From Clostridia bacterium (GTDB taxonomy: Bacteria; Bacillota_A; Clostridia; Christensenellales; Aristaeellaceae), in assembly GCA_017509065.1 (NCBI GenBank), contig JAFWQM010000125.1:26196-90195 (forward strand): a stretch of 64,000 nucleotides of DNA, written 5' to 3'. The notes under the pieces were generated by a model, which saw only the letters and a list, made by a program, of their open reading frames with translations, did not search any database and had not been told where the DNA came from. Of the stretch, positions 1 to 64,000 are shown piece by piece. The number at the start of each line of letters is the position of its first letter. Positions within the stretch are counted from its first letter, which is position 1. A program made the translations under genes and the position numbers.

Positions 1-93
1 CTGGACAAAGCCCTCCGCTGCATGCGCAGCGCTGCGCCCCTGTCTGCCGACTGGAAGAAAGATATTGAGGAAGACTACAAGCGCAGGAAATAA
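1..93 (+). CDS. 3' end of an unidentified CDS (partial)
   Basis: The frame open from base 1 codes for 30 residues rich in Lys, Arg, Asp and Glu and ends ...DYKRRK before TAA at 91-93, with a second stop (TAG) directly after. The start lies outside the window. A hairpin follows, as expected for the end of a plus-strand unit. Too little is visible to name a product. Confidence 0.55.
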   Translation: MDKALRCMRSAAPLSADWKKDIEEDYKRRK

Positions 94-97
94 TAGG

Positions 98-133
98 AAA
101 ACCGCCCGGACAAACTGCCTGGGCGGCGTTTCA
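98..133. terminator. Hairpin terminator between convergent genes
   Basis: CCGCCCGG at 102-109 pairs with CCTGGGCGG at 118-126 (one bulged T), followed by a T-rich stretch on the plus strand. It separates the plus-strand gene ending at 93 from the minus-strand gene ending at 140, and could serve the plus strand mainly. Confidence 0.6.
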
Positions 134-139
134 TTGTTA

Positions 140-658
140 TCAGGCTTTCACCCACGCGCCAAGCGCCTTGTCATGCGCGGTGACGGTGAGCATGTCGCCG
201 GTTTTCCAGTCTGGGCGCGGCAGGTTGGCATCATAATAGAACAGCCGGTCGTCTTCCGGGTCGTCCATATTGCCGACGCTCAGCATCATGGGATAATACT
301 TCACCCCATCCCGATCCACGGCGACCTCTTCCATTTCCTTGAATGCGCCGGTGGTCTGCCGCGTCCTGCCGTGCAGCACGTTGTGCAGGTGCTTCCGGTA
401 AGCAGTTACCGGGGAAATCAGCAGACCGTAACAAAAAATCAGTCCGGCGCCCAGCACCAGCGATAGCCCCACGGTGAGCCACTTGATGCGGAACACGAAT
501 GTCACAATGATTCCCGCCAGCAGCACCGCCGACGGAATGATCAGCAACAGCTTGCGCTGCTTCTCCTGGGCGCAAATATCAGCATAATCCTGCTCTGTAT
601 ACACGGTATGATCCCTCGCTTTGGCAAAATGGGGAAGCTTTTCCCGCCTCTTTATCAT
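140..658 (-). CDS. Two-TM membrane protein of unknown function
   Basis: This 172-residue protein has a charged N-terminus (MIKRREK) and two adjacent hydrophobic segments at about residues 37-57 and 60-82. The C-terminal half of about 90 residues is soluble and ends in a small beta-rich stretch (PDWKTGDMLTVTAHDKALGAW). I do not recognise the family. The ribosome binding site is weak. It is a lone gene convergent with the gene before it. The two-TM plus soluble-tail layout is directly visible; any role would be a guess. Confidence 0.7.
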   Translation of the reverse strand: MIKRREKLPHFAKARDHTVYTEQDYADICAQEKQRKLLLIIPSAVLLAGIIVTFVFRIKWLTVGLSLVLGAGLIFCYGLLISPVTAYRKHLHNVLHGRTRQTTGAFKEMEEVAVDRDGVKYYPMMLSVGNMDDPEDDRLFYYDANLPRPDWKTGDMLTVTAHDKALGAWVKA

Positions 659-745
659 ACCGCAAAACGCGCCAAAAGTACAGCCTCAAACGGTGGCGAT
701 AATGTGACAAGAACCGGCAAAATCAGCAAAAAGTATAAACCTCCG

Positions 746-1060
746 TCATGCCTTTTTCCGTCTGATCAGACGGATCACGCCGCGAACCAGGCGTCTTAAA
801 CCCAAGGCGTATACCGATGCGCCGCAGATCAGGCCGAAAAAAGCATACAGCCTGACCTTCTGTTCGCCGCCCAATGCCAGCGCCAGCGCGATTCCGCCGC
901 CCGTCAGCAGGCACCAGAGCGCGTCCAGCGCGGGCGAACAAAAGCGCGGCAGAAACCGACGCGGCAGGGCCAGCAGGTCATAGAGCAGCCCCGCACCAAA
1001 CCCTGCGTACAGAAGCAGCAGAAACGTGCGGGCCTGCCCCGCTGTTTCAAAAAAGATCAT
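746..1060 (-). CDS. yabQ: Spore cortex biosynthesis protein YabQ
   Basis: A 104-residue membrane protein with about three hydrophobic segments and a basic tail (RRLVRGVIRLIRRKKA). The opening segment with GFGAGLLYDLL is typical of YabQ, the mother-cell membrane protein that Bacillus needs for spore cortex formation. Its ATG overlaps the stop of the upstream gene by 4 bp (ATGA, 1057-1060). That gene is yabP, so context and sequence agree. It is shorter than Bacillus YabQ, as is common in Clostridia. Both genes should be read from the sigma-E-like promoter at 1366-1394. Confidence 0.82.
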   Translation of the reverse strand: MIFFETAGQARTFLLLLYAGFGAGLLYDLLALPRRFLPRFCSPALDALWCLLTGGGIALALALGGEQKVRLYAFFGLICGASVYALGLRRLVRGVIRLIRRKKA

Positions 1061-1344
1061 TTTTCCCCCCGGCGAAACAGCCCGCCGCGCCGACCCCGCT
1101 GAGCGGAATAAACCACGCCGTCGATTTTCCCCTCCACCGCCAGCTGCCCATCCTCCAGCATCAGCTTCGTCACGTGCAGCCCTTCCCCGGCGATCGTCAC
1201 TTCCCCGTTTTCCGTGCGCAGATTCACCTGGTTTTCGTCAAAGCCCAGCACCTCGCTCACGCCCGTCAGCGACGCCCGCCGCCGATTGTCCAGCGTCAGC
1301 ATGTGGTTTTTCACGATACCGGATTGATTGTTTGTCTTTTCCAT
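1057..1344 (-). CDS. yabP: Sporulation protein YabP
   Basis: A 95-residue YabP/YqfC-family protein. The motif NHMLTLDNRRRASLTGV and the later LRTENGEVTIAGEGLHVTKL fit the family, a small mother-cell protein needed for spore envelope assembly. I start at the ATG at 1344, not the in-frame GTG at 1353, because AGAGGTG lies 6 bases before that ATG and overlaps the GTG. yabP and yabQ overlap by 4 bp and are probably translationally coupled. Confidence 0.88.
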   Translation of the reverse strand: MEKTNNQSGIVKNHMLTLDNRRRASLTGVSEVLGFDENQVNLRTENGEVTIAGEGLHVTKLMLEDGQLAVEGKIDGVVYSAQRGRRGGLFRRGEK

Positions 1345-1365
1345 CCCGCTCACCTCTTTCAGAAA

Positions 1366-1394
1366 AAGGTATGCGAACGTGAAAGACGATATGA
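1366..1394 (-). promoter_or_regulatory. Sigma-E-like promoter of yabPQ
   Basis: On the minus strand TCATATC (1394-1388), a 14-base spacer and CATACCTT (1373-1366) closely match the mother-cell sigma-E pattern (KMATATT, 14-15 bases, CATACAHT). It lies 22 bases before the yabP start. yabP and yabQ are sigma-E genes in Bacillus, so this fits known regulation. Inferred from sequence only. Confidence 0.6.
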
Positions 1395-1510
1395 TATAAA
1401 AAGGAGCGGGAATAATCCTGCTCTCTGACTTATTGTTTTTTTATCCGGCAACATGATATTTGCGGATGTTTTGAACAGAATGCATAATGACTGACCACCA
1501 CTATTTGGCT

Positions 1511-1570
1511 TTCTTGGAAGGGAGGCTGGGGGGAACCATTCTTTGGCCTCCAAAGAATGGTTCCCCCCAG
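1511..1570. repeat. Dispersed hairpin repeat, copy 1
   Basis: A perfect 21-bp stem (1526-1546 with 1550-1570; CTGGGGGGAACCATTCTTTG arm, 3-base loop) with a conserved flank TTCTTGGAAGGGAGG on one side. Four relatives occur at 28177-28236, 49661-49720, 51318-51375 and 51443-51502. It lies 21 bases past the stop of the gene at 1592-1849. Confidence 0.85.
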
Positions 1571-1591
1571 TATATCTTCGTTTTATCCCGT

Positions 1592-1849
1592 TTACGTCCT
1601 TGCCATCCTGCGCTGGAGCATATTGTAAATCCACAGCAGGATGCACGCGCCGCCAACGGCCACCAGCAGGCTGTACAGGTTGAAGCCGTCCACACCGCCC
1701 CAGCCCAGCAGCGAGGCCGCGAAGCCGCCGACGCCCGCGCCCAGGATGCCCACCAGGATGTTCCCGGCCCAGCCGCGCCGCTCGCCCATGATCAGCCCGG
1801 CAATCCAGCCCGCCACAGCGCCCAGCACCAGCCACAAAAGAATGTTCAT
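1592..1849 (-). CDS. GlsB/YeaQ/YmgE-family small membrane protein
   Basis: An 85-residue, very glycine-rich, three-segment membrane protein. The opening MNILLWLVLGAVAGWIAGLI and the following GWAGNILVGILGAGVGGFAA are the hallmark of the transglycosylase-associated (GlsB/YeaQ/YmgE) family, small stress-related envelope proteins of unclear biochemical role. The start at 1849 is fixed by AAGGAGG 8 bases upstream; an earlier in-frame start at 1867 would place that ribosome binding site inside the gene. Monocistronic, followed by a dispersed hairpin. Confidence 0.88.
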   Translation of the reverse strand: MNILLWLVLGAVAGWIAGLIMGERRGWAGNILVGILGAGVGGFAASLLGWGGVDGFNLYSLLVAVGGACILLWIYNMLQRRMART

Positions 1850-1985
1850 TCGCTCTCCCTCCTTCACATGATTTGATGACTCCCATCATCCGTTTTATCA
1901 TATGCCGGAGAGTCGAAAACGAAACAGCTTCTTTTTTCCTTGATTATATAAATTTAGCAAAACAGTCAGCCTACTAAACAACTCT

Positions 1986-2481
1986 ACTATGTTTACATAT
2001 TCGCGCGAGTTGCAACGTCATCGAAGTTTCGGCTGACAACATCAGACAGCCTTCAAGCCACGTATTCGCGCGAGTTGCAACTACGGTTCCACGTACACCA
2101 CCACGGCGATGCACACCTTCAAGCCACGTATTCGCGCGAGTTGCAACGAACTGACGGATGTAAAAGCCGTGGAAGATTGGTTTCCTTCAAGCCACGTATT
2201 CGCGCGAGTTGCAACCAACACCGAGCTGAAATCCATCAAGCATATCCTCCTTCAAGCCACGTATTCGCGCGAGTTGCAACGCCGGCGGCGTCCTTATAGC
2301 GAAGCTCCACCTGCCTTCAAGCCACGTATTCGCGCGAGTTGCAACGTTTTGCACCATGCTGTACGACGCCGATGTGGACGTCCTTCAAGCCACGTATTCG
2401 CGCGAGTTGCAACCAAGCTGGCTGATAAGGTGTTTGAAAACGAGATTGTCCTTCAAGCCACGTATTCGCGCGAGTTGCAAC
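1986..2481 (-). CRISPR. CRISPR array, 8 repeats (one degenerate) and 7 spacers
   Basis: Seven identical 32-bp repeats start at 2050, 2116, 2184, 2249, 2314, 2382 and 2450. A degenerate copy ends at 2016. Read on the minus strand the repeat begins GTTGCAACTCGCGCG and ends GTGGCTTGAAGG. The seven spacers are 33, 34, 36, 33, 33, 36 and 36 bp. The left-most repeat keeps its minus-strand 5' half but has lost the 3' half, the usual decay at the leader-distal end. This, plus the tracrRNA and cas12f on the same strand at the other end, sets the reading direction from 2481 to 1986. No Cas1, Cas2 or Cas4 is nearby. Confidence 0.97.
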
Positions 2482-2616
2482 AGGAAATCTGCACAAATAT
2501 GGTGGCCCATGCACGGATTACTTTGTGCATCTTAACCTTTTCGAGTGTATTGTCTGCTTTTCAAGAAAAGACTGACGACCACTTTCTCGATTTTGGGACG
2601 GGAAGTCGCCCCTAAA
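2482..2616 (-). ncRNA. Predicted tracrRNA of the Cas12f system
   Basis: The 158 bases between cas12f and the array fold on the minus strand like known Cas12f tracrRNAs. In order: a 6-bp stem (2612-2607 with 2600-2595, loop ACUUCC); then AAAAUCGAGAAAGUG opening a stem UCGAG/CUCGA (2590-2586 with 2545-2541) that encloses a GUCU/AGAC hairpin and closes with AAUACACUCGA; then AUGCAC/GUGCAU (2530-2525 with 2514-2509); then an anti-repeat GGGCCACCAUAUU (2508-2496). The anti-repeat pairs GCCAC and UAUU with GUGGC and AAUA of the repeat. The CGAGAAGUG...CUCG element and stem order match, from memory, AsCas12f1 and Un1Cas12f1. The ends are approximate. Confidence 0.8.
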
Positions 2617-2639
2617 AAAGTGCGAACGATCTGCGCGAT

Positions 2640-3944
2640 TTATGTTTTCTTCTCTTTCGCACTCAATGATTTTTGAATCAGCTTGTCAATATCCTTGATC
2701 GCAAGATTCTGCGATGCGTTGAAATCTGCGTTTGCGGAGAATCCGCATTGCGTGCATTTGAAGTTTGCCTGCGTCTTTCGGTTTTCTTTGTCGATATTCC
2801 CGCATTTGCTGCATCGTTGAGAAGTATACTGCGGATTTACCTTTTTCACAGAAATACCGTATTCTTTCGCCTTTGCCTCTATCTTCTGTTGTAGGTCATA
2901 GTACGTCCAGTGACGAAGAAATTTAGGGAACTCTGAATCATCTTTTATTCCTGTCAATTCTTCCATTTGGATGACTCCGCAGTTTTTCTTCACAGCGTAT
3001 TCTATCAGCGCTTTACTGTACCGGTGGTTGATTGTGTCACGAAAGTTGGCGATATGTTCTTTTGCCTGATAGACATTTGAAACCCTTGTCTTTGTTCCAT
3101 GTCCTACTCTTCCATCTCCACAATACGCCGCCTGCTTTTGCAGAGAATGCCTCCTTGCCTCCCATTTTTTAGCAAATTCAGTCACTTCACCTCCTTCAAT
3201 CTTAAAACTCCCGTACTCATCCCAGACACTGGCGTATACCGCATTCGTTTCTCCAAGGTCTACCCCCAGTATCCTGTTCTCATCCAATGTATGTTTTTCC
3301 GGGACAAATGAATAGGTGAGCAAAAGGAACCATTTGGGACGATCATAAACCAATTGACATTGTCCATATCCATATTGCCTGTTAACTACACGCGTAAAAA
3401 TGGATCGCTGTGTGCCATCATTGATTTTTACAGCAAATCGAACACGGGTTGGAAATCCTGTTCTTTGTTTGAATTTTGTAGAGAATAAGGACATTTCTAC
3501 TTCTGGGCCACTTTCTTTATCAAAGAAAGTAATACTCTGTTTGTGAATCAATAAGGGCTGATCTTTTTTGTAAGATGGAACTGACATATTCCCACGAAGT
3601 AAATCCGCTTTTGAAGAAGTATATTTACTCCATGCTTTTTGAATGGTTGTGTTAATATTCGATGCCGCCATATCTTCACAATTGCCTTTTATGCAATCGT
3701 AAATATATCCATCCAACCTTTTATAGCCAGTTTCCTTATATACATCCAAATATTCACCAGTTTTCTTATATTGTTCCTGATTCAGATAATCCCAGTGATA
3801 ACAGATTTGTATGGTGCGGTTGAGCAATTCTCTTGTTTTGCGTTGTATGGCCCATACGTTTTCCTGCATTCCCTGGAAACTTCCGCATCCTTCAAGGTAT
3901 CGCAGTTCATATTTCATTACCTTGGTAACAGTTTCCTTACTCAT
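2640..3944 (-). CDS. cas12f1: Cas12f1 miniature type V-F CRISPR effector nuclease
   Basis: A 434-residue RNA-guided DNA endonuclease, close in length to AsCas12f1. RuvC motifs are intact: ILGVDLGE (Asp229), IQMEELTG (Glu328) and NADFNASQN (Asp407). A zinc finger lies between the last two (Cys378, Cys381, Cys397, Cys400). The stretches LRGNMSVPSYKKD, IANFRDTINHRYS, WTYYDLQQKIEAKA and NPQYTSQRCSKCG are near-identical to AsCas12f1 as I remember it. Cas12f1 works as a dimer on a crRNA-tracrRNA duplex. The start has AAGGAAGG 6 bases upstream. Sampled lines of the gene are 30-45% GC against about 58% in the neighbouring ABC gene, which suggests transfer. IS605-type TnpB is the related alternative; the array and tracrRNA argue against it. 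Confidence 0.95.
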   Translation of the reverse strand: MSKETVTKVMKYELRYLEGCGSFQGMQENVWAIQRKTRELLNRTIQICYHWDYLNQEQYKKTGEYLDVYKETGYKRLDGYIYDCIKGNCEDMAASNINTTIQKAWSKYTSSKADLLRGNMSVPSYKKDQPLLIHKQSITFFDKESGPEVEMSLFSTKFKQRTGFPTRVRFAVKINDGTQRSIFTRVVNRQYGYGQCQLVYDRPKWFLLLTYSFVPEKHTLDENRILGVDLGETNAVYASVWDEYGSFKIEGGEVTEFAKKWEARRHSLQKQAAYCGDGRVGHGTKTRVSNVYQAKEHIANFRDTINHRYSKALIEYAVKKNCGVIQMEELTGIKDDSEFPKFLRHWTYYDLQQKIEAKAKEYGISVKKVNPQYTSQRCSKCGNIDKENRKTQANFKCTQCGFSANADFNASQNLAIKDIDKLIQKSLSAKEKKT

Positions 3945-3966
3945 GCAATACCTTCCTTTATGATTG

Positions 3967-3975
3967 ATTATAGCA
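3967..3975 (-). promoter_or_regulatory. Extended -10 promoter of cas12f1
   Basis: On the minus strand TGC followed by TATAAT (3972-3967) forms an extended -10 element 22 bases before the cas12f1 start; no good -35 is visible. It sits on one arm of an inverted repeat (AGCAGG...CCTGCT) that may also end transcription of the ABC gene upstream. Confidence 0.5.
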
Positions 3976-4005
3976 GGAACAAATATGTCCCTGCTAAAAA
4001 CCGTG

Positions 4006-5085
<1,080 letters not shown>

Positions 5086-5113
5086 GGTATTACCTCCTCA
5101 AGTTCTTTGGTCA

Positions 5114-5142
5114 TGGACAAAACGGATGTTTTTTGCTATAAT
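5114..5142 (+). promoter_or_regulatory. Sigma-A promoter of the AraC-type gene
   Basis: TGGACA (5114-5119), a 17-base spacer and TATAAT (5137-5142) precede the AraC-type start at 5181. The 95-bp gap must also hold the promoter of the divergent ATPase gene, so the regulator may act on both. Confidence 0.7.
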
Positions 5143-5180
5143 AGCCTTGAAAGCACACTTCAGAAAAAGGAGCGCCGGAC

Positions 5181-5981
5181 ATGAATGAAATCATTTATGC
5201 GGGGCGGCATGAGATGATGCTGGCCGTGAAGCGCCACGCGCACGAAAGCTGGGAATTCGTTTACTGCACAGAGGGCGGCGGTTCGTTTTCGTTTGACAGC
5301 GGCACACTGAACTATCGGAAAGGGGACATCGTGATCATCCCGCCGCTTCTCCCCCACGCCAACGCCAGCGTACAGGGCTTTGAAAACATCCACTTGAACA
5401 TCAGCCTGCCGACCCTGTCGGACATGGGGCCTTCCATCATTCAGGACGACGGCAACCATTTCCTTTTGGACGCGTTTCGGGCGTCGCTGTACCACTACCA
5501 GTCCTCCAGCCCGGAGAAAGCGATTTTCCTTTCAGCCTACGGAAACCTGATCTGCTGCTACCTGGCCGCTTACAATAAAGAGAAGCGGCGGTCTCCCGTG
5601 GTGGAGGAAATCGAGCGGGATATTCTCGAGCACTTCGACGATCCCGCCTACGAGCTCGATGAACACCTGCGCTCGCTGCCGTTCAACTACGATTATCTGC
5701 GCAAGCTGTTCCAGAAGGAAATGCTGGTGACGCCCCACCAGTACCTGAACAACAAGCGCCTACAGGTCGCGGCGGAGGCATTGGTAGGAGCGGAGATGAG
5801 CGGCGTTTCCGTCACCGACGTTGCGCGGATGTGCGGCTTCCGGGAACCGCTATACTTTTCCCGGATGTTCAAGAAAAAATACGGCGTCGCGCCAAGCTTT
5901 TACGTGGAATCCCGGCAGGGAAGCAACAATGCGCCGCTGCTGAATTCCGACCTGATGAAGGTGCCGCCGAAGGAAAAATGA
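5181..5981 (+). CDS. AraC-family transcriptional regulator
   Basis: A 266-residue regulator. The N-terminal cupin-like sensor (about 1-130) contains HAHESWEFVYCTEG and GDIVIIPPLLPHA, typical of AraC-type sugar-sensing domains. The C-terminal double helix-turn-helix (about 155-250) ends with the family hallmark VARMCGFREPLYFSRMFKKK followed by YGVAPSFY. RBS AAAGGAG lies 9 bases before the ATG. It is divergent from a sugar ATPase and convergent with a GH105 gene, so it most likely controls this glycan locus. The ligand is unknown. Confidence 0.93.
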   Translation: MNEIIYAGRHEMMLAVKRHAHESWEFVYCTEGGGSFSFDSGTLNYRKGDIVIIPPLLPHANASVQGFENIHLNISLPTLSDMGPSIIQDDGNHFLLDAFRASLYHYQSSSPEKAIFLSAYGNLICCYLAAYNKEKRRSPVVEEIERDILEHFDDPAYELDEHLRSLPFNYDYLRKLFQKEMLVTPHQYLNNKRLQVAAEALVGAEMSGVSVTDVARMCGFREPLYFSRMFKKKYGVAPSFYVESRQGSNNAPLLNSDLMKVPPKEK

Positions 5982-5987
5982 TCTCCC

Positions 5988-7112
5988 CTACCCCAGCCGC
6001 TTGACCTCCGTATAGCACAGCAGGAAGGGGGCCACGCCTTTGGCGTCGTTCTTCACTACCGGCTCGGAAATGTAGTATTCGTATGTCCCGTCGCGCCGGC
6101 GGTTGTCTTCGGGGCCAAGGCCCGCCACCAGGCAGATATGGTCCAGACAGAGATTTCCGTCCTGGAAGGTAAGGCAGGTTTTGACCAGGCCTTCAAACGT
6201 TTTCCTGCCTTTCGCGGCGAACTCCGCGGGCAGGACGCCCAGGCGCGCGCCTTTCAGCATGGCGTAGGCCACCATGGCGCTGCCGCTGCTCTCCAGATAA
6301 TTGCCCTCGCGGCCCGCCTGATCCACCACCTGCCAGTACATGCCGGTTTCAGGGTCGGCAAATTTTGAAATATCCTCCATGAGCCGGCGGAAGATACCGG
6401 CAAGTCCGTTTTTCCCTTCGCTCTCTGGCAGGATCTCCAGCAGGTCGGCCAGCGCCACGGAGAACCAGCCGATGGCCCGAAGCCAGAAATTTTTGCTGAG
6501 GCCCGTTTCCTTGTCGCACCAGAACGCTTTCCTGCTGGCGTCGTACCCGTGATAATACAAGCCGGTCCTTTTGTCGCGCATATGCTCGCGGACGATGCTG
6601 ATCTGGCGGAAAATGTCGCTGTAATCCCCGCTGCCGAAAGCCTGCTCATACAACGCGGCGAAGGGCATGGCCATATAAATGCCGTCCAGCCACACCTGAT
6701 TGGGATAAATCTGCTTGTGCCAGAAGCTGCCCTCCGCTGTGCGGGGCTGCGCGTCCAGATGCCGCCGCAGGAAATCGGCGGCTTTTTTGTATTTTTCATT
6801 GCTCGTTTTCGCGTACAGGGGGATCAGCACCCGGCCTTCGTTGATATCGTCCAAGGTATGGCCTTCCGTTTTAAATGTGCGGACAGAACCGTCCTCGTTA
6901 ATGAAAGCGTCAATGAAGGATTCCGCGAAATCAAAATACCTTTGGTCGCCGGTGATGTCCGTCATGGACAGGAGCGCCGTCATCATGCAGCCGTCGATAT
7001 AATTCCAGTTGGCCGGTAATCCCGCCCGCATTCTTTCCACATTCCAGGCGGTGCGCTCGGGGGAAGACTGCTCGATCAGTTGCAGCACGTAGCGGTCGAT
7101 TTCTTCATACAT
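5988..7112 (-). CDS. GH105 unsaturated rhamnogalacturonyl hydrolase
   Basis: A 374-residue glycoside hydrolase of the YteR/YesR family, an alpha/alpha barrel that removes unsaturated uronic acid from oligosaccharides made by pectin lyases. Family features: WNYIDGCMMTALL near residue 36, FWHKQIYPNQVWLDGIYMAMPF near 130-150, and WLRAIGWFSVALADLLE near 210 with the family's tryptophan and aspartate positions. No signal peptide, so it acts on imported disaccharides in the cytoplasm. It is the last gene of the importer operon and indicates the substrate: rhamnogalacturonan or related pectic fragments. Confidence 0.9.
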   Translation of the reverse strand: MYEEIDRYVLQLIEQSSPERTAWNVERMRAGLPANWNYIDGCMMTALLSMTDITGDQRYFDFAESFIDAFINEDGSVRTFKTEGHTLDDINEGRVLIPLYAKTSNEKYKKAADFLRRHLDAQPRTAEGSFWHKQIYPNQVWLDGIYMAMPFAALYEQAFGSGDYSDIFRQISIVREHMRDKRTGLYYHGYDASRKAFWCDKETGLSKNFWLRAIGWFSVALADLLEILPESEGKNGLAGIFRRLMEDISKFADPETGMYWQVVDQAGREGNYLESSGSAMVAYAMLKGARLGVLPAEFAAKGRKTFEGLVKTCLTFQDGNLCLDHICLVAGLGPEDNRRRDGTYEYYISEPVVKNDAKGVAPFLLCYTEVKRLG

Positions 7113-7139
7113 AGGCGGCTATATTCCCCCTTCTGTTTC

Positions 7140-7784
7140 TTATTTTATCTGCCCGGCTTTGGCCTTGGCGTCGTCCAGTATCCGGCGTCCAAGACGCTTT
7201 ATCGCCAGGAACAGCATGTCCCATCCCATGGTGAACGCGCCGAACAGGATGGGCTCCACGCCAAGCGGAACGGTGTCCTTTGCGCCGGATAAGCCAACGA
7301 ACAGGGTATTCACGGCATTATACGTTCCCGCCACGCAGAGCAAAAGAATCAGCGCGTACCCAACATTCAGCGGCAGGAACAGATAATTCTTTTTCGGGAA
7401 CATCATCCAGCGATCGTTGGCCCCCGGCGTCAGCGCGATAAAGCGGAACAGGGGATTGACGATCAGATCCGTCACAAAGCCAAGGCCCAGGCCGGTGACG
7501 ACGATCAGGTCAAGCTGGTCGGGCAGATACGCGCCGAGGCCCCACACGAAGAAAAAGCATATTACGCCCGCAAACCACGTTTTCAGGAGCACCGCTTTCA
7601 GCCAGTCCGCCATTTTCAGGCGGGTGCCCGCGCGGTACTTTCTCAGCTCCTGCTTGCTGACCGGCGGAGAGTTTTCCTCCGTGGCGTTCACCAGATCGTC
7701 CACAGCGCGGGTGTTCAGCTTGTAATAATCGGCCGCGGAGCGCTCTTCCTTTTGTGGCTGCCCCTGATCTTTCCTTTTTGCCAT
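7140..7784 (-). CDS. Unrecognised membrane protein in sugar importer operon
   Basis: A 214-residue protein. A hydrophilic N-terminus of about 60 residues (lysine, glutamine and glutamate rich) is followed by four likely membrane segments at about 68-85, 91-110, 130-155 and 165-190, then a basic amphipathic tail (IKRLGRRILDDAKAKAG). I do not recognise a family; it is not an ABC permease, as there is no EAA loop. It lies 6 bp after the next upstream gene, so co-transcription with the importer genes is near certain. Confidence 0.75.
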   Translation of the reverse strand: MAKRKDQGQPQKEERSAADYYKLNTRAVDDLVNATEENSPPVSKQELRKYRAGTRLKMADWLKAVLLKTWFAGVICFFFVWGLGAYLPDQLDLIVVTGLGLGFVTDLIVNPLFRFIALTPGANDRWMMFPKKNYLFLPLNVGYALILLLCVAGTYNAVNTLFVGLSGAKDTVPLGVEPILFGAFTMGWDMLFLAIKRLGRRILDDAKAKAGQIK

Positions 7785-7790
7785 GGAGCG

Positions 7791-8357
7791 TCAGGCGTCC
7801 TCGCTGATGTCGATCTTGCCCATACCGCCGTTATCCGCCACGTCGATGTTAGTGTTGATCTTCCTGAGCGCTTTGGAATACACCGGCAGCAGCGCCAGCA
7901 GCGCCACGCCGATATACAGAATCACCTGATGAACGATCAGCACGCTGGCCGCGGCGCTGATAAAGGAATTCGTGCCGGTCGGGTCAATGCGGTTTTCTTC
8001 GCGGGTGATGGCAGAGGTGATGCGCCCGCCATAGTAAATATCACAGCAGATCACGATGCCCACCATCAGGAGCATCAGCACGAGCATGGGGATATTAACT
8101 TTTTTGCGGTGAGGAAACGCGTTTAAGAAGCACACCAGCGACAGCATGGAAAACAGCATGGTGGCAAAGCCGGCCAGGCCCATGCCCTGGCCCTGGATGC
8201 GGGCCGTGGTGTCGGAAATGTGCGTCAGATTCAGGGAGTAATACAGGAACGCGACGGCCATCACCACCAGAGGGATCATGTGAGGCTTGCGTTTCAGCGT
8301 AACCAGGCGCTTGCGCCAGAATTCCTTCAGTCCGCTCGGGTTTTTCGCCATGGTCAT
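7791..8357 (-). CDS. Unrecognised membrane protein in sugar importer operon
   Basis: A 188-residue protein with about four membrane segments (about 29-45, 60-80, 90-107, 140-160) and a basic N-terminus (KEFWRKRLVTLKRKPH). The ATG at 8357 overlaps the TGA of the ATPase gene upstream (ATGA), and a second in-frame ATG two codons later has equally good spacing to GGAGG. No known domain is recognised. It may be an accessory or regulatory subunit of the importer; this is inference from operon position only. Confidence 0.75.
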   Translation of the reverse strand: MTMAKNPSGLKEFWRKRLVTLKRKPHMIPLVVMAVAFLYYSLNLTHISDTTARIQGQGMGLAGFATMLFSMLSLVCFLNAFPHRKKVNIPMLVLMLLMVGIVICCDIYYGGRITSAITREENRIDPTGTNSFISAAASVLIVHQVILYIGVALLALLPVYSKALRKINTNIDVADNGGMGKIDISEDA

Positions 8358-9433
8358 TTCGCCTCCTTCCGGATGGCATTGGTGGTATCTTTGTCGAAGA
8401 AGTGCATCCGGGTGAACCGCATGGCGGTCTGGTCGCCGTTCTTATGCTCGGCCCAGCCCCGCAGCTTGGCGGAAATACGGTTGCCGCTCCGGTCACCGAT
8501 GTAGCCGTGCACCAGGGTGTTCATGCCCAGGTTTTCATTGGCCGTCACCAGCACGGGAAGGTTCCCGCCCTCGGCGATATCCTCCGGCCGCACGCCCAGC
8601 ACGATCTGCTTGCGAGCGTACCCGGACAGGGTATCCTGCTGTTCAGGCGTGAGTTCCGCTTCAAAGCCCTTGCCCTTGAGCACGCCGTCCTCAAACACAA
8701 CGTCAAAAAAGTTCATGGGCGGCAGGCCGATGAAACTCGCCACGAAAATATTGTCGGGCGAATCATACAGTTCCAGCGGCGTGCCCACCTGCTGCACATG
8801 GCCCATGGACATGCACACGATGCGGTCCGCGAGCGTCAGGGCTTCGGTCTGGTCGTGGGTCACGTAGAGCATGGTGGCTTTCAACCGCTTATGCAGCAAA
8901 AGAATCTCCCGCCGCGTTGCCCCGCGCAGTTTCGCGTCCAGGTTGGAAAGCGGTTCGTCGAACAGGAATACCTTGGGATTGCGCACGATGGAACGGCCCA
9001 TGGCCACGCGCTGCCGCTGGCCGCCGGAAAGCTGCGCGGGCTTTTTGTTCAGCTGGCTGGTCAGGCCCAGAATTTCCGCTGCTGCCAGCACCTTTTTATG
9101 GATCACATTGGGGTTTTCCTTGCGCAGCGTCAGGGAAAAAGCCATGTTTTCATAGATGGTCATGTGGCCGTACAGGGCGTAGTTCTGGAACACCATGGCC
9201 ATATCGCGGTCCTTGGCGGGGGCGGCGGTAATGTCCTTGCCGTCCAGGAACAGCTTGCCCTTGGAAATGTCCTCCAGCCCGGCCACCATCCGCAGGGTGG
9301 TGGATTTGCCACAGCCGGAGGGGCCGACCAGCACGATCAATTCCCCATCGTTCACATGGAGGTTGAAATCAAACACGGCCTGGACGTTGTTGTCGTATAT
9401 CTTGTCGATATGCTGTAAGCTCAATTCTGCCAT
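8354..9433 (-). CDS. MsmX/UgpC-family sugar ABC transporter ATPase
   Basis: A 359-residue ATPase with the same layout as the gene at 4006-5085 but clearly diverged. Walker A is GPSGCGKST (37-45), the signature LSGGQ (135-139), the switch HDQTEALTLADRI, and a TOBE-type C-terminal domain follows. RBS is AAGGAGGGG. It lies inside the importer operon between two pairs of unknown membrane proteins and probably powers the LplB/LplC-type permeases at 12989-14947. A dedicated ATPase inside an LplABC-type operon is less common than use of a shared one. Confidence 0.95.
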   Translation of the reverse strand: MAELSLQHIDKIYDNNVQAVFDFNLHVNDGELIVLVGPSGCGKSTTLRMVAGLEDISKGKLFLDGKDITAAPAKDRDMAMVFQNYALYGHMTIYENMAFSLTLRKENPNVIHKKVLAAAEILGLTSQLNKKPAQLSGGQRQRVAMGRSIVRNPKVFLFDEPLSNLDAKLRGATRREILLLHKRLKATMLYVTHDQTEALTLADRIVCMSMGHVQQVGTPLELYDSPDNIFVASFIGLPPMNFFDVVFEDGVLKGKGFEAELTPEQQDTLSGYARKQIVLGVRPEDIAEGGNLPVLVTANENLGMNTLVHGYIGDRSGNRISAKLRGWAEHKNGDQTAMRFTRMHFFDKDTTNAIRKEAK

Positions 9434-9445
9434 GCTTTCCCCTCC

Positions 9446-9943
9446 TTACGCCTGCCCGGCGTTCCCGGCGGCGATGTGCGCTGCCAGGGCGCGGCTCTTT
9501 TTCAGGTTGATGACTGCGGCGGCGATCAGGCACGCGGCGGAACCGGCCAGATAAATCACTACGCGGATGAACTGGGGATTCTGCATCACCGTGACCTCCG
9601 CCCCGCTGATCTTTACAACCGCCTGATGCGCCTGCAGCGGCAGGATGAAAATGCGAATCAGCTGCCCGGCGCCGAGGCCGAAAAGCAGGGTGGAATATTT
9701 CGTCTGATAGTTCTTGACCCCCTCTGAAGCCAGGAACACCATCAGCATAAACAGCAGGTTATAGACGATGGAGCCTCCCACCAGGATCTGGTAATACCAG
9801 GAAGCCACATCGGATTTATATATGGAAACGAAATAAAGAACGTTCAGCAGGATGCCCAGATAGCACAGCCGTGAGGAACTCGTGTTCTTCACGTACTGCA
9901 TCCTGTCCAGCCGGATGTCGCGATCCTCGATGGCCTGCGTCAT
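9446..9943 (-). CDS. Unrecognised four-TM protein in importer operon
   Basis: A 165-residue protein with about four membrane segments (about 25-45, 55-75, 85-102, 128-148). I start at the ATG at 9943, with GAAGGAGG 9 bases upstream and a 4-bp ATGA overlap with the upstream stop; the longer frame to 10000 lacks a ribosome binding site. No family recognised. It is one of four small membrane proteins interleaved with the ATPase in this operon. Confidence 0.72.
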   Translation of the reverse strand: MTQAIEDRDIRLDRMQYVKNTSSSRLCYLGILLNVLYFVSIYKSDVASWYYQILVGGSIVYNLLFMLMVFLASEGVKNYQTKYSTLLFGLGAGQLIRIFILPLQAHQAVVKISGAEVTVMQNPQFIRVVIYLAGSAACLIAAAVINLKKSRALAAHIAAGNAGQA

Positions 9944-10530
9944 GCGACCGCCTCCTTCCCCTGTTTGATCAGGGCTTGTTCTTCTTTCATGAGCACGCAT
10001 TTCCAGATGACATTTGCGATCAGCAGCAGGATGCCCAGCAGCAGCACGCCAAAGACCACGTAATGCACGTCGAACCAGAAGGTGGATTCGGTATAAAGGC
10101 TTTTCTTTTTCACCGCATTGGCCGCCAGCTCCTCAAAGTTGATCTGCAGGAACTGGGCTTTATAGATTTCGATCTGCTGGTGGGCCCACGCGGCAAAGCC
10201 CACGCCCCCGGCTGTCACCAGGGCCACGGCACAGTAATTGCCGATGTAGTATTTCCTGCGGGAGTGGGTGTTGGTCAGGAACAGCACCACGCACAGCAGG
10301 ATCATGCCAATGGAAGCATGCAGGAAATCCCGGTTGAACCCCTGCATGTCATAATATATCCTCGACCCGGTCACGGTGGTTTTTTCCAGTTTTTCCGGGT
10401 TTCGGATCGTATTGTACAGCGCGTCATAGAGGTCCGTCATAATGCCTAAGGAATAGAGGAAGATCACCGCGCAGACGATCAGCAGTCCCACGCACAGGAT
10501 CTTCTGTGCCGTCATTTGTTTCTTATACAT
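9940..10530 (-). CDS. Unrecognised four-TM protein in importer operon
   Basis: A 196-residue protein with membrane segments at about 10-30, 71-88, 95-115 and 157-178. A loop of about 40 residues lies between the first two. RBS GGAGG is 10 bases upstream. It overlaps the next gene by 4 bp. No family is recognised. It is separated from the solute-binding protein gene by 195 bp that hold a GC-rich hairpin and repeats, so it may be expressed at a lower level than the binding protein. Confidence 0.75.
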   Translation of the reverse strand: MYKKQMTAQKILCVGLLIVCAVIFLYSLGIMTDLYDALYNTIRNPEKLEKTTVTGSRIYYDMQGFNRDFLHASIGMILLCVVLFLTNTHSRRKYYIGNYCAVALVTAGGVGFAAWAHQQIEIYKAQFLQINFEELAANAVKKKSLYTESTFWFDVHYVVFGVLLLGILLLIANVIWKCVLMKEEQALIKQGKEAVA

Positions 10531-10570
10531 AATTGACTAACCTCCTGAGCTTGAAAACTTTACGCTGGCA

Positions 10571-10725
10571 TCCGCCCGGGGGCGTGGCCCCCGGGCGGAC
10601 GGCGAGGGGGGAGTCGAGGGATTAGGGATTAGGGAGCAGTGATGTCCATTAATCCCTCACCGCTCAGAACTAAGAACTCAGGACTAAAAACTAATCCCTA
10701 ATCCCTATTCTCTAATCCCTAACAA
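10571..10725. repeat. GC-rich 13-bp hairpin and inverted GGATTAGGG-type repeats
   Basis: A perfect 13-bp palindromic stem (10571-10583 with 10587-10599, loop GTG) is followed by GGGATTAGGGATTAGGGA near 10620 and its inverse CTAATCCCTAATCCCTA near 10693. The same short units recur at about 12860-12990 and 63803-63820. The block lies in the gap after the binding-protein gene on the minus strand and can fold back on itself. Confidence 0.75.
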
Positions 10726-12804
10726 TCACTCCGTAATTTCCGCATAGTAATCCAGCAGCGCTTCCCAGGCGCCTTCCTTGATATCCAGGTACTGCGCGCC
10801 CATCATAGCGTCGGCCACGTAAGCGGCGGCTTCTTCAGCATCGCCCATGCCTTCGGCAGTGAAGCCCTTGGCGATGATGTCCACCAGGATATTTTCCTGA
10901 TCCTTGCCGCCCTGGAACTTGCTGTTCAGCTCGGTGTATTCACCCAGCTGCTGGTTCTCGTTCTTGGTGGTGGGCAGCACGGTGGGCACGGAGGTGTACC
11001 AGGGATTCTCGGCGACGGCCAGCAGGGGATGCTTGATGGTGCCCAGGGCGATGGCCACAGAAATCTTGCCCGCGCCTTCCTTGCCGGCGTCGCAGGTGCA
11101 CTGGTATTCAAACGCCTGGCTCTTCATGAAGCTCAGCGTGGAGCCCAGGAACTGGCGGGCATAGTTGGTGTAGTTGCCGTTGGCCTTGGCCCACAGTTCT
11201 TCCCAGGTCGCGTCCGCAATCACGGGCATTTCTTTGCCGTTGAAGCTAAAGTTCACATAAGTGCCGTCTTCATTGGTCTTGATGAATTCGTCGGGACCAT
11301 AGCTCATGCGGATGGTGCCGGCGGGAGAGTAAGCGTAGTCGATCAGGGCCAGAGCGGCGTTCAGCTTGTTGATGTCGTCGCCAACGCCGGCCTTGGAAAT
11401 GCCCCAGCCGTCCGTCTTGACAGAGCGCCAGGATTCTGTGAAGCGCATGTAGACGCCATCCTCATTGGTGCCGTCGTACCAGCGGGCCACAGGCACCATG
11501 ACCGCCATGTAAGCTTCGCCTTCGCCCATCACGGTCACGTTGTACAGGGTCTGGGTCTGGTTGTAGTCATAGTGCATGAAGCCAAGATCCTGCTCCAGAT
11601 AGTTCTGGGTCTTCACATCTTCGTTATTGATGAACGCCTGGGAGATCAGGCCTTCCTCAGCCAGAGCGTGCATCCGGGCCATGGCTTCGTAAGTAGCCAC
11701 TTCCTGACGGGCGTCGACCAGTTCATTGTCCGCATTCACATACAGGTAATCCTGACGGGATTCCAGACCGCGCACGCCGAACAAATGACCGGCCAGGCGC
11801 ATCATGTCCACACGGCGCTGGTTGTTGGCGTCCTCGCGGGAGAATAGGCCCTGCACGGTATCGGTGCCGTTGAGGGTGAAGGGATTGGCGACCACGCAGC
11901 GCAGCAGCGCTACCAGTTCGTCAGCGTCCCAGGCAGCGTTCTGGCCGATGAACAGATTGCTGCGTTCGGTACCGTAGTAGCCGTTGTACGCCTTGTCGAT
12001 ATATTCTCGCAGCATGTTCACAGCTTCGACACCAGTCATGACACCCTTTTCGTTCATCTTGGCGATAATATTGCCGGCGGCGTCATAGTCCTTGGTCACA
12101 ATTTCAGTAGCGGTGCCATCCAGGGTGGGAGTTTCAATTTCGATCTTGCCTTCGGTGGGCATGTAGGGGGTATACACGGCAGCCGCGGTATCCTTGCAGG
12201 CCTCGGCGGTGAATTCGCCTTCGCCGTCCAGCAGCTTGACCACCCAGTCCACGCGCATCAGCGGCATCCGCTCGATATCGTCCACGCCGTCAAAGTAGGG
12301 GCTGAAGTAGATGGCGCCGGTATCGGTGTTGCCGGTGATGGACAGCTTGACGATGGGGTTCTCGTCCAGATATGCCTTGAAGTTCGGCATCTGATCCAGG
12401 TATTCGCCGATGTTCACGATCAGGCCCGCTTCACCGGCTTCAGTCAGCTTGGCTGCGGTGCCGGACAGCACGTCAACCTGATCGAGCTGTTCCTTCCAAT
12501 AGTCGAATTCCTTGGCAGCACCGTTGCCCTGGTACTTGTCCTCGAACACGACTTTCAGCGTGTCCTGAACCGCCACCCAGGTGGGCTTCAGATCGCCGGA
12601 GTTGTAGGTCTTGCCGTCGGCCAGGGTAATGCCTTCGCCCGCGATGGAGGGATCGAAGGACAGGCCGGTCTTGGCGTTGTTGTAACCGGTAGCCATGCGA
12701 AGCACGGTGCCTTCCGCGTAGGGAAGCGCACTGTCAGCGCCAGCGATGCTGACACAGCTCAGCAGCAGAACCAGTGCCAGCGCCAGAGAAAGGATTTTTT
12801 TCAT
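10726..12804 (-). CDS. Extracellular solute-binding protein of a sugar ABC importer
   Basis: A 692-residue secreted protein. The leader is MKKILSLALALVLLLSC; LLSC could be a weak lipobox with Cys17, or cleavage may occur after AGA near residue 23. The body has the layout of large LplA/YtcQ-type binding proteins, which pair with LplB/LplC permeases. RBS is TAGGAGG. The long size is usual for binding proteins of large plant oligosaccharides. With the GH105 gene in the same operon, pectic oligosaccharides are the likely ligand; that is inference. Confidence 0.9.
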   Translation of the reverse strand: MKKILSLALALVLLLSCVSIAGADSALPYAEGTVLRMATGYNNAKTGLSFDPSIAGEGITLADGKTYNSGDLKPTWVAVQDTLKVVFEDKYQGNGAAKEFDYWKEQLDQVDVLSGTAAKLTEAGEAGLIVNIGEYLDQMPNFKAYLDENPIVKLSITGNTDTGAIYFSPYFDGVDDIERMPLMRVDWVVKLLDGEGEFTAEACKDTAAAVYTPYMPTEGKIEIETPTLDGTATEIVTKDYDAAGNIIAKMNEKGVMTGVEAVNMLREYIDKAYNGYYGTERSNLFIGQNAAWDADELVALLRCVVANPFTLNGTDTVQGLFSREDANNQRRVDMMRLAGHLFGVRGLESRQDYLYVNADNELVDARQEVATYEAMARMHALAEEGLISQAFINNEDVKTQNYLEQDLGFMHYDYNQTQTLYNVTVMGEGEAYMAVMVPVARWYDGTNEDGVYMRFTESWRSVKTDGWGISKAGVGDDINKLNAALALIDYAYSPAGTIRMSYGPDEFIKTNEDGTYVNFSFNGKEMPVIADATWEELWAKANGNYTNYARQFLGSTLSFMKSQAFEYQCTCDAGKEGAGKISVAIALGTIKHPLLAVAENPWYTSVPTVLPTTKNENQQLGEYTELNSKFQGGKDQENILVDIIAKGFTAEGMGDAEEAAAYVADAMMGAQYLDIKEGAWEALLDYYAEITE

Positions 12805-12988
12805 GAGATTTACCTCCTATATTATTACGGCCCAGACCGTCGGGCCAGGGGGGACGGGGGGAGAACAGGGATTAGGGACGAGGGATTAGGGATCAGGCAA
12901 TAGAGATTAGACAATAAAACCGTTGATTGTCAGCTTTACCGCGTGAGGTTTCTCATATAAAACTAATCCCTATTCCCTAATCCCTAAA
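12805..12988. repeat. Repeat-filled gap between permease and binding-protein genes
   Basis: Holds two GGGATTAGGG units near 12861 and 12880 and an inverse TAATCCCTATTCCCTAATCC near 12964. Together they can form a long hairpin in the mRNA between the permease and binding-protein genes. A GGCCC/GGGCC palindrome lies near 12832. Otherwise nothing is seen. Confidence 0.65.
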
Positions 12989-13879
12989 TCACTCCTTCAC
13001 GCCTCCGGCGTTCGCGCCTTTGGCGAAGTACTTTTGGATGAAGGGGTAAATAATGAGGATGGGCACGATGGAGCAGACAATCAGGGCATAGATCATGGAG
13101 TCGGGCGCGTAAATCTCCGCCCAGCCGGTCATCTGGTCAGGGTCAGTGTAGGTTTCCAATTGCAGGCGGATGAACACCTGCAGCGGATGCTCATGGGAGT
13201 TGGAAATCATCTGGCGCGCCCAGAAATAGCCGTTCCATCGGGAGATGGCGAAGAACAGCGCTACGGTGGCGATGGTGGATTTGCTCATGGGGATGTAGAC
13301 TTTGCTGAGCACCTGGAACTCTGTCGCGCCGTCCACCACGGCGGCTTCCTCGATTTCGCTCGGCACGTTCTCAAAGGCATTGCGCAGCAGGATGATGTTC
13401 ATGGCTGCCATGCCCATGGCAATGACCACCAGCCATTTATCGTCCATAATGCCCACGGCGCGGAACACCTTCTGCGTGTCCAGATAGTTCAGGTACTGGG
13501 GCACGATACCGGCTGAGAACCACATGGTGAACACCAGGAAGAAATTGAACGTCTTACGGAACAAAAGCCGCTTTTTGCTCAGGGCATACGCGCCCAGGAT
13601 GGCCACGCCCAGGGACCACACCGTGCCGTAGAAGGTGAGGAACAGGGTGTTGGAATAGGAATTCCAGAACATGTTGTCGTTGAACATGCGGCCAAAAGCC
13701 TGGAATTGCACATCCTTGGGGAACAGCACGACCTCTCCGTACTCCACCGCGTGCCGTCCGCTCAGGGACGCGGACACGGCGTATACAAAGGGATACAGGC
13801 AGGCCAGAGCGAACACCGTCAGCAGGGTATAGCTGATGATTTTAAAAATCAGTTCGGAGATTTCAAGCTTTCTTTTCAT
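12989..13879 (-). CDS. LplC/YtcP-type sugar ABC permease
   Basis: A 296-residue inner-membrane permease with six predicted segments. The EAA loop EIEEAAVVDGATEFQVLSKVYIPMSKS lies near residue 195. The C-terminus PFIQKYFAKGANAGGVKE is the hallmark of CarB/LplC-type MalG-like permeases. RBS is GAGGAGG. It follows the partner permease at 13892-14947 by 12 bp. The pair forms the channel for the binding protein encoded just downstream. Confidence 0.94.
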   Translation of the reverse strand: MKRKLEISELIFKIISYTLLTVFALACLYPFVYAVSASLSGRHAVEYGEVVLFPKDVQFQAFGRMFNDNMFWNSYSNTLFLTFYGTVWSLGVAILGAYALSKKRLLFRKTFNFFLVFTMWFSAGIVPQYLNYLDTQKVFRAVGIMDDKWLVVIAMGMAAMNIILLRNAFENVPSEIEEAAVVDGATEFQVLSKVYIPMSKSTIATVALFFAISRWNGYFWARQMISNSHEHPLQVFIRLQLETYTDPDQMTGWAEIYAPDSMIYALIVCSIVPILIIYPFIQKYFAKGANAGGVKE

Positions 13880-13891
13880 GCCCGGCCCTCC

Positions 13892-14947
13892 TCAGTACAG
13901 CGACGTGTTTGCCGCCTTGCGGGCGATGGTGTTCGCGCCGATGACCAGCAGCATGCCCACCACGTTGTTCATCATTTCCGCCGCGCTGGCGATTCCGGTG
14001 CCCGCGCCGCCGGAAAGGCCGGTACGGTAAGCCAGAGTAGAAATCACGTCGGCGGTCACATAGGTCTTCGTGTTGTAGAGCAGCAATACCTTTTCATAGC
14101 CAATGTTCAGCAGGGAACCGATACGAGTAATGAGCATGATCACAATGGTCGACAGGATGCTTGGCAGCACCACGTAGCGCATCTGGGCCCACTTGTTCGC
14201 GCCGTCAATCTGGGCGGCCTCGTAGCTGGTAGGCGAAATGGCGATAATCGCGGCAAAGTACACGATGCTGTCATAGCCCGCGCCCTCCCAGATGCCGCTG
14301 ATCTGGTAAATGGCGCGGAAGAAGTTGAAGTTATTGAGCAGGCCCGCGTTGCCAACCTCCTGGGAAATCAGTCCGAGCTTCACCAGCCCCTGGCTCACGA
14401 TGCCCATCTGGCCGATCAGGGAGCCCTGCTTCACCAGCATCGTGACCAAAGAAGTCATGACGACGGTGGACATGAACTTGGGCAGGTAGGTCATTACCTG
14501 ATACACGCTGCGGGCCGCGTTGGAGCGGATTTCGTTGAAGAACAGCGCCAGAATGATGGGCATGGGGAAGCCGAAGCACAGGCCGTAAAAGCTGAGCAGG
14601 AAGGTGTTGCGCATGGCCATCCAGAAATTCTGGCTCAGGCTGTCCCCGCCGATCAGCAGGCGCTTGAAATAGCTGAAGCCCGAAAAGAGCTGCTCGCTGA
14701 CCGGAAGCACCGTGTCGGACACCTTGAAGCAGCCCAGCAGCTCGTACATGGGGAAGTACCGCCAGAACAGGAACACCAGCAGCATCGGCACCAGCATCAG
14801 GTACAGCCGCCAGTCCTTGAGGATGGTGCGGCCGACATGGAGCCAGTAATGCTTTTCCACATCGTCCCGGACAACCTGTTCAGGATTCTCCCGGTACGTG
14901 CCGGTGGCTTTGTCGAGGATCAAAAAATCCCCCGCCTGACTCTTCAT
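13892..14947 (-). CDS. LplB-type sugar ABC permease
   Basis: A 351-residue permease with an N-terminal cytoplasmic extension of about 45 residues, then six membrane segments. The EAA loop SYEAAQIDGANKWAQMRYVVLPSI is near residue 245, and the end NTIARKAANTSLY is typical of LplB. RBS is GAGGAGG. Its ATG overlaps the stop of the upstream membrane-protein gene (ATGA, 14944-14947), so that protein is translationally linked with the importer. Confidence 0.94.
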   Translation of the reverse strand: MKSQAGDFLILDKATGTYRENPEQVVRDDVEKHYWLHVGRTILKDWRLYLMLVPMLLVFLFWRYFPMYELLGCFKVSDTVLPVSEQLFSGFSYFKRLLIGGDSLSQNFWMAMRNTFLLSFYGLCFGFPMPIILALFFNEIRSNAARSVYQVMTYLPKFMSTVVMTSLVTMLVKQGSLIGQMGIVSQGLVKLGLISQEVGNAGLLNNFNFFRAIYQISGIWEGAGYDSIVYFAAIIAISPTSYEAAQIDGANKWAQMRYVVLPSILSTIVIMLITRIGSLLNIGYEKVLLLYNTKTYVTADVISTLAYRTGLSGGAGTGIASAAEMMNNVVGMLLVIGANTIARKAANTSLY

Positions 14948-15534
14948 CGATATCCTCCTCTTTCTTCTTCCTGTTCGGCCCGCAGCCGGAGCAGGTAGTG
15001 ATATTGATCTTCAAACACTCCGTCCAGCCGCCGCACGATCCACAGGATCACCAGCGTGAACAGGAGAGACACAACGTCGGTAGCAAAGAACCCGGCCGCG
15101 CTTGCTGCGCCGATGCCCAGGACAAGGGACAGCAGGAACCGGCCCGCCCACATCAGCAGCATGACGCACAGGCCGTACAGCAGCGTTTTGAGCGCGTCGA
15201 GGCGCACTTTCTCTTCCCCGCCCAGCGCTTTCACCAGCGGCAGCGCGGCGAGGGAAAGCAGATTGCCCAGGCAGTAAATCAGGTATTGCTTCCATCCGCC
15301 GCCGGACATATAACAGAACACCGCGCCGCCGATTACGGCATGGATGGCTGCCCACGGACCCCAGCGGATCATCACGATCGCGACGACCACCGGAACGACG
15401 GACACGGTGAAGGGCTGGCCGGGAAACCATTTGCGCGCAGCGAGCACGACGACAGACTCAAACAGGATCACCATGAGTGCGAAAATGCTCAGATCAATAT
15501 TCCTGTAGCGCTGCGCCGCTCTGGATCCCCTCAC
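14944..15534 (-). CDS. Six-TM membrane protein, ECF S-component-like
   Basis: A 196-residue hydrophobic protein with about six membrane segments and glycine- and alanine-rich turns such as RWGPWAAIHAVIGGAVF, reminiscent of substrate-binding S components of ECF vitamin transporters. The resemblance is not diagnostic. I use the GTG at 15534, preceded by GGGAGGTG with 5-base spacing, instead of an upstream ATG at 15624 that has no ribosome binding site. It is the first gene of the importer operon and ends in a charged tail (RAEQEEERGGYR). Function unknown. Confidence 0.7.
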   Translation of the reverse strand: MRGSRAAQRYRNIDLSIFALMVILFESVVVLAARKWFPGQPFTVSVVPVVVAIVMIRWGPWAAIHAVIGGAVFCYMSGGGWKQYLIYCLGNLLSLAALPLVKALGGEEKVRLDALKTLLYGLCVMLLMWAGRFLLSLVLGIGAASAAGFFATDVVSLLFTLVILWIVRRLDGVFEDQYHYLLRLRAEQEEERGGYR

Positions 15535-15583
15535 GCCTTCACCTCCCGGCCCAAAATGACCGTTTTGTCCATATTTATATATT

Positions 15584-15612
15584 ATTATACAGAGAATCAA
15601 TATACCCGTAAA
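15584..15612 (-). promoter_or_regulatory. Promoter of the glycan importer operon
   Basis: On the minus strand TTTACG, a 17-base spacer and TATAAT (15589-15584) lie about 50 bases before the GTG at 15534. The -35 matches only four of six consensus bases. The rest of 15535-15743 shows no gene. Confidence 0.5.
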
Positions 15613-15743
15613 TACCATAAACATCCCGGCTTATGCACAAAACAGATATTATTTGACTCCAGCGGAGACAAAATGGGCCTTTCAATTCGTCTGAACAGCC
15701 GCGCTGGAAAGATTCAAAACAGTCCGATGAAGGCTTGCTGCGC

Positions 15744-16592
15744 TCATCCAACCGTGATGACGTGACGCTTTTTGATGGTCTGGCCTTTTTCAATGCGCAT
15801 GAACCCGGGCTTCCGGTCGATTTCGGCGGGCGCGTCGATGAAGTCCGGGCCGTTGCACCAGGGCTCGATGCAGATGTACGGCGCGCCGGGCTTCGTCCAC
15901 AGCAGCAGGAAGGGGCAGTCCGGGAAGTCTACGCGGATGGTGCGGTCGTTTTTGTCAGTCCGCAGGGTCACGCCGCGGCTTTTCGGGGAACGGAACACCA
16001 GCGCGTCCTCCTGGAAATATGCATATTTCAGGGGCAGCGTCTTCGTGTTTTCGGCAATGGTCACAGTGTTGTGGCTGTTCAGGCTGCCGATGAGCTCCGT
16101 ATGCTGAAGCGTTTCCATTTTGTCGAACACGATCTCGTAGCCCTCGATGCCTCCGGGTGTAGCGTAAGCCTCATGGGAACCGATGGAAAAGCAAAAAGGA
16201 CGTTCATCCCGGCTGGTGACAGCGTAGGTCACGTCCAGTTGGTTTCCGTCCACGGCGAAGATGGCCCGGAGGTCATACTCGAAAGGGAAGCCCTCGTCCT
16301 TTTCCTGGAGCAGGAAGGTGGCCTGGCTGTCCTTCACGTCCTCCACCTGCCATTCAAGCGGGCGGATGAAGCCGTGTTTTTGCATGGGATACCATTTGCC
16401 CTGCCATTCATAGCCGTCATCCTTCATCCCGCCTGCAACCGGGAACAGGATCGGCGCGCGGTTAGGCCAAAACTTCGGGTCGCCGTCGAACATGCGCTCG
16501 ATGCCGTTCTGATCCAGAATAGATTGAATCTCCGCGCCGACGGAGGAAATGGTTACGGTGATCTGGCTGCTCCTGATGGTGACCAGCTGCAT
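15744..16592 (-). CDS. Aldose 1-epimerase family protein
   Basis: A 282-residue beta-sandwich protein of the galactose mutarotase superfamily (YihR/YeaD-like group). Visible features: RAPILFPVAGGMKDDGYEWQ with QKHGFIRPLEWQ (about 45-80, substrate histidine region), SIGSHEAYATPGG (about 145), and WTKPGAPYICIEPWCNGPDF near residue 235 with the family's catalytic glutamate. It interconverts sugar anomers in the cytoplasm. It stands alone between the importer promoter and a repeat region. The substrate is not predictable. Confidence 0.9.
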   Translation of the reverse strand: MQLVTIRSSQITVTISSVGAEIQSILDQNGIERMFDGDPKFWPNRAPILFPVAGGMKDDGYEWQGKWYPMQKHGFIRPLEWQVEDVKDSQATFLLQEKDEGFPFEYDLRAIFAVDGNQLDVTYAVTSRDERPFCFSIGSHEAYATPGGIEGYEIVFDKMETLQHTELIGSLNSHNTVTIAENTKTLPLKYAYFQEDALVFRSPKSRGVTLRTDKNDRTIRVDFPDCPFLLLWTKPGAPYICIEPWCNGPDFIDAPAEIDRKPGFMRIEKGQTIKKRHVITVG

Positions 16593-16617
16593 GGTTCATC
16601 GCCCGCTTTCTTTCAGT

Positions 16618-16722
16618 TTTTGTAAAGAGAGTACAGGGTTCAGGTTTGAACTGTTTCAAGCTAAACGATCTGTCGCGTACAGACTATCTAAACTGTACTC
16701 TGAACTCTGTACTCTGCTTATT
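16618..16722. repeat. Inverted GTACAG/CTGTAC-type repeat
   Basis: GAGAGTACAGGGTTCAGG near 16627 and its imperfect inverse CTGTACTCTGAACTCTGTACTC near 16697 can fold together. The unit recurs at about 17155-17260. It fills the gap between the aldose epimerase gene and the zinc-ribbon gene. Confidence 0.6.
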
Positions 16723-17098
16723 ATTCTTCTTCCTCTTCCTCTGTTTCTTCTTCGGTTTCCGCGGCGTCTTCCGTTTCCTCCTCCTCGCTGTTCTGGGCGA
16801 AGAAGGCGTCGGTCAGTTCTTTCGCCTCGCCATAGCGGTCGAAGCTGACGTAATAATCAAAGGTTTCTGTGAGCAGACCGGTCAGCATCGCCATCGCCGC
16901 GCCTTTGCTGCTTTTCTGCTCGAAGGGGATCTCGTTCTGTTTCAGCAGGTCAGCCACCATTTCCTGCCATATCGAGCTGACAGAAATGAGGAAGCAAGGG
17001 TCATCCGCCTGCGGTTCCCGGCCTTTGCGCTTCCCGCACACCGGGCATTTTTCCGCTTCGTCGTAAAGCCGTTTGCAATCAGGACAATAAAGCAGCAT
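16721..17098 (-). CDS. Zinc-ribbon protein with acidic tail
   Basis: A 125-residue protein with an N-terminal zinc ribbon (MLLYCPDCKRL...CPVCG, two CxxC pairs within the first 25 residues). A DUF2007-like domain follows (about 45-105: PCFLISVSSIWQEMVADLLKQ and the later FDYYVSFDRYGEAKEL). The tail of about 25 residues is nearly all glutamate. Start chosen at 17098 because AAGGAGG is 8 bases upstream; an ATG two codons earlier is too close. DUF2007 proteins are small putative signalling proteins of unknown mechanism. The domain call is moderate, the layout certain. Confidence 0.75.
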   Translation of the reverse strand: MLLYCPDCKRLYDEAEKCPVCGKRKGREPQADDPCFLISVSSIWQEMVADLLKQNEIPFEQKSSKGAAMAMLTGLLTETFDYYVSFDRYGEAKELTDAFFAQNSEEEETEDAAETEEETEEEEEE

Positions 17099-17144
17099 CT
17101 TCATTTCCTCCTTTTTCATGAAAAATGAAAGCATTGTAAGATGA

Positions 17145-17262
17145 TGGGAATAAAGTGTACAGAGTACAGAGTTCAGAGTACAGATTATCATGCTTTTGCA
17201 AAATGGTACGGTGGTAAAGTGAAAAAACCGTCTCTTCTGTACTCTGCACTGTGTACGTTAAA
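17145..17262. repeat. Inverted GTACAGAG-type repeat
   Basis: GTACAGAGTACAGAGTTCAG near 17157 and an inverse TCTGTACTCTGCACTGTGTA near 17236 flank about 60 bp without a gene. Same family as 16618-16722. It separates the zinc-ribbon gene from the ArsC-like gene. Confidence 0.6.
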
Positions 17263-17265
17263 AAC

Positions 17266-17613
17266 TTACCCCTTCTGAATCCACGCTTCCCAGGTTTTTT
17301 CGTCAGCTCCCAACGTGACTTGTTCGCCGTTCCGCACGATGGGCGTGCGTAAAAAGCGGGGGTTCTCCGCCAGCGTTTCCAGGATATATTGAGCGTCGTC
17401 GTTATAGCAGATGGGATGGCTGAGCGCTTCGGGATTCTTCCTGTCCACCAGGTTCTCCGCACCCAGACGCCGGGCAAACAATTGCAGCTCCCGCGCGCCC
17501 AGCTTATGTTTTTTCAGGTCCAGCAGCTGATAAGGAACGCGGCGCTCCTTAAAGAACCGCTCCGCTTTCTGCGTGTCGAAATTCTTTTTCAGGGCATAGA
17601 TCTGGATGTTCAT
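17266..17613 (-). CDS. ArsC/Spx-family protein lacking the catalytic cysteine
   Basis: A 115-residue thioredoxin-fold protein of the ArsC/YffB/Spx family. The fold markers are present (MNIQIYALKKNFDTQKAERFF, the LLDLKKHKLG segment, and RTPIVRNGEQVTLGADEKTWEAW), and the length is right. The usual NCDT or CxxC motif reads NFDT: Phe12 stands where the redox cysteine should be. An arsenate reductase is therefore unlikely; a binding or regulatory role is more plausible. The ATG overlaps the rsfS stop by 4 bp, so the two are co-translated. Confidence 0.82.
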   Translation of the reverse strand: MNIQIYALKKNFDTQKAERFFKERRVPYQLLDLKKHKLGARELQLFARRLGAENLVDRKNPEALSHPICYNDDAQYILETLAENPRFLRTPIVRNGEQVTLGADEKTWEAWIQKG

Positions 17614-17993
17614 TCTTTCGGCTGCTCCGCTTTCTCATCCTCATCGATGAACGTGAGGGGCACCTTGTTTTCCCCGTCCGCCCAGAGGCGTTCCAGATGA
17701 TAGAACTTCCGGGCCTCGGGATGGAAGATGTGCACAAGAACCGTTCCGTAGTCCAGCACGATCCACTGCCCTTCCTGCTGTCCTTCCTTCGCCCGCAGCG
17801 CCACGCCTTCCATCGCCAGCGCGTCGTCCACGTCGTCAGCCAGGGATTTTACCTGCAGGGATGAGCGGCCCGTGGCGATGACCATGTAATCCGTGATCAC
17901 GGTCAGGTGCGACACGCGCAGCACGGTGATGTCCGACGCCTTTTTCTCATACAGGATCCGGGCGATACGCAGAGCCAATCCGTTGTTTTCCAT
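17610..17993 (-). CDS. rsfS: Ribosomal silencing factor RsfS
   Basis: A 127-residue protein of the RsfS/Iojap family. It carries KASDITVLRVSHLTVITDYMVIATGRSSLQVKSLADDV and, further on, QWIVLDYGTVLVHIFHPEARKFYHLERLW, both highly typical. RsfS binds ribosomal protein L14 on the large subunit and blocks subunit joining in starved cells. It follows nadD-yqeK on the same strand, the common order nadD-yqeK-rsfS in Bacillota. RBS is GGAGG. Confidence 0.96.
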   Translation of the reverse strand: MENNGLALRIARILYEKKASDITVLRVSHLTVITDYMVIATGRSSLQVKSLADDVDDALAMEGVALRAKEGQQEGQWIVLDYGTVLVHIFHPEARKFYHLERLWADGENKVPLTFIDEDEKAEQPKE

Positions 17994-18029
17994 TCGTTTT
18001 CCTCCTTTTTTATCTTGATAGATACGTTT

Positions 18030-19202
18030 CTATTTTTTCAGCGACGAGAGCAATGCTCGCTCCTCGTCGGTCAAAACACTTTCCAGATACGCTTTCGTTG
18101 CCAAAGAAGCGGGGTCAAAAGCATGGCCGTTTCCCTGGACGTATTCCTGCGTCAGCTCCAGCGAACGGTACACCGCCGCCGCCAATGAATGGTTGCACAG
18201 CATACGGAGTTCTTTCAGGCCAGGATAATCCTCCCGCCCTTCCTCCGTAGCGTCGGCCACGAAGATACACATCTCCATTTTTGACATACCCGGGCGACCC
18301 ACCGTGTGGCTGCGAATAGCGTTCAATACTTCTTCATCGCAGATATGAAACTCCTTTTTCGCCAGGTACGCCCCCACCGGCGCATGGAGCAGGGCGCCGG
18401 AGGAAAGCACGGTTTCATTGTTCGTCAAATGCTGTTCCCGAGCGATTTTGACCATTTCTTTTAGGCTCATGCCTTTTGCGCAGTCGTGCAGCATCGCGGC
18501 CAAAGCAGTCCGCTGCACGGGCAGGCCGTGCAGCGCGGCAAGCCGGACGGCTTCCTTCCGGACGCCTAACGTATGCTGGAAGCGCTTGGGGCTCATCATA
18601 TTTCTGAGGCGCGGGGAAAAATCCTGCTGATACAGCCCACGCTCCGCCATATAGCACAGCACCTTTTTGTTCAGGCCCGGCGCGTCCTGATACTGAGCGG
18701 TCTGGCTGCGGATCATGGTCGCGGAAAACGGCGTGGAAAAATTCGGCAGCAGTTCAATTTTCGCCCCGGCCTTCCGCGCTTTTTCCAACGCTTCTTCCGT
18801 ATTAACGCCGCTGCGTGGAAAAATCAGGAAGCTGCATTGGGAGAACAGCTTTTCTTTTTCTTTCCAGTAAGGCAGGCTGGGCAGTTTATCCGCGCCGAGG
18901 ATCAGGGTGAACGCGGCGTGGGGATACTCTTTTTTCAGCGGGGCGATCGTATCCGCGGTGAAAGCGACGTCAGGCTTCGCGCCGGTCTTTGTCAGATAAA
19001 AACGCGAATATCCTCCGATGGCCAAGGCGCACATATTCATACGGTCAGCGGCGGAAGCGTCGGCTTCGCGGTGTGCGGGCTTTGCCATGGGCAAGAAAAT
19101 CACGCCGTCCAGGCCGCCGCGCATCAGCGCTTCCTTCGCCAGGGCGATGTGTCCCTCGTGAATTGGATCAAATGTTCCGCCCAACACGCCCATTTTCTGC
19201 AA
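18030..19202 (-). CDS. nadD: NadD-YqeK fusion: nicotinate-nucleotide adenylyltransferase plus HD hydrolase
   Basis: A 390-residue fusion of two usually separate proteins. Residues 1-200 are NadD: GVLGGTFDPIHEGHIALAKEA carries the nucleotide-binding (T/H)xGH motif, and SATMIR is the second ATP motif. It makes nicotinic acid adenine dinucleotide in NAD synthesis. Residues about 205-390 are YqeK, an HD-domain Ap4A hydrolase (HTLGV, LHDCAKGM, HAPVGAYLA, SHTVGRPGMS). The most likely start is TTG at 19202, 9 bases after GGAG; an ATG three codons on is farther from it. Fusion is known in some Clostridia. Confidence 0.93.
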   Translation of the reverse strand: MQKMGVLGGTFDPIHEGHIALAKEALMRGGLDGVIFLPMAKPAHREADASAADRMNMCALAIGGYSRFYLTKTGAKPDVAFTADTIAPLKKEYPHAAFTLILGADKLPSLPYWKEKEKLFSQCSFLIFPRSGVNTEEALEKARKAGAKIELLPNFSTPFSATMIRSQTAQYQDAPGLNKKVLCYMAERGLYQQDFSPRLRNMMSPKRFQHTLGVRKEAVRLAALHGLPVQRTALAAMLHDCAKGMSLKEMVKIAREQHLTNNETVLSSGALLHAPVGAYLAKKEFHICDEEVLNAIRSHTVGRPGMSKMEMCIFVADATEEGREDYPGLKELRMLCNHSLAAAVYRSLELTQEYVQGNGHAFDPASLATKAYLESVLTDEERALLSSLKK

Positions 19203-19268
19203 ATTCGATCATCTCCTGTCCATATTATACAACAAAATGGGCATTCTGAAAAGAGGGAGGAGGCCAAA

Positions 19269-20111
19269 ATGCAAGATTATTTCCAACGTTCCCGCCTGGG
19301 AAACGCGATGGACAGCCTGGGATTTCACTTTTTCACGCTGATCCTGAGCAACTTTTGGTTCATTCTGCTTTGGGGCCTGCGCCTGCCGGCGCTGACCGCG
19401 GGCGCGGCGCTGTACGTCATGATTGTGATTTTGCGAAAAAAAGTGCGGGACGACCATGTGACCCGCAGGGAAGCGCAGCTAAGGGCAGCTATCGGTGGTG
19501 AACTCGCTCTGAACCGGCTGCTGCTCACAGCGCCTGAAAAAGCGAATTTTGAAATCGCCATGCTTTTATCGCTCCGTGAACCGCTGACGCTGATCCAGGC
19601 GGGGGAAGGCGGGGTGCTTTGCGCCGCAAAAGGGAAAAAATGGGTGATATCGTTTTTGCAGTCGCCAGCGGAAACGAGCGTCGGGCCGGGAGACGTGCTG
19701 CGTCTCCAGCGGGAAATCCGATCTCTGAACGCCGATAGAGGGTTGCTCTGCGTTTGCGGAAAGATTTCCCCGGAAGCCGCGCGGCAGGCGGAGGGTGAAC
19801 CGTTCGTTTCTTTCCTGGGACGGGACAGGCTGATTTCCATGCTGGGCAGCGCAAATCCCGCCACTGACAGTCAGCTCGTGGCCCTGGGCAAGCGCAGAAA
19901 AAAAGCCGCGCCAACCTATTGGCTGCGGCTGATTCTGAATCCCTCCCGGGCCAAGCGTTACGCCTGCTACGGCGCGCTGCTGCTTGGCATGTACCAGTTC
20001 ACCCACCTGATTTATTACGCGCTTCCCGGCCTCGTCTGCGTCTCCCTCGCCGCCGCCTGCCGCTGCGTCAGAAGGGAGAAAAGCGTTTTCCCGGACGACA
20101 CGGCAGGGTGA
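19269..20111 (+). CDS. Membrane protein with central soluble domain, unknown
   Basis: A 280-residue protein. Two N-terminal membrane segments (about 18-35, 38-57), a soluble domain of about 150 residues, and one or two C-terminal segments (about 228-265). The soluble part (ANFEIAMLLSLREPLTLIQAGEGGV and later WVISFLQSPAETSVGPGDVL) resembles no domain I can name; a nuclease-like fold is a weak thought only. RBS GGGAGGAGG, start 19269. It is divergent from nadD-yqeK. Earlier in-frame codons back to 18573 overlap nadD and are not used. Confidence 0.72.
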   Translation: MQDYFQRSRLGNAMDSLGFHFFTLILSNFWFILLWGLRLPALTAGAALYVMIVILRKKVRDDHVTRREAQLRAAIGGELALNRLLLTAPEKANFEIAMLLSLREPLTLIQAGEGGVLCAAKGKKWVISFLQSPAETSVGPGDVLRLQREIRSLNADRGLLCVCGKISPEAARQAEGEPFVSFLGRDRLISMLGSANPATDSQLVALGKRRKKAAPTYWLRLILNPSRAKRYACYGALLLGMYQFTHLIYYALPGLVCVSLAAACRCVRREKSVFPDDTAG

Positions 20112-20148
20112 TGCAGAACGCAAGCAAGTACATTTTACATCACTATAC

Positions 20149-20367
20149 AAAAGCCTTCCCCTCGCAGGGGAAGGTGTCAGGCGCGGAACCAAGACAGCCC
20201 AAAGTATCTGAGATACTTCGCGCCTGACGGATGAGGTGCTATTCTAAGCAACAAGTCCACTTTGCAAATAGGAGAGTTCACCTCATCCGAGCCGCGCGAA
20301 TTGGCTTGGATACTCTCTCCAGCTTGGTTCCGCGCGGCCCACCTTCCCCTCCAAGGGGAAGGCTTTT
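20149..20367. repeat. MITE-like element with AAGCCTTCCCCT terminal inverted repeats
   Basis: About 219 bp bounded by AAAGCCTTCCCCTCGCAGGG and its inverse CCTCCAAGGGGAAGGCTTTT. Inside are further inverted segments (GGTGTCAGGCGCGGAACC; CACCTCATCCGAGCC). A relative with the same ends is at 30232-30480. It has no reading frame and fills the gap before spoIIP. Confidence 0.8.
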
Positions 20368-20414
20368 GGCTGGTTCTCAGTTCCATACACGAAATCATCT
20401 GTACTCTCGTTCCC

Positions 20415-21509
20415 CTAATCCCTGTCTCGTGAATTCAAGCGCCCGCCAAGGAGTCCACCGGTCATCTCCTGGAAGGAGCGTTTCATTTTCTGTCCGGCGG
20501 TTTTCAGATTGCCGGAGGCGGCGAAGGCGTAGAGGAACAGCCCGCCCAGGGCAATCACTGCCAGCCAGCCGATGCCCGTCCAGCCGCCGCTGTTCTCCTT
20601 CGTCGGGCTTTTTCCCTTGCCCGCCGCGCCGGACACACCGCCGTACAGCGCGCGGTTCAGCACGTCGGCCATGTACGCGGTGGAAGCAAGCACCTCGTTT
20701 TTATCGCTTTTATGCGTGCCGAATTCCAGCAGCACGGCCTGGGACATCAGGTCCTGATTGTAGCTGCCCTTGCCCATGTAAATATCCTTCAGCAGGCCGG
20801 GATAAAGCTTGTCCGCAACAGCCTTGATCTGGGCGGCGAACTGCTTGTTGGCGTCGGCGTTCTGGTTCTGCCGTCCCACCAAGAGGCGCACCTTGGTCAC
20901 TTCCTCACCCTTGACCTCGCTCTCGTACTGCGTGGCGTCGGGAATACCGTCCCGATGCACGTCAAAGATTGCGTCCACGCCTTCTTCGGCAAGCGACGCC
21001 GCCGTAGCGCGGCTTCGACGGTAGGCCCCCGCATCATGCGGATAATGGTTTTCATCGCTGTAATAAACGGTGATCCCCTTCTTTTCCAGCGCTGCTTTCA
21101 GACGTTCCGCCACATCGTAGATGCCGCCGCGTTTTTCTTTGCTGCTTGTGCCGTCGCCCGGCTCATAGCTTTCATCGCTGTGGGTGCAGTAAATCGCCAC
21201 CGCCTTTTTCACGGCGCTGACAGGCTGGGTCTCTTCGTCCAGCCAGCTCACGTCCGGCAGGGAGAAAGAGCCCAGGCTTTCCATTCTCGCCTTTCCGCTT
21301 TCTTCATCCACCTGCGCGATCCGATAATAGCGGTTATCCCCGGCAACGTATTCATCGCCCGCTTCCGGTTCGCCCGCGTAATAGGTCACGGTTTCGCCAT
21401 TTTCATCCAGCAGCTGATATACTCTCTCTTCCTCCGTGTCGTCCGCGAGCGCGCAAAACGGATGCGCCAGCAGAGCAACCAGGCAAAGCAACTCAACCAC
21501 TTTTTTCAT
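20415..21509 (-). CDS. spoIIP: Stage II sporulation protein P (SpoIIP), amidase
   Basis: A 364-residue N-acetylmuramoyl-L-alanine amidase/endopeptidase of the engulfment machinery. After a signal peptide (1-22) and a lead domain, the catalytic domain shows AIYCTHSDESYEPGDG (about 107-122), GITVYYSDENHYPHDAGAYR, IFDVHRDGI, and AVLLEFGTHKSDKNE. These match the metal-binding and catalytic blocks of SpoIIP. A membrane segment lies near the C-terminus (about 317-335), unusual since Bacillus SpoIIP is anchored at the N-terminus. RBS is GAGGAGG. It follows the DUF1614 gene directly. Confidence 0.92.
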   Translation of the reverse strand: MKKVVELLCLVALLAHPFCALADDTEEERVYQLLDENGETVTYYAGEPEAGDEYVAGDNRYYRIAQVDEESGKARMESLGSFSLPDVSWLDEETQPVSAVKKAVAIYCTHSDESYEPGDGTSSKEKRGGIYDVAERLKAALEKKGITVYYSDENHYPHDAGAYRRSRATAASLAEEGVDAIFDVHRDGIPDATQYESEVKGEEVTKVRLLVGRQNQNADANKQFAAQIKAVADKLYPGLLKDIYMGKGSYNQDLMSQAVLLEFGTHKSDKNEVLASTAYMADVLNRALYGGVSGAAGKGKSPTKENSGGWTGIGWLAVIALGGLFLYAFAASGNLKTAGQKMKRSFQEMTGGLLGGRLNSRDRD

Positions 21510-22166
21510 TCAGTTTCCGCCTCCTCGTCGCACTGTCACGCGCGCTGCTTCCCGTTTGCCGTCTCCTGCCGGACGAGCCATGCGCTCGATCAATTCGCCC
21601 ATCAGCTCCGCCAGCAGCACCGCCAGCAAACCGGATATCACTACCGTATCCATCATACCCGCGCTGCCCAGTCGCAGCGTGGAATCGACGCCGTTTCCCC
21701 AATTGAACGCCGCCACAGCGATGTCCGCCAGGATCACGCCCAGCACCCCGCAGATGAACGCCGCGCGCCGCGAGCGGCCCAGCAAATAGGCGATAATGCC
21801 TCCGGCGATGCCATAGGTGTAATTCGGGTCAAGCACCATGTTTTCCGGTTCGGCAGGCAAAAACCGCCCAAGCGCGTATACCACCACTGCTGTCACCGCG
21901 CTGCCAAGCAGCGCCCGCGCGACCTCTTTTCGGGTGTCCGTTTTGATGAGGAGCCACACACATACTCCCAGCGGAATCACTGCCCCGCCCAGGTTGACCG
22001 ACAACCGGCCCACGCGAATGTCCGGAATGAACCCGCCGATAAAAATCAGTGCCGCGATCACCAGCGCGGCCCGGTCGCTGAGCTGCATCCTGTCCAGCAC
22101 CCGCTGCGCAGCGCCGAACAGCACCAGCGCCGTCACAATCGAAAGCAATATCAATCCTACCGCCAT
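21510..22166 (-). CDS. DUF1614 membrane protein
   Basis: A 218-residue protein with six to seven hydrophobic segments. The opening MAVGLILLSIVTALVLFGAAQRVLDRMQLSDRAALV and IFIGGFIPDI is typical of DUF1614, found mainly in spore-forming Clostridia, function unknown. The start at 22166 has GGGAGGAGG 8 bases upstream; the longer frame to 22298 crosses a terminator and is rejected. It ends one base before the spoIIP ATG, so the two form an operon. Confidence 0.85.
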   Translation of the reverse strand: MAVGLILLSIVTALVLFGAAQRVLDRMQLSDRAALVIAALIFIGGFIPDIRVGRLSVNLGGAVIPLGVCVWLLIKTDTRKEVARALLGSAVTAVVVYALGRFLPAEPENMVLDPNYTYGIAGGIIAYLLGRSRRAAFICGVLGVILADIAVAAFNWGNGVDSTLRLGSAGMMDTVVISGLLAVLLAELMGELIERMARPAGDGKREAARVTVRRGGGN

Positions 22167-22252
22167 TCTGCTTTCCTCCTCCCGCGGCAGGCATTTTCTG
22201 CCGCTGTTGTCTGAGTTAGCGTGTCCATGGCTTATGTGAAATATGCGGACAT

Positions 22253-22284
22253 AAAAAAGAACACGCCCCAAGCAGAGCGTGCTC
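22253..22284 (-). terminator. Intrinsic terminator of the purine operon
   Basis: On the minus strand GAGCACGC (22284-22277) pairs with GCGTGTTC (22266-22259; one G-U pair) followed by TTTTTT (22258-22253), 15 bases past the purL stop. Confidence 0.85.
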
Positions 22285-22298
22285 CATGGTATGTTCAA

Positions 22299-25200
22299 TT
22301 ATCCGAAATACTTCTTCGCGCTGCGGAACAGGCCCATATCGTAATTGCCGGGAACATTCCGATAGAGTCCGTCCCCCACGCGCTCACTGTGGCCCATCTT
22401 TCCTAAGATGCGGCCATCCGGGGAAAGAATGCCTTCAATGGCAGCCACGGAGCCATTTGGATTGAACAGGATATCGTCGGTGGGATTTCCATCCAGATCC
22501 ACGTACTGGGTGGCGACCTGGCCGTTTTCGATCAGCGTTTTCAGCACATCCTCACTGCACAGGAAGCGGCCCTCGCCATGGCTGATGGGCACGGTGAACA
22601 CGTCGCCGACATTCGTTTCCAGCAGCCAGGGAGAATTGGCGGACGCGACCCGTGTGCGCACCAGGCGGCTCTGGTGGCGGCCGATGGTGTTGTAGGTCAG
22701 GGTCGGCGCGTCGGCGCTGGGCTCGGTAATTTTTCCGTAAGGGACAAGCCCCAGTTTAATGAGCGCTTGGAAGCCGTTGCAGATACCCAGCATCAGGCCG
22801 TCCCGCCTGTCCAGCAAGTCATGGACGCCCTCCGCCACGGCGGCGCTGCGGAAGAAGGCGGTGATGAACTTGCCGCTGCCGTCCGGCTCGTCGCCGCCGG
22901 AGAAGCCGCCGGGGATGAACACGATCTGGGCGTTTTTCAGCGCTTTGGCGAAGCGCTCCACGGAATCGGAAACGCCCGAGGCGGTGAGATTGTTCAGCAC
23001 CAGGATTTCACCTTTCAAGCCGGCGCTTTCAACCGCTTTCAGGGAGTCGTATTCGCAGTTGGTGCCGGGGAACACGGGAATCAGCACGCGGGGTACGGCA
23101 ATAGACTTTGCCGGGCGAACCACGGGCTTGCTTTCCGCGCTGATAACGGGAATGTCCTGTTTTCCCGGCACCGTGGCAGGATAGACGCTTTCCAGCCTGC
23201 TTTCGTAAATGCCGGAAAGCTCCTCCAGAGAAACGCTTTCGTTTTGCCAGGTAAAGCGTTTTTCTTCTGTTGTGCGGCCCAGGGTAATACCGATTTCATC
23301 GTCCTCCGCCAGTTCCAGGATGAAAGCGCCATACTGCTTGCGGGTAAGCGTTTCCAAAGCTATTCCATCCCCAAAGGCAAAGCCGAACCCGTTGCCGATA
23401 GCCATTTTCAAAATGCCCTCGGCGATACCGCCCTGATCGACGGCCCAGGCGGACAGGACTTTCTTGCTTTGCAGCAAATCATGCACCCGGTTCAGAACCG
23501 CCTTGAAGCTGTCCTTCTTGGGTAAGCCGTTTTGATCGTATTCGGGAGCCAGCAGAACCACTTTGTTTCCCGCGCCTTTGAATTCGGGGGAGCGCACGTC
23601 GCTGAGATTTCCGGTGGTGACGGCGAAAGAAACGAGGGTCGGCGGCACGTCCAGTTTTTCAAAGGTGCCGCTCATACTGTCCTTGCCTCCGATGGCGCCG
23701 CAGCCCAGATCCCACTGAGCCTGCAAAGCGCCCAGCAGTGCGGCTAAAGGTTTCCCCCAGCGGTCAGGCTGACCTTGGGGCTTTTCAAAGTATTCCTGGA
23801 AGGTGAGGTAAGTATCCTCCAGGGACGCGCCGGAAGCAGCCAGTTTAGCGATGGATTGGGCAACCGCCAGATACGCGCCGCGATAGGGGCTGGCAGACGT
23901 GGTATAGGGGTCGTAGCCCCAGGCCATGAGGGACACGGTGTCGGTGTCGCCGGTTTCCCTGGAAATCTTGTGGGCCATGGCCTGGATGGGGGTCAGTTGG
24001 TTCCTGCCGCCGAAAGGCATCAGTACCGTGCCCGCGCCGATGGTGGAGTCAAAGCGCTCGGAAAGGCCCCGCTGGGAGCAGGTATTCAGGTTACCCGCCA
24101 CGGCTTTCATACAATCCGTAAAGGATTCGGCAATTGTCTGATGATCACAGGTTGGGGCATTCACATGCGCCGCTGTCTGCTTCGGCGCGCCGTTGGAATT
24201 GAGGAAAGCACGGGAGATGTTCACGATGGTTTCCCCGCGCCATTGCATGGTGAGCCGGGGGTCGGTCTGCACCTTCGCCACGACTGTGGCTTCCAGGTTT
24301 TCCGCGTCCGCCAAGGCGATAAACTTTTCCGCGTCCTCCGGGGCCACCACCACCGCCATGCGCTCCTGGGATTCGGAAATAGCCAATTCCGTTCCGTCCA
24401 GCCCCTCATACTTCTTGGGCACTTTGTCCAGATCGATGGCGATGCCGTCCGCAAGTTCGCCGATGGCGACGCTCACGCCGCCCGCGCCGAAGTCGTTGCA
24501 GCGCTTGATGAGCAGGGAGGCTTCTTTATTGCAGAAAAGGCGCTGCAATTTCCGCTCTTCCGGAGCGTTGCCCTTCTGCACTTCCGCGCCGCAGGTGTCG
24601 ATGGATTGGAGGGTATGGGCTTTGGAGGAGCCGGTGGCCCCGCCGCAGCCGTCGCGTCCCGTGCGCCCGCCTAAAAGAATGATTACGTCGCCAGGCGCTG
24701 GGCATTCCCGCCGCACATTTTCCGCAGGAGCGGTGGCGATGACCGCGCCGATTTCCATGCGCTTGGCCGCATAGCCGGGATGGTAGATTTCATGCACCTC
24801 GCCGGTGGCCAGGCCGATCTGGTTGCCGTAGGATGAATAGCCCGCTGCCGCCGTGGTGACGATCTTCCGCTGGGGCAGTTTGCCGGGGAGGGTTTCGGAA
24901 AGCGGCGCAGTGGGATCGGCGGCCCCGGTCACGCGCATAGCGGCGTACACGTAAGCCCGCCCGGACAAAGGGTCGCGGATGGCCCCGCCAATGCAGGTCG
25001 CCGCGCCGCCAAATGGCTCGATTTCCGTGGGATGGTTGTGGGTTTCGTTCTTGAACAGCAACAGCCAGTCTTCCGGGCCGTTTTCCGTGTTCACCTGAAT
25101 CTTGACCGTACAGGCGTTGATTTCCTCGGATTCGTCCAGCTTGTTCAGCAAGCCCTGCTTTTTCAGATACTTCGCCCCGATGGTGGCGATGTCCATGAGG

Positions 25201-25988
25201 CATACGGGCTTTTTGACCTTCAATTCTTCCCGTACCCGCAGATATTCCTCATAGGTCTTTTGCGCGGCGGGGTCGTCAAACCGTACGTCCGTCAAATGGG
25301 TGAGGAAAGTGGTGTGGCGGCAATGGTCGCTCCAGTAGGTGTCCAGCATCCGAATCTCGGTGAGGGTGGGTTCCCGATGTTCAGACTTGAAATAATCCTG
25401 GCAGAATTTCAGGTCGTCGTCATCCATGGCCAGGCCGTACTGTTTCACGAAGCTGTTAAGCCCCACGGCGTCCAGGTTCAGGAAGCCCGTCATGGTTTTC
25501 ACCATGGGCGGCTGGTCGTAGGCGGTTTTCAGGGTGTCAAATGTCGCCAGGCTGGCTTCCCGGCTTTCCACAGGGTTAATGACATATTTCTTGATAGCGG
25601 CAATATCGGAATCCAATAAATCACCGAACAGATAATACACCTTTGCGGAACGCACCAGGGGGCGTTCGCCCTTGGAAATGAGCTGGATGCACTGGCTGGC
25701 GCTGTCCGCCCGCTGGTCGAACTGGCCGGGCAGATATTCCACGGCGAACACCGCGGCCCCGGCAGGGTCGGGCAGGTCTTCCGTCACATTGTCCAACTGC
25801 GGCTCGCCGAACACGGTGGTTTTCAGGTGCTCGAACAGAGCGGCGTCGATGTCCTCCACGTCGTAGCGGTTCAGCAGGCGGACGTCCTTGAGCCCCTCGA
25901 TGCCCAGCAGGGTAATCAAATCATTTTTCAAAGACTGGGCCTCGTGGGCCAGGCCGGGCTTTTTCTCCACGTACACGCGATAAACCAT
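22299..25988 (-). CDS. purL: Phosphoribosylformylglycinamidine synthase, single-chain PurL
   Basis: A 1229-residue enzyme converting FGAR, ATP and glutamine to FGAM, the fourth step of purine synthesis. It is the large single-chain form: PurS-like N-terminus (MVYRVYVEKKPGLAHEAQSL), ATPase core (SDHCRHTTFLTHL near 230; ETHNHPTEIEPFGGAATCIGG; the later GGKDSMSGT), and a glutaminase domain from about residue 965 (VFPGTNCEYDS, GGFSGGDE, catalytic Cys in LGICNGFQALI, and later GHSER). The single-chain form is common in Clostridia. RBS is GGAGGGG. It is the last gene of the operon, 6 bp after purD. Confidence 0.97.
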   Translation of the reverse strand: MVYRVYVEKKPGLAHEAQSLKNDLITLLGIEGLKDVRLLNRYDVEDIDAALFEHLKTTVFGEPQLDNVTEDLPDPAGAAVFAVEYLPGQFDQRADSASQCIQLISKGERPLVRSAKVYYLFGDLLDSDIAAIKKYVINPVESREASLATFDTLKTAYDQPPMVKTMTGFLNLDAVGLNSFVKQYGLAMDDDDLKFCQDYFKSEHREPTLTEIRMLDTYWSDHCRHTTFLTHLTDVRFDDPAAQKTYEEYLRVREELKVKKPVCLMDIATIGAKYLKKQGLLNKLDESEEINACTVKIQVNTENGPEDWLLLFKNETHNHPTEIEPFGGAATCIGGAIRDPLSGRAYVYAAMRVTGAADPTAPLSETLPGKLPQRKIVTTAAAGYSSYGNQIGLATGEVHEIYHPGYAAKRMEIGAVIATAPAENVRRECPAPGDVIILLGGRTGRDGCGGATGSSKAHTLQSIDTCGAEVQKGNAPEERKLQRLFCNKEASLLIKRCNDFGAGGVSVAIGELADGIAIDLDKVPKKYEGLDGTELAISESQERMAVVVAPEDAEKFIALADAENLEATVVAKVQTDPRLTMQWRGETIVNISRAFLNSNGAPKQTAAHVNAPTCDHQTIAESFTDCMKAVAGNLNTCSQRGLSERFDSTIGAGTVLMPFGGRNQLTPIQAMAHKISRETGDTDTVSLMAWGYDPYTTSASPYRGAYLAVAQSIAKLAASGASLEDTYLTFQEYFEKPQGQPDRWGKPLAALLGALQAQWDLGCGAIGGKDSMSGTFEKLDVPPTLVSFAVTTGNLSDVRSPEFKGAGNKVVLLAPEYDQNGLPKKDSFKAVLNRVHDLLQSKKVLSAWAVDQGGIAEGILKMAIGNGFGFAFGDGIALETLTRKQYGAFILELAEDDEIGITLGRTTEEKRFTWQNESVSLEELSGIYESRLESVYPATVPGKQDIPVISAESKPVVRPAKSIAVPRVLIPVFPGTNCEYDSLKAVESAGLKGEILVLNNLTASGVSDSVERFAKALKNAQIVFIPGGFSGGDEPDGSGKFITAFFRSAAVAEGVHDLLDRRDGLMLGICNGFQALIKLGLVPYGKITEPSADAPTLTYNTIGRHQSRLVRTRVASANSPWLLETNVGDVFTVPISHGEGRFLCSEDVLKTLIENGQVATQYVDLDGNPTDDILFNPNGSVAAIEGILSPDGRILGKMGHSERVGDGLYRNVPGNYDMGLFRSAKKYFG

Positions 25989-25994
25989 GATTTC

Positions 25995-27266
25995 TTACCC
26001 CTCCATGCTCAGCGCACGCTTGCCGATGTCCCGGCGGTAGAAAGCGTTTTCAAAATGGGTTTGCTCTACGGCGGCATAGGCTTTCGTAATGGCTTCTTTC
26101 AGGCTGTCCGCCGTTGCTGTTACGCCTAATACCCGGCCCCCATTGGTGAGCAGTTCGCCGTTTTCACCGAGCTTCGCCCCGGCGATATACGTGGTGATTT
26201 CGTCGGTATCCGGGGTCAGGGTGATGGGAAAGCCCTTTTCATATTTCTGAGGATAACCCTGGCTGGCCATGATGACGCAGCAGGCGGAACCGTCGGAGAA
26301 TTCCACCGGGCAGTCGGCCAATGTACCGTTGCGGGTGGCCTGCATGATCGCCAGCAAATCGCTTTTCAGCAGGGGCAGCACCACCTGGGTTTCCGGGTCG
26401 CCGAAGCGGCAGTTGTATTCGATCACCTTGGGGCCGTCCTTGGTGACCATGAGGCCGAAGTACAGGCAGCCCTTGAAGGGGCAGCCCTCTTTTTCCATGG
26501 CCCGGATCGTGAGCAGGAAGATTTCCTTCATGCAGCGCTCGGCTACATCTTTTGTGTAATACGGATTCGGGGCAATGGTGCCCATGCCGCCGGTGTTCAG
26601 GCCCTTGTCCCCGTCCAGGGCCCGCTTGTGATCCATGGAGGACACCATGGGCTTGACGGTTTTGCCATCGGTGAAAGCGAGCACCGAAACCTCTGGGCCT
26701 TCCAGGAATTCTTCAATCACGACGCGGGAGCCGCTCTCCCCGAACACTTTATTTTCCATCATGTCGTAAATGGCCTGCTCCGCTTCTTCCAAGGTTTGGG
26801 CGATGATAACGCCTTTGCCTAACGCTAAGCCGTCCGCCTTAATGACCGTGGGCAGAGGCGCGGTTTTGACATAGGCTTTCGCCGCCGCGGGGTCGGAAAA
26901 CACCCGGCACTTTGCTGTGGGGATGCCGTACTTTTCCATCAATTCCTTGGCGAACACTTTGCTGGCCTCGATGCGGGCGGCGGCTTTCGTGGGGCCGAAG
27001 GAGGGCACCCCCGCCGCCTCCAGCGCGTCCACCGCGCCCAGGGCCAGCGGGTCGTCCGGGGCTACCACGGCAAAGTCGATCTTCTTTTCCGTGGCAAATT
27101 TCACAATACCGTCAATGTCCTTCGCCCCAATATTCACGCAGACCGCGTCCTTGGCGATCCCGCCGTTCCCCGGCAGGGCGTAAATCACTTCCGCCTCCGG
27201 GCTCTTTTTCAGCGCCTTGATGATGGCGTGCTCCCGCCCGCCGGAACCGATGACCAGAATGTTCAT
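25995..27266 (-). CDS. purD: Phosphoribosylamine-glycine ligase PurD
   Basis: A 423-residue ATP-grasp enzyme joining phosphoribosylamine and glycine. Clear family blocks: MNILVIGSGGREHAIIKAL, FAVVAPDDPLALGAVDAL, the ATP-grasp loop IKADGLALGKGVI, MVSSMDHKRALDGDKGLNTGGMG and EYNCRFGDPETQVVLPLL. Full length. It lies between the flavoprotein gene and purL, with AAGGAAGG upstream. Confidence 0.97.
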   Translation of the reverse strand: MNILVIGSGGREHAIIKALKKSPEAEVIYALPGNGGIAKDAVCVNIGAKDIDGIVKFATEKKIDFAVVAPDDPLALGAVDALEAAGVPSFGPTKAAARIEASKVFAKELMEKYGIPTAKCRVFSDPAAAKAYVKTAPLPTVIKADGLALGKGVIIAQTLEEAEQAIYDMMENKVFGESGSRVVIEEFLEGPEVSVLAFTDGKTVKPMVSSMDHKRALDGDKGLNTGGMGTIAPNPYYTKDVAERCMKEIFLLTIRAMEKEGCPFKGCLYFGLMVTKDGPKVIEYNCRFGDPETQVVLPLLKSDLLAIMQATRNGTLADCPVEFSDGSACCVIMASQGYPQKYEKGFPITLTPDTDEITTYIAGAKLGENGELLTNGGRVLGVTATADSLKEAITKAYAAVEQTHFENAFYRRDIGKRALSMEG

Positions 27267-27289
27267 AATAATGGATACCCGTCCTTCCT

Positions 27290-28027
27290 TTATAGTTCAG
27301 TCCTCTGTTCCCACATAATTTCCTCTAAGGCTTCCTGGGCAGGCTGTACCCGGCCCAGCTTCACGTCATCGGCAGCCTGGGCCAAATGGGCATATACAGC
27401 TGCGCGGCTTTGCGTCTCTTCCATCTGGCGTTTCTGCTCCATGTATTGGTCATGGGTTATATTCATGAAGTCCCCAATCTTTCCCAGCATTTTTCCCAGG
27501 CTGTGATACCGGCCAGAGTAAATCACCGGGTCCAGCACGGTCAAATCCACGTCGAATGGATCAGCGCACTGGAAGCGCTCGTCCATCTGGATATTGCGGA
27601 TGGCGCAGAAAAACGTGGCGGAGTCGCCGGTCTGCACCGTCCGCGTCACTTCGCATTCATACACCCACCGGCTGGCCTCCAGCACAGGAACGTCCAGCGC
27701 TTCGCCCCGGCTGACGGCATAGGGGATTTCGTCCTTTTTTCCGTCTCTGGCGTGGCGGGAGCCGAAGTAATCCATGAGGGGCAGCATGTCCACGCTCACA
27801 AGGTTGGCGCTGAAAATGCCCGTCCGCATCACGTTTTTCCTGGTTGTTTTCGTGCCGAACATGCTGACGACCAGAAGGTACCCGTCGCCCTCCTCATGGG
27901 TGACACTGATCCAGGTGATGGGGGCAAAGTTGGCCGAGCCGTCCGCATTGTTCGTGCCGATGATAAAGGCGGGCTGCACGCACATCGAATAAACAGGGGA
28001 AACTGATTTTCTCTTTGGGTTATTCAT
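27290..28027 (-). CDS. Flavin reductase-like FMN-binding protein
   Basis: A 245-residue protein of the flavin reductase/HpaC-like split-barrel family. The N-terminal two thirds (SPVYSMCVQPAFIIGTNNADGSANFAPITWISVTHEEG; TTRKNVMRTGIFSANLVS) carry the FMN-binding fold. The C-terminal 60 residues are a charged helix. RBS GAGGAAG. It is embedded between purH and purD in the same orientation but is not a known purine enzyme, so it may simply ride in the operon. Confidence 0.88.
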   Translation of the reverse strand: MNNPKRKSVSPVYSMCVQPAFIIGTNNADGSANFAPITWISVTHEEGDGYLLVVSMFGTKTTRKNVMRTGIFSANLVSVDMLPLMDYFGSRHARDGKKDEIPYAVSRGEALDVPVLEASRWVYECEVTRTVQTGDSATFFCAIRNIQMDERFQCADPFDVDLTVLDPVIYSGRYHSLGKMLGKIGDFMNITHDQYMEQKRQMEETQSRAAVYAHLAQAADDVKLGRVQPAQEALEEIMWEQRTEL

Positions 28028-28057
28028 TTACGGCTTCCTCAGTTCAATACAGTACAG

Positions 28058-28114
28058 ATCCTTCGACTTCATTCTGTTCTCGCTCCATTTCGCTCAGGAT
28101 GACAGCGAGGCTTT
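28058..28114. repeat. Short dispersed repeat (ATCCTTCGACTTC...CTCAGGATGACA)
   Basis: The segment runs GATCCTTCGACTTCATTCTG to CGCTCAGGATGACAGCGAGG. This GATCC.../...CAGGATGACA unit is a common interspersed repeat in many bacterial genomes. It sits in the 224-bp gap between purH and the flavoprotein gene. Recognised from memory; only one copy is in this window. Confidence 0.5.
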
Positions 28115-28176
28115 GTGATAAAAAGCTGATAGTTCAACGAACACATAGTCCATTGTATATATCTTTTTACAGCTTT

Positions 28177-28236
28177 CTTCGGAAGGGGGGCTGGGGGAAA
28201 CCCATTCTTTGGCTTCAAAGAATGGATTTCCCCCAG
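28177..28236. repeat. Dispersed hairpin repeat, copy 2
   Basis: Arms 28191-28211 and 28216-28236 pair over 21 bp with one mismatch (CTGGGGGAAACCCATTCTTT arm), with flank TTCTTCGGAAGGGGGG. It lies 15 bases past the purH stop inside the pur operon, so it is transcribed and could define or protect an mRNA 3' end. Confidence 0.85.
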
Positions 28237-28251
28237 GAATTCTTCGTATCC

Positions 28252-29436
28252 TCAATGATGGAACAGTCTCATCCCGGTAAAGGCCATGACCATGCCGAAC
28301 CTGTCGCAGGTTTCAATCACCTGGTCGTCGCGGATGGAGCCGCCGGGCTGGGCCACATAGGAAACGCCGGAGCGGCGGGCGCGCTCGATGTTGTCGCCGA
28401 AGGGGAAGAAGGCGTCGCTGCCCAGGGACACGCCGGTGATGGCGTCCAGGAAAGCGCGCTTTTCCTCCCGGGTGAAGGGCGCGGGACGGACGGTGAAGAA
28501 CTTCTGCCAGTTGCCGTCGGCCAGCACGTCCTCATCCTGGTCGGAGAGGTACACGTCGATCACGTTGTCCCGGTCGGCGCGGCCCAGGGTGGGCAGGAAG
28601 GGCAGGTTCAGCACCTTGTCGCTCTGGCGCAGATGCCACTTGTCGGCCTTGTCGCCGGCAAGGCGGGTGCAGTGAATGCGGCTCTGCTGGCCCGCGCCGA
28701 CGCCGATGGCCTGGCCGTTGTAAGCGTAGCAGACGGAGTTGCTCTGGGTGTATTTCAGCGTAATGAGGGAAATAATCAAATCCCGCTTTGCTTCATCGGG
28801 CAGGTCTTTCTTCGCGGTGGGGATGTTTTGCAGCAGCCCTTCGTTGATTTCAAAGTTATTGCGTCCCTGCTCAAAGGTCACGCCGAACACGTCCTTAGTT
28901 TCCACGGGATTGGGGACATAGGCAGGGTCGATCTTCACGATGTTGTAATTGCCCTTGCGCTTGGATTTGAGAATTTCCAGAGCTTCGTCCGTGTAGCCGG
29001 GAGCGATGATGCCGTCGCTGACTTCCCGTTTGATGATGAGGGCGGTGATCTTGTCGCACACGTCGGAGAGGGCGATCCAGTCGCCGAAGGAGCTCATGCG
29101 GTCGGTACCGCGGGCGCGGGCGTAGGCGCAGGCCAGGGGGGATTCGTCCAGGCCGGGAATGTCGTCCACGAAGCAGGCTTTCTTGAGCTTATCGGAAAGA
29201 GGCAGGCCCACGGCAGCGCAGGTGGGCGACACATGCTTGAAGGACGCGGCGGCGGGCATATTCAGCGCCGCCTTCAGCTCCTTCACCAGCTGCCAGGAAT
29301 TGAGCGCGTCCAGGAAGTTGATATAGCCGGGACGGCCGCAGAGGATTTCAAAGGGCAGGTCTCCCCCATCCTTCATATACACCTTCGCGGGCTTCTGGTT
29401 GGGATTGCAGCCGTATTTCAGTTCAAATTCTTTCAT
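28252..29436 (-). CDS. purH: AICAR formyltransferase (PurH transformylase domain only)
   Basis: A 394-residue protein equal to the C-terminal transformylase half of PurH, which formylates AICAR to FAICAR. Visible: ELKYGCNPNQKPAKVY, the catalytic-region PAAASFKHVSPTCAAVGLPL with the Lys-His pair, KYTQSNSVCYAYNGQAIGVGAGQQSR, and SDAFFPFGDNIERARRSGVSY. The MGS-like IMP cyclohydrolase half is absent. The adjacent gene encodes a PurO-like cyclohydrolase, so the two together replace bifunctional PurH. RBS is AAGGAGG. The name PurV has been used for such split forms. Confidence 0.93.
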   Translation of the reverse strand: MKEFELKYGCNPNQKPAKVYMKDGGDLPFEILCGRPGYINFLDALNSWQLVKELKAALNMPAAASFKHVSPTCAAVGLPLSDKLKKACFVDDIPGLDESPLACAYARARGTDRMSSFGDWIALSDVCDKITALIIKREVSDGIIAPGYTDEALEILKSKRKGNYNIVKIDPAYVPNPVETKDVFGVTFEQGRNNFEINEGLLQNIPTAKKDLPDEAKRDLIISLITLKYTQSNSVCYAYNGQAIGVGAGQQSRIHCTRLAGDKADKWHLRQSDKVLNLPFLPTLGRADRDNVIDVYLSDQDEDVLADGNWQKFFTVRPAPFTREEKRAFLDAITGVSLGSDAFFPFGDNIERARRSGVSYVAQPGGSIRDDQVIETCDRFGMVMAFTGMRLFHH

Positions 29437-29452
29437 TGCGCTTTCCTCCTTC

Positions 29453-30160
29453 TTACTGGTACTTATTGACGATACGGGTCTCGGCGTCGCCGGTCTTGAG
29501 GGCGATGTAGCGCACGAACAGAGAAATCTTGTTGGCTTCGTTCAGATTGTCCCAGATGGCGGCGGTGAACGCGTCGATGTCGTTCATGGTTTCGATCTGC
29601 TCCGGCTCACCTTCAAAAGAGGGCAGGGGCTTGCCGTCGCCCTGGTAGGTGTGGAGGAAATGGCCCAGGCCGGGGATGGAAGCTAGGTCAAAGGTATAAC
29701 GATTGCACTTCTTGCCTTCGCCATCAGCACACTTTAAAATGCTCATCTGATACCAGTAGCAGGCGTTGAAGTGCAGCAGGGCGCTGATGCGGGGGGTGTA
29801 GTTGGGCTTGTCCGGCTCAAAGCCCCGGGTGCGCAGGGCGTTTTCAAAGGAATCGTGCTTGTTCAGGAAGTCCCGGATGGTGTCGGTCTGGTCGCCGTTG
29901 GTGACGATCAGCTTGTTTTTCAGGGCGCGGACCGGGGCGTAGATGATGAGCGATGGGTCTTCCACCTTGCTTTCGTCGTAAGGGTAGATCATCACGTCGC
30001 TGCCCTCGGCGCGGAACACGCGGTTGCGGCTGTTGACGCTGCGGCCCATGATAAAGTACGCAGTCACGGCGCGGGTGCCGTCCGGCGTGGTACCCACGAT
30101 GATGCCCCGGCCGGGGTAGACATTGGAGGAAAGGAGGGAGCAAATGGAGGATTTCTGCAT
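29453..30160 (-). CDS. purO: IMP cyclohydrolase, PurO-like
   Basis: A 235-residue protein of the archaeal-type IMP cyclohydrolase family (PurO), which closes FAICAR to IMP, the last step. Family traits: YPGRGIIVGTTPDGTRAVTAYFIMGRSVNSRNRVF near the N-terminus, YTPRISALLHFNA, and FLHTYQGDGKPLPSFEGEP. It lies 16 bp before the AICAR formyltransferase gene. The combination explains how the pathway is complete without a full PurH. RBS AGAGG is 10 bases before the ATG. Confidence 0.9.
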   Translation of the reverse strand: MQKSSICSLLSSNVYPGRGIIVGTTPDGTRAVTAYFIMGRSVNSRNRVFRAEGSDVMIYPYDESKVEDPSLIIYAPVRALKNKLIVTNGDQTDTIRDFLNKHDSFENALRTRGFEPDKPNYTPRISALLHFNACYWYQMSILKCADGEGKKCNRYTFDLASIPGLGHFLHTYQGDGKPLPSFEGEPEQIETMNDIDAFTAAIWDNLNEANKISLFVRYIALKTGDAETRIVNKYQ

Positions 30161-30231
30161 AGGTACATACCTCTTTCATTAAATAATTAGTACAAAAAAT
30201 CGAGGTGCGCAGGTTTATGAAATACCTTGCC

Positions 30232-30480
30232 AAAGCCTTCCCCTTGAGGGGAAGGTGGGCCGCGAAGCGGCTCGGATGAGGTGATTCGTTGGACTTGTAC
30301 GAAGCAGCTTTGATAAAATCCAGCTAATCACCTCATCAGTCAGGCGCGAATTGGCTTCCTCACTCTCGCCAAGTTGGTTTCGCGCCTGACAACCTCCGGG
30401 GCTGCCGCCCGGCCTACGCTGAAAATGATCCAGTGGATCATTTTCCGGGCGCTTCGGCCCCCCTCAAGGGGAAGCCTTTT
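30232..30480. repeat. MITE-like element with nested repeat, inside the pur operon
   Basis: Bounded by AAAGCCTTCCCCTTGAGGGG and its inverse CCCCTCAAGGGGAAGCCTTT; relative of 20149-20367. The right part holds a second unit, CCGCCCGGCCTACGCTG then AAAATGATCCAGTGGATCAT (about 30409-30462), which recurs inverted at 63946-64000. It separates purN from purO by 347 bp without a gene, so the operon is either read through it or has an internal start. Confidence 0.82.
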
Positions 30481-30507
30481 GGCTGTCGTCCAAAGCAAAC
30501 GAAAAAA

Positions 30508-31113
30508 TCATACAAGGTTTAAAATGCTACTTGCCGCCAGTTCCGCCGCCTGGGGCAGGATGATCCATTCGGCCTGCTCCATGACCCGGCGCTGAAGGGT
30601 TTCGGGGGTGTCGGCGGGCAGCACGTCCACGGCTTTTTGGAGGATGATTTCCCCGCCATCGGGGATTTCGTTCACGTAATGCACCGTGGCGCCGGTGACT
30701 TTAACGCCTCGCGCCAAGGCGGCTTCATGGACGTGGAGGCCGTAGAATCCCTTGCCGCCGAAGGCGGGAAGGAGGGCGGGGTGCACGTTCAGGATGCGGC
30801 GTGGATAGCGCTTCACAAAGTCTTCGGAGAGGATGCTCATGAACCCGGCCAAAATGATCAGCTGTGCCTGGCATTTTTCCAGGCAGGAGAGAAGCTCCTG
30901 TTCAAATTCCTCCTGCGTGTGGCCCTTGCGCTCCGCCACAAACACGGGGATACCCGCCTTCTCGCCGCGTTCCAAGGCGTAAGCGTCCGGGCGGGAAGAA
31001 ATGACCGCGGCAAATTCCACGTGCGGCAGCTTGCCCGCGTTTTTCGCGTCGATCAGCGCTTGCAGGTTGGTGCCACCGCCAGAGACGAGCACGGCAGTTC
31101 TGACCGTGTTCAC
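30508..31113 (-). CDS. purN: Phosphoribosylglycinamide formyltransferase PurN
   Basis: A 201-residue folate-dependent GAR transformylase. RTAVLVSGGGTNLQALIDA opens the fold. The catalytic Asn-His-Asp set is seen in ILNVHPALLPAFGGKGFYG and VNEIPDGGEII. Start GTG at 31113, whose GTGA overlaps the purM stop by 4 bp, with AAGGAG 10 bases before; the longer frame to 31173 lies inside purM. Full length. Confidence 0.96.
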   Translation of the reverse strand: MNTVRTAVLVSGGGTNLQALIDAKNAGKLPHVEFAAVISSRPDAYALERGEKAGIPVFVAERKGHTQEEFEQELLSCLEKCQAQLIILAGFMSILSEDFVKRYPRRILNVHPALLPAFGGKGFYGLHVHEAALARGVKVTGATVHYVNEIPDGGEIILQKAVDVLPADTPETLQRRVMEQAEWIILPQAAELAASSILNLV

Positions 31114-32120
31114 GCCAGAATCACTCCTTCGCTTCCTTCCACGATCTCGCCCAGCACATAACTGCCGGGGCACAGGGACAGCACTTTTTCTACATTCTCC
31201 GGGTCGGTGGTGATCGCCATGCCCACGCCCATGTTGAAGGTGTTAAACATATCCCGCTCGGGAATGCTGCCCTTCTCTTGCAGGAAACGGAAGATTTCGG
31301 GCGTTGTCACAGCGGCTTTGTCTACCTTTGCGGACAGGCCGTCGGGCAGAGCGCGGGGAATATTCTCGAAGAAGCCCCCACCGGTGATGTGCGCGGCGGA
31401 CTTGATCAAGCCCTCGTCGATCAGTGGCAGCAGCTCCTTCACATAAATCTTCGTGGGCGTCAGGAGAGTTTCGCCCAGGGTGGAATTACCAAAAGGCATA
31501 TTCAAATCCAAACCGGCAATGATTTTCCGAATCAAAGAAAAGCCGTTGGAGTGAACGCCAGTGGAAGGCAGGGCAATCAGTGCGTCGCTGGGCTTCACGC
31601 TGGTTTTGTCCAGAATCTTTTTCTTGTCCACAACGCCCACGCAGAAACCCGCCAGGTCGTATTCGTCCTCGGGATAAAAGCCCGGCATTTCGGCGGTTTC
31701 TCCGCCAATCAGCGCGGCCCCGCTCTGCACGCAGCCCTCGCAAACGCCGCTGACGATGGAAGCGATTTTCTCCGGATAGTTCTTCCCGCAGGCGATATAG
31801 TCCAGGAAAAACAGTGGCTTCGCCCCGCAGACGATCACGTCGTTGACGCACATGGCCACGCAGTCGATGCCCACGGTGTCATGCTTGTCCAATTCAAAAA
31901 CCAGCTTTAATTTCGTGCCGACGCCGTCCGTGCCGCTGACAAGCACAGGCTGTTCCATGCCCTTCACGTCCAGCTCGAACAGCCCGCCGAAGCCGCCAAC
32001 GCCACCGAGGGCTCCGGCTGTCAGCGTGCGGGCGATATGGGTTTTCATCAGCTCCACGGCCTTGTAACCCGCGGTGATGTCCACCCCGGAGGCTTTATAG
32101 GATTCGGAATAGCTCTTCAT
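31110..32120 (-). CDS. purM: Phosphoribosylformylglycinamidine cyclo-ligase PurM
   Basis: A 336-residue AIR synthetase. Markers: SGTDGVGTKLKLVFELDKHDTVGIDCVAM, VNDVIVCGAKPLFFLDYIACGK, GAALIGGETAEMPGFY, and GGGFFENIPRALPDGL. It dephosphorylates and closes FGAM to AIR. It overlaps purF by 4 bp (ATGA) and purN by 4 bp (GTGA). Full length. Confidence 0.97.
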   Translation of the reverse strand: MKSYSESYKASGVDITAGYKAVELMKTHIARTLTAGALGGVGGFGGLFELDVKGMEQPVLVSGTDGVGTKLKLVFELDKHDTVGIDCVAMCVNDVIVCGAKPLFFLDYIACGKNYPEKIASIVSGVCEGCVQSGAALIGGETAEMPGFYPEDEYDLAGFCVGVVDKKKILDKTSVKPSDALIALPSTGVHSNGFSLIRKIIAGLDLNMPFGNSTLGETLLTPTKIYVKELLPLIDEGLIKSAAHITGGGFFENIPRALPDGLSAKVDKAAVTTPEIFRFLQEKGSIPERDMFNTFNMGVGMAITTDPENVEKVLSLCPGSYVLGEIVEGSEGVILA

Positions 32121-33556
32121 TCTTCGTCCCGCCTTTCGCTCTTTTTGTATTCAAACCGGGACTTGGCGCGGTTCTCTGGGACTTCGGTGGTGTAATTCCC
32201 GGAGAAGCAGGCGTCGCAGTAACCGCACAGAGAGCCGCCGTCCGCCAGGCAATGCACGTCGCCAAGATCGAGATAGCCCAGGGTATCCACGCCGATGATC
32301 TGCGCGATTTCCTCCACGGAATGGCGGCAGGCGATCAGATGGTCGCGGGAGTCGATGTCTGTACCGTAATAGCAGGGATTCAGGAAGGGCGGCGCGGTGA
32401 CGCGGAAATGCACCTCCGTCGCGCCAGCTTCCCGAAGCAGATTCACGATGCGCTTGCTGGTGGTGCCGCGCACGATGGAATCGTCGATCAGCACCACGCG
32501 CTTGCCCCGCACCACGGCGGCGATGGGGTTCAGCTTGATACGCACTTTATCTTCGCGGGATTTCTGGCCGGGAGAAATGAATGTCCTGCCGATATAGCGG
32601 TTCTTGATGAAACCCATGCCGTAGGGGATGCCGCTTTCCCGGGCGTAACCGATGGCCGCGTCCAGGCCGGAGTCCGGTACACCCACCACGATGTCCGCTT
32701 CAACGGGATGCTTTTTCGCCAGGAACGCGCCAGCACGGACGCGGGCTTCATGCACGCTGGCTCCGTCCACCACGGAATCGGGCCGGGCGAAATAAATGTA
32801 CTCGAACACACAGAGGGAGGGCTTGCATTTGCCGCAGTGCTCGCGGATGGAACGCATGCCTTCTTTTTCAAACACGATGATTTCACCAGGCTCCACGTCC
32901 CGCACCAGCGTTGCGCCGACAGCGTCCAGGGCGCAGCTTTCACTGGCCACCACAAAGCTGCCATCCGGCCGGGTGCCGAAGCAGAGCGGGCGGAACCCGT
33001 GCGGATCACGGGCTGCGATCAGCTTGCTCGGGGACATGACCACAAGAGAAAACGCGCCATGAATTCTGCGCATGGCGCGGCAAAGCGCTTCCTCGATGGA
33101 GGGAGCGGTCAGGCGTTCCTTGGTGATGAGGTAGGAGATCACTTCGGTATCGGAAGTGGTATGGAAAATCGAACCGCCAAGCTCCAGCTGTTCCCGCAGT
33201 TCGGAGGAGTTCACCAGATTGCCGTTGTGGCACAGCGCCATGGGGCCTTTGACGTGGTTCACCACGATGGGCTGGGCGTTCATCCGGGAGGATGAGCCCG
33301 TGGTGCCGTAGCGCACGTGTCCCACCGCCATGTCGCCCAGACCCAGCTTCACCATTTCGTCCGGGGTGAACACGTCGTTCACCAAGCCATTGTCCTTGTG
33401 CGCGGTGAACAGTCCGTCGTCGTTCACCACGATGCCGCAGCTTTCCTGGCCCCGGTGCTGCAAAGCGAACAGACCGTAATACGCCGTGGACGCCACGTCG
33501 CTCTTTTCCTTCGCCAGCACCCCGAACACGCCGCATTCCTCATGTAAGTTACTCAT
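32117..33556 (-). CDS. purF: Amidophosphoribosyltransferase PurF
   Basis: A 479-residue glutamine PRPP amidotransferase, the committed first step of purine synthesis. [12 protein letters not shown] carries the nucleophile Cys8 behind a short propeptide. The PRPP loop is [19 protein letters not shown]. Cysteines typical of the Bacillota iron-sulfur form are in [11 protein letters not shown] and [12 protein letters not shown] near the C-terminus. It overlaps purC and purM by 4 bp each. Confidence 0.97.
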
Positions 33557-34269
33557 ACGTTTTCTCCCAGCAGACGCCGCATAATCTCCTGATAAGCGTC
33601 TTCCACGCCGCCCAGGTCGCGGCGGAAGCGGTCTTTGTCCAGCTTTTCGTGGGTGGTGGAGTCCCAGAAACGGCAGGTATCGGGGGAGATTTCATCCGCC
33701 AGCACGATCTGGCCGTCGCGGGTCTTGCCGAATTCCAGTTTAAAGTCGATCAGTTCAATGTTCGCTCCCCGGAGGTATTCGGATAAAACCTGATTTACCT
33801 TCAAGGAATAAGACGCGATCAGGTCAAGTTCTTCCTTGGTTGCCCATTCCATGGCCAGGATGTGGTATTCGTTTACCATGGGGTCGCCCAGGTCGTCGTT
33901 TTTGTAGCAGTATTCCAGCACGGTGCGCTTCATCTTTACGCCCTCCGGCAGACCCAGGCGTTTGCTCAGGCTGCCCGCCGCGATGTTGCGCACGATCACT
34001 TCGAGGGGCACGATGGAAACTTTCTTCACCAGCGTTTCCCGGTCGTTCAGCTCTTCCACGTAGTGAGTGGGCACGCCGTTCTTTTCCAGCAGGCGCATGA
34101 GGTGGTTGGTGACGCGGTTGTTGATGACGCCCTTGCCGATGATGGTACCCTTTTTCAGGCCGTTGAAGGCGGTGGCGTCGTCCTTGTAGGACACGATACA
34201 GTAATCGGGATCGTCGGTAGCAAAAACCTTCTTGGCTTTTCCTTCGTACATCTGGACGGTCTTATTCAT
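33553..34269 (-). CDS. purC: SAICAR synthetase PurC
   Basis: A 238-residue enzyme joining CAIR and aspartate. Markers: [43 protein letters not shown], and the ATP site [12 protein letters not shown]. Start at 34269 is fixed by GAGGAGG 8 bases upstream; the frame to 34446 overlaps purE and is rejected. Full length. Confidence 0.97.
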
Positions 34270-34294
34270 GGTGAAACCTCCTCTATTCACATCG

Positions 34295-34789
34295 TCAAAA
34301 ATGCAGTTTTTCCGAAACAGCTTGATCCTTCTCCAGAACCTTATCTTTGGCTTCCTTCCGCAAAGCTTTGAGCTTTTCCGACAGTTCCTTGTCCTCCACG
34401 GCGATGATCTGCGCGGCGAGCAGCGCGGCGTTGATGGCCCCGTCAATAGCGACAGTCGCCACCGGAATGCCGGAGGGCAACTGCACGGTGGAGAGCAGTG
34501 CGTCCAGCCCGTCGAGGGTGGAGGATTTGATGGGAATGCCGATCACGGGCAGCACCGTGTTCGCGGCAATGGCCCCCGCCAGGTGCGCCGCCTTGCCCGC
34601 CGCGGCGATGAGGACGCCGAAATCGTTGTCCGCGGCGCTGACTGCAAAAGCCCGCGCTTTCTCCGGCGTGCGGTGGGCGGAGTATACGTGGGCTTCAAAG
34701 GGTACGCCCAGGGAACGCAGCGTGTCCGCCGCTTTTTCCACAACGGGCAGGTCACTGTCGCTGCCCATGATAATGCCAACCTTCTTCAT
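34295..34789 (-). CDS. purE: N5-CAIR mutase PurE
   Basis: A 164-residue class I Pur[37 protein letters not shown], and [20 protein letters not shown] are the conserved active-site blocks. It rearranges N5-CAIR to CAIR. No purK is visible in the window, so the partner carboxylase lies elsewhere or the enzyme works differently. RBS GAAGGAG is 9 bases before the ATG. It is the first gene of the purine operon. Confidence 0.96.
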
Positions 34790-34865
34790 GAATCATGGCT
34801 CCTTCATTCGGTTTGACCGGGCAGGCCACGCGATCATTCCATCACGTCAGGCCCGCGCATGGCAT

Positions 34866-34894
34866 ATTATAACATGGCGCGCATGGATGCGCAA
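34866..34894 (-). promoter_or_regulatory. Sigma-A promoter of the purine operon
   Basis: Minus strand TTGCGC (34894-34889), 17-base spacer, TATAAT (34871-34866), 77 bases before purE. A long untranslated leader without a clear riboswitch follows. Confidence 0.65.
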
Positions 34895-34925
34895 GATAAT
34901 TTCTGAATTATTTTTTATCAAATTT

Positions 34926-35016
34926 AATGAATGTTCGTGTTTTTAACAATGAAAGCGGTAACAAAATTACCATATAATACAGCAATTCGTTATTTGGCAT
35001 GAAAATACGAACGTTA
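34926..35016. promoter_or_regulatory. Possible PurBox-like sites between purE and spoIVB
   Basis: AACACGAACATT (minus strand, near 34939-34928) and AATACGAACGTT (plus strand, near 35003-35014) resemble the CCGAACWWT PurBox bound by the Bacillota regulator PurR, each with one to three mismatches, in opposite orientation. The spacing is much wider than the Bacillus pair, so this is tentative. Confidence 0.3.
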
Positions 35017-35085
35017 TACATTGCGATAATCTACCTCATTTTTTCCTGATTCTCCATGCGCCGCCAAATCGCCGGAGCTTTTCCA

Positions 35086-35114
35086 GCATATTTGCGGAAA
35101 AACCAGGCATATTG
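35086..35114 (+). promoter_or_regulatory. Candidate forespore (sigma-G type) promoter of spoIVB
   Basis: GCATA (35086-35090), a 17-base spacer and CATATTG (35108-35114) resemble the sigma-G pattern (GHATR, CATXHTA) with one mismatch in the -10. It lies 31 bases before the spoIVB start. spoIVB is a forespore gene in Bacillus. Short motif; inference. Confidence 0.4.
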
Positions 35115-35145
35115 AAAGGAGAAACTTGCAAAGCGAGGGAAAACC

Positions 35146-36336
35146 ATGACAAAAAGAATCGGATGGTTTCGCAAAATCGCGGGAGCGTTCATGTCGGTGC
35201 TGGCGGCATGGATGATTTTCTCCCCCACCTCCCAGGCCCTGCGCGCCCTGCCGGCCACTTTCCGGATACACGTTGGCGAATCCTGCGCGCTGAATATTGG
35301 CGCGGCGGTGCTGAGCAGCGCGGATGAGCGGCTGAACCTGGACAATAACACGCTCACGGCAAAGGAAAAAGGAGAGGCGGAGGTGTCGGTGAACCTGTTT
35401 GGCCTCTTCCCCATCGGGAGGATGCGGGTGCAGGCCGGGGACGAGCAGCACCTCATGCCCGGCGGCGCAGCGGTCGGCGTGGCTTTAGCGACGCAGGGCG
35501 TGCTGGTGATCGGAGTATCGGACGTATCCGGAAAAAGCCCCGCGCAGAGCGCCGGGCTTCGGGCCGGGGATATCATCGAGATGGTAAACGGCGAACCGGT
35601 GAACAGCAGTCAGCATTTAGTGGAACTGGTTTCCTCCTCCAAAGGCCTGCCGCTTTCGCTGACCTTTGAGCGTAACGGCAGCAAGCGTACCGTATCGCTC
35701 CAGCCCATGCTCGACACCGCTTCGGGCGTGTACCGCATGGGCGCGTGGGTGCGGGACAGCACAGCGGGCGTGGGCACCTTATCTTATTACAATCCCCAGA
35801 ACGGCACCTATGGCGCGCTGGGCCACGCCATCAACGACGGTGACACCGGCAAGCTGCTGCCCGTACGGGAAGGCTCTTTGCTCAAAGCGGACATTGTGGA
35901 CGTGAAGAAAGGGCAGAAAGGCGCGCCCGGCGAACTGCGCGGCAGCTTCCTGCGCGATCAGGTGGTGCTGGGCAGCATCGAGGAAAACACGAACCTTGGC
36001 GTCTTCGGCGAACTGGACGCGCCTTACGTGAACCCGCTCTATCCCGACGGCCTGCCCATCGGCTTCCAGGAGACAGTGAAAACCGGGCCGGCGACGATCC
36101 TCTCCACCATTGACGGCGAAGGCATCAAGGAATATACCGTCGAGATCGTCCAGGCCAGCCGCCAGATGGCGCCCTCCCAGAAGAGCATGATCCTGAAAGT
36201 CACCGATCCCCGCCTGCTGCAGAGCACCGGCGGCATTGTCCAGGGTATGTCCGGCAGCCCGATCATCCAGGACGGACGCATCATCGGCGCAGTGACCCAC
36301 GTGCAGGTCATCCTCATGATGCCCACGAATCGCTGA
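35146..36336 (+). CDS. spoIVB: SpoIVB sporulation protease, 5' part interrupted by an element
   Basis: SpoIVB is the forespore serine protease that crosses into the intermembrane space and triggers pro-sigma-K processing. Visible here: N-terminal membrane segment (about 11-28), PDZ domain (about 108-190), and S55 peptidase domain with His227 (YGALGHAIND) and Ser369 (QGMSGSP). Homologous sequence stops at GAVTHV (residue 386). The last ten codons QVILMMPTNR come from the inserted element. The true end, VTHVFVDDPTHGYGLYIEW and on, is at 49754-49849 in frame. Joined, the protein is 413 residues, close to the usual 425. The truncated form lacks the last beta strands and is probably inactive. Confidence 0.93.
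   Translation: MTKRIGWFRKIAGAFMSVLAAWMIFSPTSQALRALPATFRIHVGESCALNIGAAVLSSADERLNLDNNTLTAKEKGEAEVSVNLFGLFPIGRMRVQAGDEQHLMPGGAAVGVALATQGVLVIGVSDVSGKSPAQSAGLRAGDIIEMVNGEPVNSSQHLVELVSSSKGLPLSLTFERNGSKRTVSLQPMLDTASGVYRMGAWVRDSTAGVGTLSYYNPQNGTYGALGHAINDGDTGKLLPVREGSLLKADIVDVKKGQKGAPGELRGSFLRDQVVLGSIEENTNLGVFGELDAPYVNPLYPDGLPIGFQETVKTGPATILSTIDGEGIKEYTVEIVQASRQMAPSQKSMILKVTDPRLLQSTGGIVQGMSGSPIIQDGRIIGAVTHVQVILMMPTNR
36291..36303 (+). other. Left attachment site core (attL) in spoIVB
   Basis: The 13-bp AGTGACCCACGTG at 36291-36303 is repeated exactly and in the same orientation at 49753-49765. Upstream sequence is spoIVB; downstream sequence is element. The core contains the palindrome CACGTG. Confidence 0.92.
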
Positions 36337-36360
36337 AACCCTTAGAACACAAAGGGTTTT
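36335..36360 (+). terminator. Terminator directly after truncated spoIVB
   Basis: AAACCCTT (36336-36343) pairs with AAGGGTTT (36352-36359), ending in TTTT. It begins at the stop codon of the truncated reading frame, so the element brings its own stop for spoIVB transcription. Confidence 0.7.
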
Positions 36361-36468
36361 GCGGGGTCATATACACACGGTATATCACTCGCGAAAAGCC
36401 CACGAGCAATCATCTATCAGTGTTTCCTCCACTGAAAGCGCATAAGATTTTGCGAACAATGAACCAAA

Positions 36469-36494
36469 GGCGCGCCGAACAAGCGCGTCTTTTT
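36469..36494 (+). terminator. Second terminator near the element's left end
   Basis: GGCGCGC (36469-36475) pairs with GCGCGTC (36483-36489, one G-T pair), followed by TTTTT. Insulates the cargo from spoIVB transcription. Bases 36361-36601 otherwise hold only the promoter at 36515. Confidence 0.65.
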
Positions 36495-36514
36495 GAATTA
36501 TAAACCGTTCTATC

Positions 36515-36543
36515 TGTACAGATAAAACGATTGATGGTATAAT
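36515..36543 (+). promoter_or_regulatory. Promoter of the kinase/regulator genes
   Basis: TGTACA (36515-36520), 17-base spacer, TATAAT (36538-36543). CTGTACAG around the -35 is a palindrome and may be an operator. It reads into the small ORF at 36602 and the kinase gene. Confidence 0.6.
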
Positions 36544-36601
36544 TCTCGCATAGTAAACGTTTTCCAATGTGGAAGTGACTGCAGCCGGGAGGAATGGAAC
36601 G

Positions 36602-36691
36602 GTGAACATTATCTTTGAACAATTGAAAACACCTGTTGGCTCCGTTCATGAGATCAAAGAGATTGCTCGTTCCATGCTGAAAAAAGCATAA
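36602..36691 (+). CDS. Small ORF, 29 residues, unknown
   Basis: GTG start with GGGAGG 9 bases upstream. It codes for VNIIFEQLKTPVGSVHEI then KEIARSMLKKA, a short amphipathic peptide. It lies between a good promoter and the sensor kinase gene, 12 bp before the latter. It may be a leader peptide or simply a remnant. I recognise no family. Confidence 0.4.
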   Translation: MNIIFEQLKTPVGSVHEIKEIARSMLKKA

Positions 36692-36703
36692 GCGGTATGA
36701 TTT

Positions 36704-38698
36704 ATGAAACGTAGAATGATCGTGAGCACATTGCTCAATATTATTCCGACATATTTGCTTTCCGGTCTCGCGGCCGTTTTACTGATAGCTGTTTCCTTTC
36801 CCGGGTCACAGGCGCGGGCGGAGACATCCGCCTGGCAAGCGCTGCAGGAAGCGATTGATCAGGCGGAAGAGGGTGATGTGATCACCCTCTCGGAAGATGT
36901 GACTGCGCTTGATGGAGAGGCCATGATTACGATTGCTCCAGGCAAGAGAATCACGCTGGATCTGAACGGCTATACGCTGGATCGAAATCTGAAAGAGCGC
37001 AGGAAAGATAACGGATGCGTTCTTTTCATCCAGGAAGGCGCGATTTTCACTCTCATGGACAGCGGCGAAGCCATGGGCACTGTCACTGGCGGATACCATA
37101 ACAACGGCGGGGGCATTCAGAATCATGGTACACTGATCATGGAAGGCGGATGCGTGACGGGCAACACCGCCCTGCATTCCGGTGGGGGCATTGCCAACTA
37201 TGGCGTGATGGTCCTGACGGGCGGGAGCGTGACGGGCAATACGGCTCTGGGCGAAGGCGGCGGAATCTATAACCACCCGAAGGCATATCTGACGATTCAC
37301 GGCGATCCTGTATTTGGCAACAGCGCTCCCGATAGCCCTGACATCGCCAACGAAGGCACGCTGTCATCTGCAAGCGAACAGGCCGATGAAGCATACAAGG
37401 AAGATATGCCGGTTCTAAAACGCTTCATGAATCAGCTTTCAGTGCTTCCCACTGCGGTGATCCTTTTTGCTCTGCTGCTGGTGGTGTGGCTGGACAGCTA
37501 TATGAGCCGTGAGCGTAAACGGGCTATGATCGTCATACTTGTCCTTGTCTTTGGGCTGATGATTCAAAATTATGTGGAATGCAAGATCGCGCCTATGAAA
37601 GGAAGCAATGCGCTGAGACTGCCGCTCAGCGTATTCGCCTATGCCGTGCGTCCGGCCATACTGGCGATGTTTCTTTCGATTGTGAAGCCGGGCGGGAAGT
37701 ATCGCCTTGCCTGGGCGATGGTCGGCGTGAACGCCGCTGTTTATATGTCAGCGTTCTTCTCGGACGTCACATTCAAATATTCGCCGGATATTCTATCGGG
37801 CGGCCATTTTATCGACGGTCCTTTGCACCATACCTGTACGGTTGTCAGCGCCTTGCTGTTTGCCTGGCTGCTGATCCTGACGATCCGGCAGTTTCAGCTG
37901 CGAACGATGCGGGAATCCTGGATTCCTTTCTTTGTGACGGCGCTGGTCGCGGGGGCTGTTCTCATGGATTTTACCGTGATATTCGATGAACAGCCCGTTT
38001 CCTTCCTGACCATGGCCATTGTCATCAGCTGTGTTTTCTACTATATATGGCTTCATCTGCAGTTTGTGCGGGAGCATGAAGACGGGCTGCGGGCCGAGCA
38101 GCGGATTCAGATGATGAAAACGCAGATCCAGCCGCATTTCCTGTTCAATACCCTGAATACGATCCGCGCTGTGTACACGATGAATCCGCCGCTGGCGGAT
38201 CAGACGCTGGAGAAATTCAGCAAGTATCTACGGCAGAATCTGGACGCCATGGAGCAGCCGGACCTGATCCCGTTTCCCAAGGAAATGGAGCACACCCGAC
38301 TGTACGCGGATATTGAAATGCTGCGCTTCCCGCATATTCGTATGGAATACAGGATCGATGATGAAGATTTCGTCATTCCCGCGCTGTCCGTCCAGCCGCT
38401 GGTGGAAAACGCCATCCGCCACGGCGTCCGTGGCCGTGAGGAAGGCATTGTGACCGTTTCCGCCTGGATGGATGAAACCTGCCACGTCGTTGAGATTCGG
38501 GACAACGGGGTTGGTTTTGACCCGGATGCGCGGAAAACGCCGGGAGAAACGCATATCGGCATTGAAAATGTGCGAAGCCGTCTGGAGCAATTGTGCGGCG
38601 GAACACTGAAAGTTGAGAGCGAAATCGGAAAGGGCACGATCGTTACGATTCGCATTCCGATGAACACCCATGAAAGCGGAAAGGAGCAAACGACATGA
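36704..38698 (+). CDS. LytS/YehU-type sensor histidine kinase with beta-helix ectodomain
   Basis: A 664-residue kinase. Signal/membrane segment (about 10-32), then an extracellular domain with parallel beta-helix repeats (GGGIQNHGTLIMEGGCVTGN, GGGIANYGVMVLTGGSVTGN, GGGIYN; about 140-225), a membrane domain of about seven segments (about 245-455), and a LytS-type kinase core. His478 sits in QIQPHFLFNTLN; the ATPase has NAIRHGV, DNGVGF and GIENVRSRLE. A beta-helix sensor on this class is unusual. The stop overlaps the regulator start (ATGA). CstA-family transport genes follow two genes on, as in pyruvate-sensing BtsS/BtsR systems, so a carbon-source signal is possible. Confidence 0.9.
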   Translation: MKRRMIVSTLLNIIPTYLLSGLAAVLLIAVSFPGSQARAETSAWQALQEAIDQAEEGDVITLSEDVTALDGEAMITIAPGKRITLDLNGYTLDRNLKERRKDNGCVLFIQEGAIFTLMDSGEAMGTVTGGYHNNGGGIQNHGTLIMEGGCVTGNTALHSGGGIANYGVMVLTGGSVTGNTALGEGGGIYNHPKAYLTIHGDPVFGNSAPDSPDIANEGTLSSASEQADEAYKEDMPVLKRFMNQLSVLPTAVILFALLLVVWLDSYMSRERKRAMIVILVLVFGLMIQNYVECKIAPMKGSNALRLPLSVFAYAVRPAILAMFLSIVKPGGKYRLAWAMVGVNAAVYMSAFFSDVTFKYSPDILSGGHFIDGPLHHTCTVVSALLFAWLLILTIRQFQLRTMRESWIPFFVTALVAGAVLMDFTVIFDEQPVSFLTMAIVISCVFYYIWLHLQFVREHEDGLRAEQRIQMMKTQIQPHFLFNTLNTIRAVYTMNPPLADQTLEKFSKYLRQNLDAMEQPDLIPFPKEMEHTRLYADIEMLRFPHIRMEYRIDDEDFVIPALSVQPLVENAIRHGVRGREEGIVTVSAWMDETCHVVEIRDNGVGFDPDARKTPGETHIGIENVRSRLEQLCGGTLKVESEIGKGTIVTIRIPMNTHESGKEQTT

Positions 38699-39498
38699 AA
38701 GCAATCTGCGTGGATGATGAATTGTTCGCAATGAAATACACGGTCATGCAATGTAAGCAGCTGCCTCAAATCGATGACGCACAAGGCTTTACCCGTTCCC
38801 GGGAAGCGCTGGATTATGTGAAAAACCATCCGGTGGATTTAGCGATTCTGGATATCAATATGCCGGAGATCGACGGCATCGCACTGGCTATCCGGATCAA
38901 GCAGATGCAACCGCAGACCGCTGTTTTGTTTCTGACCGCCTATAAGGGATACGCCTTCGACGCGTTTTCCGTCCATCCTTCCGGATACCTGCTGAAACCG
39001 GTGTCGCTGGAAGAATTGGCGAAGGAAGTCAGCTATGCTTTCGCAGATGCAAAGACCGCGCCGCAAGCACGGCTCCAGGTCCGTACGTTCGGGGAATTTG
39101 ACCTGCTGGTGGATGGAAAGCCCGTCTCGTTTCCACGGGCAAAATCAAAAGAGCTTCTGGCTTATCTCATCGATCGACAGGGCGGAACGATCACGAGAGC
39201 CGCTGCTTTTGCCATTCTGTTCGAGGATGAACTCTACACACGGCAGCGGCAGAAATACATGGATGTGATCATCCGCAGCCTGAGGACGACCCTGGATGAA
39301 TGCGGCGCTGGAGATATTCTGGAAATGAACCGGGGCGGCCTTCGTATACGTCCGGAAAAACTGGACTGCGATGCGTACCGTTTCTTCTCCGGGGATGAAG
39401 AAACTGTGAAAAGCTACCGGGGCGAATATATGAACGCCTATTCCTGGGCAAGCATGGTGGAAGCTTATTTGGATTGGATGGCGCATAAGAAAAGCTGA
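38695..39498 (+). CDS. Response regulator with SARP-type winged-helix domain
   Basis: A 267-residue regulator. Receiver domain 1-115 has VDDEL (Asp7-Asp8), phospho-acceptor Asp53 (LDINMPEIDG), FLTAYKGYAF and LLKPVSLEEL. Residues 125-265 hold an OmpR-like winged helix of the SARP/BTAD kind (VRTFGEFDLLVDGKPVSFPRAKSKELLAYL). LytS-type kinases normally pair with LytTR-domain regulators; here the output domain is different. Overlaps the kinase gene by 4 bp. RBS AAAGGAG. Confidence 0.9.
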   Translation: MKAICVDDELFAMKYTVMQCKQLPQIDDAQGFTRSREALDYVKNHPVDLAILDINMPEIDGIALAIRIKQMQPQTAVLFLTAYKGYAFDAFSVHPSGYLLKPVSLEELAKEVSYAFADAKTAPQARLQVRTFGEFDLLVDGKPVSFPRAKSKELLAYLIDRQGGTITRAAAFAILFEDELYTRQRQKYMDVIIRSLRTTLDECGAGDILEMNRGGLRIRPEKLDCDAYRFFSGDEETVKSYRGEYMNAYSWASMVEAYLDWMAHKKS

Positions 39499-39584
39499 AC
39501 CGACCGCAGCAGGCTGTGATGCACGCCTTCTTATATTGAAAGACAGAGATATTTTATTTTGTAGTTGTTTTTTGATGGACAAAA

Positions 39585-40667
39585 GTGGACCACCTGCGGA
39601 AGGAGTTTTCCCCGGATGTGATTCCGGTTCGGGATTTCAACTGCGAAATTGAGCAGGGGGATGTAATATCCATCATCGGCCCTTCCGGAACGGGGAAAAG
39701 CACCTTCCTGAATCTGCTGAACCGGCTGGAGGAACCTACGGCGGGAAAAATCTGGTTTGACGGCGAGGACACTACCGCGCCAGGATATGACCTGAATGAA
39801 ATGCGGAAAAAGATGGGGATGGTGTTTCAGTCCTTTAACCTGTTCAGCCATTTAACCTTAGCGGAAAACATCATGCTGGGGCCGGTCAAGCTGCTGGGCA
39901 GAAGCCGCCAGCAGGCGTATGACACAGCCATCAGACTGCTGAAGACTGTGGGCTTAGGGGATCGGGTTCTGAGCCTTCCGCATGAATTGTCCGGCGGGCA
40001 GCAGCAGCGGGCGGCCATTGCCCGGGCGATGGCCATGGAGCCCAAGGTGCTTTTGTTCGACGAACCCACCTCCGCCCTGGACCCCACCATGGTAGGTGAG
40101 GTGCTGGCCGTGATCCGCAACCTGGCCAAGGGCGGGGTGACCATGCTGATCGTGACCCACGAAATGAACTTTGCCAGAGAGGTGTCCAACAGGGTTTTCT
40201 ATTTGGACGAGGGCGTCGTTTACGAAGAAGGAAGTCCTTCCCGGATATTTGAAAATCCGCAGCGGGAAAAAACCAGGCTGTTTGTGAAAAACGTGAAGGT
40301 TTTCCGCTGGAACGCCCGGGAATCCGGAAAGGATTTTATCGGCTTAAGTACAGAATTGGAAAATTTTGCTTATCGAAACATGATGTCTCCGGACATCACC
40401 CGGAAAACGCGGCTGCTGATCGAGGAAATATTCGCTCAAATTGCCAGAACCGAAGATATCAACGCGGCGGAATTGAGCGTTTCCATGGAATACGCAGATC
40501 GAAAACGGGAGGCAGTGGCAGTGGTCGAATGGCTGGGATCGGCGTTCAACCCGATAGCGGAAGGAGACGAATACAGTAGGATACTGATCCGCCATATCAG
40601 CCCCGACGCCGCATGGACAGGGGATGGCAGCCATAACTGCGTGCGCGGCACGATCTGCGTTCAATGA
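39585..40667 (+). CDS. ABC ATPase (amino-acid importer type) fused to an RsbW-like domain
   Basis: A 360-residue protein. Residues 1-225 are an ATPase of the polar amino-acid importer type: GPSGTGKST, LSGGQQQRAAIARAMA, LLFDEPTSALDP, VTHEMNFAREVSNRVFYLDEG. Residues about 235-360 look like a degenerate anti-sigma/HATPase domain (RKTRLLIEEIFAQIA, then VVEWLGSAFNPIAEGDEYSRILIRH). No permease or binding protein is next to it. Start is uncertain: GTG at 39585 has no ribosome binding site. An ATG at 39575 (ATGGACAAAAGTGGACC) would give the expected MDKVDHLRKEF start if one A were removed from the AAAA run, so a frameshift is possible. Confidence 0.8.
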   Translation: MDHLRKEFSPDVIPVRDFNCEIEQGDVISIIGPSGTGKSTFLNLLNRLEEPTAGKIWFDGEDTTAPGYDLNEMRKKMGMVFQSFNLFSHLTLAENIMLGPVKLLGRSRQQAYDTAIRLLKTVGLGDRVLSLPHELSGGQQQRAAIARAMAMEPKVLLFDEPTSALDPTMVGEVLAVIRNLAKGGVTMLIVTHEMNFAREVSNRVFYLDEGVVYEEGSPSRIFENPQREKTRLFVKNVKVFRWNARESGKDFIGLSTELENFAYRNMMSPDITRKTRLLIEEIFAQIARTEDINAAELSVSMEYADRKREAVAVVEWLGSAFNPIAEGDEYSRILIRHISPDAAWTGDGSHNCVRGTICVQ

Positions 40668-40752
40668 ACCGTGACATGAAAAGACGGGTGCTGCAGACAA
40701 TGCGGCATGACGATCCGGGGAGAAAAACGGTAAGCAGCAGAGGGGTGAAGAA

Positions 40753-42180
40753 ATGATTTCTTTGGTGATCTCTTTCGCGGTGCTGATCGCGGGCTATCTC
40801 GTTTACGGCGGGCTGGTGGATAAAGTGTTCGCTCCAGATGAGCGGAAGACCCCGGCCTATACGAAGCAGGACGGGGTGGACTTTATTCCGCTGCCTACCT
40901 GGAAAGCGTTTTTAGTGCAGCTGCTCAACATCGCGGGCACCGGGCCGATCTTCGGCGCGCTGATGGGGGCCTGCTTCGGGCCGGTGGTGTTCCTTTGGAT
41001 CATCTTCGGTTCCGTGCTGGCGGGCGGTGTCCATGATTACATGTGCGGCATGATCTCCGAGCGGCACGACGGCGCGTCCATCGCCGAGCTCAGCGGCATC
41101 TATCTGGGCAAAGGCGCGAAATGGGTCATGCGCGTGTTTTCTGTTCTGCTCCTGCTGCTGACTGGCACGGTATTTGTGAACTCCCCCGCCGCGCTGCTGG
41201 CAAGGCTGACGCCGGATGCCCTGAACGTCACCTTCTGGATCGTCGTGATCCTCATTTATTATCTCTTAGCGACGCTTTTGCCCATTGATAAGATCATTGG
41301 CAAACTGTACCCGGTATTCGGCGCTGTACTCATCATCATGGCGGCAGGCATCCTGGGCGGCGTCATTTTCGGCGGCTACACCGTGCCGGAAATCACGCTG
41401 CAAAGCCTGCATCCCGAGGGGCTCCCCGTCTGGCCGTTCATGTTCATCACCGTTGCCTGCGGGGCCATTTCCGGTTTCCATGCCACCCAGTCGCCCATGG
41501 TGGCGAAGTGCATCAAGACCGAAAAAGTGGGCCGCACGGTGTTCTATGGCGCGATGATCTCCGAATCCGTGATTGCCCTGGTGTGGGCCGCGGGCGGCGT
41601 GGCGTTCTTCGGAGCCACCGGCGGTCTGCAAAACGCGCTTTCCGAGCTGGGCCAGTCTGGCGCGGTCTATGATATTTCCACCGGGATGCTGGGGCCGGTG
41701 GGCGGTATCCTTGCCATCGTAGGCGTGATCGCCTGCCCAATTACCTCCGGGGACACGGCGTTCCGTTCCGCTCGCCTGATTCTGGCAGAAATCACCGGAC
41801 TGAATCAAAAGCAGATCCGTAACCGTCTCATTATCACCCTGCCGTTGCTGAGCGCAGGCGCAGTGTTGACGCAGCTGGATTTCAACGTGCTCTGGCGTTA
41901 CTTCTCCTGGAGCAACCAGACGCTGGCGATGGTGTCTCTTTGGGTCGCCACGGCCTATCTGCTGAAAACCCATGCAGGCAAAGGAACGAGCTTGCTCACA
42001 GCCCTTCCCGCGGCCTTTATGACTGCGGTGAGCACGACCTACATCCTCATGGCGTCCGAGGGCTTCCGCCTGAGCGCCGGTATCAGCTATCCAATCGGCG
42101 CAGGATGCGCGGTCTTGGCTTTCGCTGCTTATCTCTTTGCGAGCCGAAAGATGAATACGCAAAAGTTGGTTTGGAAATAA
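40753..42180 (+). CDS. cstA: CstA-family carbon starvation protein / pyruvate transporter
   Basis: A 475-residue membrane protein with about 11-12 segments. Hallmarks: WKAFLVQLLNIAGTGPIFGALMGACFGP, VLAGGVHDYMCGMISERHDGASIAEL, FHATQSPMVAKCI, and CPITSGDTAFRSARLILAE. CstA proteins take up pyruvate or peptides during carbon limitation. This is the short form, compared with about 700 residues in E. coli CstA. RBS GGGGTGAAG. Kinase and regulator genes upstream may sense the same substrate. Confidence 0.93.
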   Translation: MISLVISFAVLIAGYLVYGGLVDKVFAPDERKTPAYTKQDGVDFIPLPTWKAFLVQLLNIAGTGPIFGALMGACFGPVVFLWIIFGSVLAGGVHDYMCGMISERHDGASIAELSGIYLGKGAKWVMRVFSVLLLLLTGTVFVNSPAALLARLTPDALNVTFWIVVILIYYLLATLLPIDKIIGKLYPVFGAVLIIMAAGILGGVIFGGYTVPEITLQSLHPEGLPVWPFMFITVACGAISGFHATQSPMVAKCIKTEKVGRTVFYGAMISESVIALVWAAGGVAFFGATGGLQNALSELGQSGAVYDISTGMLGPVGGILAIVGVIACPITSGDTAFRSARLILAEITGLNQKQIRNRLIITLPLLSAGAVLTQLDFNVLWRYFSWSNQTLAMVSLWVATAYLLKTHAGKGTSLLTALPAAFMTAVSTTYILMASEGFRLSAGISYPIGAGCAVLAFAAYLFASRKMNTQKLVWK

Positions 42181-42248
42181 AAGCATCCTCTTCCGGGCGG
42201 CTGCAGCGTCCATCAGCCAGAACAAATAAAAAGAAAGAAGAAATCACC

Positions 42249-43187
42249 ATGAAGAAAAACGGAACGATCATCGCCATCATGAAAAAGATGCTGAAACATA
42301 GCTTTATCCTTGCGCTTTGTCTGACTCTCCTCTTTTGTGCCGTCTGCAAGGCGGAGGTTTCCGAAAACAGCCAGTCTCTTTTACTCACCGGCGTAGGTAA
42401 CGCCCGTGAATTGGGCGGATACAAAACGGAAGACGGCAAAACGGTAAAGCGTGGCATACTGCTGCGCACTGCCAAGCTGGCAAAAGCCACGGAGGAGGAT
42501 ATGGAAAGACTGCTCTCGGTCTATCATTTGGCTGTGGATGTGGATTTCCGGGGCGATAATGAGGTAGAGAGCGCGCCTGATCCGGAGATGGAGGGCGTGG
42601 AATACCTGAATATCCATATCCTGGATGAAAGCACGGGCCTTTCGGAAGAACTGGAAGCCGAAATCGCGGTCCTGGAGGAGCAAGGCATTGAAATAGATAA
42701 GATCACCCAGCTCCGCCTGTTCCAGAAATACGGTGGATTCACCGATCAGATGTATGTGGACTTCCTTTCCTCCGACGTAGGCAAGGCCGGGTACAGCCGC
42801 TTTTTCCAGGCGCTGCTGACCCTGCCCGAAGACCGGGCTCTCCTGTTTCACTGCTCCCAAGGCAAGGATCGAACGGGCTGCGGGTCTATGCTGATTCTGT
42901 TTGCCTTAGGTGCGGATGAGGAAACCGTCATGCAGGATTTCCTTTTGACCAATGAATACAACGCGGCCCTGATCGCCGAGGAACGGGAATACCTGATCGA
43001 AAACGGCATCGGGGAAGATGAACTGGATGCGTACATGAAGGCCATGGATCAGGTTTTTCCCGAGTTCATGGAAAACGCCATCCAATGGATGACTGAAACC
43101 TACGGTTCGCCTTTGGGCTATATCACCCAAGCGTTAGGCGTGACGGAAGTGGAAATTCAAGCGCTTCGGGATAAGTTCCTGGAATAA
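42249..43187 (+). CDS. Secreted tyrosine/serine protein phosphatase
   Basis: A 312-residue protein with a signal peptide (about 10-35, FILALCLTLLFCAVCKAEV) and a Y_phosphatase3-type domain. The P-loop is HCSQGKDRTG with Cys202 and Arg208. The N-terminal segment GVGNARELGGYKTEDGKTVKRGILLRTAKLAKAT is typical of this LipA/PtpB-like family, which dephosphorylates phosphotyrosine or phosphoinositides. Start at 42249 chosen by signal peptide and the GAAAGAAG upstream. An exported phosphatase in a sporulation-gene element is unexpected. Substrate unknown. Confidence 0.9.
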   Translation: MKKNGTIIAIMKKMLKHSFILALCLTLLFCAVCKAEVSENSQSLLLTGVGNARELGGYKTEDGKTVKRGILLRTAKLAKATEEDMERLLSVYHLAVDVDFRGDNEVESAPDPEMEGVEYLNIHILDESTGLSEELEAEIAVLEEQGIEIDKITQLRLFQKYGGFTDQMYVDFLSSDVGKAGYSRFFQALLTLPEDRALLFHCSQGKDRTGCGSMLILFALGADEETVMQDFLLTNEYNAALIAEEREYLIENGIGEDELDAYMKAMDQVFPEFMENAIQWMTETYGSPLGYITQALGVTEVEIQALRDKFLE

Positions 43188-43339
43188 TTCATTTTGATTC
43201 CTTCCGGCAGGAAAACCATGATGGTTTGTCGAAAACAGTGTTCAGAGAGTCCGTTGAACAGACGATCACAACAATCAATGCAATATCGTCGAATAAGTGC
43301 GCGAAACAGTATGCCGGAAAAAAGGAGCGATGATCTGCC

Positions 43340-45046
43340 ATGAACAGAAAATCTCTGACAGCCAAAACCATACAGTCAACGGTGCTTTTCTCCGTTGCGC
43401 TGGGGTTGGTCGCGCTCATCATCGGCTTGGGCTTCTACGGCTATACCCTCGTCCATCAGTACATCACACGGGCATATGAAACCGCGAAGCTGGCGTCTGT
43501 TTCCGCGCAGAAAGGCGCGGATTCCATCAGCCTCTCCAAAGAGATCATGGGCATCTACAGGGGGCTGACGGAAGAAGAGAGAAACCAGGTTGGCACGGAG
43601 GAATACCGTCAGCATTTTTCCGGCCTGGAGAGCGTGACGAAAAAGGGCGGAGCTTACGATGTGCTGGTGCACATGCTGCGCAATTTCGTGAACGAAGTGG
43701 ATTATGTGTATCTCGGCATGTATGACCGAGACACCCAGGCGCTGGTTTACATTGTAGATTCCGATCAAGATGATCCCCTGTTTCCCGGCGAATGGGAGAG
43801 CGTGACAAAGCATGGATTGGAAAAATTCCTGAACTGGAACGGCGAAGGCATGCTCTATGACATTGATAATGCCCCGAATTATGGCTGGCTGTGCACCGCT
43901 GGATATCCGATCCGGGACGAAGCGGGCGAAATCTGCGAATTTTTGCTGGTGGACGTATCTATCAACAGCGTCATTCGGAATATGCTGAAATACGCACTGC
44001 AGATCAGCTTCGGCCTGACGCTTGCCACCGCGCTGATCGCCTGGCTGGTATCAAGGCGCATGAAAAAAACGGTGGTACAGCCCATTCACGCCATCGCCAA
44101 CGCTGCCGTCACGTATGTTCAGGACAAGCGGAGCGGAAGCGCCTGCCAGGATCACTTTTCCACGCTGAACATTCATACCGGGGATGAACTGCAAAACCTT
44201 GGCCAAATCATGGCGGACATGGAACGGGACCTGACGGAACACGAGAATCAGCTCACCCGGATCACCGCGGAAAAAGAACGCATCGGAACGGAATTGGCCC
44301 TTGCCACACAAATTCAGGCCGCCATGCTGCCGCATATCTTTCCGCCTTTCCCGGACCGCACGGACTTTGATCTCTATGCCAGCATGGACCCCGCCAAGGA
44401 AGTGGGCGGCGATTTCTACGATTATTTCCTCATCGACGACGACCATCTGGGCCTGGTAATAGCGGACGTATCGGGCAAAGGCGTCCCGGCTGCATTGTTC
44501 ATGATGGCTTCAAAAATCATCCTGCAAAGCGTGGCTATGCTGGGCGGGTCGCCAGCGGAAATCCTGACCAAAACCAACGAGGCCATCTGCTCCAACAATG
44601 AAGCGCGGATGTTTGTGACGGTGTGGGTCGGCATCCTGGAACTGTCAACCGGCAGGCTCACCTGCGCCAACGCGGGCCATGAATACCCCGTCCTCAAGCG
44701 AAAGGACGGCTGCTTTGCGCTGTATAAGGACAAACACGGATTCGTCCTGGGTGGGTTGGAAGGGTTTACGTACAAGGAATATGAGATTCAGCTGGAGCCG
44801 GGAGACAAACTGTTTGTCTATACGGACGGCGTGCCGGAGGCGATCAACCCTGAACAAGAGATGTTCGGCACGGAGCGGATGCTTGCGGCGCTGAATGAAC
44901 GACCGGACGCCGCCCCGCAGGACTTGCTGAAAAACATGCGCCGGGCGGTGGATGCTTTCGTCCGCGGAGCCGAGCAATTCGACGACCTGACCATGCTGTG
45001 CCTGGAATATAAGGGAGTACAAGCAAAGGAAGGCGACGTGTCTTGA
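43340..45046 (+). CDS. SpoIIE/RsbU-type PP2C phosphatase with sensor and HAMP-like linker
   Basis: A 568-residue membrane phosphatase. N-terminal membrane segment (about 14-38), extracellular sensor (about 40-210), second membrane segment (about 215-236), HAMP-like linker and coiled coil, then a PP2C domain (about 330-560) with ALATQIQAAMLPHIFPPFP, MDPAKEVGGDFYDYF, VIADVSGKGVPAALFM, TVWVGILEL, ANAGHEYP and FDDLTMLCLEY. Such phosphatases dephosphorylate STAS anti-anti-sigma factors. No STAS gene is visible in the window; the RsbW-like domain at 39585-40667 may be the partner. RBS AAAGGAG, 12 bases before ATG. Confidence 0.93.
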   Translation: MNRKSLTAKTIQSTVLFSVALGLVALIIGLGFYGYTLVHQYITRAYETAKLASVSAQKGADSISLSKEIMGIYRGLTEEERNQVGTEEYRQHFSGLESVTKKGGAYDVLVHMLRNFVNEVDYVYLGMYDRDTQALVYIVDSDQDDPLFPGEWESVTKHGLEKFLNWNGEGMLYDIDNAPNYGWLCTAGYPIRDEAGEICEFLLVDVSINSVIRNMLKYALQISFGLTLATALIAWLVSRRMKKTVVQPIHAIANAAVTYVQDKRSGSACQDHFSTLNIHTGDELQNLGQIMADMERDLTEHENQLTRITAEKERIGTELALATQIQAAMLPHIFPPFPDRTDFDLYASMDPAKEVGGDFYDYFLIDDDHLGLVIADVSGKGVPAALFMMASKIILQSVAMLGGSPAEILTKTNEAICSNNEARMFVTVWVGILELSTGRLTCANAGHEYPVLKRKDGCFALYKDKHGFVLGGLEGFTYKEYEIQLEPGDKLFVYTDGVPEAINPEQEMFGTERMLAALNERPDAAPQDLLKNMRRAVDAFVRGAEQFDDLTMLCLEYKGVQAKEGDVS

Positions 45047-45154
45047 AGGAAATGACGCTGCCTGCAACGTTGAAAGTATCTCCCAGGTGACAGCCATCGC
45101 GGATGAAACAAGCATATGAACTGAACTTACACAGAAAAAAAAGGAGGTATACAC

Positions 45155-46027
45155 ATGATCCAAACAGCACATATCTTCATCAGTAAAGCTTTGATCCGCT
45201 GCGCGATGTGCGGCGTCTGCGCCGCATTGCTGCTGATTTTCGCTTGCGTGACCGGATTGGCGGAGGAGAAGGCTCGCTCCCAGGCGCTTATCGAGCGGCT
45301 GGTGATTTCCTGGGCAGCTTACGCGGAACGGGACGCGCAGGCAATGGAGGAGCTTGCAACAGCCGATCCCGCACTGGGGGAAAAATGGAACCGTATCCTG
45401 GATCTCTGGGAAGCGCCTGTTTCGGTGAACGAAGCACTCCCGGACAATCTGCCTATTGATGATACGCTCTGTCTGGTTGCGCTGGGCTTTCAGCTGAATC
45501 CGGACGGGACCATGCGGGACGAACTGATCGAACGGCTGAAGGTGCTGCTGGCGGCTTCGGAAAAGTACCCTCAGGCCCGCATCGTCTGTACAGGCGGGGG
45601 CACCGCGGCGAACAATCCCACCGCCACGGAGGCGGGGAAAATGGCGGAATGGCTCCAGGAAAACGGCGTTGATCCTTCCCGCATCCTGGTGGAGGATCAA
45701 TCTATCACCACAGCGCAGAACGCCATCTTCACCTTTGATTTGCTGGAAGAGCACTGGCCTCAGGTGACTCAGGTCGCGATCATTTCCAGCGATTATCATA
45801 TCGCTACCGGCACGCTGCTCTTTGGCGCGGAGGCCATTCTCCGGGACAGCCCGGTCACAGTCGTCAGCAACGCCGCCTGGCACGCTCCCAGCGGTACGCT
45901 GTCCGCCATGTTCCAGGCCGGCGCGCTGATCGAGCTGTCCGGCGATGTGGAAACGGCGTTTGAAATCTATTATGAGACCTATGATATTCACGAGCTCCCG
46001 CCGCTGCACGGGGATGAAAAGGAGTGA
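45155..46027 (+). CDS. YdcF/SanA-family (DUF218) exported protein
   Basis: A 290-residue protein: membrane segment/signal (about 13-37), a linker, and a DUF218 domain (about 103-260) with CLVALGFQLNPDGTMRDELIERL, VCTGGGTAANNPTATEAGKMAEWL, VEDQSITTAQNAIFTFDLLE, and ISSDYHIATGTLLF. The family includes YdcF and the envelope-linked SanA/ElyC; biochemical role uncertain. RBS AAGGAGG 8 bases upstream. It ends 4 bases before the next gene, so the two form an operon. Confidence 0.85.
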   Translation: MIQTAHIFISKALIRCAMCGVCAALLLIFACVTGLAEEKARSQALIERLVISWAAYAERDAQAMEELATADPALGEKWNRILDLWEAPVSVNEALPDNLPIDDTLCLVALGFQLNPDGTMRDELIERLKVLLAASEKYPQARIVCTGGGTAANNPTATEAGKMAEWLQENGVDPSRILVEDQSITTAQNAIFTFDLLEEHWPQVTQVAIISSDYHIATGTLLFGAEAILRDSPVTVVSNAAWHAPSGTLSAMFQAGALIELSGDVETAFEIYYETYDIHELPPLHGDEKE

Positions 46028-46031
46028 GCGT

Positions 46032-47534
46032 ATGATTCCCATTGAACCGAGCATTCTCAGAACAGATATGATCCGCTGCGCCCTGTGTCAGAACGCGCCC
46101 TGCGACGCGGTTTGCGAAAAACTGAAACCCGCCGGTTTGCTGCGCAGCGTGTGGTTTCAGAACGAGCAATGTGCCGCCCAGAGGCTGCCGGATGTGAATC
46201 CTTGCATCACCTGCCCTGCGCCCTGCGAACGGGCCTGCGTCCGGGCGGGAGAGGTGCCCATCCGGGATGTGATTAACCGCCTGTATTACCAGGTGAAGCC
46301 GGAATGCGAAACGCCGATTCCAGAAAATGAAGAAAGGCTCAAATGCGACCTGTGCGGCATCCCGATGGAAAATCCCTTCCTGCTTTCCTCCTCCGTGATC
46401 GCCAGCACCTACGATATGTGCGCCCGCGCCTTTGAAGCGGGCTGGGCGGGGGCGTGCTTCAAGACCATCTGCACCCTGGACATCCACGAAGCCTCGCCCC
46501 GGTTTTCCGCCATTTCAGGCAGTGACGGCAGCATCATCGGCTTCAAGAACATTGAACAGCTATCCGACCACAGCGCGGCGGAAAACATGGAAACTTTCCG
46601 CAAACTGAAAGCCAACTATCCCACCAAATTCATCCTGGCCTCCATTATGGGCCAAAACGAAGCGGAGTGGGGCGAGCTGGCAAAACTGTGCGAGGAAAAC
46701 GGTGCGGACGCTATCGAACTCAATTTCTCCTGCCCCAACATGGCGGAAGGGGGCCTTGGCAGCGACATCGGCCAGGTGCCTGAATTGGTGGAGCGCTTCA
46801 CCCGCGCGGCGAAGCAAGCCTGCCATATCCCCGTGCTGGCGAAGCTGACCCCCAACGTGGCGAATATGTCCCCGGCGGCGGAAGCGGCTAAGCGAGGCGG
46901 CGCGGACGGCCTCGCCGCCATCAACACCATCAAATCTATCGTGGGCGTGAACCCGCACACCTATGTTTCAGCCCCCGCCGTGCGCGGCCAGAGCGCCGTG
47001 GGCGGGTACAGCGGCAACGCGGTCAAGCCCATTGCCCTGCATTTCATCGCGGAGCTGGCCCAGAACCCGCATTTGAAGGGAATGCACCTCTCCGCCATGG
47101 GCGGCGTGGAAACCTGGATGGATGCCCTGGAATTCATCCTGCTGGGCGGCGGTTCCATTCAGGTGACGACCGCCGTGATGCAGTACGGTTACCGGATCAT
47201 CGACGATCTGAAAGCGGGCCTGAACCTGTATCTGGCTGAAAAGGGTTTTTCCAGCGTGAAAGAGGCCATGGGCCTGGGTCTGGATAGCCTGAGCGGTACC
47301 ACCGACGTGCTGGAGCGGGATACCGTGGTTTTCCCGCATTTCATCCGGGAACGCTGCATTGGCTGCGGGCGCTGTGAAATCTCCTGCGCGGATGGCGGGC
47401 ATCAGGCGATCAAGCTGGATGAAAAACGCCGTCCGGTGTTAAACGGCAAAAATTGCGTGGGCTGCCACCTGTGCATCCTTGTCTGTCCTCAGCGGGCAAT
47501 CAAGCCGGGAGCAAAACGGATCACGCGGAAGTAA
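46032..47534 (+). CDS. Dihydropyrimidine dehydrogenase-like protein (PreA type with extra N-terminal Fe-S domain)
   Basis: A 500-residue protein. The N-terminal 90 residues are a cysteine-rich domain (RCALCQNAPCDAVCEK; CITCPAPCERACVR) like the first Fe-S domain of dihydropyrimidine dehydrogenase. Residues about 100-430 form an FMN-binding dihydroorotate dehydrogenase barrel (NPFLLSSSVIAS, ELNFSCPNM, GGADGLAAINTI, SAMGGVETW). The C-terminus has two 4Fe-4S motifs (CIGCGRCEISC; CVGCHLCILVC). The FAD/NAD(P) half (PreT) is missing here. It reduces uracil or thymine, or a related substrate. Start 46032 with AAGGAG. Confidence 0.88.
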   Translation: MIPIEPSILRTDMIRCALCQNAPCDAVCEKLKPAGLLRSVWFQNEQCAAQRLPDVNPCITCPAPCERACVRAGEVPIRDVINRLYYQVKPECETPIPENEERLKCDLCGIPMENPFLLSSSVIASTYDMCARAFEAGWAGACFKTICTLDIHEASPRFSAISGSDGSIIGFKNIEQLSDHSAAENMETFRKLKANYPTKFILASIMGQNEAEWGELAKLCEENGADAIELNFSCPNMAEGGLGSDIGQVPELVERFTRAAKQACHIPVLAKLTPNVANMSPAAEAAKRGGADGLAAINTIKSIVGVNPHTYVSAPAVRGQSAVGGYSGNAVKPIALHFIAELAQNPHLKGMHLSAMGGVETWMDALEFILLGGGSIQVTTAVMQYGYRIIDDLKAGLNLYLAEKGFSSVKEAMGLGLDSLSGTTDVLERDTVVFPHFIRERCIGCGRCEISCADGGHQAIKLDEKRRPVLNGKNCVGCHLCILVCPQRAIKPGAKRITRK

Positions 47535-47640
47535 ACGAGAAAAACAACGTAACGCACGAAAGATATGATTGCCTTTTCATGCATTGGATAGACAAATGAT
47601 ACCATAGTACCGGAAACGCTGATCACATCTCCCCTCTTCA

Positions 47641-47673
47641 CCTGCCATTTAGCGATGAAATGGCAGGTTTTTT
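47641..47673 (+). terminator. Intrinsic terminator of the cargo operon
   Basis: CCTGCCATTT (47641-47650) pairs perfectly with AAATGGCAGG (47658-47667), then TTTTTT. Bases 47535-47828 otherwise show no gene. Confidence 0.92.
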
Positions 47674-47828
47674 CTGCCTTATTACGAATTAGAGCAAAGC
47701 CGAACGGCCTGAATCAAGCCGCTGTTGGCATTACATTTATAGAATCCGTAAAGGAAAGCAGATAAAAAAGTATATAAACGCTTTCTTCGCAAACAATAGA
47801 ATCAAATCTATCGTGAGAAGGTGAATGT

Positions 47829-48014
47829 ATGGTGATTGCGGAAGTAAAAAACGAAATAGCGACCGTTCGGATTCGTGATGAATTATATAGAAAAGAAACG
47901 CGGCAGGCCATGGCGGAAGTCAGCCGGATCGTATCTGAGGCTTATCAGCGCCGCATTTTCGCTGAGGTTCCTGTATTATCTGAAAATGCTTCCATTCACT
48001 GGGTAAATCATTGA
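47829..48014 (+). CDS. Small 61-residue protein next to the recombinase; candidate directionality factor
   Basis: ATG with GAAGGTG 5 bases upstream. The 61 residues are mostly helical (about 14-45: RIRDELYRKETRQAMAEVSR and on). No family recognised. The gene ends inside the -35 of the recombinase promoter and lies 47 bp before the recombinase. Recombination directionality factors of serine integrases are often small proteins encoded beside the integrase (for example SprB of SPbeta), so this is the best candidate here. Inference from size and place only. Confidence 0.55.
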   Translation: MVIAEVKNEIATVRIRDELYRKETRQAMAEVSRIVSEAYQRRIFAEVPVLSENASIHWVNH

Positions 48015-48039
48015 CAATATTGAGGATATTTCTTATGAT
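48011..48039 (+). promoter_or_regulatory. Near-consensus sigma-A promoter of the recombinase
   Basis: TTGACA (48011-48016), exactly 17 bases, TATGAT (48034-48039), 22 bases before the recombinase ATG. This is a vegetative-type promoter; no sigma-E or sigma-G pattern is seen there. Confidence 0.82.
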
Positions 48040-48061
48040 ATAGCCGGAAAGGAGGTTCTGC

Positions 48062-49621
48062 ATGGAGCAATATGCGAAGTATCTTCGCAAATCGCGCTTC
48101 GACCGTGACTATACGGAACTGAGTGTGGAGGAAACACTGAAGCGTCACGAAGCCATCCTGGACAGGCTGGCGAAGGAAAGAGGATACCATATTGCGAAAA
48201 CCTATCACGAAGTCGTTTCCGGCGAATCCATCGCAGCCCGGCCTATGGTACAGCAACTGCTGGCTGAGGTGAACGCGGGTCTGTACACAGGCGTTCTGGT
48301 GGTGGATCTGGAGCGTCTCGCGCGCGGCAACAGCGCCGATCAGGCGTATATCAGCCAGGTATTTCAATTTTCGGAAACAAAGATCATCACACCCGCCAAG
48401 GTGTACGACCCGAGCAACGAATTCGACGAGGAGTATTTTGAGTTCGGCCTGTTCATGAGCAGGCGCGAATACAAAACCATCAACCGCCGCCTGATACGCG
48501 GCCGGGAAAGCAGCGCATCCGAAGGAAAATACCTGGGCAGTATCGCGCCATACGGATACCGGCGCGTGAAGCTGAAAAATGAAAAAGGCTACACCCTGGA
48601 GCCTGACCCGGAGGAAGGACCGGTCGTGCAGAAAATCTTCGATCTGTTTCTTCAACAGGAAGGCACCAAAAAAATCGCCAATATCCTGAACGATGCTTCG
48701 ATTCCCACGCGTCACGGCGATCTGTGGACCTACGCCACCATTTCCAATATCCTCACCAATCCGGTCTACATTGGAAAGATCAAGCGCGGGTATTGCAGGC
48801 AGCTGAAAAGCGTGGAGAACGGCCAGGTGGTCAAGCGGGTGAAGCACCTGAAAAACATGGCGGAATATACGGTGTTTGAGGGACTCCACCCGGCGCTGAT
48901 TGACGAAGAAACCTACGAACGCGCCCAGGAAATCCGATTTGGAAAACAGCCTGCTGTCCGGGTGAAAGACAACCACGAACTGCAAAACGCTTTCGCAGGA
49001 CTCATATACTGTGCCTGCTGCGGCAAGCGGGTAGCGCGCACGACGATGGCGGCGTCACAAAAAGGCCGCGTCAGAATACGATGCGTAAACATGCGCGTCT
49101 GCCATAATGCCTCGGCGGATTATGCCCTTGTGGAAAAGGTGATCATCGAAGCGCTCCGGCAATGGCTGGACGGCTACCGGGTGAAAATCGAAACCGCAGG
49201 CTTTGCCGAAGATATTGCAAACGGAAAGGCGCAGATAGAAAAGCTGGACCAGGAGATAAAAAGAATACAATCACAATTGGACAACGCCTGTGATCTGGTG
49301 GAACAGGGACTGTACACGCTGGATTTCTTTAAAGCCCGGCGGGAAAAGCTGAACGAAGCGCTTTCCGAAACGGAAAGCAAAAAAGAGGCCATCAGAAGAA
49401 GCATTGCCCAGCTTGAACAGAACAACGCTTCCCAGTCCGCCCTGATTCCCAATACGGAAGCGCTGCTGGAAAGCTACGGAGAGATGACGGCGGCGGAACG
49501 GAATAAACTGCTGAAAGTCATCCTGCGCAGGATCGAGTATCAGAAAGGCCCGGATGGGAAAATCGTCATCGACTTGTTTCCCCAGCTTCCCCGGTTTGAG
49601 CAGCAGACTCAAGCCATATAG
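48062..49621 (+). CDS. Large serine recombinase (SpoIVCA-like) of the spoIVB element
   Basis: A 519-residue site-specific recombinase. The catalytic domain (1-145) has YLRKSR with nucleophile Ser11 and DLERLARG. The recombinase domain (about 155-260) has GSIAPYGYRRV and ILTNPVYIGKIKRG. A zinc ribbon follows (Cys317, Cys320, Cys341, Cys347) and a long coiled coil (about 375-460), the parts that sense attachment-site pairing in serine integrases. Size is close to SpoIVCA, which excises the Bacillus skin element. RBS GGAGG 6 bases upstream. The gene points at, and ends 131 bp from, the right attachment core. Confidence 0.95.
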   Translation: MEQYAKYLRKSRFDRDYTELSVEETLKRHEAILDRLAKERGYHIAKTYHEVVSGESIAARPMVQQLLAEVNAGLYTGVLVVDLERLARGNSADQAYISQVFQFSETKIITPAKVYDPSNEFDEEYFEFGLFMSRREYKTINRRLIRGRESSASEGKYLGSIAPYGYRRVKLKNEKGYTLEPDPEEGPVVQKIFDLFLQQEGTKKIANILNDASIPTRHGDLWTYATISNILTNPVYIGKIKRGYCRQLKSVENGQVVKRVKHLKNMAEYTVFEGLHPALIDEETYERAQEIRFGKQPAVRVKDNHELQNAFAGLIYCACCGKRVARTTMAASQKGRVRIRCVNMRVCHNASADYALVEKVIIEALRQWLDGYRVKIETAGFAEDIANGKAQIEKLDQEIKRIQSQLDNACDLVEQGLYTLDFFKARREKLNEALSETESKKEAIRRSIAQLEQNNASQSALIPNTEALLESYGEMTAAERNKLLKVILRRIEYQKGPDGKIVIDLFPQLPRFEQQTQAI

Positions 49622-49654
49622 CTTAGTTAGAACGAGTAATGCACAAAAGCCATT

Positions 49655-49720
49655 TACAGTTTTCTCGGAAGGGGGCCTGGGGGAAACTGCTCTTTGGCTC
49701 CAAAGAGCAGTTTCCCCCAG
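49655..49720. repeat. Dispersed hairpin repeat, copy 3 (inside the element)
   Basis: Perfect 21-bp stem (49677-49697 with 49700-49720; arm CTGGGGGAAACTGCTCTTTG) with flank TTTCTCGGAAGGGGG. It is inside the element, 33 bp from the right core, so a host-type repeat family is present on the element. Confidence 0.85.
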
Positions 49721-49752
49721 AATTTCTCGTCCTTCCGTGTTGGTATCATCAG

Positions 49753-49765
49753 AGTGACCCACGTG
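49753..49765 (+). other. Right attachment site core (attR)
   Basis: Second copy of AGTGACCCACGTG. Left of it is element sequence; right of it the spoIVB reading frame resumes with TTTGTAGACGACCCC. The dyad arm GGTATCATCAGAGTGACC ends inside it. Confidence 0.92.
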
Positions 49766-49849
49766 TTTGTAGACGACCCCACGCACGGATACGGGCTGTA
49801 CATCGAATGGATGCTGGACGCCGCGGAAGCGCTGGATGAAGCCGCGTGA
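49754..49849 (+). pseudogene. spoIVB: Detached 3' end of spoIVB
   Basis: From GTG at 49754 the frame reads VTHVFVDDPTHGYGLYIEWM and ends LDAAEALDEAA before TGA at 49847-49849. This is the conserved C-terminus of SpoIVB (GAVTHVF...DPT.GYG..IEWML in Bacillus). It has no start of its own and no ribosome binding site, so it is silent unless the element leaves. The 12 bases before the split are shared by both halves, so the joined frame is exact. Confidence 0.93.
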
Positions 49850-49981
49850 GCGGAGCGCATCTTTCAGGCTCAGATTTCAAAAGTTTCCAGTAATAAAGCA
49901 GCTTGCGGTTCTCTGCACTTGGCGGCAGCCGCCCGCGACAGAGCTTTCATCTGCAAGCATTGTGTTATATCGGCTCACTAA

Positions 49982-50012
49982 CACAGCGCCGCCCGCGGGC
50001 AGCGCTGTTTGC
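49982..50012 (+). terminator. Hairpin terminator after spoIVB
   Basis: ACAGCGC (49983-49989) pairs with GCGCTGT (50002-50008) around a second palindrome (GCCCGCGGGC), then TTTGCTAT. It is the natural terminator of the intact spoIVB. Bases 49850-49981 show nothing else. Confidence 0.6.
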
Positions 50013-50095
50013 TATATATGATTCGTTAATTCACGGTCAGGGTACTTCAATTAGTGCCTTTTTTCAAATAATACCATCTTCCTCCGAAAATAGCA

Positions 50096-50128
50096 AGCAA
50101 AAAGACTGCCTCGCGCGGAGACAGTCTT
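50096..50128 (-). terminator. Intrinsic terminator of rplJL
   Basis: Minus strand AAGACTGTC (50128-50120) pairs with GGCAGTCTT (50110-50102, one G-U pair), followed by TTT. It lies 16 bases past the rplL stop. Confidence 0.8.
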
Positions 50129-50143
50129 GATTGTATGAAGCAA

Positions 50144-50518
50144 TTACTTGACTTCGACCTTGGCGCCGACTTCGGCGAACATGGCCTTGACCTTTTCGGC
50201 TTCTTCCTTCGGAACGCCTTCCTTGATGGTCTTGGGCAGGTTCTCGACGAATTCCTTGGCTTCCTTCAGGCCCAGGCCGCTGACGATTTCGCGGACAGCC
50301 TTGATGACCTTGATCTTTTCGGAGCCGGCATCCACCAGCACGGCGTCGAATTCGGTCTGCTGAGCGGCAGCGGCGGCAGCGGCATCACCAGCGGGAGCAC
50401 CGCCGGCCACGGCGATAGCGCCGGTCACGCCGAATTTTTCTTTCAGAGCTTCAACCAGTTCGTTGACTTCCATGAGAGACATTTTCTCAATGGCTTCGAT
50501 GATTTCCTGAGCGGACAT
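50144..50518 (-). CDS. rplL: Ribosomal protein L7/L12
   Basis: A 124-residue stalk protein that recruits translation GTPases. N-terminal dimer domain ([26 protein letters not shown]), alanine-rich hinge ([11 protein letters not shown]), and the C-terminal domain with [25 protein letters not shown] and [17 protein letters not shown]. Start at 50518 with GGAGG; the longer in-frame start includes the ribosome binding site and is rejected. It follows rplJ, as usual. Confidence 0.97.
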
Positions 50519-50593
50519 TTTTTCTTCCTCCATTTATTTTGCGGTCGATTGGTATTGTTGATTTTTTACGCGGCGCTCAGGCCGCTTTGCCTG

Positions 50594-51094
50594 TTAGGCG
50601 GCTTCCTTCTTTTCGGCGATTTCGCTGAGGACGGCCACCAGGGAAGACATGGGGCTCATCAGGCAGCCAACCAGGGTCGCCATGAGCTCGTCCCTGCCGG
50701 GCATCTTGGACAGCTTGGTCATCGTCGCTTCGTCGGCAGCCTTGTTCTCGAAGATACCGCCGGTGATCTTGAGGGATTCCAGCTTGTTCTTCTCGATGAA
50801 CTGCGCCACGGCCTTGGGGCCGGACACGGGATCCTTCTTGCTGAATACGAAGGCGTTGGGCCCGTTCAGCAGGTCGTCCAGACCTTCGATGCCCAGCTGC
50901 TGCACCGCCAGCTTGAACAGACGGTTCTTCAGCACGCAGTAGTCCACGTCGTTTTCACGGCAGCTGCGGCGCAGGTTGGTGTCCTGTTCCACGGTCAGGC
51001 CGGTGTAGCTCACCAGGGTCACGGATTCGGCGTTCTTGAGCCGCTCCACGATCTCGGCTACTTTCTCGACTTTCATATCACGATTCTTGCTCAC
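50594..51094 (-). CDS. rplJ: Ribosomal protein L10
   Basis: A 166-residue base of the ribosomal stalk. NAESVTLVSYTGLTVEQDTNLR and the later CVLKNRLFKLAVQQ match the family, and the C-terminal helix ends AVLSEIAEKKEAA, the L12-binding part. The start is GTG at 51094 (VSKNRDMKVEK), 12 bases after GAGGAGG; the frame to 51217 would run through the leader RNA. rplK and rplA are not upstream; L10 leader control and a private promoter are visible instead. Confidence 0.95.
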   Translation of the reverse strand: MSKNRDMKVEKVAEIVERLKNAESVTLVSYTGLTVEQDTNLRRSCRENDVDYCVLKNRLFKLAVQQLGIEGLDDLLNGPNAFVFSKKDPVSGPKAVAQFIEKNKLESLKITGGIFENKAADEATMTKLSKMPGRDELMATLVGCLMSPMSSLVAVLSEIAEKKEAA

Positions 51095-51099
51095 TTTTC

Positions 51100-51256
51100 T
51101 GTTACACCTCCTCAATGGCTCAGAGTAAAAGAAAACCCTTGCGCCAGAACGCAAGGGAGAGCAAAACAAAATCACTTTCCTTTGCGCCTCGGCCGGCGGG
51201 ACGAACCCTTTACGCACTTTCGCGCACCTGCTGTCTTTGGCACAGGCTCTTTGATA
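51100..51256 (-). promoter_or_regulatory. L10 leader with attenuator upstream of rplJ
   Basis: The transcript contains CCAAAGACAGCAGGTGCGCG (51235 to 51216), the hallmark of Bacillota L10 leaders, where L10-L12 binds. A terminator hairpin follows: CCCTTGCG (51157-51150) with CGCAAGGG (51143-51136), then TTTTCTTTT. Binding of excess L10 complex would favour termination. Confidence 0.8.
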
Positions 51257-51267
51257 AGCCGTGAATT

Positions 51268-51296
51268 ATGATATCACAATAGTATCACTGTGTCAA
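51268..51296 (-). promoter_or_regulatory. Sigma-A promoter of rplJL
   Basis: Minus strand TTGACA (51296-51291), 17-base spacer, TATCAT (51273-51268), upstream of the L10 leader. Confidence 0.8.
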
Positions 51297-51317
51297 CACC
51301 TATTTTTTCTTTTTATT

Positions 51318-51375
51318 CTGGGGGAACCGCTCTTTGGAGCCCAAAGAGCGGTTCCCCCAGACCTCTTCCGAGAAA
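51318..51375. repeat. Dispersed hairpin repeat, copy 4
   Basis: Perfect 20-bp stem (51318-51337 with 51341-51360; arm CTGGGGGAACCGCTCTTTGG). The conserved flank is on the right (CCTCTTCCGAGAAAG), so this copy is inverted relative to copies 1, 2, 3 and 5. It lies upstream of the rplJ promoter. Confidence 0.85.
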
Positions 51376-51442
51376 GGCTGTAAATAAGATAAAGATATTT
51401 GCTGAAAGAATCAAGAAACTGTTTTTGTTTTCCTTGATGGCT

Positions 51443-51502
51443 TTCTTGGAAAGGGGTCTGGGGGAAACCATTCTTTGGCCGCCAAAGAATGGTTTCCCCC
51501 AG
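51443..51502. repeat. Dispersed hairpin repeat, copy 5
   Basis: Perfect 21-bp stem (51458-51478 with 51482-51502; arm CTGGGGGAAACCATTCTTTG), flank TTCTTGGAAAGGGGT. It begins 9 bases past the typA stop. Confidence 0.85.
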
Positions 51503-51511
51503 ATAAAATAT

Positions 51512-53335
51512 TTATTGCTTGGCCCGGGCGGCGGCCTTGGCGCGCAGCTCGTGGCTCAGGGTGCGCTTGCGCATGCGCAGGGACTTGGGCGTGATTTCCA
51601 GCAGCTCGTCGTCGTCGATGAACTCCAGGCACTCCTCCAGCGTCAGCGGGTGGATGGAGACCAGGCGCAGGCTGTCCTCCGAAGCGGAGGCGTTGCGCAT
51701 GTTAGTAACGTGCTTGGCCTTGCAAACGTTCACCACAATGTCTCCGGGACGGCTGGACGCGCCGCAGATCATGCCGCCGTACACGGGCACCTGGCTGCCG
51801 ATGAACAGGGTGCCGCGGTCCTGGACGTTGTACAGGGCGTACTGCGTGGTTTCGCCGGTTTCATAGCAGATCAGCGCGCCGACATTGCGGTGGGGAATAT
51901 CGCCCTTGTAATCCTCGTAATGGTCGAACACGGCGCTCATGATGCCCTCGCCGCGTGTGTCGGTCATGAACTCGGAGCGGTAGCCGAACAGCCCGCGGGA
52001 CGGTACCAGGAATTCCAGGCGCACCCGGTCGCCGCCGCCCATGGATTCCAGTGTGCCGCGCCGCCGTCCGATCTTTTCGATCACGGCCCCGGCATACGCC
52101 TGGGGCACGTCCGCCACCATGCGCTCCACGGGTTCCTGCTTGCGTCCGTCCTCGTAGCGGTAAATGACCTCGGGCTTGCTCACCTGGAACTCATAGCCCT
52201 CGCGCCGCATGGTTTCGATGAGGATGGAAAGGTGCAGTTCGCCTCTCCCCCACACCTCGAACTGGTCGGGCGTTTCGCCGTCCCTGACGCGCAGGGACAC
52301 GTCCGTTTCAATCTCCCTGTACAGCCTGGCGCGGAGATGGCGGCTGGTGACGTAGGTTCCTTCCCGGCCCGCGAACGGGGAATCGTTTACGGAAAAGGTC
52401 ATGGTCACGGTGGGTTCGGTGATGGCGACAAAGGGCAGCGCTTCTGGGGTTTCAGGGTCGCAGACCGTGTCGCCGATGGAGATATCACTGAGGCCGGTCA
52501 GCGCAACGATGTCGCCCATGCTCACTTCTTCGGCGGGCACGCGCTTTAAGCCGTCGTACAGGGACAAGCCGGTCAGCCGCCAGGGTGCGGATACCTGCTC
52601 GCTCTGGGCGTTGCAGCGCACGACCATCATGTTGTCCCTGAGCGTGCCGCGGTTGATGCGGCCAATGCCGATGCGGCCCACGTAATCATTATAGTCGATG
52701 GTGGAAATCAGCACCTGCGCGGGGCCGTCAGGGTCGCCCTCGGGGGCGGGAATATATTTCATGATGCAGTCGAACAGCGGGCGCAGATCGGTGCCGGGCT
52801 GAGCCAAATCCAGCGTGGCGGTCCCCGTTCGGGCGGAAGCGTAAATAATCGGCCGGTCGAGCGTCGCGGGGTCGGCGTCCAATTCGATCAGCAGATCTAC
52901 CAGTTCGTCCACCACTTCCTCGCAGCGGGCGTCCGGGCGGTCCACCTTATTAATTACAAGCAATACAGGCAGCTTCAATCCCAAAGCCTTTTGCAGCACG
53001 AACCGGGTCTGGGGCATGGGGCCTTCAAAGCTGTCCACCAGCAGCAGCACGCCGTCCACCATCTTGAGCACGCGTTCCACCTCGCCGCCGAAGTCGGCGT
53101 GGCCGGGGGTGTCCACGATGTTGATCTTCGCGCTCCCGTAATGCACAGCAGTGTTTTTGGCCAGGATGGTGATGCCGCGCTCGCGCTCCAGGTCATTACT
53201 GTCCATCACGCGCTCGGCCACCTGCTGATTCTGCCGGAAAACGCCGCCCTGACGCAGCATCTGGTCCACCAGAGTGGTCTTGCCATGGTCAACGTGGGCG
53301 ATAATAGCGATATTGCGGATATCGTTCCGAATCAT
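51512..53335 (-). CDS. typA: Ribosome-associated GTPase TypA/BipA
   Basis: A 607-residue EF-G-like GTPase that acts on the 50S subunit under stress or cold. G1 [11 protein letters not shown]3 [17 protein letters not shown]4 NKVDRPDA, then EF-G domains II, III and V and the TypA-specific C-terminal domain ending [17 protein letters not shown]. Start [14 protein letters not shown] at 53335; the frame to 53434 has no better ribosome binding site. Single gene, convergent with nothing, divergent from the L21 operon. Confidence 0.97.
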
Positions 53336-53453
53336 AAAAATCTGTCTTCTCCCTCCAGTCGGTTCAAAAACCAACAAGGTATTGTACATCGGTTTTTCTT
53401 GGTTTGTCAACCGTTTCAGGCCCATAATTTCCATTTTTTTCGGGAAAAACCGG

Positions 53454-53482
53454 TTGACATTTCTTCCCTTTCATGCTATACT
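53454..53482 (+). promoter_or_regulatory. Sigma-A promoter of rplU-prp-rpmA
   Basis: TTGACA (53454-53459), 17-base spacer, TATACT (53477-53482). Confidence 0.82.
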
Positions 53483-53602
53483 TCTTCGGTAATCCGCTCG
53501 GGAGGGGCTTGTTAAACGCGCGTCCGCGCTGCCCCATGGCTGAAAAATGTCTCCTTTCCCTCCGTGGAAGCCCGGCGAGAAATAATAGGAGGTGCTGCTG
53601 TA
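53483..53602 (+). promoter_or_regulatory. L21 leader region
   Basis: About 115 transcribed bases before rplU with paired segments (GGGGCTTG...GCCCC near 53503-53535 and TCCCTCCGTGGAAG). Position and length fit the L21 leader, an autoregulatory RNA before rplU in Bacillota. I rely mainly on position. Confidence 0.5.
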
Positions 53603-53908
53603 ATGTACGCGATTATTGCGACTGGCGGCAAACAGTATCGGGTGTCCGAGGGCGACACCATCTACATCGAAAAGCTGGACAACGAAGTGGGCGAAGTGGT
53701 GACCTTCCCCGTGATGATGCTCTCCGGCGAAACCATTGAGGTTGGCAATCCCTACCTGACCGGCGCCAGCGTGACCGGCAAGATCGTTCGCCATGGCAAG
53801 GGTGAAAAGATCATCATCCTCAAGTACAAGAGCAAGAAGAACTATCGCCGCAAGGCTGGCCATCGTCAGCCCTTCACCCAGGTGGAAATCACCGGCATCA
53901 ACGGCTGA
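53603..53908 (+). CDS. rplU: Ribosomal protein L21
   Basis: A 101-residue 50S protein. [60 protein letters not shown] match the family throughout. Start at 53603 with AGGAGG 9 bases upstream. First gene of the conserved rplU-prp-rpmA operon, with the next ATG 4 bases past its stop. Confidence 0.98.
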
Positions 53909-53912
53909 GGAT

Positions 53913-54224
53913 ATGATCCGCGTAGCGCTGCATTCCCAGGGCGGATGCATCACCGGCTTTGAGGTCAAAGGCCACGCCGGATACGCCGAAGCGGGACAGG
54001 ATATCGTCTGCGCCGCCGTATCCATCCTCACCACCACATGCGCAAACGCATTGGAAACCGTGGCGGGGGTGAAGCCCATGGTGAAGGCAAGCGAGGGGTA
54101 CATGCTCCTTGCTCTTCCCATCGGCAGCGGGCACGACGCCCAGGTGATCCTGCAAACCATGCGCCAGGGACTGCGCGATCTGGCGGAGGAATATTCCCGG
54201 TATATTCTTCTCAACGAATTGTGA
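53913..54224 (+). CDS. prp: Ribosomal-processing cysteine protease Prp
   Basis: A 103-residue protease that trims the N-terminal extension of L27. [20 protein letters not shown] holds the catalytic His (about 21) and Cys (about 33). Located between rplU and rpmA as in other Bacillota. The ribosome binding site is within the rplU end (GGCTGAGGAT). L27 encoded next carries the matching cleavage site. Confidence 0.95.
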
Positions 54225-54241
54225 ATATGGAGGTAACAATC

Positions 54242-54535
54242 ATGTTGAAGCTCAATCTTCAGCTTTTCGCCCATAAAAAAGGTATGGGTTCCACCCGGAA
54301 CGGCCGCGACAGCGAAAGCAAGCGCCTGGGCCCGAAGCGGGCTGACGGCCAGTTCGTGCTCGCCGGCAACATCCTCGTGCGTCAGCGCGGCACCAAGATC
54401 CTGCCCGGCCTGAACGTTGGCATCGGCAAGGACGACACCCTGTTCGCCAAGGCGGACGGCGTGATGAAGTTCGAGCGCAAGGGCAAGTTCAAGAAACAGG
54501 TTTCCGTGCATCCCACCGAGACCGTCGCCCAGTAA
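54242..54535 (+). CDS. rpmA: Ribosomal protein L27
   Basis: A 97-residue 50S protein near the peptidyl transferase center. It begins [18 protein letters not shown], where the Prp cleavage site (LNLQLFA, cut before HKKG) is visible; the extension must be removed for function. [20 protein letters not shown] and [11 protein letters not shown] are conserved. RBS is GGAGG. A terminator follows. Confidence 0.98.
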
Positions 54536-54546
54536 CGGACAAGCAA

Positions 54547-54587
54547 AAGGGCTGCTTTCCCACATGTTGGAGAAGCAGCCCTTTTTT
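54547..54587 (+). terminator. Intrinsic terminator after rpmA
   Basis: AAGGGCTGCTT pairs with AAGCAGCCCTT across a loop CCCACATGTTGGAG, followed by TTTTTT. Located 12 bases past the rpmA stop. Confidence 0.9.
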
Positions 54588-54603
54588 AGCACATGGAGTT
54601 TTT

Positions 54604-55170
54604 ATGTCAAGCAAACACGAAGAATTTCACCGTCTGGAAACGGAGCGGCTGATGCTGCGTCCCATCGCGAAAACGGATTATCAGATGGTTCTGCGCATTT
54701 CCTCTGACCCCGGCACTACGGAATACCTGTATTTCTGGGGCCGCGTCGGTTCTACGCCCGAATCGGACGCCGAAAGGTATCTGAAATACGCCGTGGGAAG
54801 GTGGGAAGAAACGCCCGTCCGGGCTTGGGAATTCTGCCTCATCCAGAAAGAAACGGGAGCAGCAGTCGGCATCGGCAGCGTGGAATGGGTGAAAGACGAG
54901 CCAGGAACCGCCGAGCTCGGTTGGATCATCCTCCCTGAATACCGCGGAAAAGGTTATGCCACCGAAGCGGGGAGAGAACTGATTCGCGTCGCCTTTGACA
55001 AAATGGGGGCTGATTCCGTGATCGCCCACTGCGACAGCCGGAACCAGACATCCCGCAATGTGATGGAGCGTCTGGGAATGACGCTGCGCGAAATCGTACC
55101 GGAAGCCCGCCCCGCCAAGCGCCCAGGCGACAAAAAAGGCGATGAATGTACCTACGCGCTGGCAAGATGA
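54604..55170 (+). CDS. GNAT-family N-acetyltransferase (RimJ/RimL-like)
   Basis: A 188-residue acetyltransferase of the Acetyltransf_3 group. LETERLMLRPIAKTDY opens the fold; AELGWIILPEYRGKGYATEAGRELI holds the acetyl-CoA motif (RGKGYA); CDSRNQTSRNVMERLGM is the conserved motif B. Substrate unknown. It follows the rpmA terminator and is convergent with the GH130 gene. The ribosome binding site is poor (GGAG 8 bases upstream). Confidence 0.92.
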   Translation: MSSKHEEFHRLETERLMLRPIAKTDYQMVLRISSDPGTTEYLYFWGRVGSTPESDAERYLKYAVGRWEETPVRAWEFCLIQKETGAAVGIGSVEWVKDEPGTAELGWIILPEYRGKGYATEAGRELIRVAFDKMGADSVIAHCDSRNQTSRNVMERLGMTLREIVPEARPAKRPGDKKGDECTYALAR

Positions 55171-55183
55171 ACGGCCTTCGATC

Positions 55184-56350
55184 TTATTTCCGGTTCAGGT
55201 ATGCCAGGTTTTTCCGAATGAAATCAACCCGCTGCTTCACGCAATCCACGCTGCGGAGCGGATCGGCGGGCGTGTTGAACACATAATCTTTTAAGCGTTC
55301 CAGATCGGTCGTGGCAACATGAAGCCGGGTGTCGCTGGAAGCGTAATAGATATACACCCGCCCGTCCGGACCAACGATCGCTCCGTTGGTAAACACGACG
55401 TTGCTCACGTCGCCCACGCGCTCGCGGCCAAGCGGCGCGATGAGGAAGCCGCCCGGCTCGGCGACGATCCGAGAAGGATCGTCCAGCGCGGTGGCGAAGG
55501 CGTAAATAACATATCGTAGCCCCGCCGCCGTGTTGCGCACGCCGTGAGCGATGTGGATCCATCCCCTGTCCGTTTTGATGGGCACGGCGCCCGCCCCGTT
55601 CTTGCTTTCGGTGATGGTGTGGTACTTGCGCACGGAGGTCATCTTTTCCCCGTCGATCACGGCGTGGGTGATGTCCGGGCACAGACCGAAACCGATGCCG
55701 CCGCCGGAGCCGGTCTCAATGAAATCATCCATGGGGCGGGTGTAGAAAGCGTACTGTCCGTTCACGAACTCGGGATGCAGGCACACGTTCCGCTGCTGCG
55801 GCGAATTGAGCGTGACCAGGTTCGGCAGGCGTTCCCAGGTTTTCAGGTCTTTCGTGCGCACGATGCCCGCGGCAGCGACGGCGGCGGACAGGTCGCTGAC
55901 GGTTCTGTCCTTACTCTCCGAGCAGAACACACCGTAAATCCAGCCGTCCTCGTGCTGCGTCAGCCGCATATCGTACACGTTGGTTTCCTCGGGGCATGTA
56001 TCGGGCAGAAGAACCGGCTCATCCCAGAAGCGGAAGCCGTCCACGCCAGAATCGCTCTGCGCCACGGCGAAAAAGCTCTTGCGGTCATTTCCCTCCACCC
56101 GGGCGACCAGCGTAAATTTTCCGTCAAGCATCATCGCTCCGCTGTTGAACACTGCGTTCACACCCAGGCGCTGCATCATGTACGGGTTTGTTTCCGGGTT
56201 CGGGTCGTACATCCAGAAGGGCGGGATATGCTGCCGGGTGAGCACAGGCCGCTGCCAGCGCTCGTAAATGCCGTTGTAGAAATTCGGATTGACCGCATTT
56301 TTCTCCCGCACCAGCGCTTCATAACGGGCTTCCAGATCCTGATAGTTCAT
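55184..56350 (-). CDS. GH130 glycoside phosphorylase (mannosylglucose phosphorylase-like)
   Basis: A 388-residue five-bladed beta-propeller enzyme. [42 protein letters not shown] and [19 protein letters not shown], with [24 protein letters not shown] and [19 protein letters not shown], follow the GH130 subfamily that phosphorolyses 4-O-beta-mannosyl-glucose. The proton-donor Asp is likely in VYDMRLT. No signal peptide; cytoplasmic. It is last in the amino-sugar cluster and extends it to mannosides. Exact specificity inferred. Confidence 0.88.
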
Positions 56351-56363
56351 TCTCTTCCTCCAA

Positions 56364-57839
56364 TTATTCCTTTTTCAGCAGCGCGACCACGGCCTTCAGG
56401 GCGATTTCGTCATACTGCCAGGCGGCGATTTGCCAGATGCTCTCCGGCAGTCCCTCGGCGTAAAGGGGCACGTTCATGTTCACGGCGATCACCTGAACGC
56501 CCGCTTCCGCCAAACGGCGGGCAGCCTGAATCCCCTTGCCGTTGTCCGGGTGCCTGTTCAGGAACACTATGGCGGTTTTCGTTCCGGCGGGCAAAGCCTC
56601 TTCCAGGCCAATGTGTCTGCCGCGCAACGCTTCCGCGCAGACCGCCGCCGAATCGAGCGGCACTTCGTCGCTGGCAAAGGAAGCGGCTCTGGCGGGCACG
56701 CCCAGGAATACGGTGTTTTCGTCCAATACGGGAAGAGGTTGATCGTTCGGCGCGTGGACCACCTTCACCGCTTTGCGCATGATACTGTCGGCCAGCGCTC
56801 TCTGCTCCGCGCTGCCGAACTCGCCCGCGCTGCCCTCCGGAAGCGGCAGGGCTTTTTTGATTTCCACGATATGGGCAAACCGAGCGTCGATTTCCTCCAA
56901 ATTCATCTGGCCGTTTTCGATGGCCTGATAAATGTGGTCGCTGGCGGAAGCCGCCTGCTCCTCGGAGTGGCAGATGAGCGCGATATCCACGCCTGCGGCC
57001 AGCGCGCGGCGGGTGCCCTCCTCGACGCCGTATAAATCCATCACCGCGTTCATTTCCATTCCGTCGGTCAGGCTAATGCCCTCAAATCCCAGCTTATCCC
57101 GGAGCAGACCGGTCATGATTTTGCGGGACACGGTGCCGGGAATGCGCTCCGGTTCAAATGCGGGGCACACCAGATGCGCGGACATAACGCCCCGGACACC
57201 TGATTTTATTGCCGCCCGAAAACTGACCAGCTCGCAGCGCTCGATTTCATCAGCGGTTTTGTTTAGGACGGGCAGGCCCAGGTGGGAGTCCACCGATGAA
57301 TCGCCCACACCAAAGAAGTGCTTCGCGCAGGCGAACACGCCTGTTTCCTGCAAACCCTGAATATAAGCTACACCGTATTCCGCTACTTTTTCCGGCTTGC
57401 TTGAAAAGCAGCGATTGCCATTCGGGGCGGCGGGATTGGTCAGACAGTCCATTACTGGAGCCAGATTGAAGTTGATCCCAACAGCTCGAAGTTCCTGGCC
57501 GATCAGGCGGCCAACAGTCCGGGCGTTTTCCGCATCACCCGTTTCGCCAATAGCCATCGCGGATGGCGTCTCGGCGGCGATGCCAGCCAGGCGGGACACG
57601 CTGCCGCATTCCTCGTCGATCATGATGAAGGGTTCAATGCCCGTTTCCTTCAAAATCAGCTCCCGCAGGGAGGCGCAAAGTGTTTTGAGCTGCTCATAGC
57701 TTTTCACGTTGCGGCGGAACAGCAGCGCGTTGCCAACCTTGTATTTTTTTACCAGTTCCACATACTCCGGCGGCACCGTAAGCCCGTCGAATCCGACGAC
57801 CAGGCGCTGTCCGATCTTGATTCTCATTTCTTCGGTCAT
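56364..57839 (-). CDS. nagZ: GH3 beta-N-acetylglucosaminidase NagZ-like
   Basis: A 491-residue GH3 enzyme. [34 protein letters not shown] and [13 protein letters not shown] are the NagZ-type motifs: the Asp-His pair in VDSH and the nucleophile Asp in LTDGMEM are kept, while KHFPGHGDT reads KHFFGVGDS (His to Val). It removes GlcNAc from peptidoglycan fragments. There is no signal peptide. A C-terminal domain of about 150 residues follows, as in Bacillota NagZ. It follows namZ by 12 bp. Confidence 0.9.
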
Positions 57840-57851
57840 GGTGTTTTCTCC

Positions 57852-58994
57852 TTATTCATACAGCAGGAAAGGTCTGCGTTGTTCCAGAAATGCTTCCCGC
57901 GCGGGAGCGTGGGCTTTTAGGAGGCTGTGCGCGTCGTGCTGCCCCAATCGGTAGCTGTCCGTGCCCAGCAGCTTATCGATAAAATAGCTTCCCGGCGTGT
58001 TGGACACCCATTCCAACCGGTCAGGATACAAGGCGCGCATTTCGTCCAGCAGCGTCAGCGCGCCTTCGATCACGTTCGCGCTGTGCCGGTCAGTGATATG
58101 CACCTGTACCCCGGCGCAGGGTTGACCCGCGTGCTTTGAAAAGGCGGGTGTGAAATACGCGGCGCGAAAATACAGGCCCGGCAGATTGCGTTTTTCCATG
58201 CGTTTTTCCAGCGCTCGCGCGTCGATCCATGGTGCGCCGATATACTCAAAGGGCAGGGTCGTGCCCCGGCCCTCCGACACGTTGGTGCCCTCGAACACGC
58301 AGGTTCCGATGTAAGCCAGTGCGGCGTGAAAGGTGGCGCAGTTGGGCGAAGGGGCCACCCAGGGAACGTCCAGCGCGTCCAGGTAGTCTTCCCGCTTCCA
58401 GCCCGCCAGCGGAATAACGGTCAAATCCAGGTCAAGCTTCAAATGGTCTTTGACCCACAGCGCGTATTCCCCCATGGTCAGGCCATAGCGGGTCGGCAAT
58501 GGATACATCCCCACATAGGAGGAAAACCGCGTGTCCAGCACCGTTCCTTCTAACTGCTCCCCACCCAGCGGATTCAAGCGGTCAAGCACGACGACGGGCT
58601 TTCCCGCTTTGGCGCACTCCTCCATGGCGAAGGACAGGGCGTAAAGATACGTATAGAACCGCGCCCCCACGTCCTGCATGTCGAAGCAGAACACGTCGAA
58701 GGTGTCCAGCATTTCTTTTGTGAGCCGGTGGGTGTTGCCGTACACCGCCCACACCGGCACACCCGTCACCGGATCGGGCCGGGTTTCGTAATGCTCCCCC
58801 GCCTGCACATCCCCCCGGATGCCATGCTCCACGGCGAACAGGGCAGTCAAACGATACCTGGCATGAAGCAAGTCAATCCCGCTGCGGAACTGCCGGTCAA
58901 TGCCCGTCTGATTGGTCATCAGGCCGACGCGCTTTCCCTTCAAAATCGGGTCAGCCATTTCCAGGCTGTCCAGGCCGGATAAAATGCTTTTCAT
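57852..58994 (-). CDS. namZ: Exo-beta-N-acetylmuramidase NamZ (DUF1343)
   Basis: A 380-residue DUF1343/GH171 enzyme that releases MurNAc from the non-reducing end of peptidoglycan sugars. Visible: GKRVGLMTNQTGIDRQFRSGIDLLH, ALFAVEHGIRGDVQAGEHYE, FDMQDVGARFYTYLYAL, VLDRLNPLGG, and EGTNVSEGRGTTLPFEYIGAPWID, all signature blocks. Start at 58994 with AAGGATGG 7 bases before. No signal peptide, unlike Bacillus NamZ, so it would act inside the cell. Next to nagZ, as in Bacillus. Confidence 0.93.
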   Translation of the reverse strand: MKSILSGLDSLEMADPILKGKRVGLMTNQTGIDRQFRSGIDLLHARYRLTALFAVEHGIRGDVQAGEHYETRPDPVTGVPVWAVYGNTHRLTKEMLDTFDVFCFDMQDVGARFYTYLYALSFAMEECAKAGKPVVVLDRLNPLGGEQLEGTVLDTRFSSYVGMYPLPTRYGLTMGEYALWVKDHLKLDLDLTVIPLAGWKREDYLDALDVPWVAPSPNCATFHAALAYIGTCVFEGTNVSEGRGTTLPFEYIGAPWIDARALEKRMEKRNLPGLYFRAAYFTPAFSKHAGQPCAGVQVHITDRHSANVIEGALTLLDEMRALYPDRLEWVSNTPGSYFIDKLLGTDSYRLGQHDAHSLLKAHAPAREAFLEQRRPFLLYE

Positions 58995-59011
58995 TGATTT
59001 ACCATCCTTGG

Positions 59012-59043
59012 AAAAGGGCCCGTTTCCGCGGGGAAACGGGCCC
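59012..59043 (-). terminator. Terminator-like hairpin between binding-protein gene and namZ
   Basis: GGGCCCGTTTCC (59043-59032) pairs perfectly with GGAAACGGGCCC (59027-59016), then TTTT on the minus strand. It would end many transcripts after the binding-protein gene and lower namZ-nagZ expression. Confidence 0.8.
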
Positions 59044-59067
59044 AAGGATTACTGTTGGTTGTTCAGC

Positions 59068-60510
59068 TTATTTGGCCAGAAAAGCATCAATCTGAGCCTG
59101 GACGTCATCGATCACTTTCTGCAAGCCAGCTTCTTCCATACGGGCACGCACTTCGGGCAGTACCACGTCGGGATCAGAGGTGCCAGTGATCAGTTCAGCC
59201 TTGTACTCCTGCCAGATGCTGGAGATAGCCAGGCACTCATTCATCACGTTGTCCAGATTGACGGTGAAGCCCATGACCGCGGAAACGGTAGCATCGGCAT
59301 AGCCCTCAAACACTTTCGTCCACTGATCGGGATCAGCGGGGACTTCGGGGAAGGGAGAAGCTTCCACGGGGCCTACCGTGTAGTGGCCCTGCGTGTAAGC
59401 CCACAGGCTCATGTTGTCGGAGCCCGCCTGGGTCTTGACGGCGGTGCCATCCACCATGTTGTAGTGTTTGCCTTCGATGCCATAACGGGCGGTGGTACGA
59501 TACCATTCGTCGGTGTTCATCAACTGGATCAGCTTCAGAGCTTCGTCAGCATGCTCGGTGAAGCTGCTCACAGCGGTCATGGAACCACGAATGGAATAGG
59601 TGTTCATGTAGGGGCCTTCAAAGCGGGAGATGTAGACAGGTTCCTTGGCAGCATTTGCCCACACGGTTTCAGCGCCAAACCAGCCCTGGCCGGACGCGAC
59701 CACGCCAGCCCAGCGGTCAGTGGATTCCATAACGGCGGCATCGGGATGGATGTAGCCCTTCTCATGCCAGCTGCGCAGGGTCTTGAGTCGATTCACCCAC
59801 TTGGGGATATCCAGCGCGCTCTTGACTTTGGTGGCTTCCTCAGTACCCTGAGCATCCCAGTCAAGGCCAATCAGATATTCTTCGCTGATCCAGTCAGCCG
59901 TGCAGTTTTCCCAGGAGGTCAAGCCACTCTTGGACATACTGAAGGGATAATCATCGGGATGGTCTTTCTTGTACATCTCGAAGTAGGGCTCGATGCCGTC
60001 AAAGGTGATGTACAGATCCTTTTCCAATCCCTTTTCATCCAGGAAGTAGTCGCTGTCCAGGATCCAGAAGATCTCCATGCCGATATCCTTCATGTGGGGG
60101 ATGGCATAGATATGGCCTTCAGTATCCATGGCTTCCCAGGCAGCGGGAATGACAGAATCCTTCAGGGCAGGATAATCGTTCAGCTTCTCCGCGATATCCA
60201 GGAACATGCCGTTGCCCACATTGGTGGCATAATCGTTGTACCAGTCGCAGGTGAAGCAGATGTCGAAGTATTCGCCGGTCTCCATGGCGCGCGAGATCTG
60301 ATCGGAGGTCATGTACTTGAATTCACAGGTCACGCCGATCTTCTCAGCGCTGTACGCATTCAGCGCTTCTTCTACTTCGGGCCAGTCAATGGGGGCTTCA
60401 CTGGTGCAGCCCATCCACCAAACCAGCTTCACGGGTTCTTCCGCAGCCGCGAATGAGCACATGCTCAGCATCATCACAGCCGCCAGAATCAGGGCAAGGA
60501 TTTTCTTCAT
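59068..60510 (-). CDS. Extracellular sugar-binding protein of ABC importer
   Basis: A 480-residue binding protein with signal peptide MKKILALILAAVMMLSMCSF, probable cleavage after AAA near residue 23. The body VKLVWWMGCTSEAPIDWPEVEEALNAYSAEKIGV and later PYMNTYSIRGSMTAVSSFTEHADEALKLIQLMNTDEWY, with the C-terminal DUF3502-like part (WQEYKAELITGTSDPDVVLPEVRARMEEAGLQKV), is typical of LplA-type proteins in Clostridia. Located in the NamZ/NagZ cluster, so amino-sugar or muropeptide sugars are the likely ligand. RBS AGGAGG. Confidence 0.92.
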   Translation of the reverse strand: MKKILALILAAVMMLSMCSFAAAEEPVKLVWWMGCTSEAPIDWPEVEEALNAYSAEKIGVTCEFKYMTSDQISRAMETGEYFDICFTCDWYNDYATNVGNGMFLDIAEKLNDYPALKDSVIPAAWEAMDTEGHIYAIPHMKDIGMEIFWILDSDYFLDEKGLEKDLYITFDGIEPYFEMYKKDHPDDYPFSMSKSGLTSWENCTADWISEEYLIGLDWDAQGTEEATKVKSALDIPKWVNRLKTLRSWHEKGYIHPDAAVMESTDRWAGVVASGQGWFGAETVWANAAKEPVYISRFEGPYMNTYSIRGSMTAVSSFTEHADEALKLIQLMNTDEWYRTTARYGIEGKHYNMVDGTAVKTQAGSDNMSLWAYTQGHYTVGPVEASPFPEVPADPDQWTKVFEGYADATVSAVMGFTVNLDNVMNECLAISSIWQEYKAELITGTSDPDVVLPEVRARMEEAGLQKVIDDVQAQIDAFLAK

Positions 60511-60537
60511 GCTTGGGTTCCTCCTTTTTTATTTTAT

Positions 60538-60668
60538 TTGATGCGGCATCTGCCGCACAAATACGATGGGATCAATCTGTCCGCAGCCTCAATCGGCGCG
60601 ACTGCCCTTCATGGGCAGATCGCTTGTTTCGGCTGATTTCACCGCCGATTTGATGTCGCCACAGGCGA
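60538..60668. repeat. Structured gap with three hairpins before the binding-protein gene
   Basis: TGCGGCA-TC-TGCCGCA (60541-60557), CTGCCC-TTCAT-GGGCAG near 60604, and GCCGAT...GTCGCC-ACA-GGCGAC-C-ATCGGC near 60640. In the minus-strand mRNA they lie between permease and binding-protein genes and may protect the latter part. No gene. Confidence 0.6.
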
Positions 60669-60679
60669 CCATCGGCGCT

Positions 60680-61645
60680 TCATCCCTTCACCGCGCCGAT
60701 GGTCAGGCCGGAGATGAAGTACTTCTGGAAGAAGGGATAGGAGAACATGATGGGCACCACGGCGATGACCACGATGGCCATACGCATGGTTTCGCTGGGA
60801 AGCACATTGCTGCTGTCGGCGGTCATATTCCCTTCGTTGCTGGTCAAGTATGCGATGTTCTGTTCGATGTTCACCAGCACGTATTGCAGGGGATATAGGT
60901 CGCGGCGGTTGGTTTCGATATACAGGCTGGCCTGATACCAATCATTCCAATAGGCAAAAGTGAGGAAGAGCGCGATGGTTGCCAAAGCGGGAAGCGAAAT
61001 TGGCAACACCAACTGGACGAAAATACGCAGCTGGCTTGCCCCATCTACCTTGCCGGACTCTATAATTTCATCGGGTACGGTAGTCTGGAAAAACGTGCGC
61101 ATGATGATGACATAGAAGCTTGCGCAGGCAAGCGGGAAAATCAGCGCCCAATAGGTGTTGCGCAGGCCAAGCAACTGAGTATTCACCACATAAGTGGACA
61201 GCAAACCGCCGTTAAAGATCATGGGAATAAAGATCAGCGTGGTATAAAGACCGCGAAGCTTGAAATTTTTCCTGGACAGCACATAACCCATGGTGGAAAT
61301 CAGCGTCAAGCCGATCATCGTGCCCACGACCGTAATACCGATGGATGTCAGAAAAGCAATGAGTACGCTCGGAACACCGTTTCGGTCTTTGATGTGCCAC
61401 ACGTACTGATAAGCGTTCGCTGACCATTCGACGGGCCAGAAGCTGTAGCCCACACGGGTGATGGAATCCTCTGACGAGAAGGAAATAATAATAACGAAGA
61501 TGACCGGGATGATGCACAGGAGCGCCAGAAGGATGAACAGCGCAGAATACGCTGTGTTGGTGCCCGGTTTGATGGCGTTGAACCGCTCCATACCGCTGCC
61601 TGTTTCCTTCGCGGAGGAGTTTTTTTTGATTTCACTCACAGACAT
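60680..61645 (-). CDS. LplC-type sugar ABC permease
   Basis: A 321-residue permease with about six segments. EAA loop VPDEIIESGKVDGASQLRIFVQLVLPIS near residue 215, C-terminus PFFQKYFISGLTIGAVKG typical of LplC. Start at 61645 with GAAGGAGGAG 7 bases upstream; the frame to 61816 overlaps the upstream permease. It pairs with 61662-62654. No ATPase is in this cluster, so a shared MsmX-like ATPase (4006 or 8354) likely powers it. Confidence 0.94.
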   Translation of the reverse strand: MSVSEIKKNSSAKETGSGMERFNAIKPGTNTAYSALFILLALLCIIPVIFVIIISFSSEDSITRVGYSFWPVEWSANAYQYVWHIKDRNGVPSVLIAFLTSIGITVVGTMIGLTLISTMGYVLSRKNFKLRGLYTTLIFIPMIFNGGLLSTYVVNTQLLGLRNTYWALIFPLACASFYVIIMRTFFQTTVPDEIIESGKVDGASQLRIFVQLVLPISLPALATIALFLTFAYWNDWYQASLYIETNRRDLYPLQYVLVNIEQNIAYLTSNEGNMTADSSNVLPSETMRMAIVVIAVVPIMFSYPFFQKYFISGLTIGAVKG

Positions 61646-61661
61646 TTTATCTCCTCCTTCC

Positions 61662-62654
61662 TTAGAATAGGGCACTCTCATTATCGATCTTGCGCACGAT
61701 ACCATTAGCGACCAGCATGGTGATGCAGCCCAGCACAGACTGCAGGAAACCTGCCGCTGAAATATAGCCATACACCGGACGCTTGTTGTTGAACATAGCA
61801 TTGTATACGTATACATCCAATGTCAGGAAGACGCTGGTGAGGGAGTTGGAATTTCGGGTCGTGCGGTAGAACAGACCGAAGTCTGAATTGAAGATCTTGC
61901 CCACGGCCATGATGAACATGATGATCATGATGGTTTTCAGCATGGGCAAAGTGATGTACTTCGTCTGCTGCCATTTGGAAGCGCCGTCGATCATGGCGGC
62001 CTCATACAGCGATTCGTCGATGCCCTTGATGGAACTCAGATACACCACCATGCTGTAGCCGATGGTTTTCCACACATGCAAGAATATCAGAAAGAAGGGC
62101 CAGTAGTTGATGGCGTCCTTCTGATACCACTTGATGCCCTCTCCCCCGGTGCTCATGATGATGCGGTTCACCAAGCCGTTATCCGTGGACAGGAAAGCGA
62201 ACACGAAGTAGCCGACGACCACCCAGCTTAAGAAGTGGGGCAGGAACATGGCGGTCTGCGTCACCTTGGCGACCTTCTGGCTGTGCAGATGGGAAATCAT
62301 GATAGCCAGCGTCACCGGCAGCACCACGCCCAGCACGATGAAGATGATGTTGTATCCAATGGTGTTGCGGAACATGTTGATGGTGGTGGCTTTATTATTG
62401 GCGAAGAGGAACTGGAAGTTCTCCAGGCCGCACCACTGACTGTTCATGAACAGGCTGTACAGAAAGCCCTTGCCGGGAGCCACTTTATATTTCTTGAACG
62501 CGATGATCAGCCCGAACATGGGCAGATAGCAGAACAGGATATACCATATCAGCGTGGGAAGAGACAGAAAGAAAAGCTGCAGATCGTCCAGCGTAAATTT
62601 GCTTTTCTTTTTGATGGTTTTCCCGTCTCCTGCAACCATTTCATTCTTTTTCAA
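61662..62654 (-). CDS. LplB-type sugar ABC permease
   Basis: A 330-residue permease: basic N-terminus, six segments, EAA loop IDESLYEAAMIDGASKWQQTKYITLPMLK near residue 208, C-terminus NGIVRKIDNESALF typical of LplB. First gene of the cluster, 17 bp before its partner. The ribosome binding site is AAAGGGGGAGG. It is divergent from murQ. Confidence 0.94.
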   Translation of the reverse strand: MKKNEMVAGDGKTIKKKSKFTLDDLQLFFLSLPTLIWYILFCYLPMFGLIIAFKKYKVAPGKGFLYSLFMNSQWCGLENFQFLFANNKATTINMFRNTIGYNIIFIVLGVVLPVTLAIMISHLHSQKVAKVTQTAMFLPHFLSWVVVGYFVFAFLSTDNGLVNRIIMSTGGEGIKWYQKDAINYWPFFLIFLHVWKTIGYSMVVYLSSIKGIDESLYEAAMIDGASKWQQTKYITLPMLKTIMIIMFIMAVGKIFNSDFGLFYRTTRNSNSLTSVFLTLDVYVYNAMFNNKRPVYGYISAAGFLQSVLGCITMLVANGIVRKIDNESALF

Positions 62655-62732
62655 TCAGGCCTCCCCCTTTCCTGAAATAAAACGGTAATGAAAATAAACC
62701 GACTCCCGAAACGTAATTTTTCACATACACGT

Positions 62733-62761
62733 ATATTACACCGTTTCGCATAAAATGTCAA
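62733..62761 (-). promoter_or_regulatory. Promoter of the amino-sugar importer operon
   Basis: Minus strand TTGACA (62761-62756), 17 bases, TAATAT (62738-62733). Confidence 0.78.
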
Positions 62762-62824
62762 TAAAAAATTATGAAACAGCGCTAATTTCTTCCGGGAATT
62801 GCTTTGTAATCCCCACAAAAACAG

Positions 62825-62853
62825 TTGTCATTTATCTGAACGAATGTTATAAT
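62825..62853 (+). promoter_or_regulatory. Promoter of murQ
   Basis: TTGTCA (62825-62830), 17 bases, TATAAT (62848-62853). The two divergent promoters are 63 bp apart and could share an operator. Confidence 0.8.
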
Positions 62854-62900
62854 AATCTGGTTATCAGACATTTTGGCGCAGCCAAAGGAGTGACCGGGCC

Positions 62901-63806
62901 GTGACCGTAGATTTGAAAAAACTGGACACCGAGCGGCGCAACGCGCGCACCGCGAACATCGACACCCTGTCCACCCTGGACATGGTGAAGCTCATCAATT
63001 CCGAAGACCATCTGTGCGCCGAGGCGGTGGAAAAGACGCTGCCGCAGGTGGCGGAGAGCATTGATACGATCTATAAAAAAATCCGCGCGGGCGGAAGGCT
63101 TTTCTATGTCGGCGCTGGCACCAGCGGACGGCTGGGCGTGCTGGACGCGGCGGAGTGTCCGCCCACCTACGGGGTCGATCCCGGGCTGGTGGTGGGGCTG
63201 ATCGCAGGCGGGCCGCCGGCGTTTTTGAAAGCCGTGGAAGGCGCGGAGGACAGCGCGGAGTTGGGAAAAAATGACCTGATCGAACATGAGTTCAGCGCGA
63301 ACGACGCTTTGGTCGGCATCGCCGCCAGCGGGCGCACGCCTTATGTGATCGGGGCCATGGACTACGCGCGTTCCCTCGGCGCGCCGGTTATCGCCCTCAC
63401 CTGCTGCCGCGACAGCGAAATGTCCCGCCACGCGGATATCACCATTGCCCCCGTGCCCGGACCTGAGGTCGTCACCGGCTCCTCCCGCATGAAAAGCGGC
63501 ACTTGCCAGAAACTGGTGCTGAACATGCTGTCCACCTGCGTGATGATCAAATCGGGCAAGGTATACGGCAATCTCATGGTGGACGTGCAAGCGACGAACC
63601 AGAAGCTGGTGCGCCGGGCCATTTCCATCGTCTGCGAGGCCACCGGCGAGGGCGAAGAAAAAGCAAAAGCCGCCCTCGACCAGTGCGGCTTCTCCTGTAA
63701 AACGGCCATCGTGATGCTGCTGCTCGGCCTGGACGCAGACGCGGCGCGGGCTGCGCTGGAGAAAGCGGACGGACGGATTGCGCAGGCGGTGGGAAAAAGA
63801 GAATAG
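62901..63806 (+). CDS. murQ: N-acetylmuramic acid 6-phosphate etherase MurQ
   Basis: A 301-residue SIS-domain enzyme that splits the lactyl ether of MurNAc-6-phosphate to give GlcNAc-6-phosphate. LSTLDMVKLINSEDHLCAEAVE, YVGAGTSGRLGVLDAAECPPTYG with the catalytic Glu, and VVTGSSRMKSGTCQKLVLNMLST are signature blocks. GTG start at 62901, 8 bases after AAAGGAGTG. Divergent from the NamZ/NagZ importer operon, giving a MurNAc salvage route. The kinase that phosphorylates MurNAc is not in the window. Confidence 0.97.
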   Translation: MTVDLKKLDTERRNARTANIDTLSTLDMVKLINSEDHLCAEAVEKTLPQVAESIDTIYKKIRAGGRLFYVGAGTSGRLGVLDAAECPPTYGVDPGLVVGLIAGGPPAFLKAVEGAEDSAELGKNDLIEHEFSANDALVGIAASGRTPYVIGAMDYARSLGAPVIALTCCRDSEMSRHADITIAPVPGPEVVTGSSRMKSGTCQKLVLNMLSTCVMIKSGKVYGNLMVDVQATNQKLVRRAISIVCEATGEGEEKAKAALDQCGFSCKTAIVMLLLGLDADAARAALEKADGRIAQAVGKRE

Positions 63807-64000
63807 GGATTAGGGAATAGTTTTGATATTGGGTTTTCATCACATCACTAATTTCTATTGCTTATTGCTCGCCCAATTGAATCGTGAATTCAGATGCGGG
63901 ATGAGAAATCGTTCCAGACAAGGAACGAAACCGCAGGAATACTGGGGCCGAAGCGCTCGAAAAACAATCCGGTGGATTGTTTTTAGCGGAGGCCGGGCGG
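63803..64000. repeat. Repeat-filled right edge of the window
   Basis: AATAGGGATTAGGGAATAG at 63804-63822 is a copy of the GGATTAGGG family. From about 63946 the sequence is the inverse of the unit at 30409-30462 (GCCGAAGCGC, then AAACAATCCGGTGGATTGTT, then AGGCCGGGCGG), cut by the window end. Nothing else is seen. Confidence 0.75.

Follow-up and report, generated by a model that had tools for sequence, protein, structure and literature searches.

A probable gene-intervening element in the sporulation gene spoIVB of a Clostridia bacterium, with predicted forespore-type promoters on its target and on a candidate directionality factor

Introduction

In skin and SPbeta, the best-studied sporulation elements, excision during sporulation takes place in the mother cell, which dies, and because it is limited to this cell the spore genome stays whole.

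Skin, SPbeta, vfbin and vrin are described as lying in genes expressed in the mother cell (PMC4191935). The recombinase of the C. difficile skin, CD1231, is expressed in vegetative cells and in both sporulation compartments and by itself integrates in E. coli, and its recombination directionality factor, CD1234, is limited to the mother cell (PMC5025042). The gin element of gerE needs a further factor, GirX, as well (PMC5595907). In B. subtilis, spoIVB is a forespore gene (PMC12251134).

Here, we describe an element that splits spoIVB in a Clostridia bacterium. From its sequence, it is best read as a member of the gene-intervening kind to which skin and gin belong, with spoIVB as a new target gene. 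With predicted forespore-type promoters on both its target and its candidate trigger, it would depart from the mother-cell rule and raises a testable question: can reversible germline excision serve as a bacterial developmental switch?

Results

The window, the whole 64-kb stretch of DNA that was analysed, contains a spoIVB open reading frame at 35146-36336 (+) that matches NCBIfam spore_IV_B over residues 9-388 (399.6 bits against a cut-off of 305.25) and Pfam Peptidase_S55 over residues 195-388. Its 386 native codons end with GAVTHV (codon 386), past which the frame continues into the element for 10 codons and a stop (QVILMMPTNR-stop). An earlier note on this DNA had placed the loss of spoIVB homology at this point, at a 13-bp core at 36291-36303, and this is confirmed. 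The 13-mer AGTGACCCACGTG has exactly two copies in the window, in direct orientation, forming a left core (attL, 36291-36303) and a right core (attR, 49753-49765), and the element measures 13,462 bp from core to core (36291-49752). The 3' part of spoIVB, VTHVFVDDPTHGYGLYIEWMLDAAEALDEAA-stop, occupies 49754-49849 (+); the note had rightly set the missing C-terminus behind an identical core about 13.46 kb away, although its right core end was off by one base. Joining the two parts at one core gives an unbroken frame of 413 codons, as had been claimed, whose product aligns over residues 1-413 with the intact proteins of five relatives (L001-L005, genomes G001-G005) at 84-90% identity. Because these relatives match the joined gene end to end, with GAVTHVFVDDPTHGYGLYIEWM unbroken in their spoIVB, the segment beginning at 49754 is the spoIVB C-terminus; the note had suggested this comparison. 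A sporulation gene collinear with that of L001-L005 is restored by joining at one flanking repeat, a feature of gene-intervening elements.

The att arms are symmetric around a central GT in all five elements tested (p <= 0.003; G122 was left out), and from this centre of symmetry the crossover would fall at 36301-36302 in the left core and 49763-49764 in the right. The conserved left end of the element (36400-36494) is shared with those of G006 and G011 and includes, by eye, a terminator-like hairpin and T run at about 36469-36494.

Beside the right end, as the note had stated, a recombinase of 519 aa is encoded at 48062-49621 (+). Its Resolvase, Recombinase and zinc-ribbon domains (Pfam PF00239, PF07508 and PF13408) assign it to the large serine recombinases, and it has a PHROG integrase match. 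A 61-aa open reading frame upstream of it (47829-48014, +) is a candidate recombination directionality factor by its conserved position, since a frame of 47-61 aa lies directly 5' of the recombinase in all seven elements compared; it matched no PHROG or NCBIfam entry.

A forespore-type promoter is predicted 5' of spoIVB at 35086-35114 (+; GCATA at 35086-35090, 17 bp, CATATTG at 35108-35114), and the motif G[CT]ATA-N17/18-CATA[AT]TG is present at 14 of the 14 family loci examined. The same type of promoter is predicted for the small open reading frame at 47770-47798 (+; GTATA at 47770-47774, N17, AACAATA at 47792-47798) and in several elements. The sigma-G-type motif had been noticed by eye before a model was built from 12 small-spore-protein and 14 spoIVB promoters. 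Alone, the small-ORF promoter of the window is weak (shuffle p 0.04 on 90 bp and 0.066 on 130 bp); six elements combined, leaving out G108 as a near-duplicate of G122, give a Fisher p of 6e-7. All seven elements were rerun with 130 bp because 90 bp had missed the site of G006, which lies further upstream; G006 went from p 0.59 to p 0.06, which is not significant, and L107 (p 0.11) is not significant with either length. Split sigK of G007 and G202, considered as a mother-cell control, showed no clear promoter by eye and was left unused for this reason. For the recombinase, a sigma-A-type promoter is predicted at 48011-48039 (+; TTGACA at 48011-48016, N17, TATGAT at 48034-48039), which agrees with the consensus at 11 of 12 bases (shuffle p 0.002); such a site (at least 10/12 bases) precedes the recombinase in five of the seven elements, G108 and G122 being without one.

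The remaining genes of the element, all on the + strand, encode a sensor histidine kinase (36704-38698; Pfam His_kinase, HATPase_c), a response regulator (38695-39498; Response_reg), an ABC transporter ATP-binding protein (39585-40667; ABC_tran), a CstA-family transporter (40753-42180; CstA), a tyrosine phosphatase family protein (42243-43187; Y_phosphatase3), a SpoIIE-type PP2C phosphatase (43340-45046; SpoIIE), a DUF218 protein (45155-46027; DUF218) and a PreA-like dihydropyrimidine dehydrogenase subunit (45975-47534; NCBIfam PRK08318.1, above cut-off). This cargo resembles ordinary host genes and the chromosomal DNA of relatives, and the CstA region has homologous DNA at other places in relatives (up to 87%). 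Compared with PHROGs, the 10 element proteins gave matches to integrase and DNA invertase families (both from the recombinase), to an ABC transporter and a kinase, and otherwise only to families without known function. None of the structural or replication genes of a phage, which would mark a prophage or prophage-like skin, was recognised among them. Cargo varies between carriers, the constant parts being the att arms, the serine recombinase and the 47-61-aa frame upstream of it, and the idea that the cargo carries the regulation was dropped on this ground.

Within the family, the recombinase occurs in 5 of 308 genomes searched (E <= 1e-150), and these carriers are also the genomes in which spoIVB is split at the same codon and stops at residue 388-394 (5 of the 149 genomes among the SpoIVB matches listed); of these 149, 142 reach at least residue 398 and two (G154 and G131) were not placed. 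The C-part lies directly 3' of the recombinase in four of the five carriers, as in the window, and about 9 kb away from it in G015. G215 has an intact spoIVB and a second, truncated copy, without a recombinase at the cut-off. When genomes were sampled evenly across the order (396 genomes, E <= 1e-150) and across the class (391, E <= 1e-130), the recombinase turned up in G006 only. On the spoIVB tree the split requires at least three gains or losses, as expected for a mobile element, host-regulated or not. In viral contigs neither SpoIVB nor the one form of circular junction searched for was found, and the recombinase family was represented by a single record, L107, whose contig starts at an att-like core and shows by eye no matching half in the last 600 bases of its other end.

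The elements of the window (13.5 kb), G006 (7.1 kb) and G011 (12.4 kb) are compact, in direct orientation, and share their ends. Core genes of the chromosome lie between the two spoIVB halves of G108 and of G122. The N-half of G122 is followed by about 48.9 kb, up to the contig end, in which spoIIAA-spoIIAB, a sigma-F-like gene, ftsH and tRNA nucleotidyltransferase were recognised by eye; G108 has 13.8 kb of this stretch in common. Simple excision there would take out core DNA, and a simple skin does not explain this layout. Window DNA 3' of spoIVB was not found beside spoIVB in the relatives compared.

Between G108 and G122, which share the split, the spoIVB N-part has 63 synonymous and 8 nonsynonymous changes and is under strong purifying selection, its dN/dS being 0.039 when six pairs of intact genes range from 0.083 to 0.208; the truncated pair G015-G215 (0.122) is not below the intact pairs. 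Each half remains an open frame in the window and in all five carriers. Sigma-G matches were found in 20 of 20 genomes (13 above the curated cut-off) and small spore proteins in 19 of 20, each including all five carriers, and four of the five have a sigma-K-like match, under the curated cut-off. In other species of the family, the sigma-K checkpoint appears to be gated by an element in sigK itself.

Discussion

We lean, by a little, towards a reading in which the 13,462-bp element excises precisely, presumably during sporulation, and rebuilds spoIVB, the trigger being the predicted forespore-expressed 61-aa directionality factor. The recombinase would be made constitutively from its predicted sigma-A promoter, keeping the element in by attP x attB recombination. 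The predicted sigma-G-type promoter would drive the small open reading frame, as with spoIVB and small spore proteins, so that in the forespore, at the time SpoIVB is required, the recombinase would switch to excising the element. Rejoined SpoIVB would then signal for sigma-K to be activated, as it does in B. subtilis, and once the spore has germinated the recombinase could perhaps, without its partner, put the excised circle back. The fuller proposal, programmed excision in the forespore and hence from inherited DNA, with a forespore-specific directionality factor freeing spoIVB and a constitutive recombinase reinserting the element after germination, we advance tentatively, as possible rather than probable; such excision would expose the element to a risk of loss. 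If true, the element would control the sigma-K checkpoint from within the spore and be the first counterpart of skin to act reversibly in the germline.

Timing is what a stochastic switch would lack. Random, low-rate exit from spoIVB would leave a mixed population of competent and blocked cells, much as passages on the C. botulinum yin element describe integrated and excised forms in one pure culture, with excised copies at all time points (PMC10747680). Among the best 120 SpoIVB protein clusters, 14 have GAVTHV as their exact end. A mixture of occupied and empty sites should produce such ends, by making the assembly fork and the contigs break there, and the L107 viral contig begins at its core. 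At the protein level, however, a stop codon after the core or a strain mixture would give the same picture, and the conserved forespore-type promoter suggests timing; we regard a random switch as unlikely. The split gene might instead be dead, spoIVB being a mere attachment site in hosts whose sporulation is lost or being lost. The scattered distribution among intact close relatives and a cargo without obvious tie to sporulation agree with such insertional inactivation, but the open halves in the window and all five carriers, the dN/dS of 0.039 between the two species with a common split, and the retention of sigma-G and small spore proteins, together with the sub-cut-off sigma-K-like match in four of the five, make it rather improbable.

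The layout of G108 and G122 suggests a chromosome rearrangement, in which a recombinase gene with attP elsewhere recombined with attB in spoIVB; host DNA would then come to lie between the halves, and rejoining would be an inversion or large deletion. The 48.9 kb with core genes in G122, its 13.8 kb in common with G108, the likeness of the window cargo to chromosomal DNA of relatives and the unshared DNA 3' of the window spoIVB all fit this account, which is nonetheless hard to credit for the compact, directly oriented elements with shared ends in the window, G006 and G011, and we hold it to be quite improbable. That the 396-aa truncated SpoIVB is already functional seems very improbable indeed. 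It retains the region of the active-site serine as well as the THV motif, whose Thr393 has been proposed as the third catalytic residue of 9LNF (PMC12502668). Yet the 27 lost residues form the last strand and C-terminal helix in the predicted structure of the intact protein L003 (mean pLDDT 89.8), GYG-x-YIEWML is at least 90% conserved when 25 intact proteins are aligned with that of the window, and the C-part is conserved in carriers though it showed no start codon that would be its own.

With the element read as one that leaves spoIVB precisely, mobile DNA would have two points of entry to the sigma-K checkpoint, sigK and now spoIVB. The elements form a family whose ends are constant and whose host-type cargo is exchangeable, and they provide a serine recombinase together with its att sites, which are defined, and a small protein that is its candidate partner.

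The earlier note had called the element skin-like. Split gene, cores, recombinase and logic uphold the term, strengthened by the relatives, but the element is not recognisably phage-like and the mother-cell parallel is doubtful. Skin, SPbeta, vfbin and vrin all have their target and their excision in the mother cell, though this is not strictly defining; here the predicted forespore-type promoters, at 14 of 14 loci for spoIVB and on the small open reading frame in several elements, point the other way. The label also masks the main puzzle, because spoIVB is a forespore gene and excision would strike the spore's own DNA. The C. difficile skin (PMC5025042) has in common with our element a serine recombinase, a separate small directionality factor (a candidate here) and, as predicted here, the logic of a sigma-A recombinase with a cell-type-specific partner; it differs in being prophage-like, in sigK and active in the mother cell only, whereas here the target is a forespore gene with a forespore-type promoter. 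SPbeta, which lies in spsM and uses SprA and SprB, likewise has att flanks, a recombinase with a directionality factor and a sporulation promoter (predicted here), but is a full prophage whose sporulation excision occurs only in the mother cell, and hence is kept by the spore (PMC4191935). The yin element in yabG of C. botulinum shares a serine recombinase, a putative small directionality factor, a clostridial host and a 14-bp repeat comparable to the 13-bp core; it is prophage-like, has a putative sigma-K promoter on its directionality factor, and its integrated and excised forms were observed in culture (PMC10747680). Because only the integrase is phage-like and the cargo is host-type, the spoIVB element is nearer to the non-phage gin of gerE in Bacillus cereus ATCC10987 than to skin. 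As described in the source (PMC5595907), gin differs in its size (28.6 kb), its three serine recombinases and its target gene, and its sporulation-specific rearrangement was shown experimentally, whereas the spoIVB element is known here from sequence. Both split a sporulation gene, have a serine recombinase and a short repeat core, contain no recognised phage-related genes apart from the integrase here, vary in gene content between strains or carriers, and appear to employ an additional factor besides the recombinase, GirX in gin and the candidate small open reading frame in spoIVB.

Results

spoIVB is split at a 13-bp core and is intact in relatives

The open reading frame at 35146-36336 encodes a SpoIVB peptidase, matched above the NCBIfam cut-off over residues 9-388 and also by Pfam, which reads ten foreign codons past GAVTHV and then stops. 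A 13-bp core at 36291-36303 has a second copy at 49753-49765 and no other in the window, and the conserved final SpoIVB residues sit behind this second copy; with one core removed, the two parts form a gene of 413 codons without a gap. Five relatives (L001-L005, genomes G001-G005) carry an intact spoIVB, with 84-90% identity across residues 1-413. An earlier note on this DNA had claimed a split after GAVTHV at a 13-bp core and a C-terminus that rejoins in frame behind an identical core; the family matches, the exactly two cores and the comparison with relatives bear it out. The relatives compared were metagenome-assembled genomes, many of them named as coming from rumen samples. When 25 intact clostridial proteins are aligned with that of the window, the C-terminal SpoIVB sequence GYG-x-YIEWML is at least 90% conserved. 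An AlphaFold model (mean pLDDT 89.8) of L003, an intact relative, has the final strand and the C-terminal helix within the 27 lost residues.

The inferred crossover falls in the Thr-His-Val codons of spoIVB; these residues are described as a PDZ-binding motif, with Thr393 as the proposed third catalytic residue (PMC12502668). A free THV ends 14 of 120 SpoIVB protein clusters; provided that these ends are genuine stops, the motif would be a C-terminal PDZ ligand. A palindromic repeat (GGGGGAAACTGCTCTTTGG...) is dispersed over the window, with one copy at 49654-49734, between the recombinase gene and attR, and others near 1508-1585, 28166-28247 and 51310-51506; it also occurs in the relatives L004, L006, L008 and L011.

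Split genes and the recombinase occur in the same genomes

In a genome scan the spoIVB match stopped at residue 388 in L006 and L011, and a third genome had two contigs with the C-terminal part only. A recombinase query against 15 genomes gave three matches at E <= 1e-100, each with a split spoIVB. Across the whole family of G006, with at most four candidates scored per genome, the recombinase was present in 5 of 308 genomes at E <= 1e-150, and SpoIVB was matched in 178 (E <= 1e-5). Among the matches listed, from 149 genomes, five end at residue 388-394 and 142 extend to at least 398; G154, at a contig edge, and G131 were assigned to neither group. The five split-spoIVB genomes are the five recombinase genomes (G006, G011, G015, G108 and G122), and no second spoIVB was found in them among the matches listed, down to E 1.6e-87. 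Another genome, G215, has one intact spoIVB and a second copy stopping at residue 388, and no recombinase at E <= 1e-150. Among the best 120 SpoIVB protein clusters, 23 stop at or just past GAVTHV (a script flagged 26, of which three were judged intact by eye), 14 of them exactly at GAVTHV, as would happen either through a stop codon or through a contig breaking at the core. In a 17-row spoIVB tree, four changes are required to account for the split, at least three of them forced by well supported branches, indicating that the split comes and goes.

Element ends and cargo

The large serine recombinase that the earlier note had placed beside the right end is encoded there (48062-49621, forward strand, 519 aa), and the spoIVB C-terminal part lies directly 3' of it in the window, G006, G011, G108 and G122; in G015 the two lie on one contig, about 9 kb apart. 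When attP was rebuilt by putting the outer half-sites together, it was symmetric around one and the same GT in all five elements tested (window, G006, G011, G108 and G015; p <= 0.003), which places the inferred crossover at 36301-36302 and 49763-49764. Directly 5' of each of the seven recombinases compared, of which six belong to split genes and the seventh to the viral contig L107, lies a small open reading frame of 47-61 aa (in the window 47829-48014, forward strand, 61 aa). Five relatives of its product were found in the protein collection (E <= 0.001), and it matched no named family in PHROG and NCBIfam profile searches; sizes of 72 and 53 aa have been given for putative and known directionality factors (PMC10747680).

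Among NCBIfam models the recombinase comes closest, below cut-off, to XisF, the excision recombinase of the fdxN element. The 42-kb viral-collection contig L107 (IMGVR_UViG_3300031555_007120) begins at an att-like core and encodes a recombinase 61% identical, with the same small open reading frame upstream. In G015 a parA-like gene follows the spoIVB N-terminal part; by eye, elements at the same spoIVB site open with such a gene in L113 (G015 contig C13, after 4464) and L116 (G215 contig C38, after 4185), which suggests a plasmid-like or conjugative variant.

Eight other genes in the window element encode a histidine kinase, a response regulator, an ABC ATPase, CstA, a tyrosine phosphatase, a SpoIIE-type phosphatase, a DUF218 protein and a PreA-like enzyme; integrase aside, no phage structural or replication family was recognised among its proteins. 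Relatives carry DNA related to these cargo genes at other places, with identities reaching 89%, and in the intact relative G009 the phosphatase-DUF218-PreA order would span two contigs if these join at their ends. Two further elements, of 7.1 kb in G006 and 12.4 kb in G011, have ends in common with the window element. On the opposite strand, the G011 element also has a segment of a SpoIIE-type phosphatase that resembles the window's, at 74-82% across roughly 250 and 170 bp; the cargo of both is otherwise unlike the window's. The element unit thus has constant ends and largely changing cargo.

A forespore-type promoter is predicted before the small open reading frame

The motif G[CT]ATA-N17/18-CATA[AT]TG lies 5' of spoIVB in 14 of 14 family loci, and GCGTA-N17/18-CANAATAG in 12 of 29 upstream stretches around small-spore-protein genes, the other 17, including second genes in tandem and uncertain starts, being left out. 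A matrix of these 26 sites, none from recombinase operons, was run on the 130 bp 5' of the small open reading frame and gave p values of 0.0007 (G011, G108 and G122), 0.027 (G015), 0.06 (G006), 0.066 (window) and 0.11 (L107). The combined value over six elements, G108 omitted, is 6e-7, somewhat optimistic since the matrix shape was picked after these regions had been viewed. We predict that such sites are read by sigma-G, from the B. subtilis consensus and the small-spore-protein promoters. The recombinase has a promoter-like site of its own, TTGACA-N17-TATGAT (p 0.002 in the window); five of seven elements match the consensus at 10 or more of its 12 bases, and no such promoter was found in G108 and G122.

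The split gene is probably maintained

Sigma-G was matched in all 20 genomes searched, 13 of them above the curated cut-off, with a partial match only in G122 and G010; among 14 control genomes the model matched B. subtilis only. Small spore proteins were found in 19 of the 20, including the five carriers (in G011 as one fragment and one weak match), and were missing from G004, an intact relative. A sigma-K-like match was present in G006, G015, G108 and G122, and the only one listed for G011 may be sigma-E; as none of the 20 genomes passed the curated cut-off and the model also matches non-spore-formers, the sigma-K assignment is tentative.

G108 and G122 have an identical split, and the DNA beyond is alike at 95.7% over 13.8 kb. 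Between their spoIVB N-terminal parts there are 63 synonymous and 8 nonsynonymous differences (dN/dS 0.039), below the 0.083-0.208 of six intact pairs; the mixed pair G011 and intact L008 gave 0.045, and the truncated pair G015-G215 0.122. Taken alone, the N-terminal value of G108 and G122 may also be compatible with a role of a truncated SpoIVB. The C-terminal parts of G108 and G122 differ by three synonymous changes and one replacement near the end, and the pattern over both parts is unlike that of a gene dead since insertion. These two genomes also hold what does not fit simple excision. Core genes come after the N-terminal half, among them, by eye from translated starts, spoIIAA-spoIIAB, ftsH and genes for a sigma-F-like protein and a tRNA nucleotidyltransferase; in G122 this stretch runs about 48.9 kb to the contig end, and in G108 an rseP-like gene precedes the recombinase. 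With core genes between the halves, excision would delete core DNA, unless the halves are inverted.

A sigK-like gene is split near residue 108-119 in G007 (contig C252, L108, 372-707 and 8578-8922) and G013 (contigs C101, L109, and C134, L110), and a single half was recovered in G010 (C211, L111) and in G202 (C157, L112). By eye, a different serine recombinase adjoins one of the halves in G007 and shares the contig of the half in G202; in G013 its C-terminal part adjoins a half. The same bacterial family thus likely has skin elements in sigK.

Discussion

From its sequence, the window element likely works as a gene-intervening element of the gin kind. Known targets of such elements include sigK, spsM, spoVFB, spoVR, gerE and yabG. 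As the earlier note had supposed, we found no report of spoIVB as a target, in a search that left most subscription journals and preprints outside, and spoIVB is not mentioned in the intervening-element papers PMC5595907, PMC4191935, PMC10747680 and PMC5025042.

In B. subtilis, spoIVB is expressed in the forespore and its efficient transcription needs sigma-G (PMC12251134). The small open reading frame product, made from the predicted forespore-type promoter, would trigger excision from the spore's own chromosome, and if this is right the element must return. A constitutive recombinase could reinsert it without a partner, as CD1231 integrates in E. coli without one (PMC5025042); we infer an exit from the spore chromosome followed by a partner-free return. 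The predicted division of roles is that of the C. difficile skin element, with a broadly expressed recombinase and a cell-type-specific small partner (PMC5025042). The candidate trigger has a predicted forespore-type promoter, whereas SPbeta is excised during sporulation from the mother cell only, so that the spore retains it (PMC4191935).
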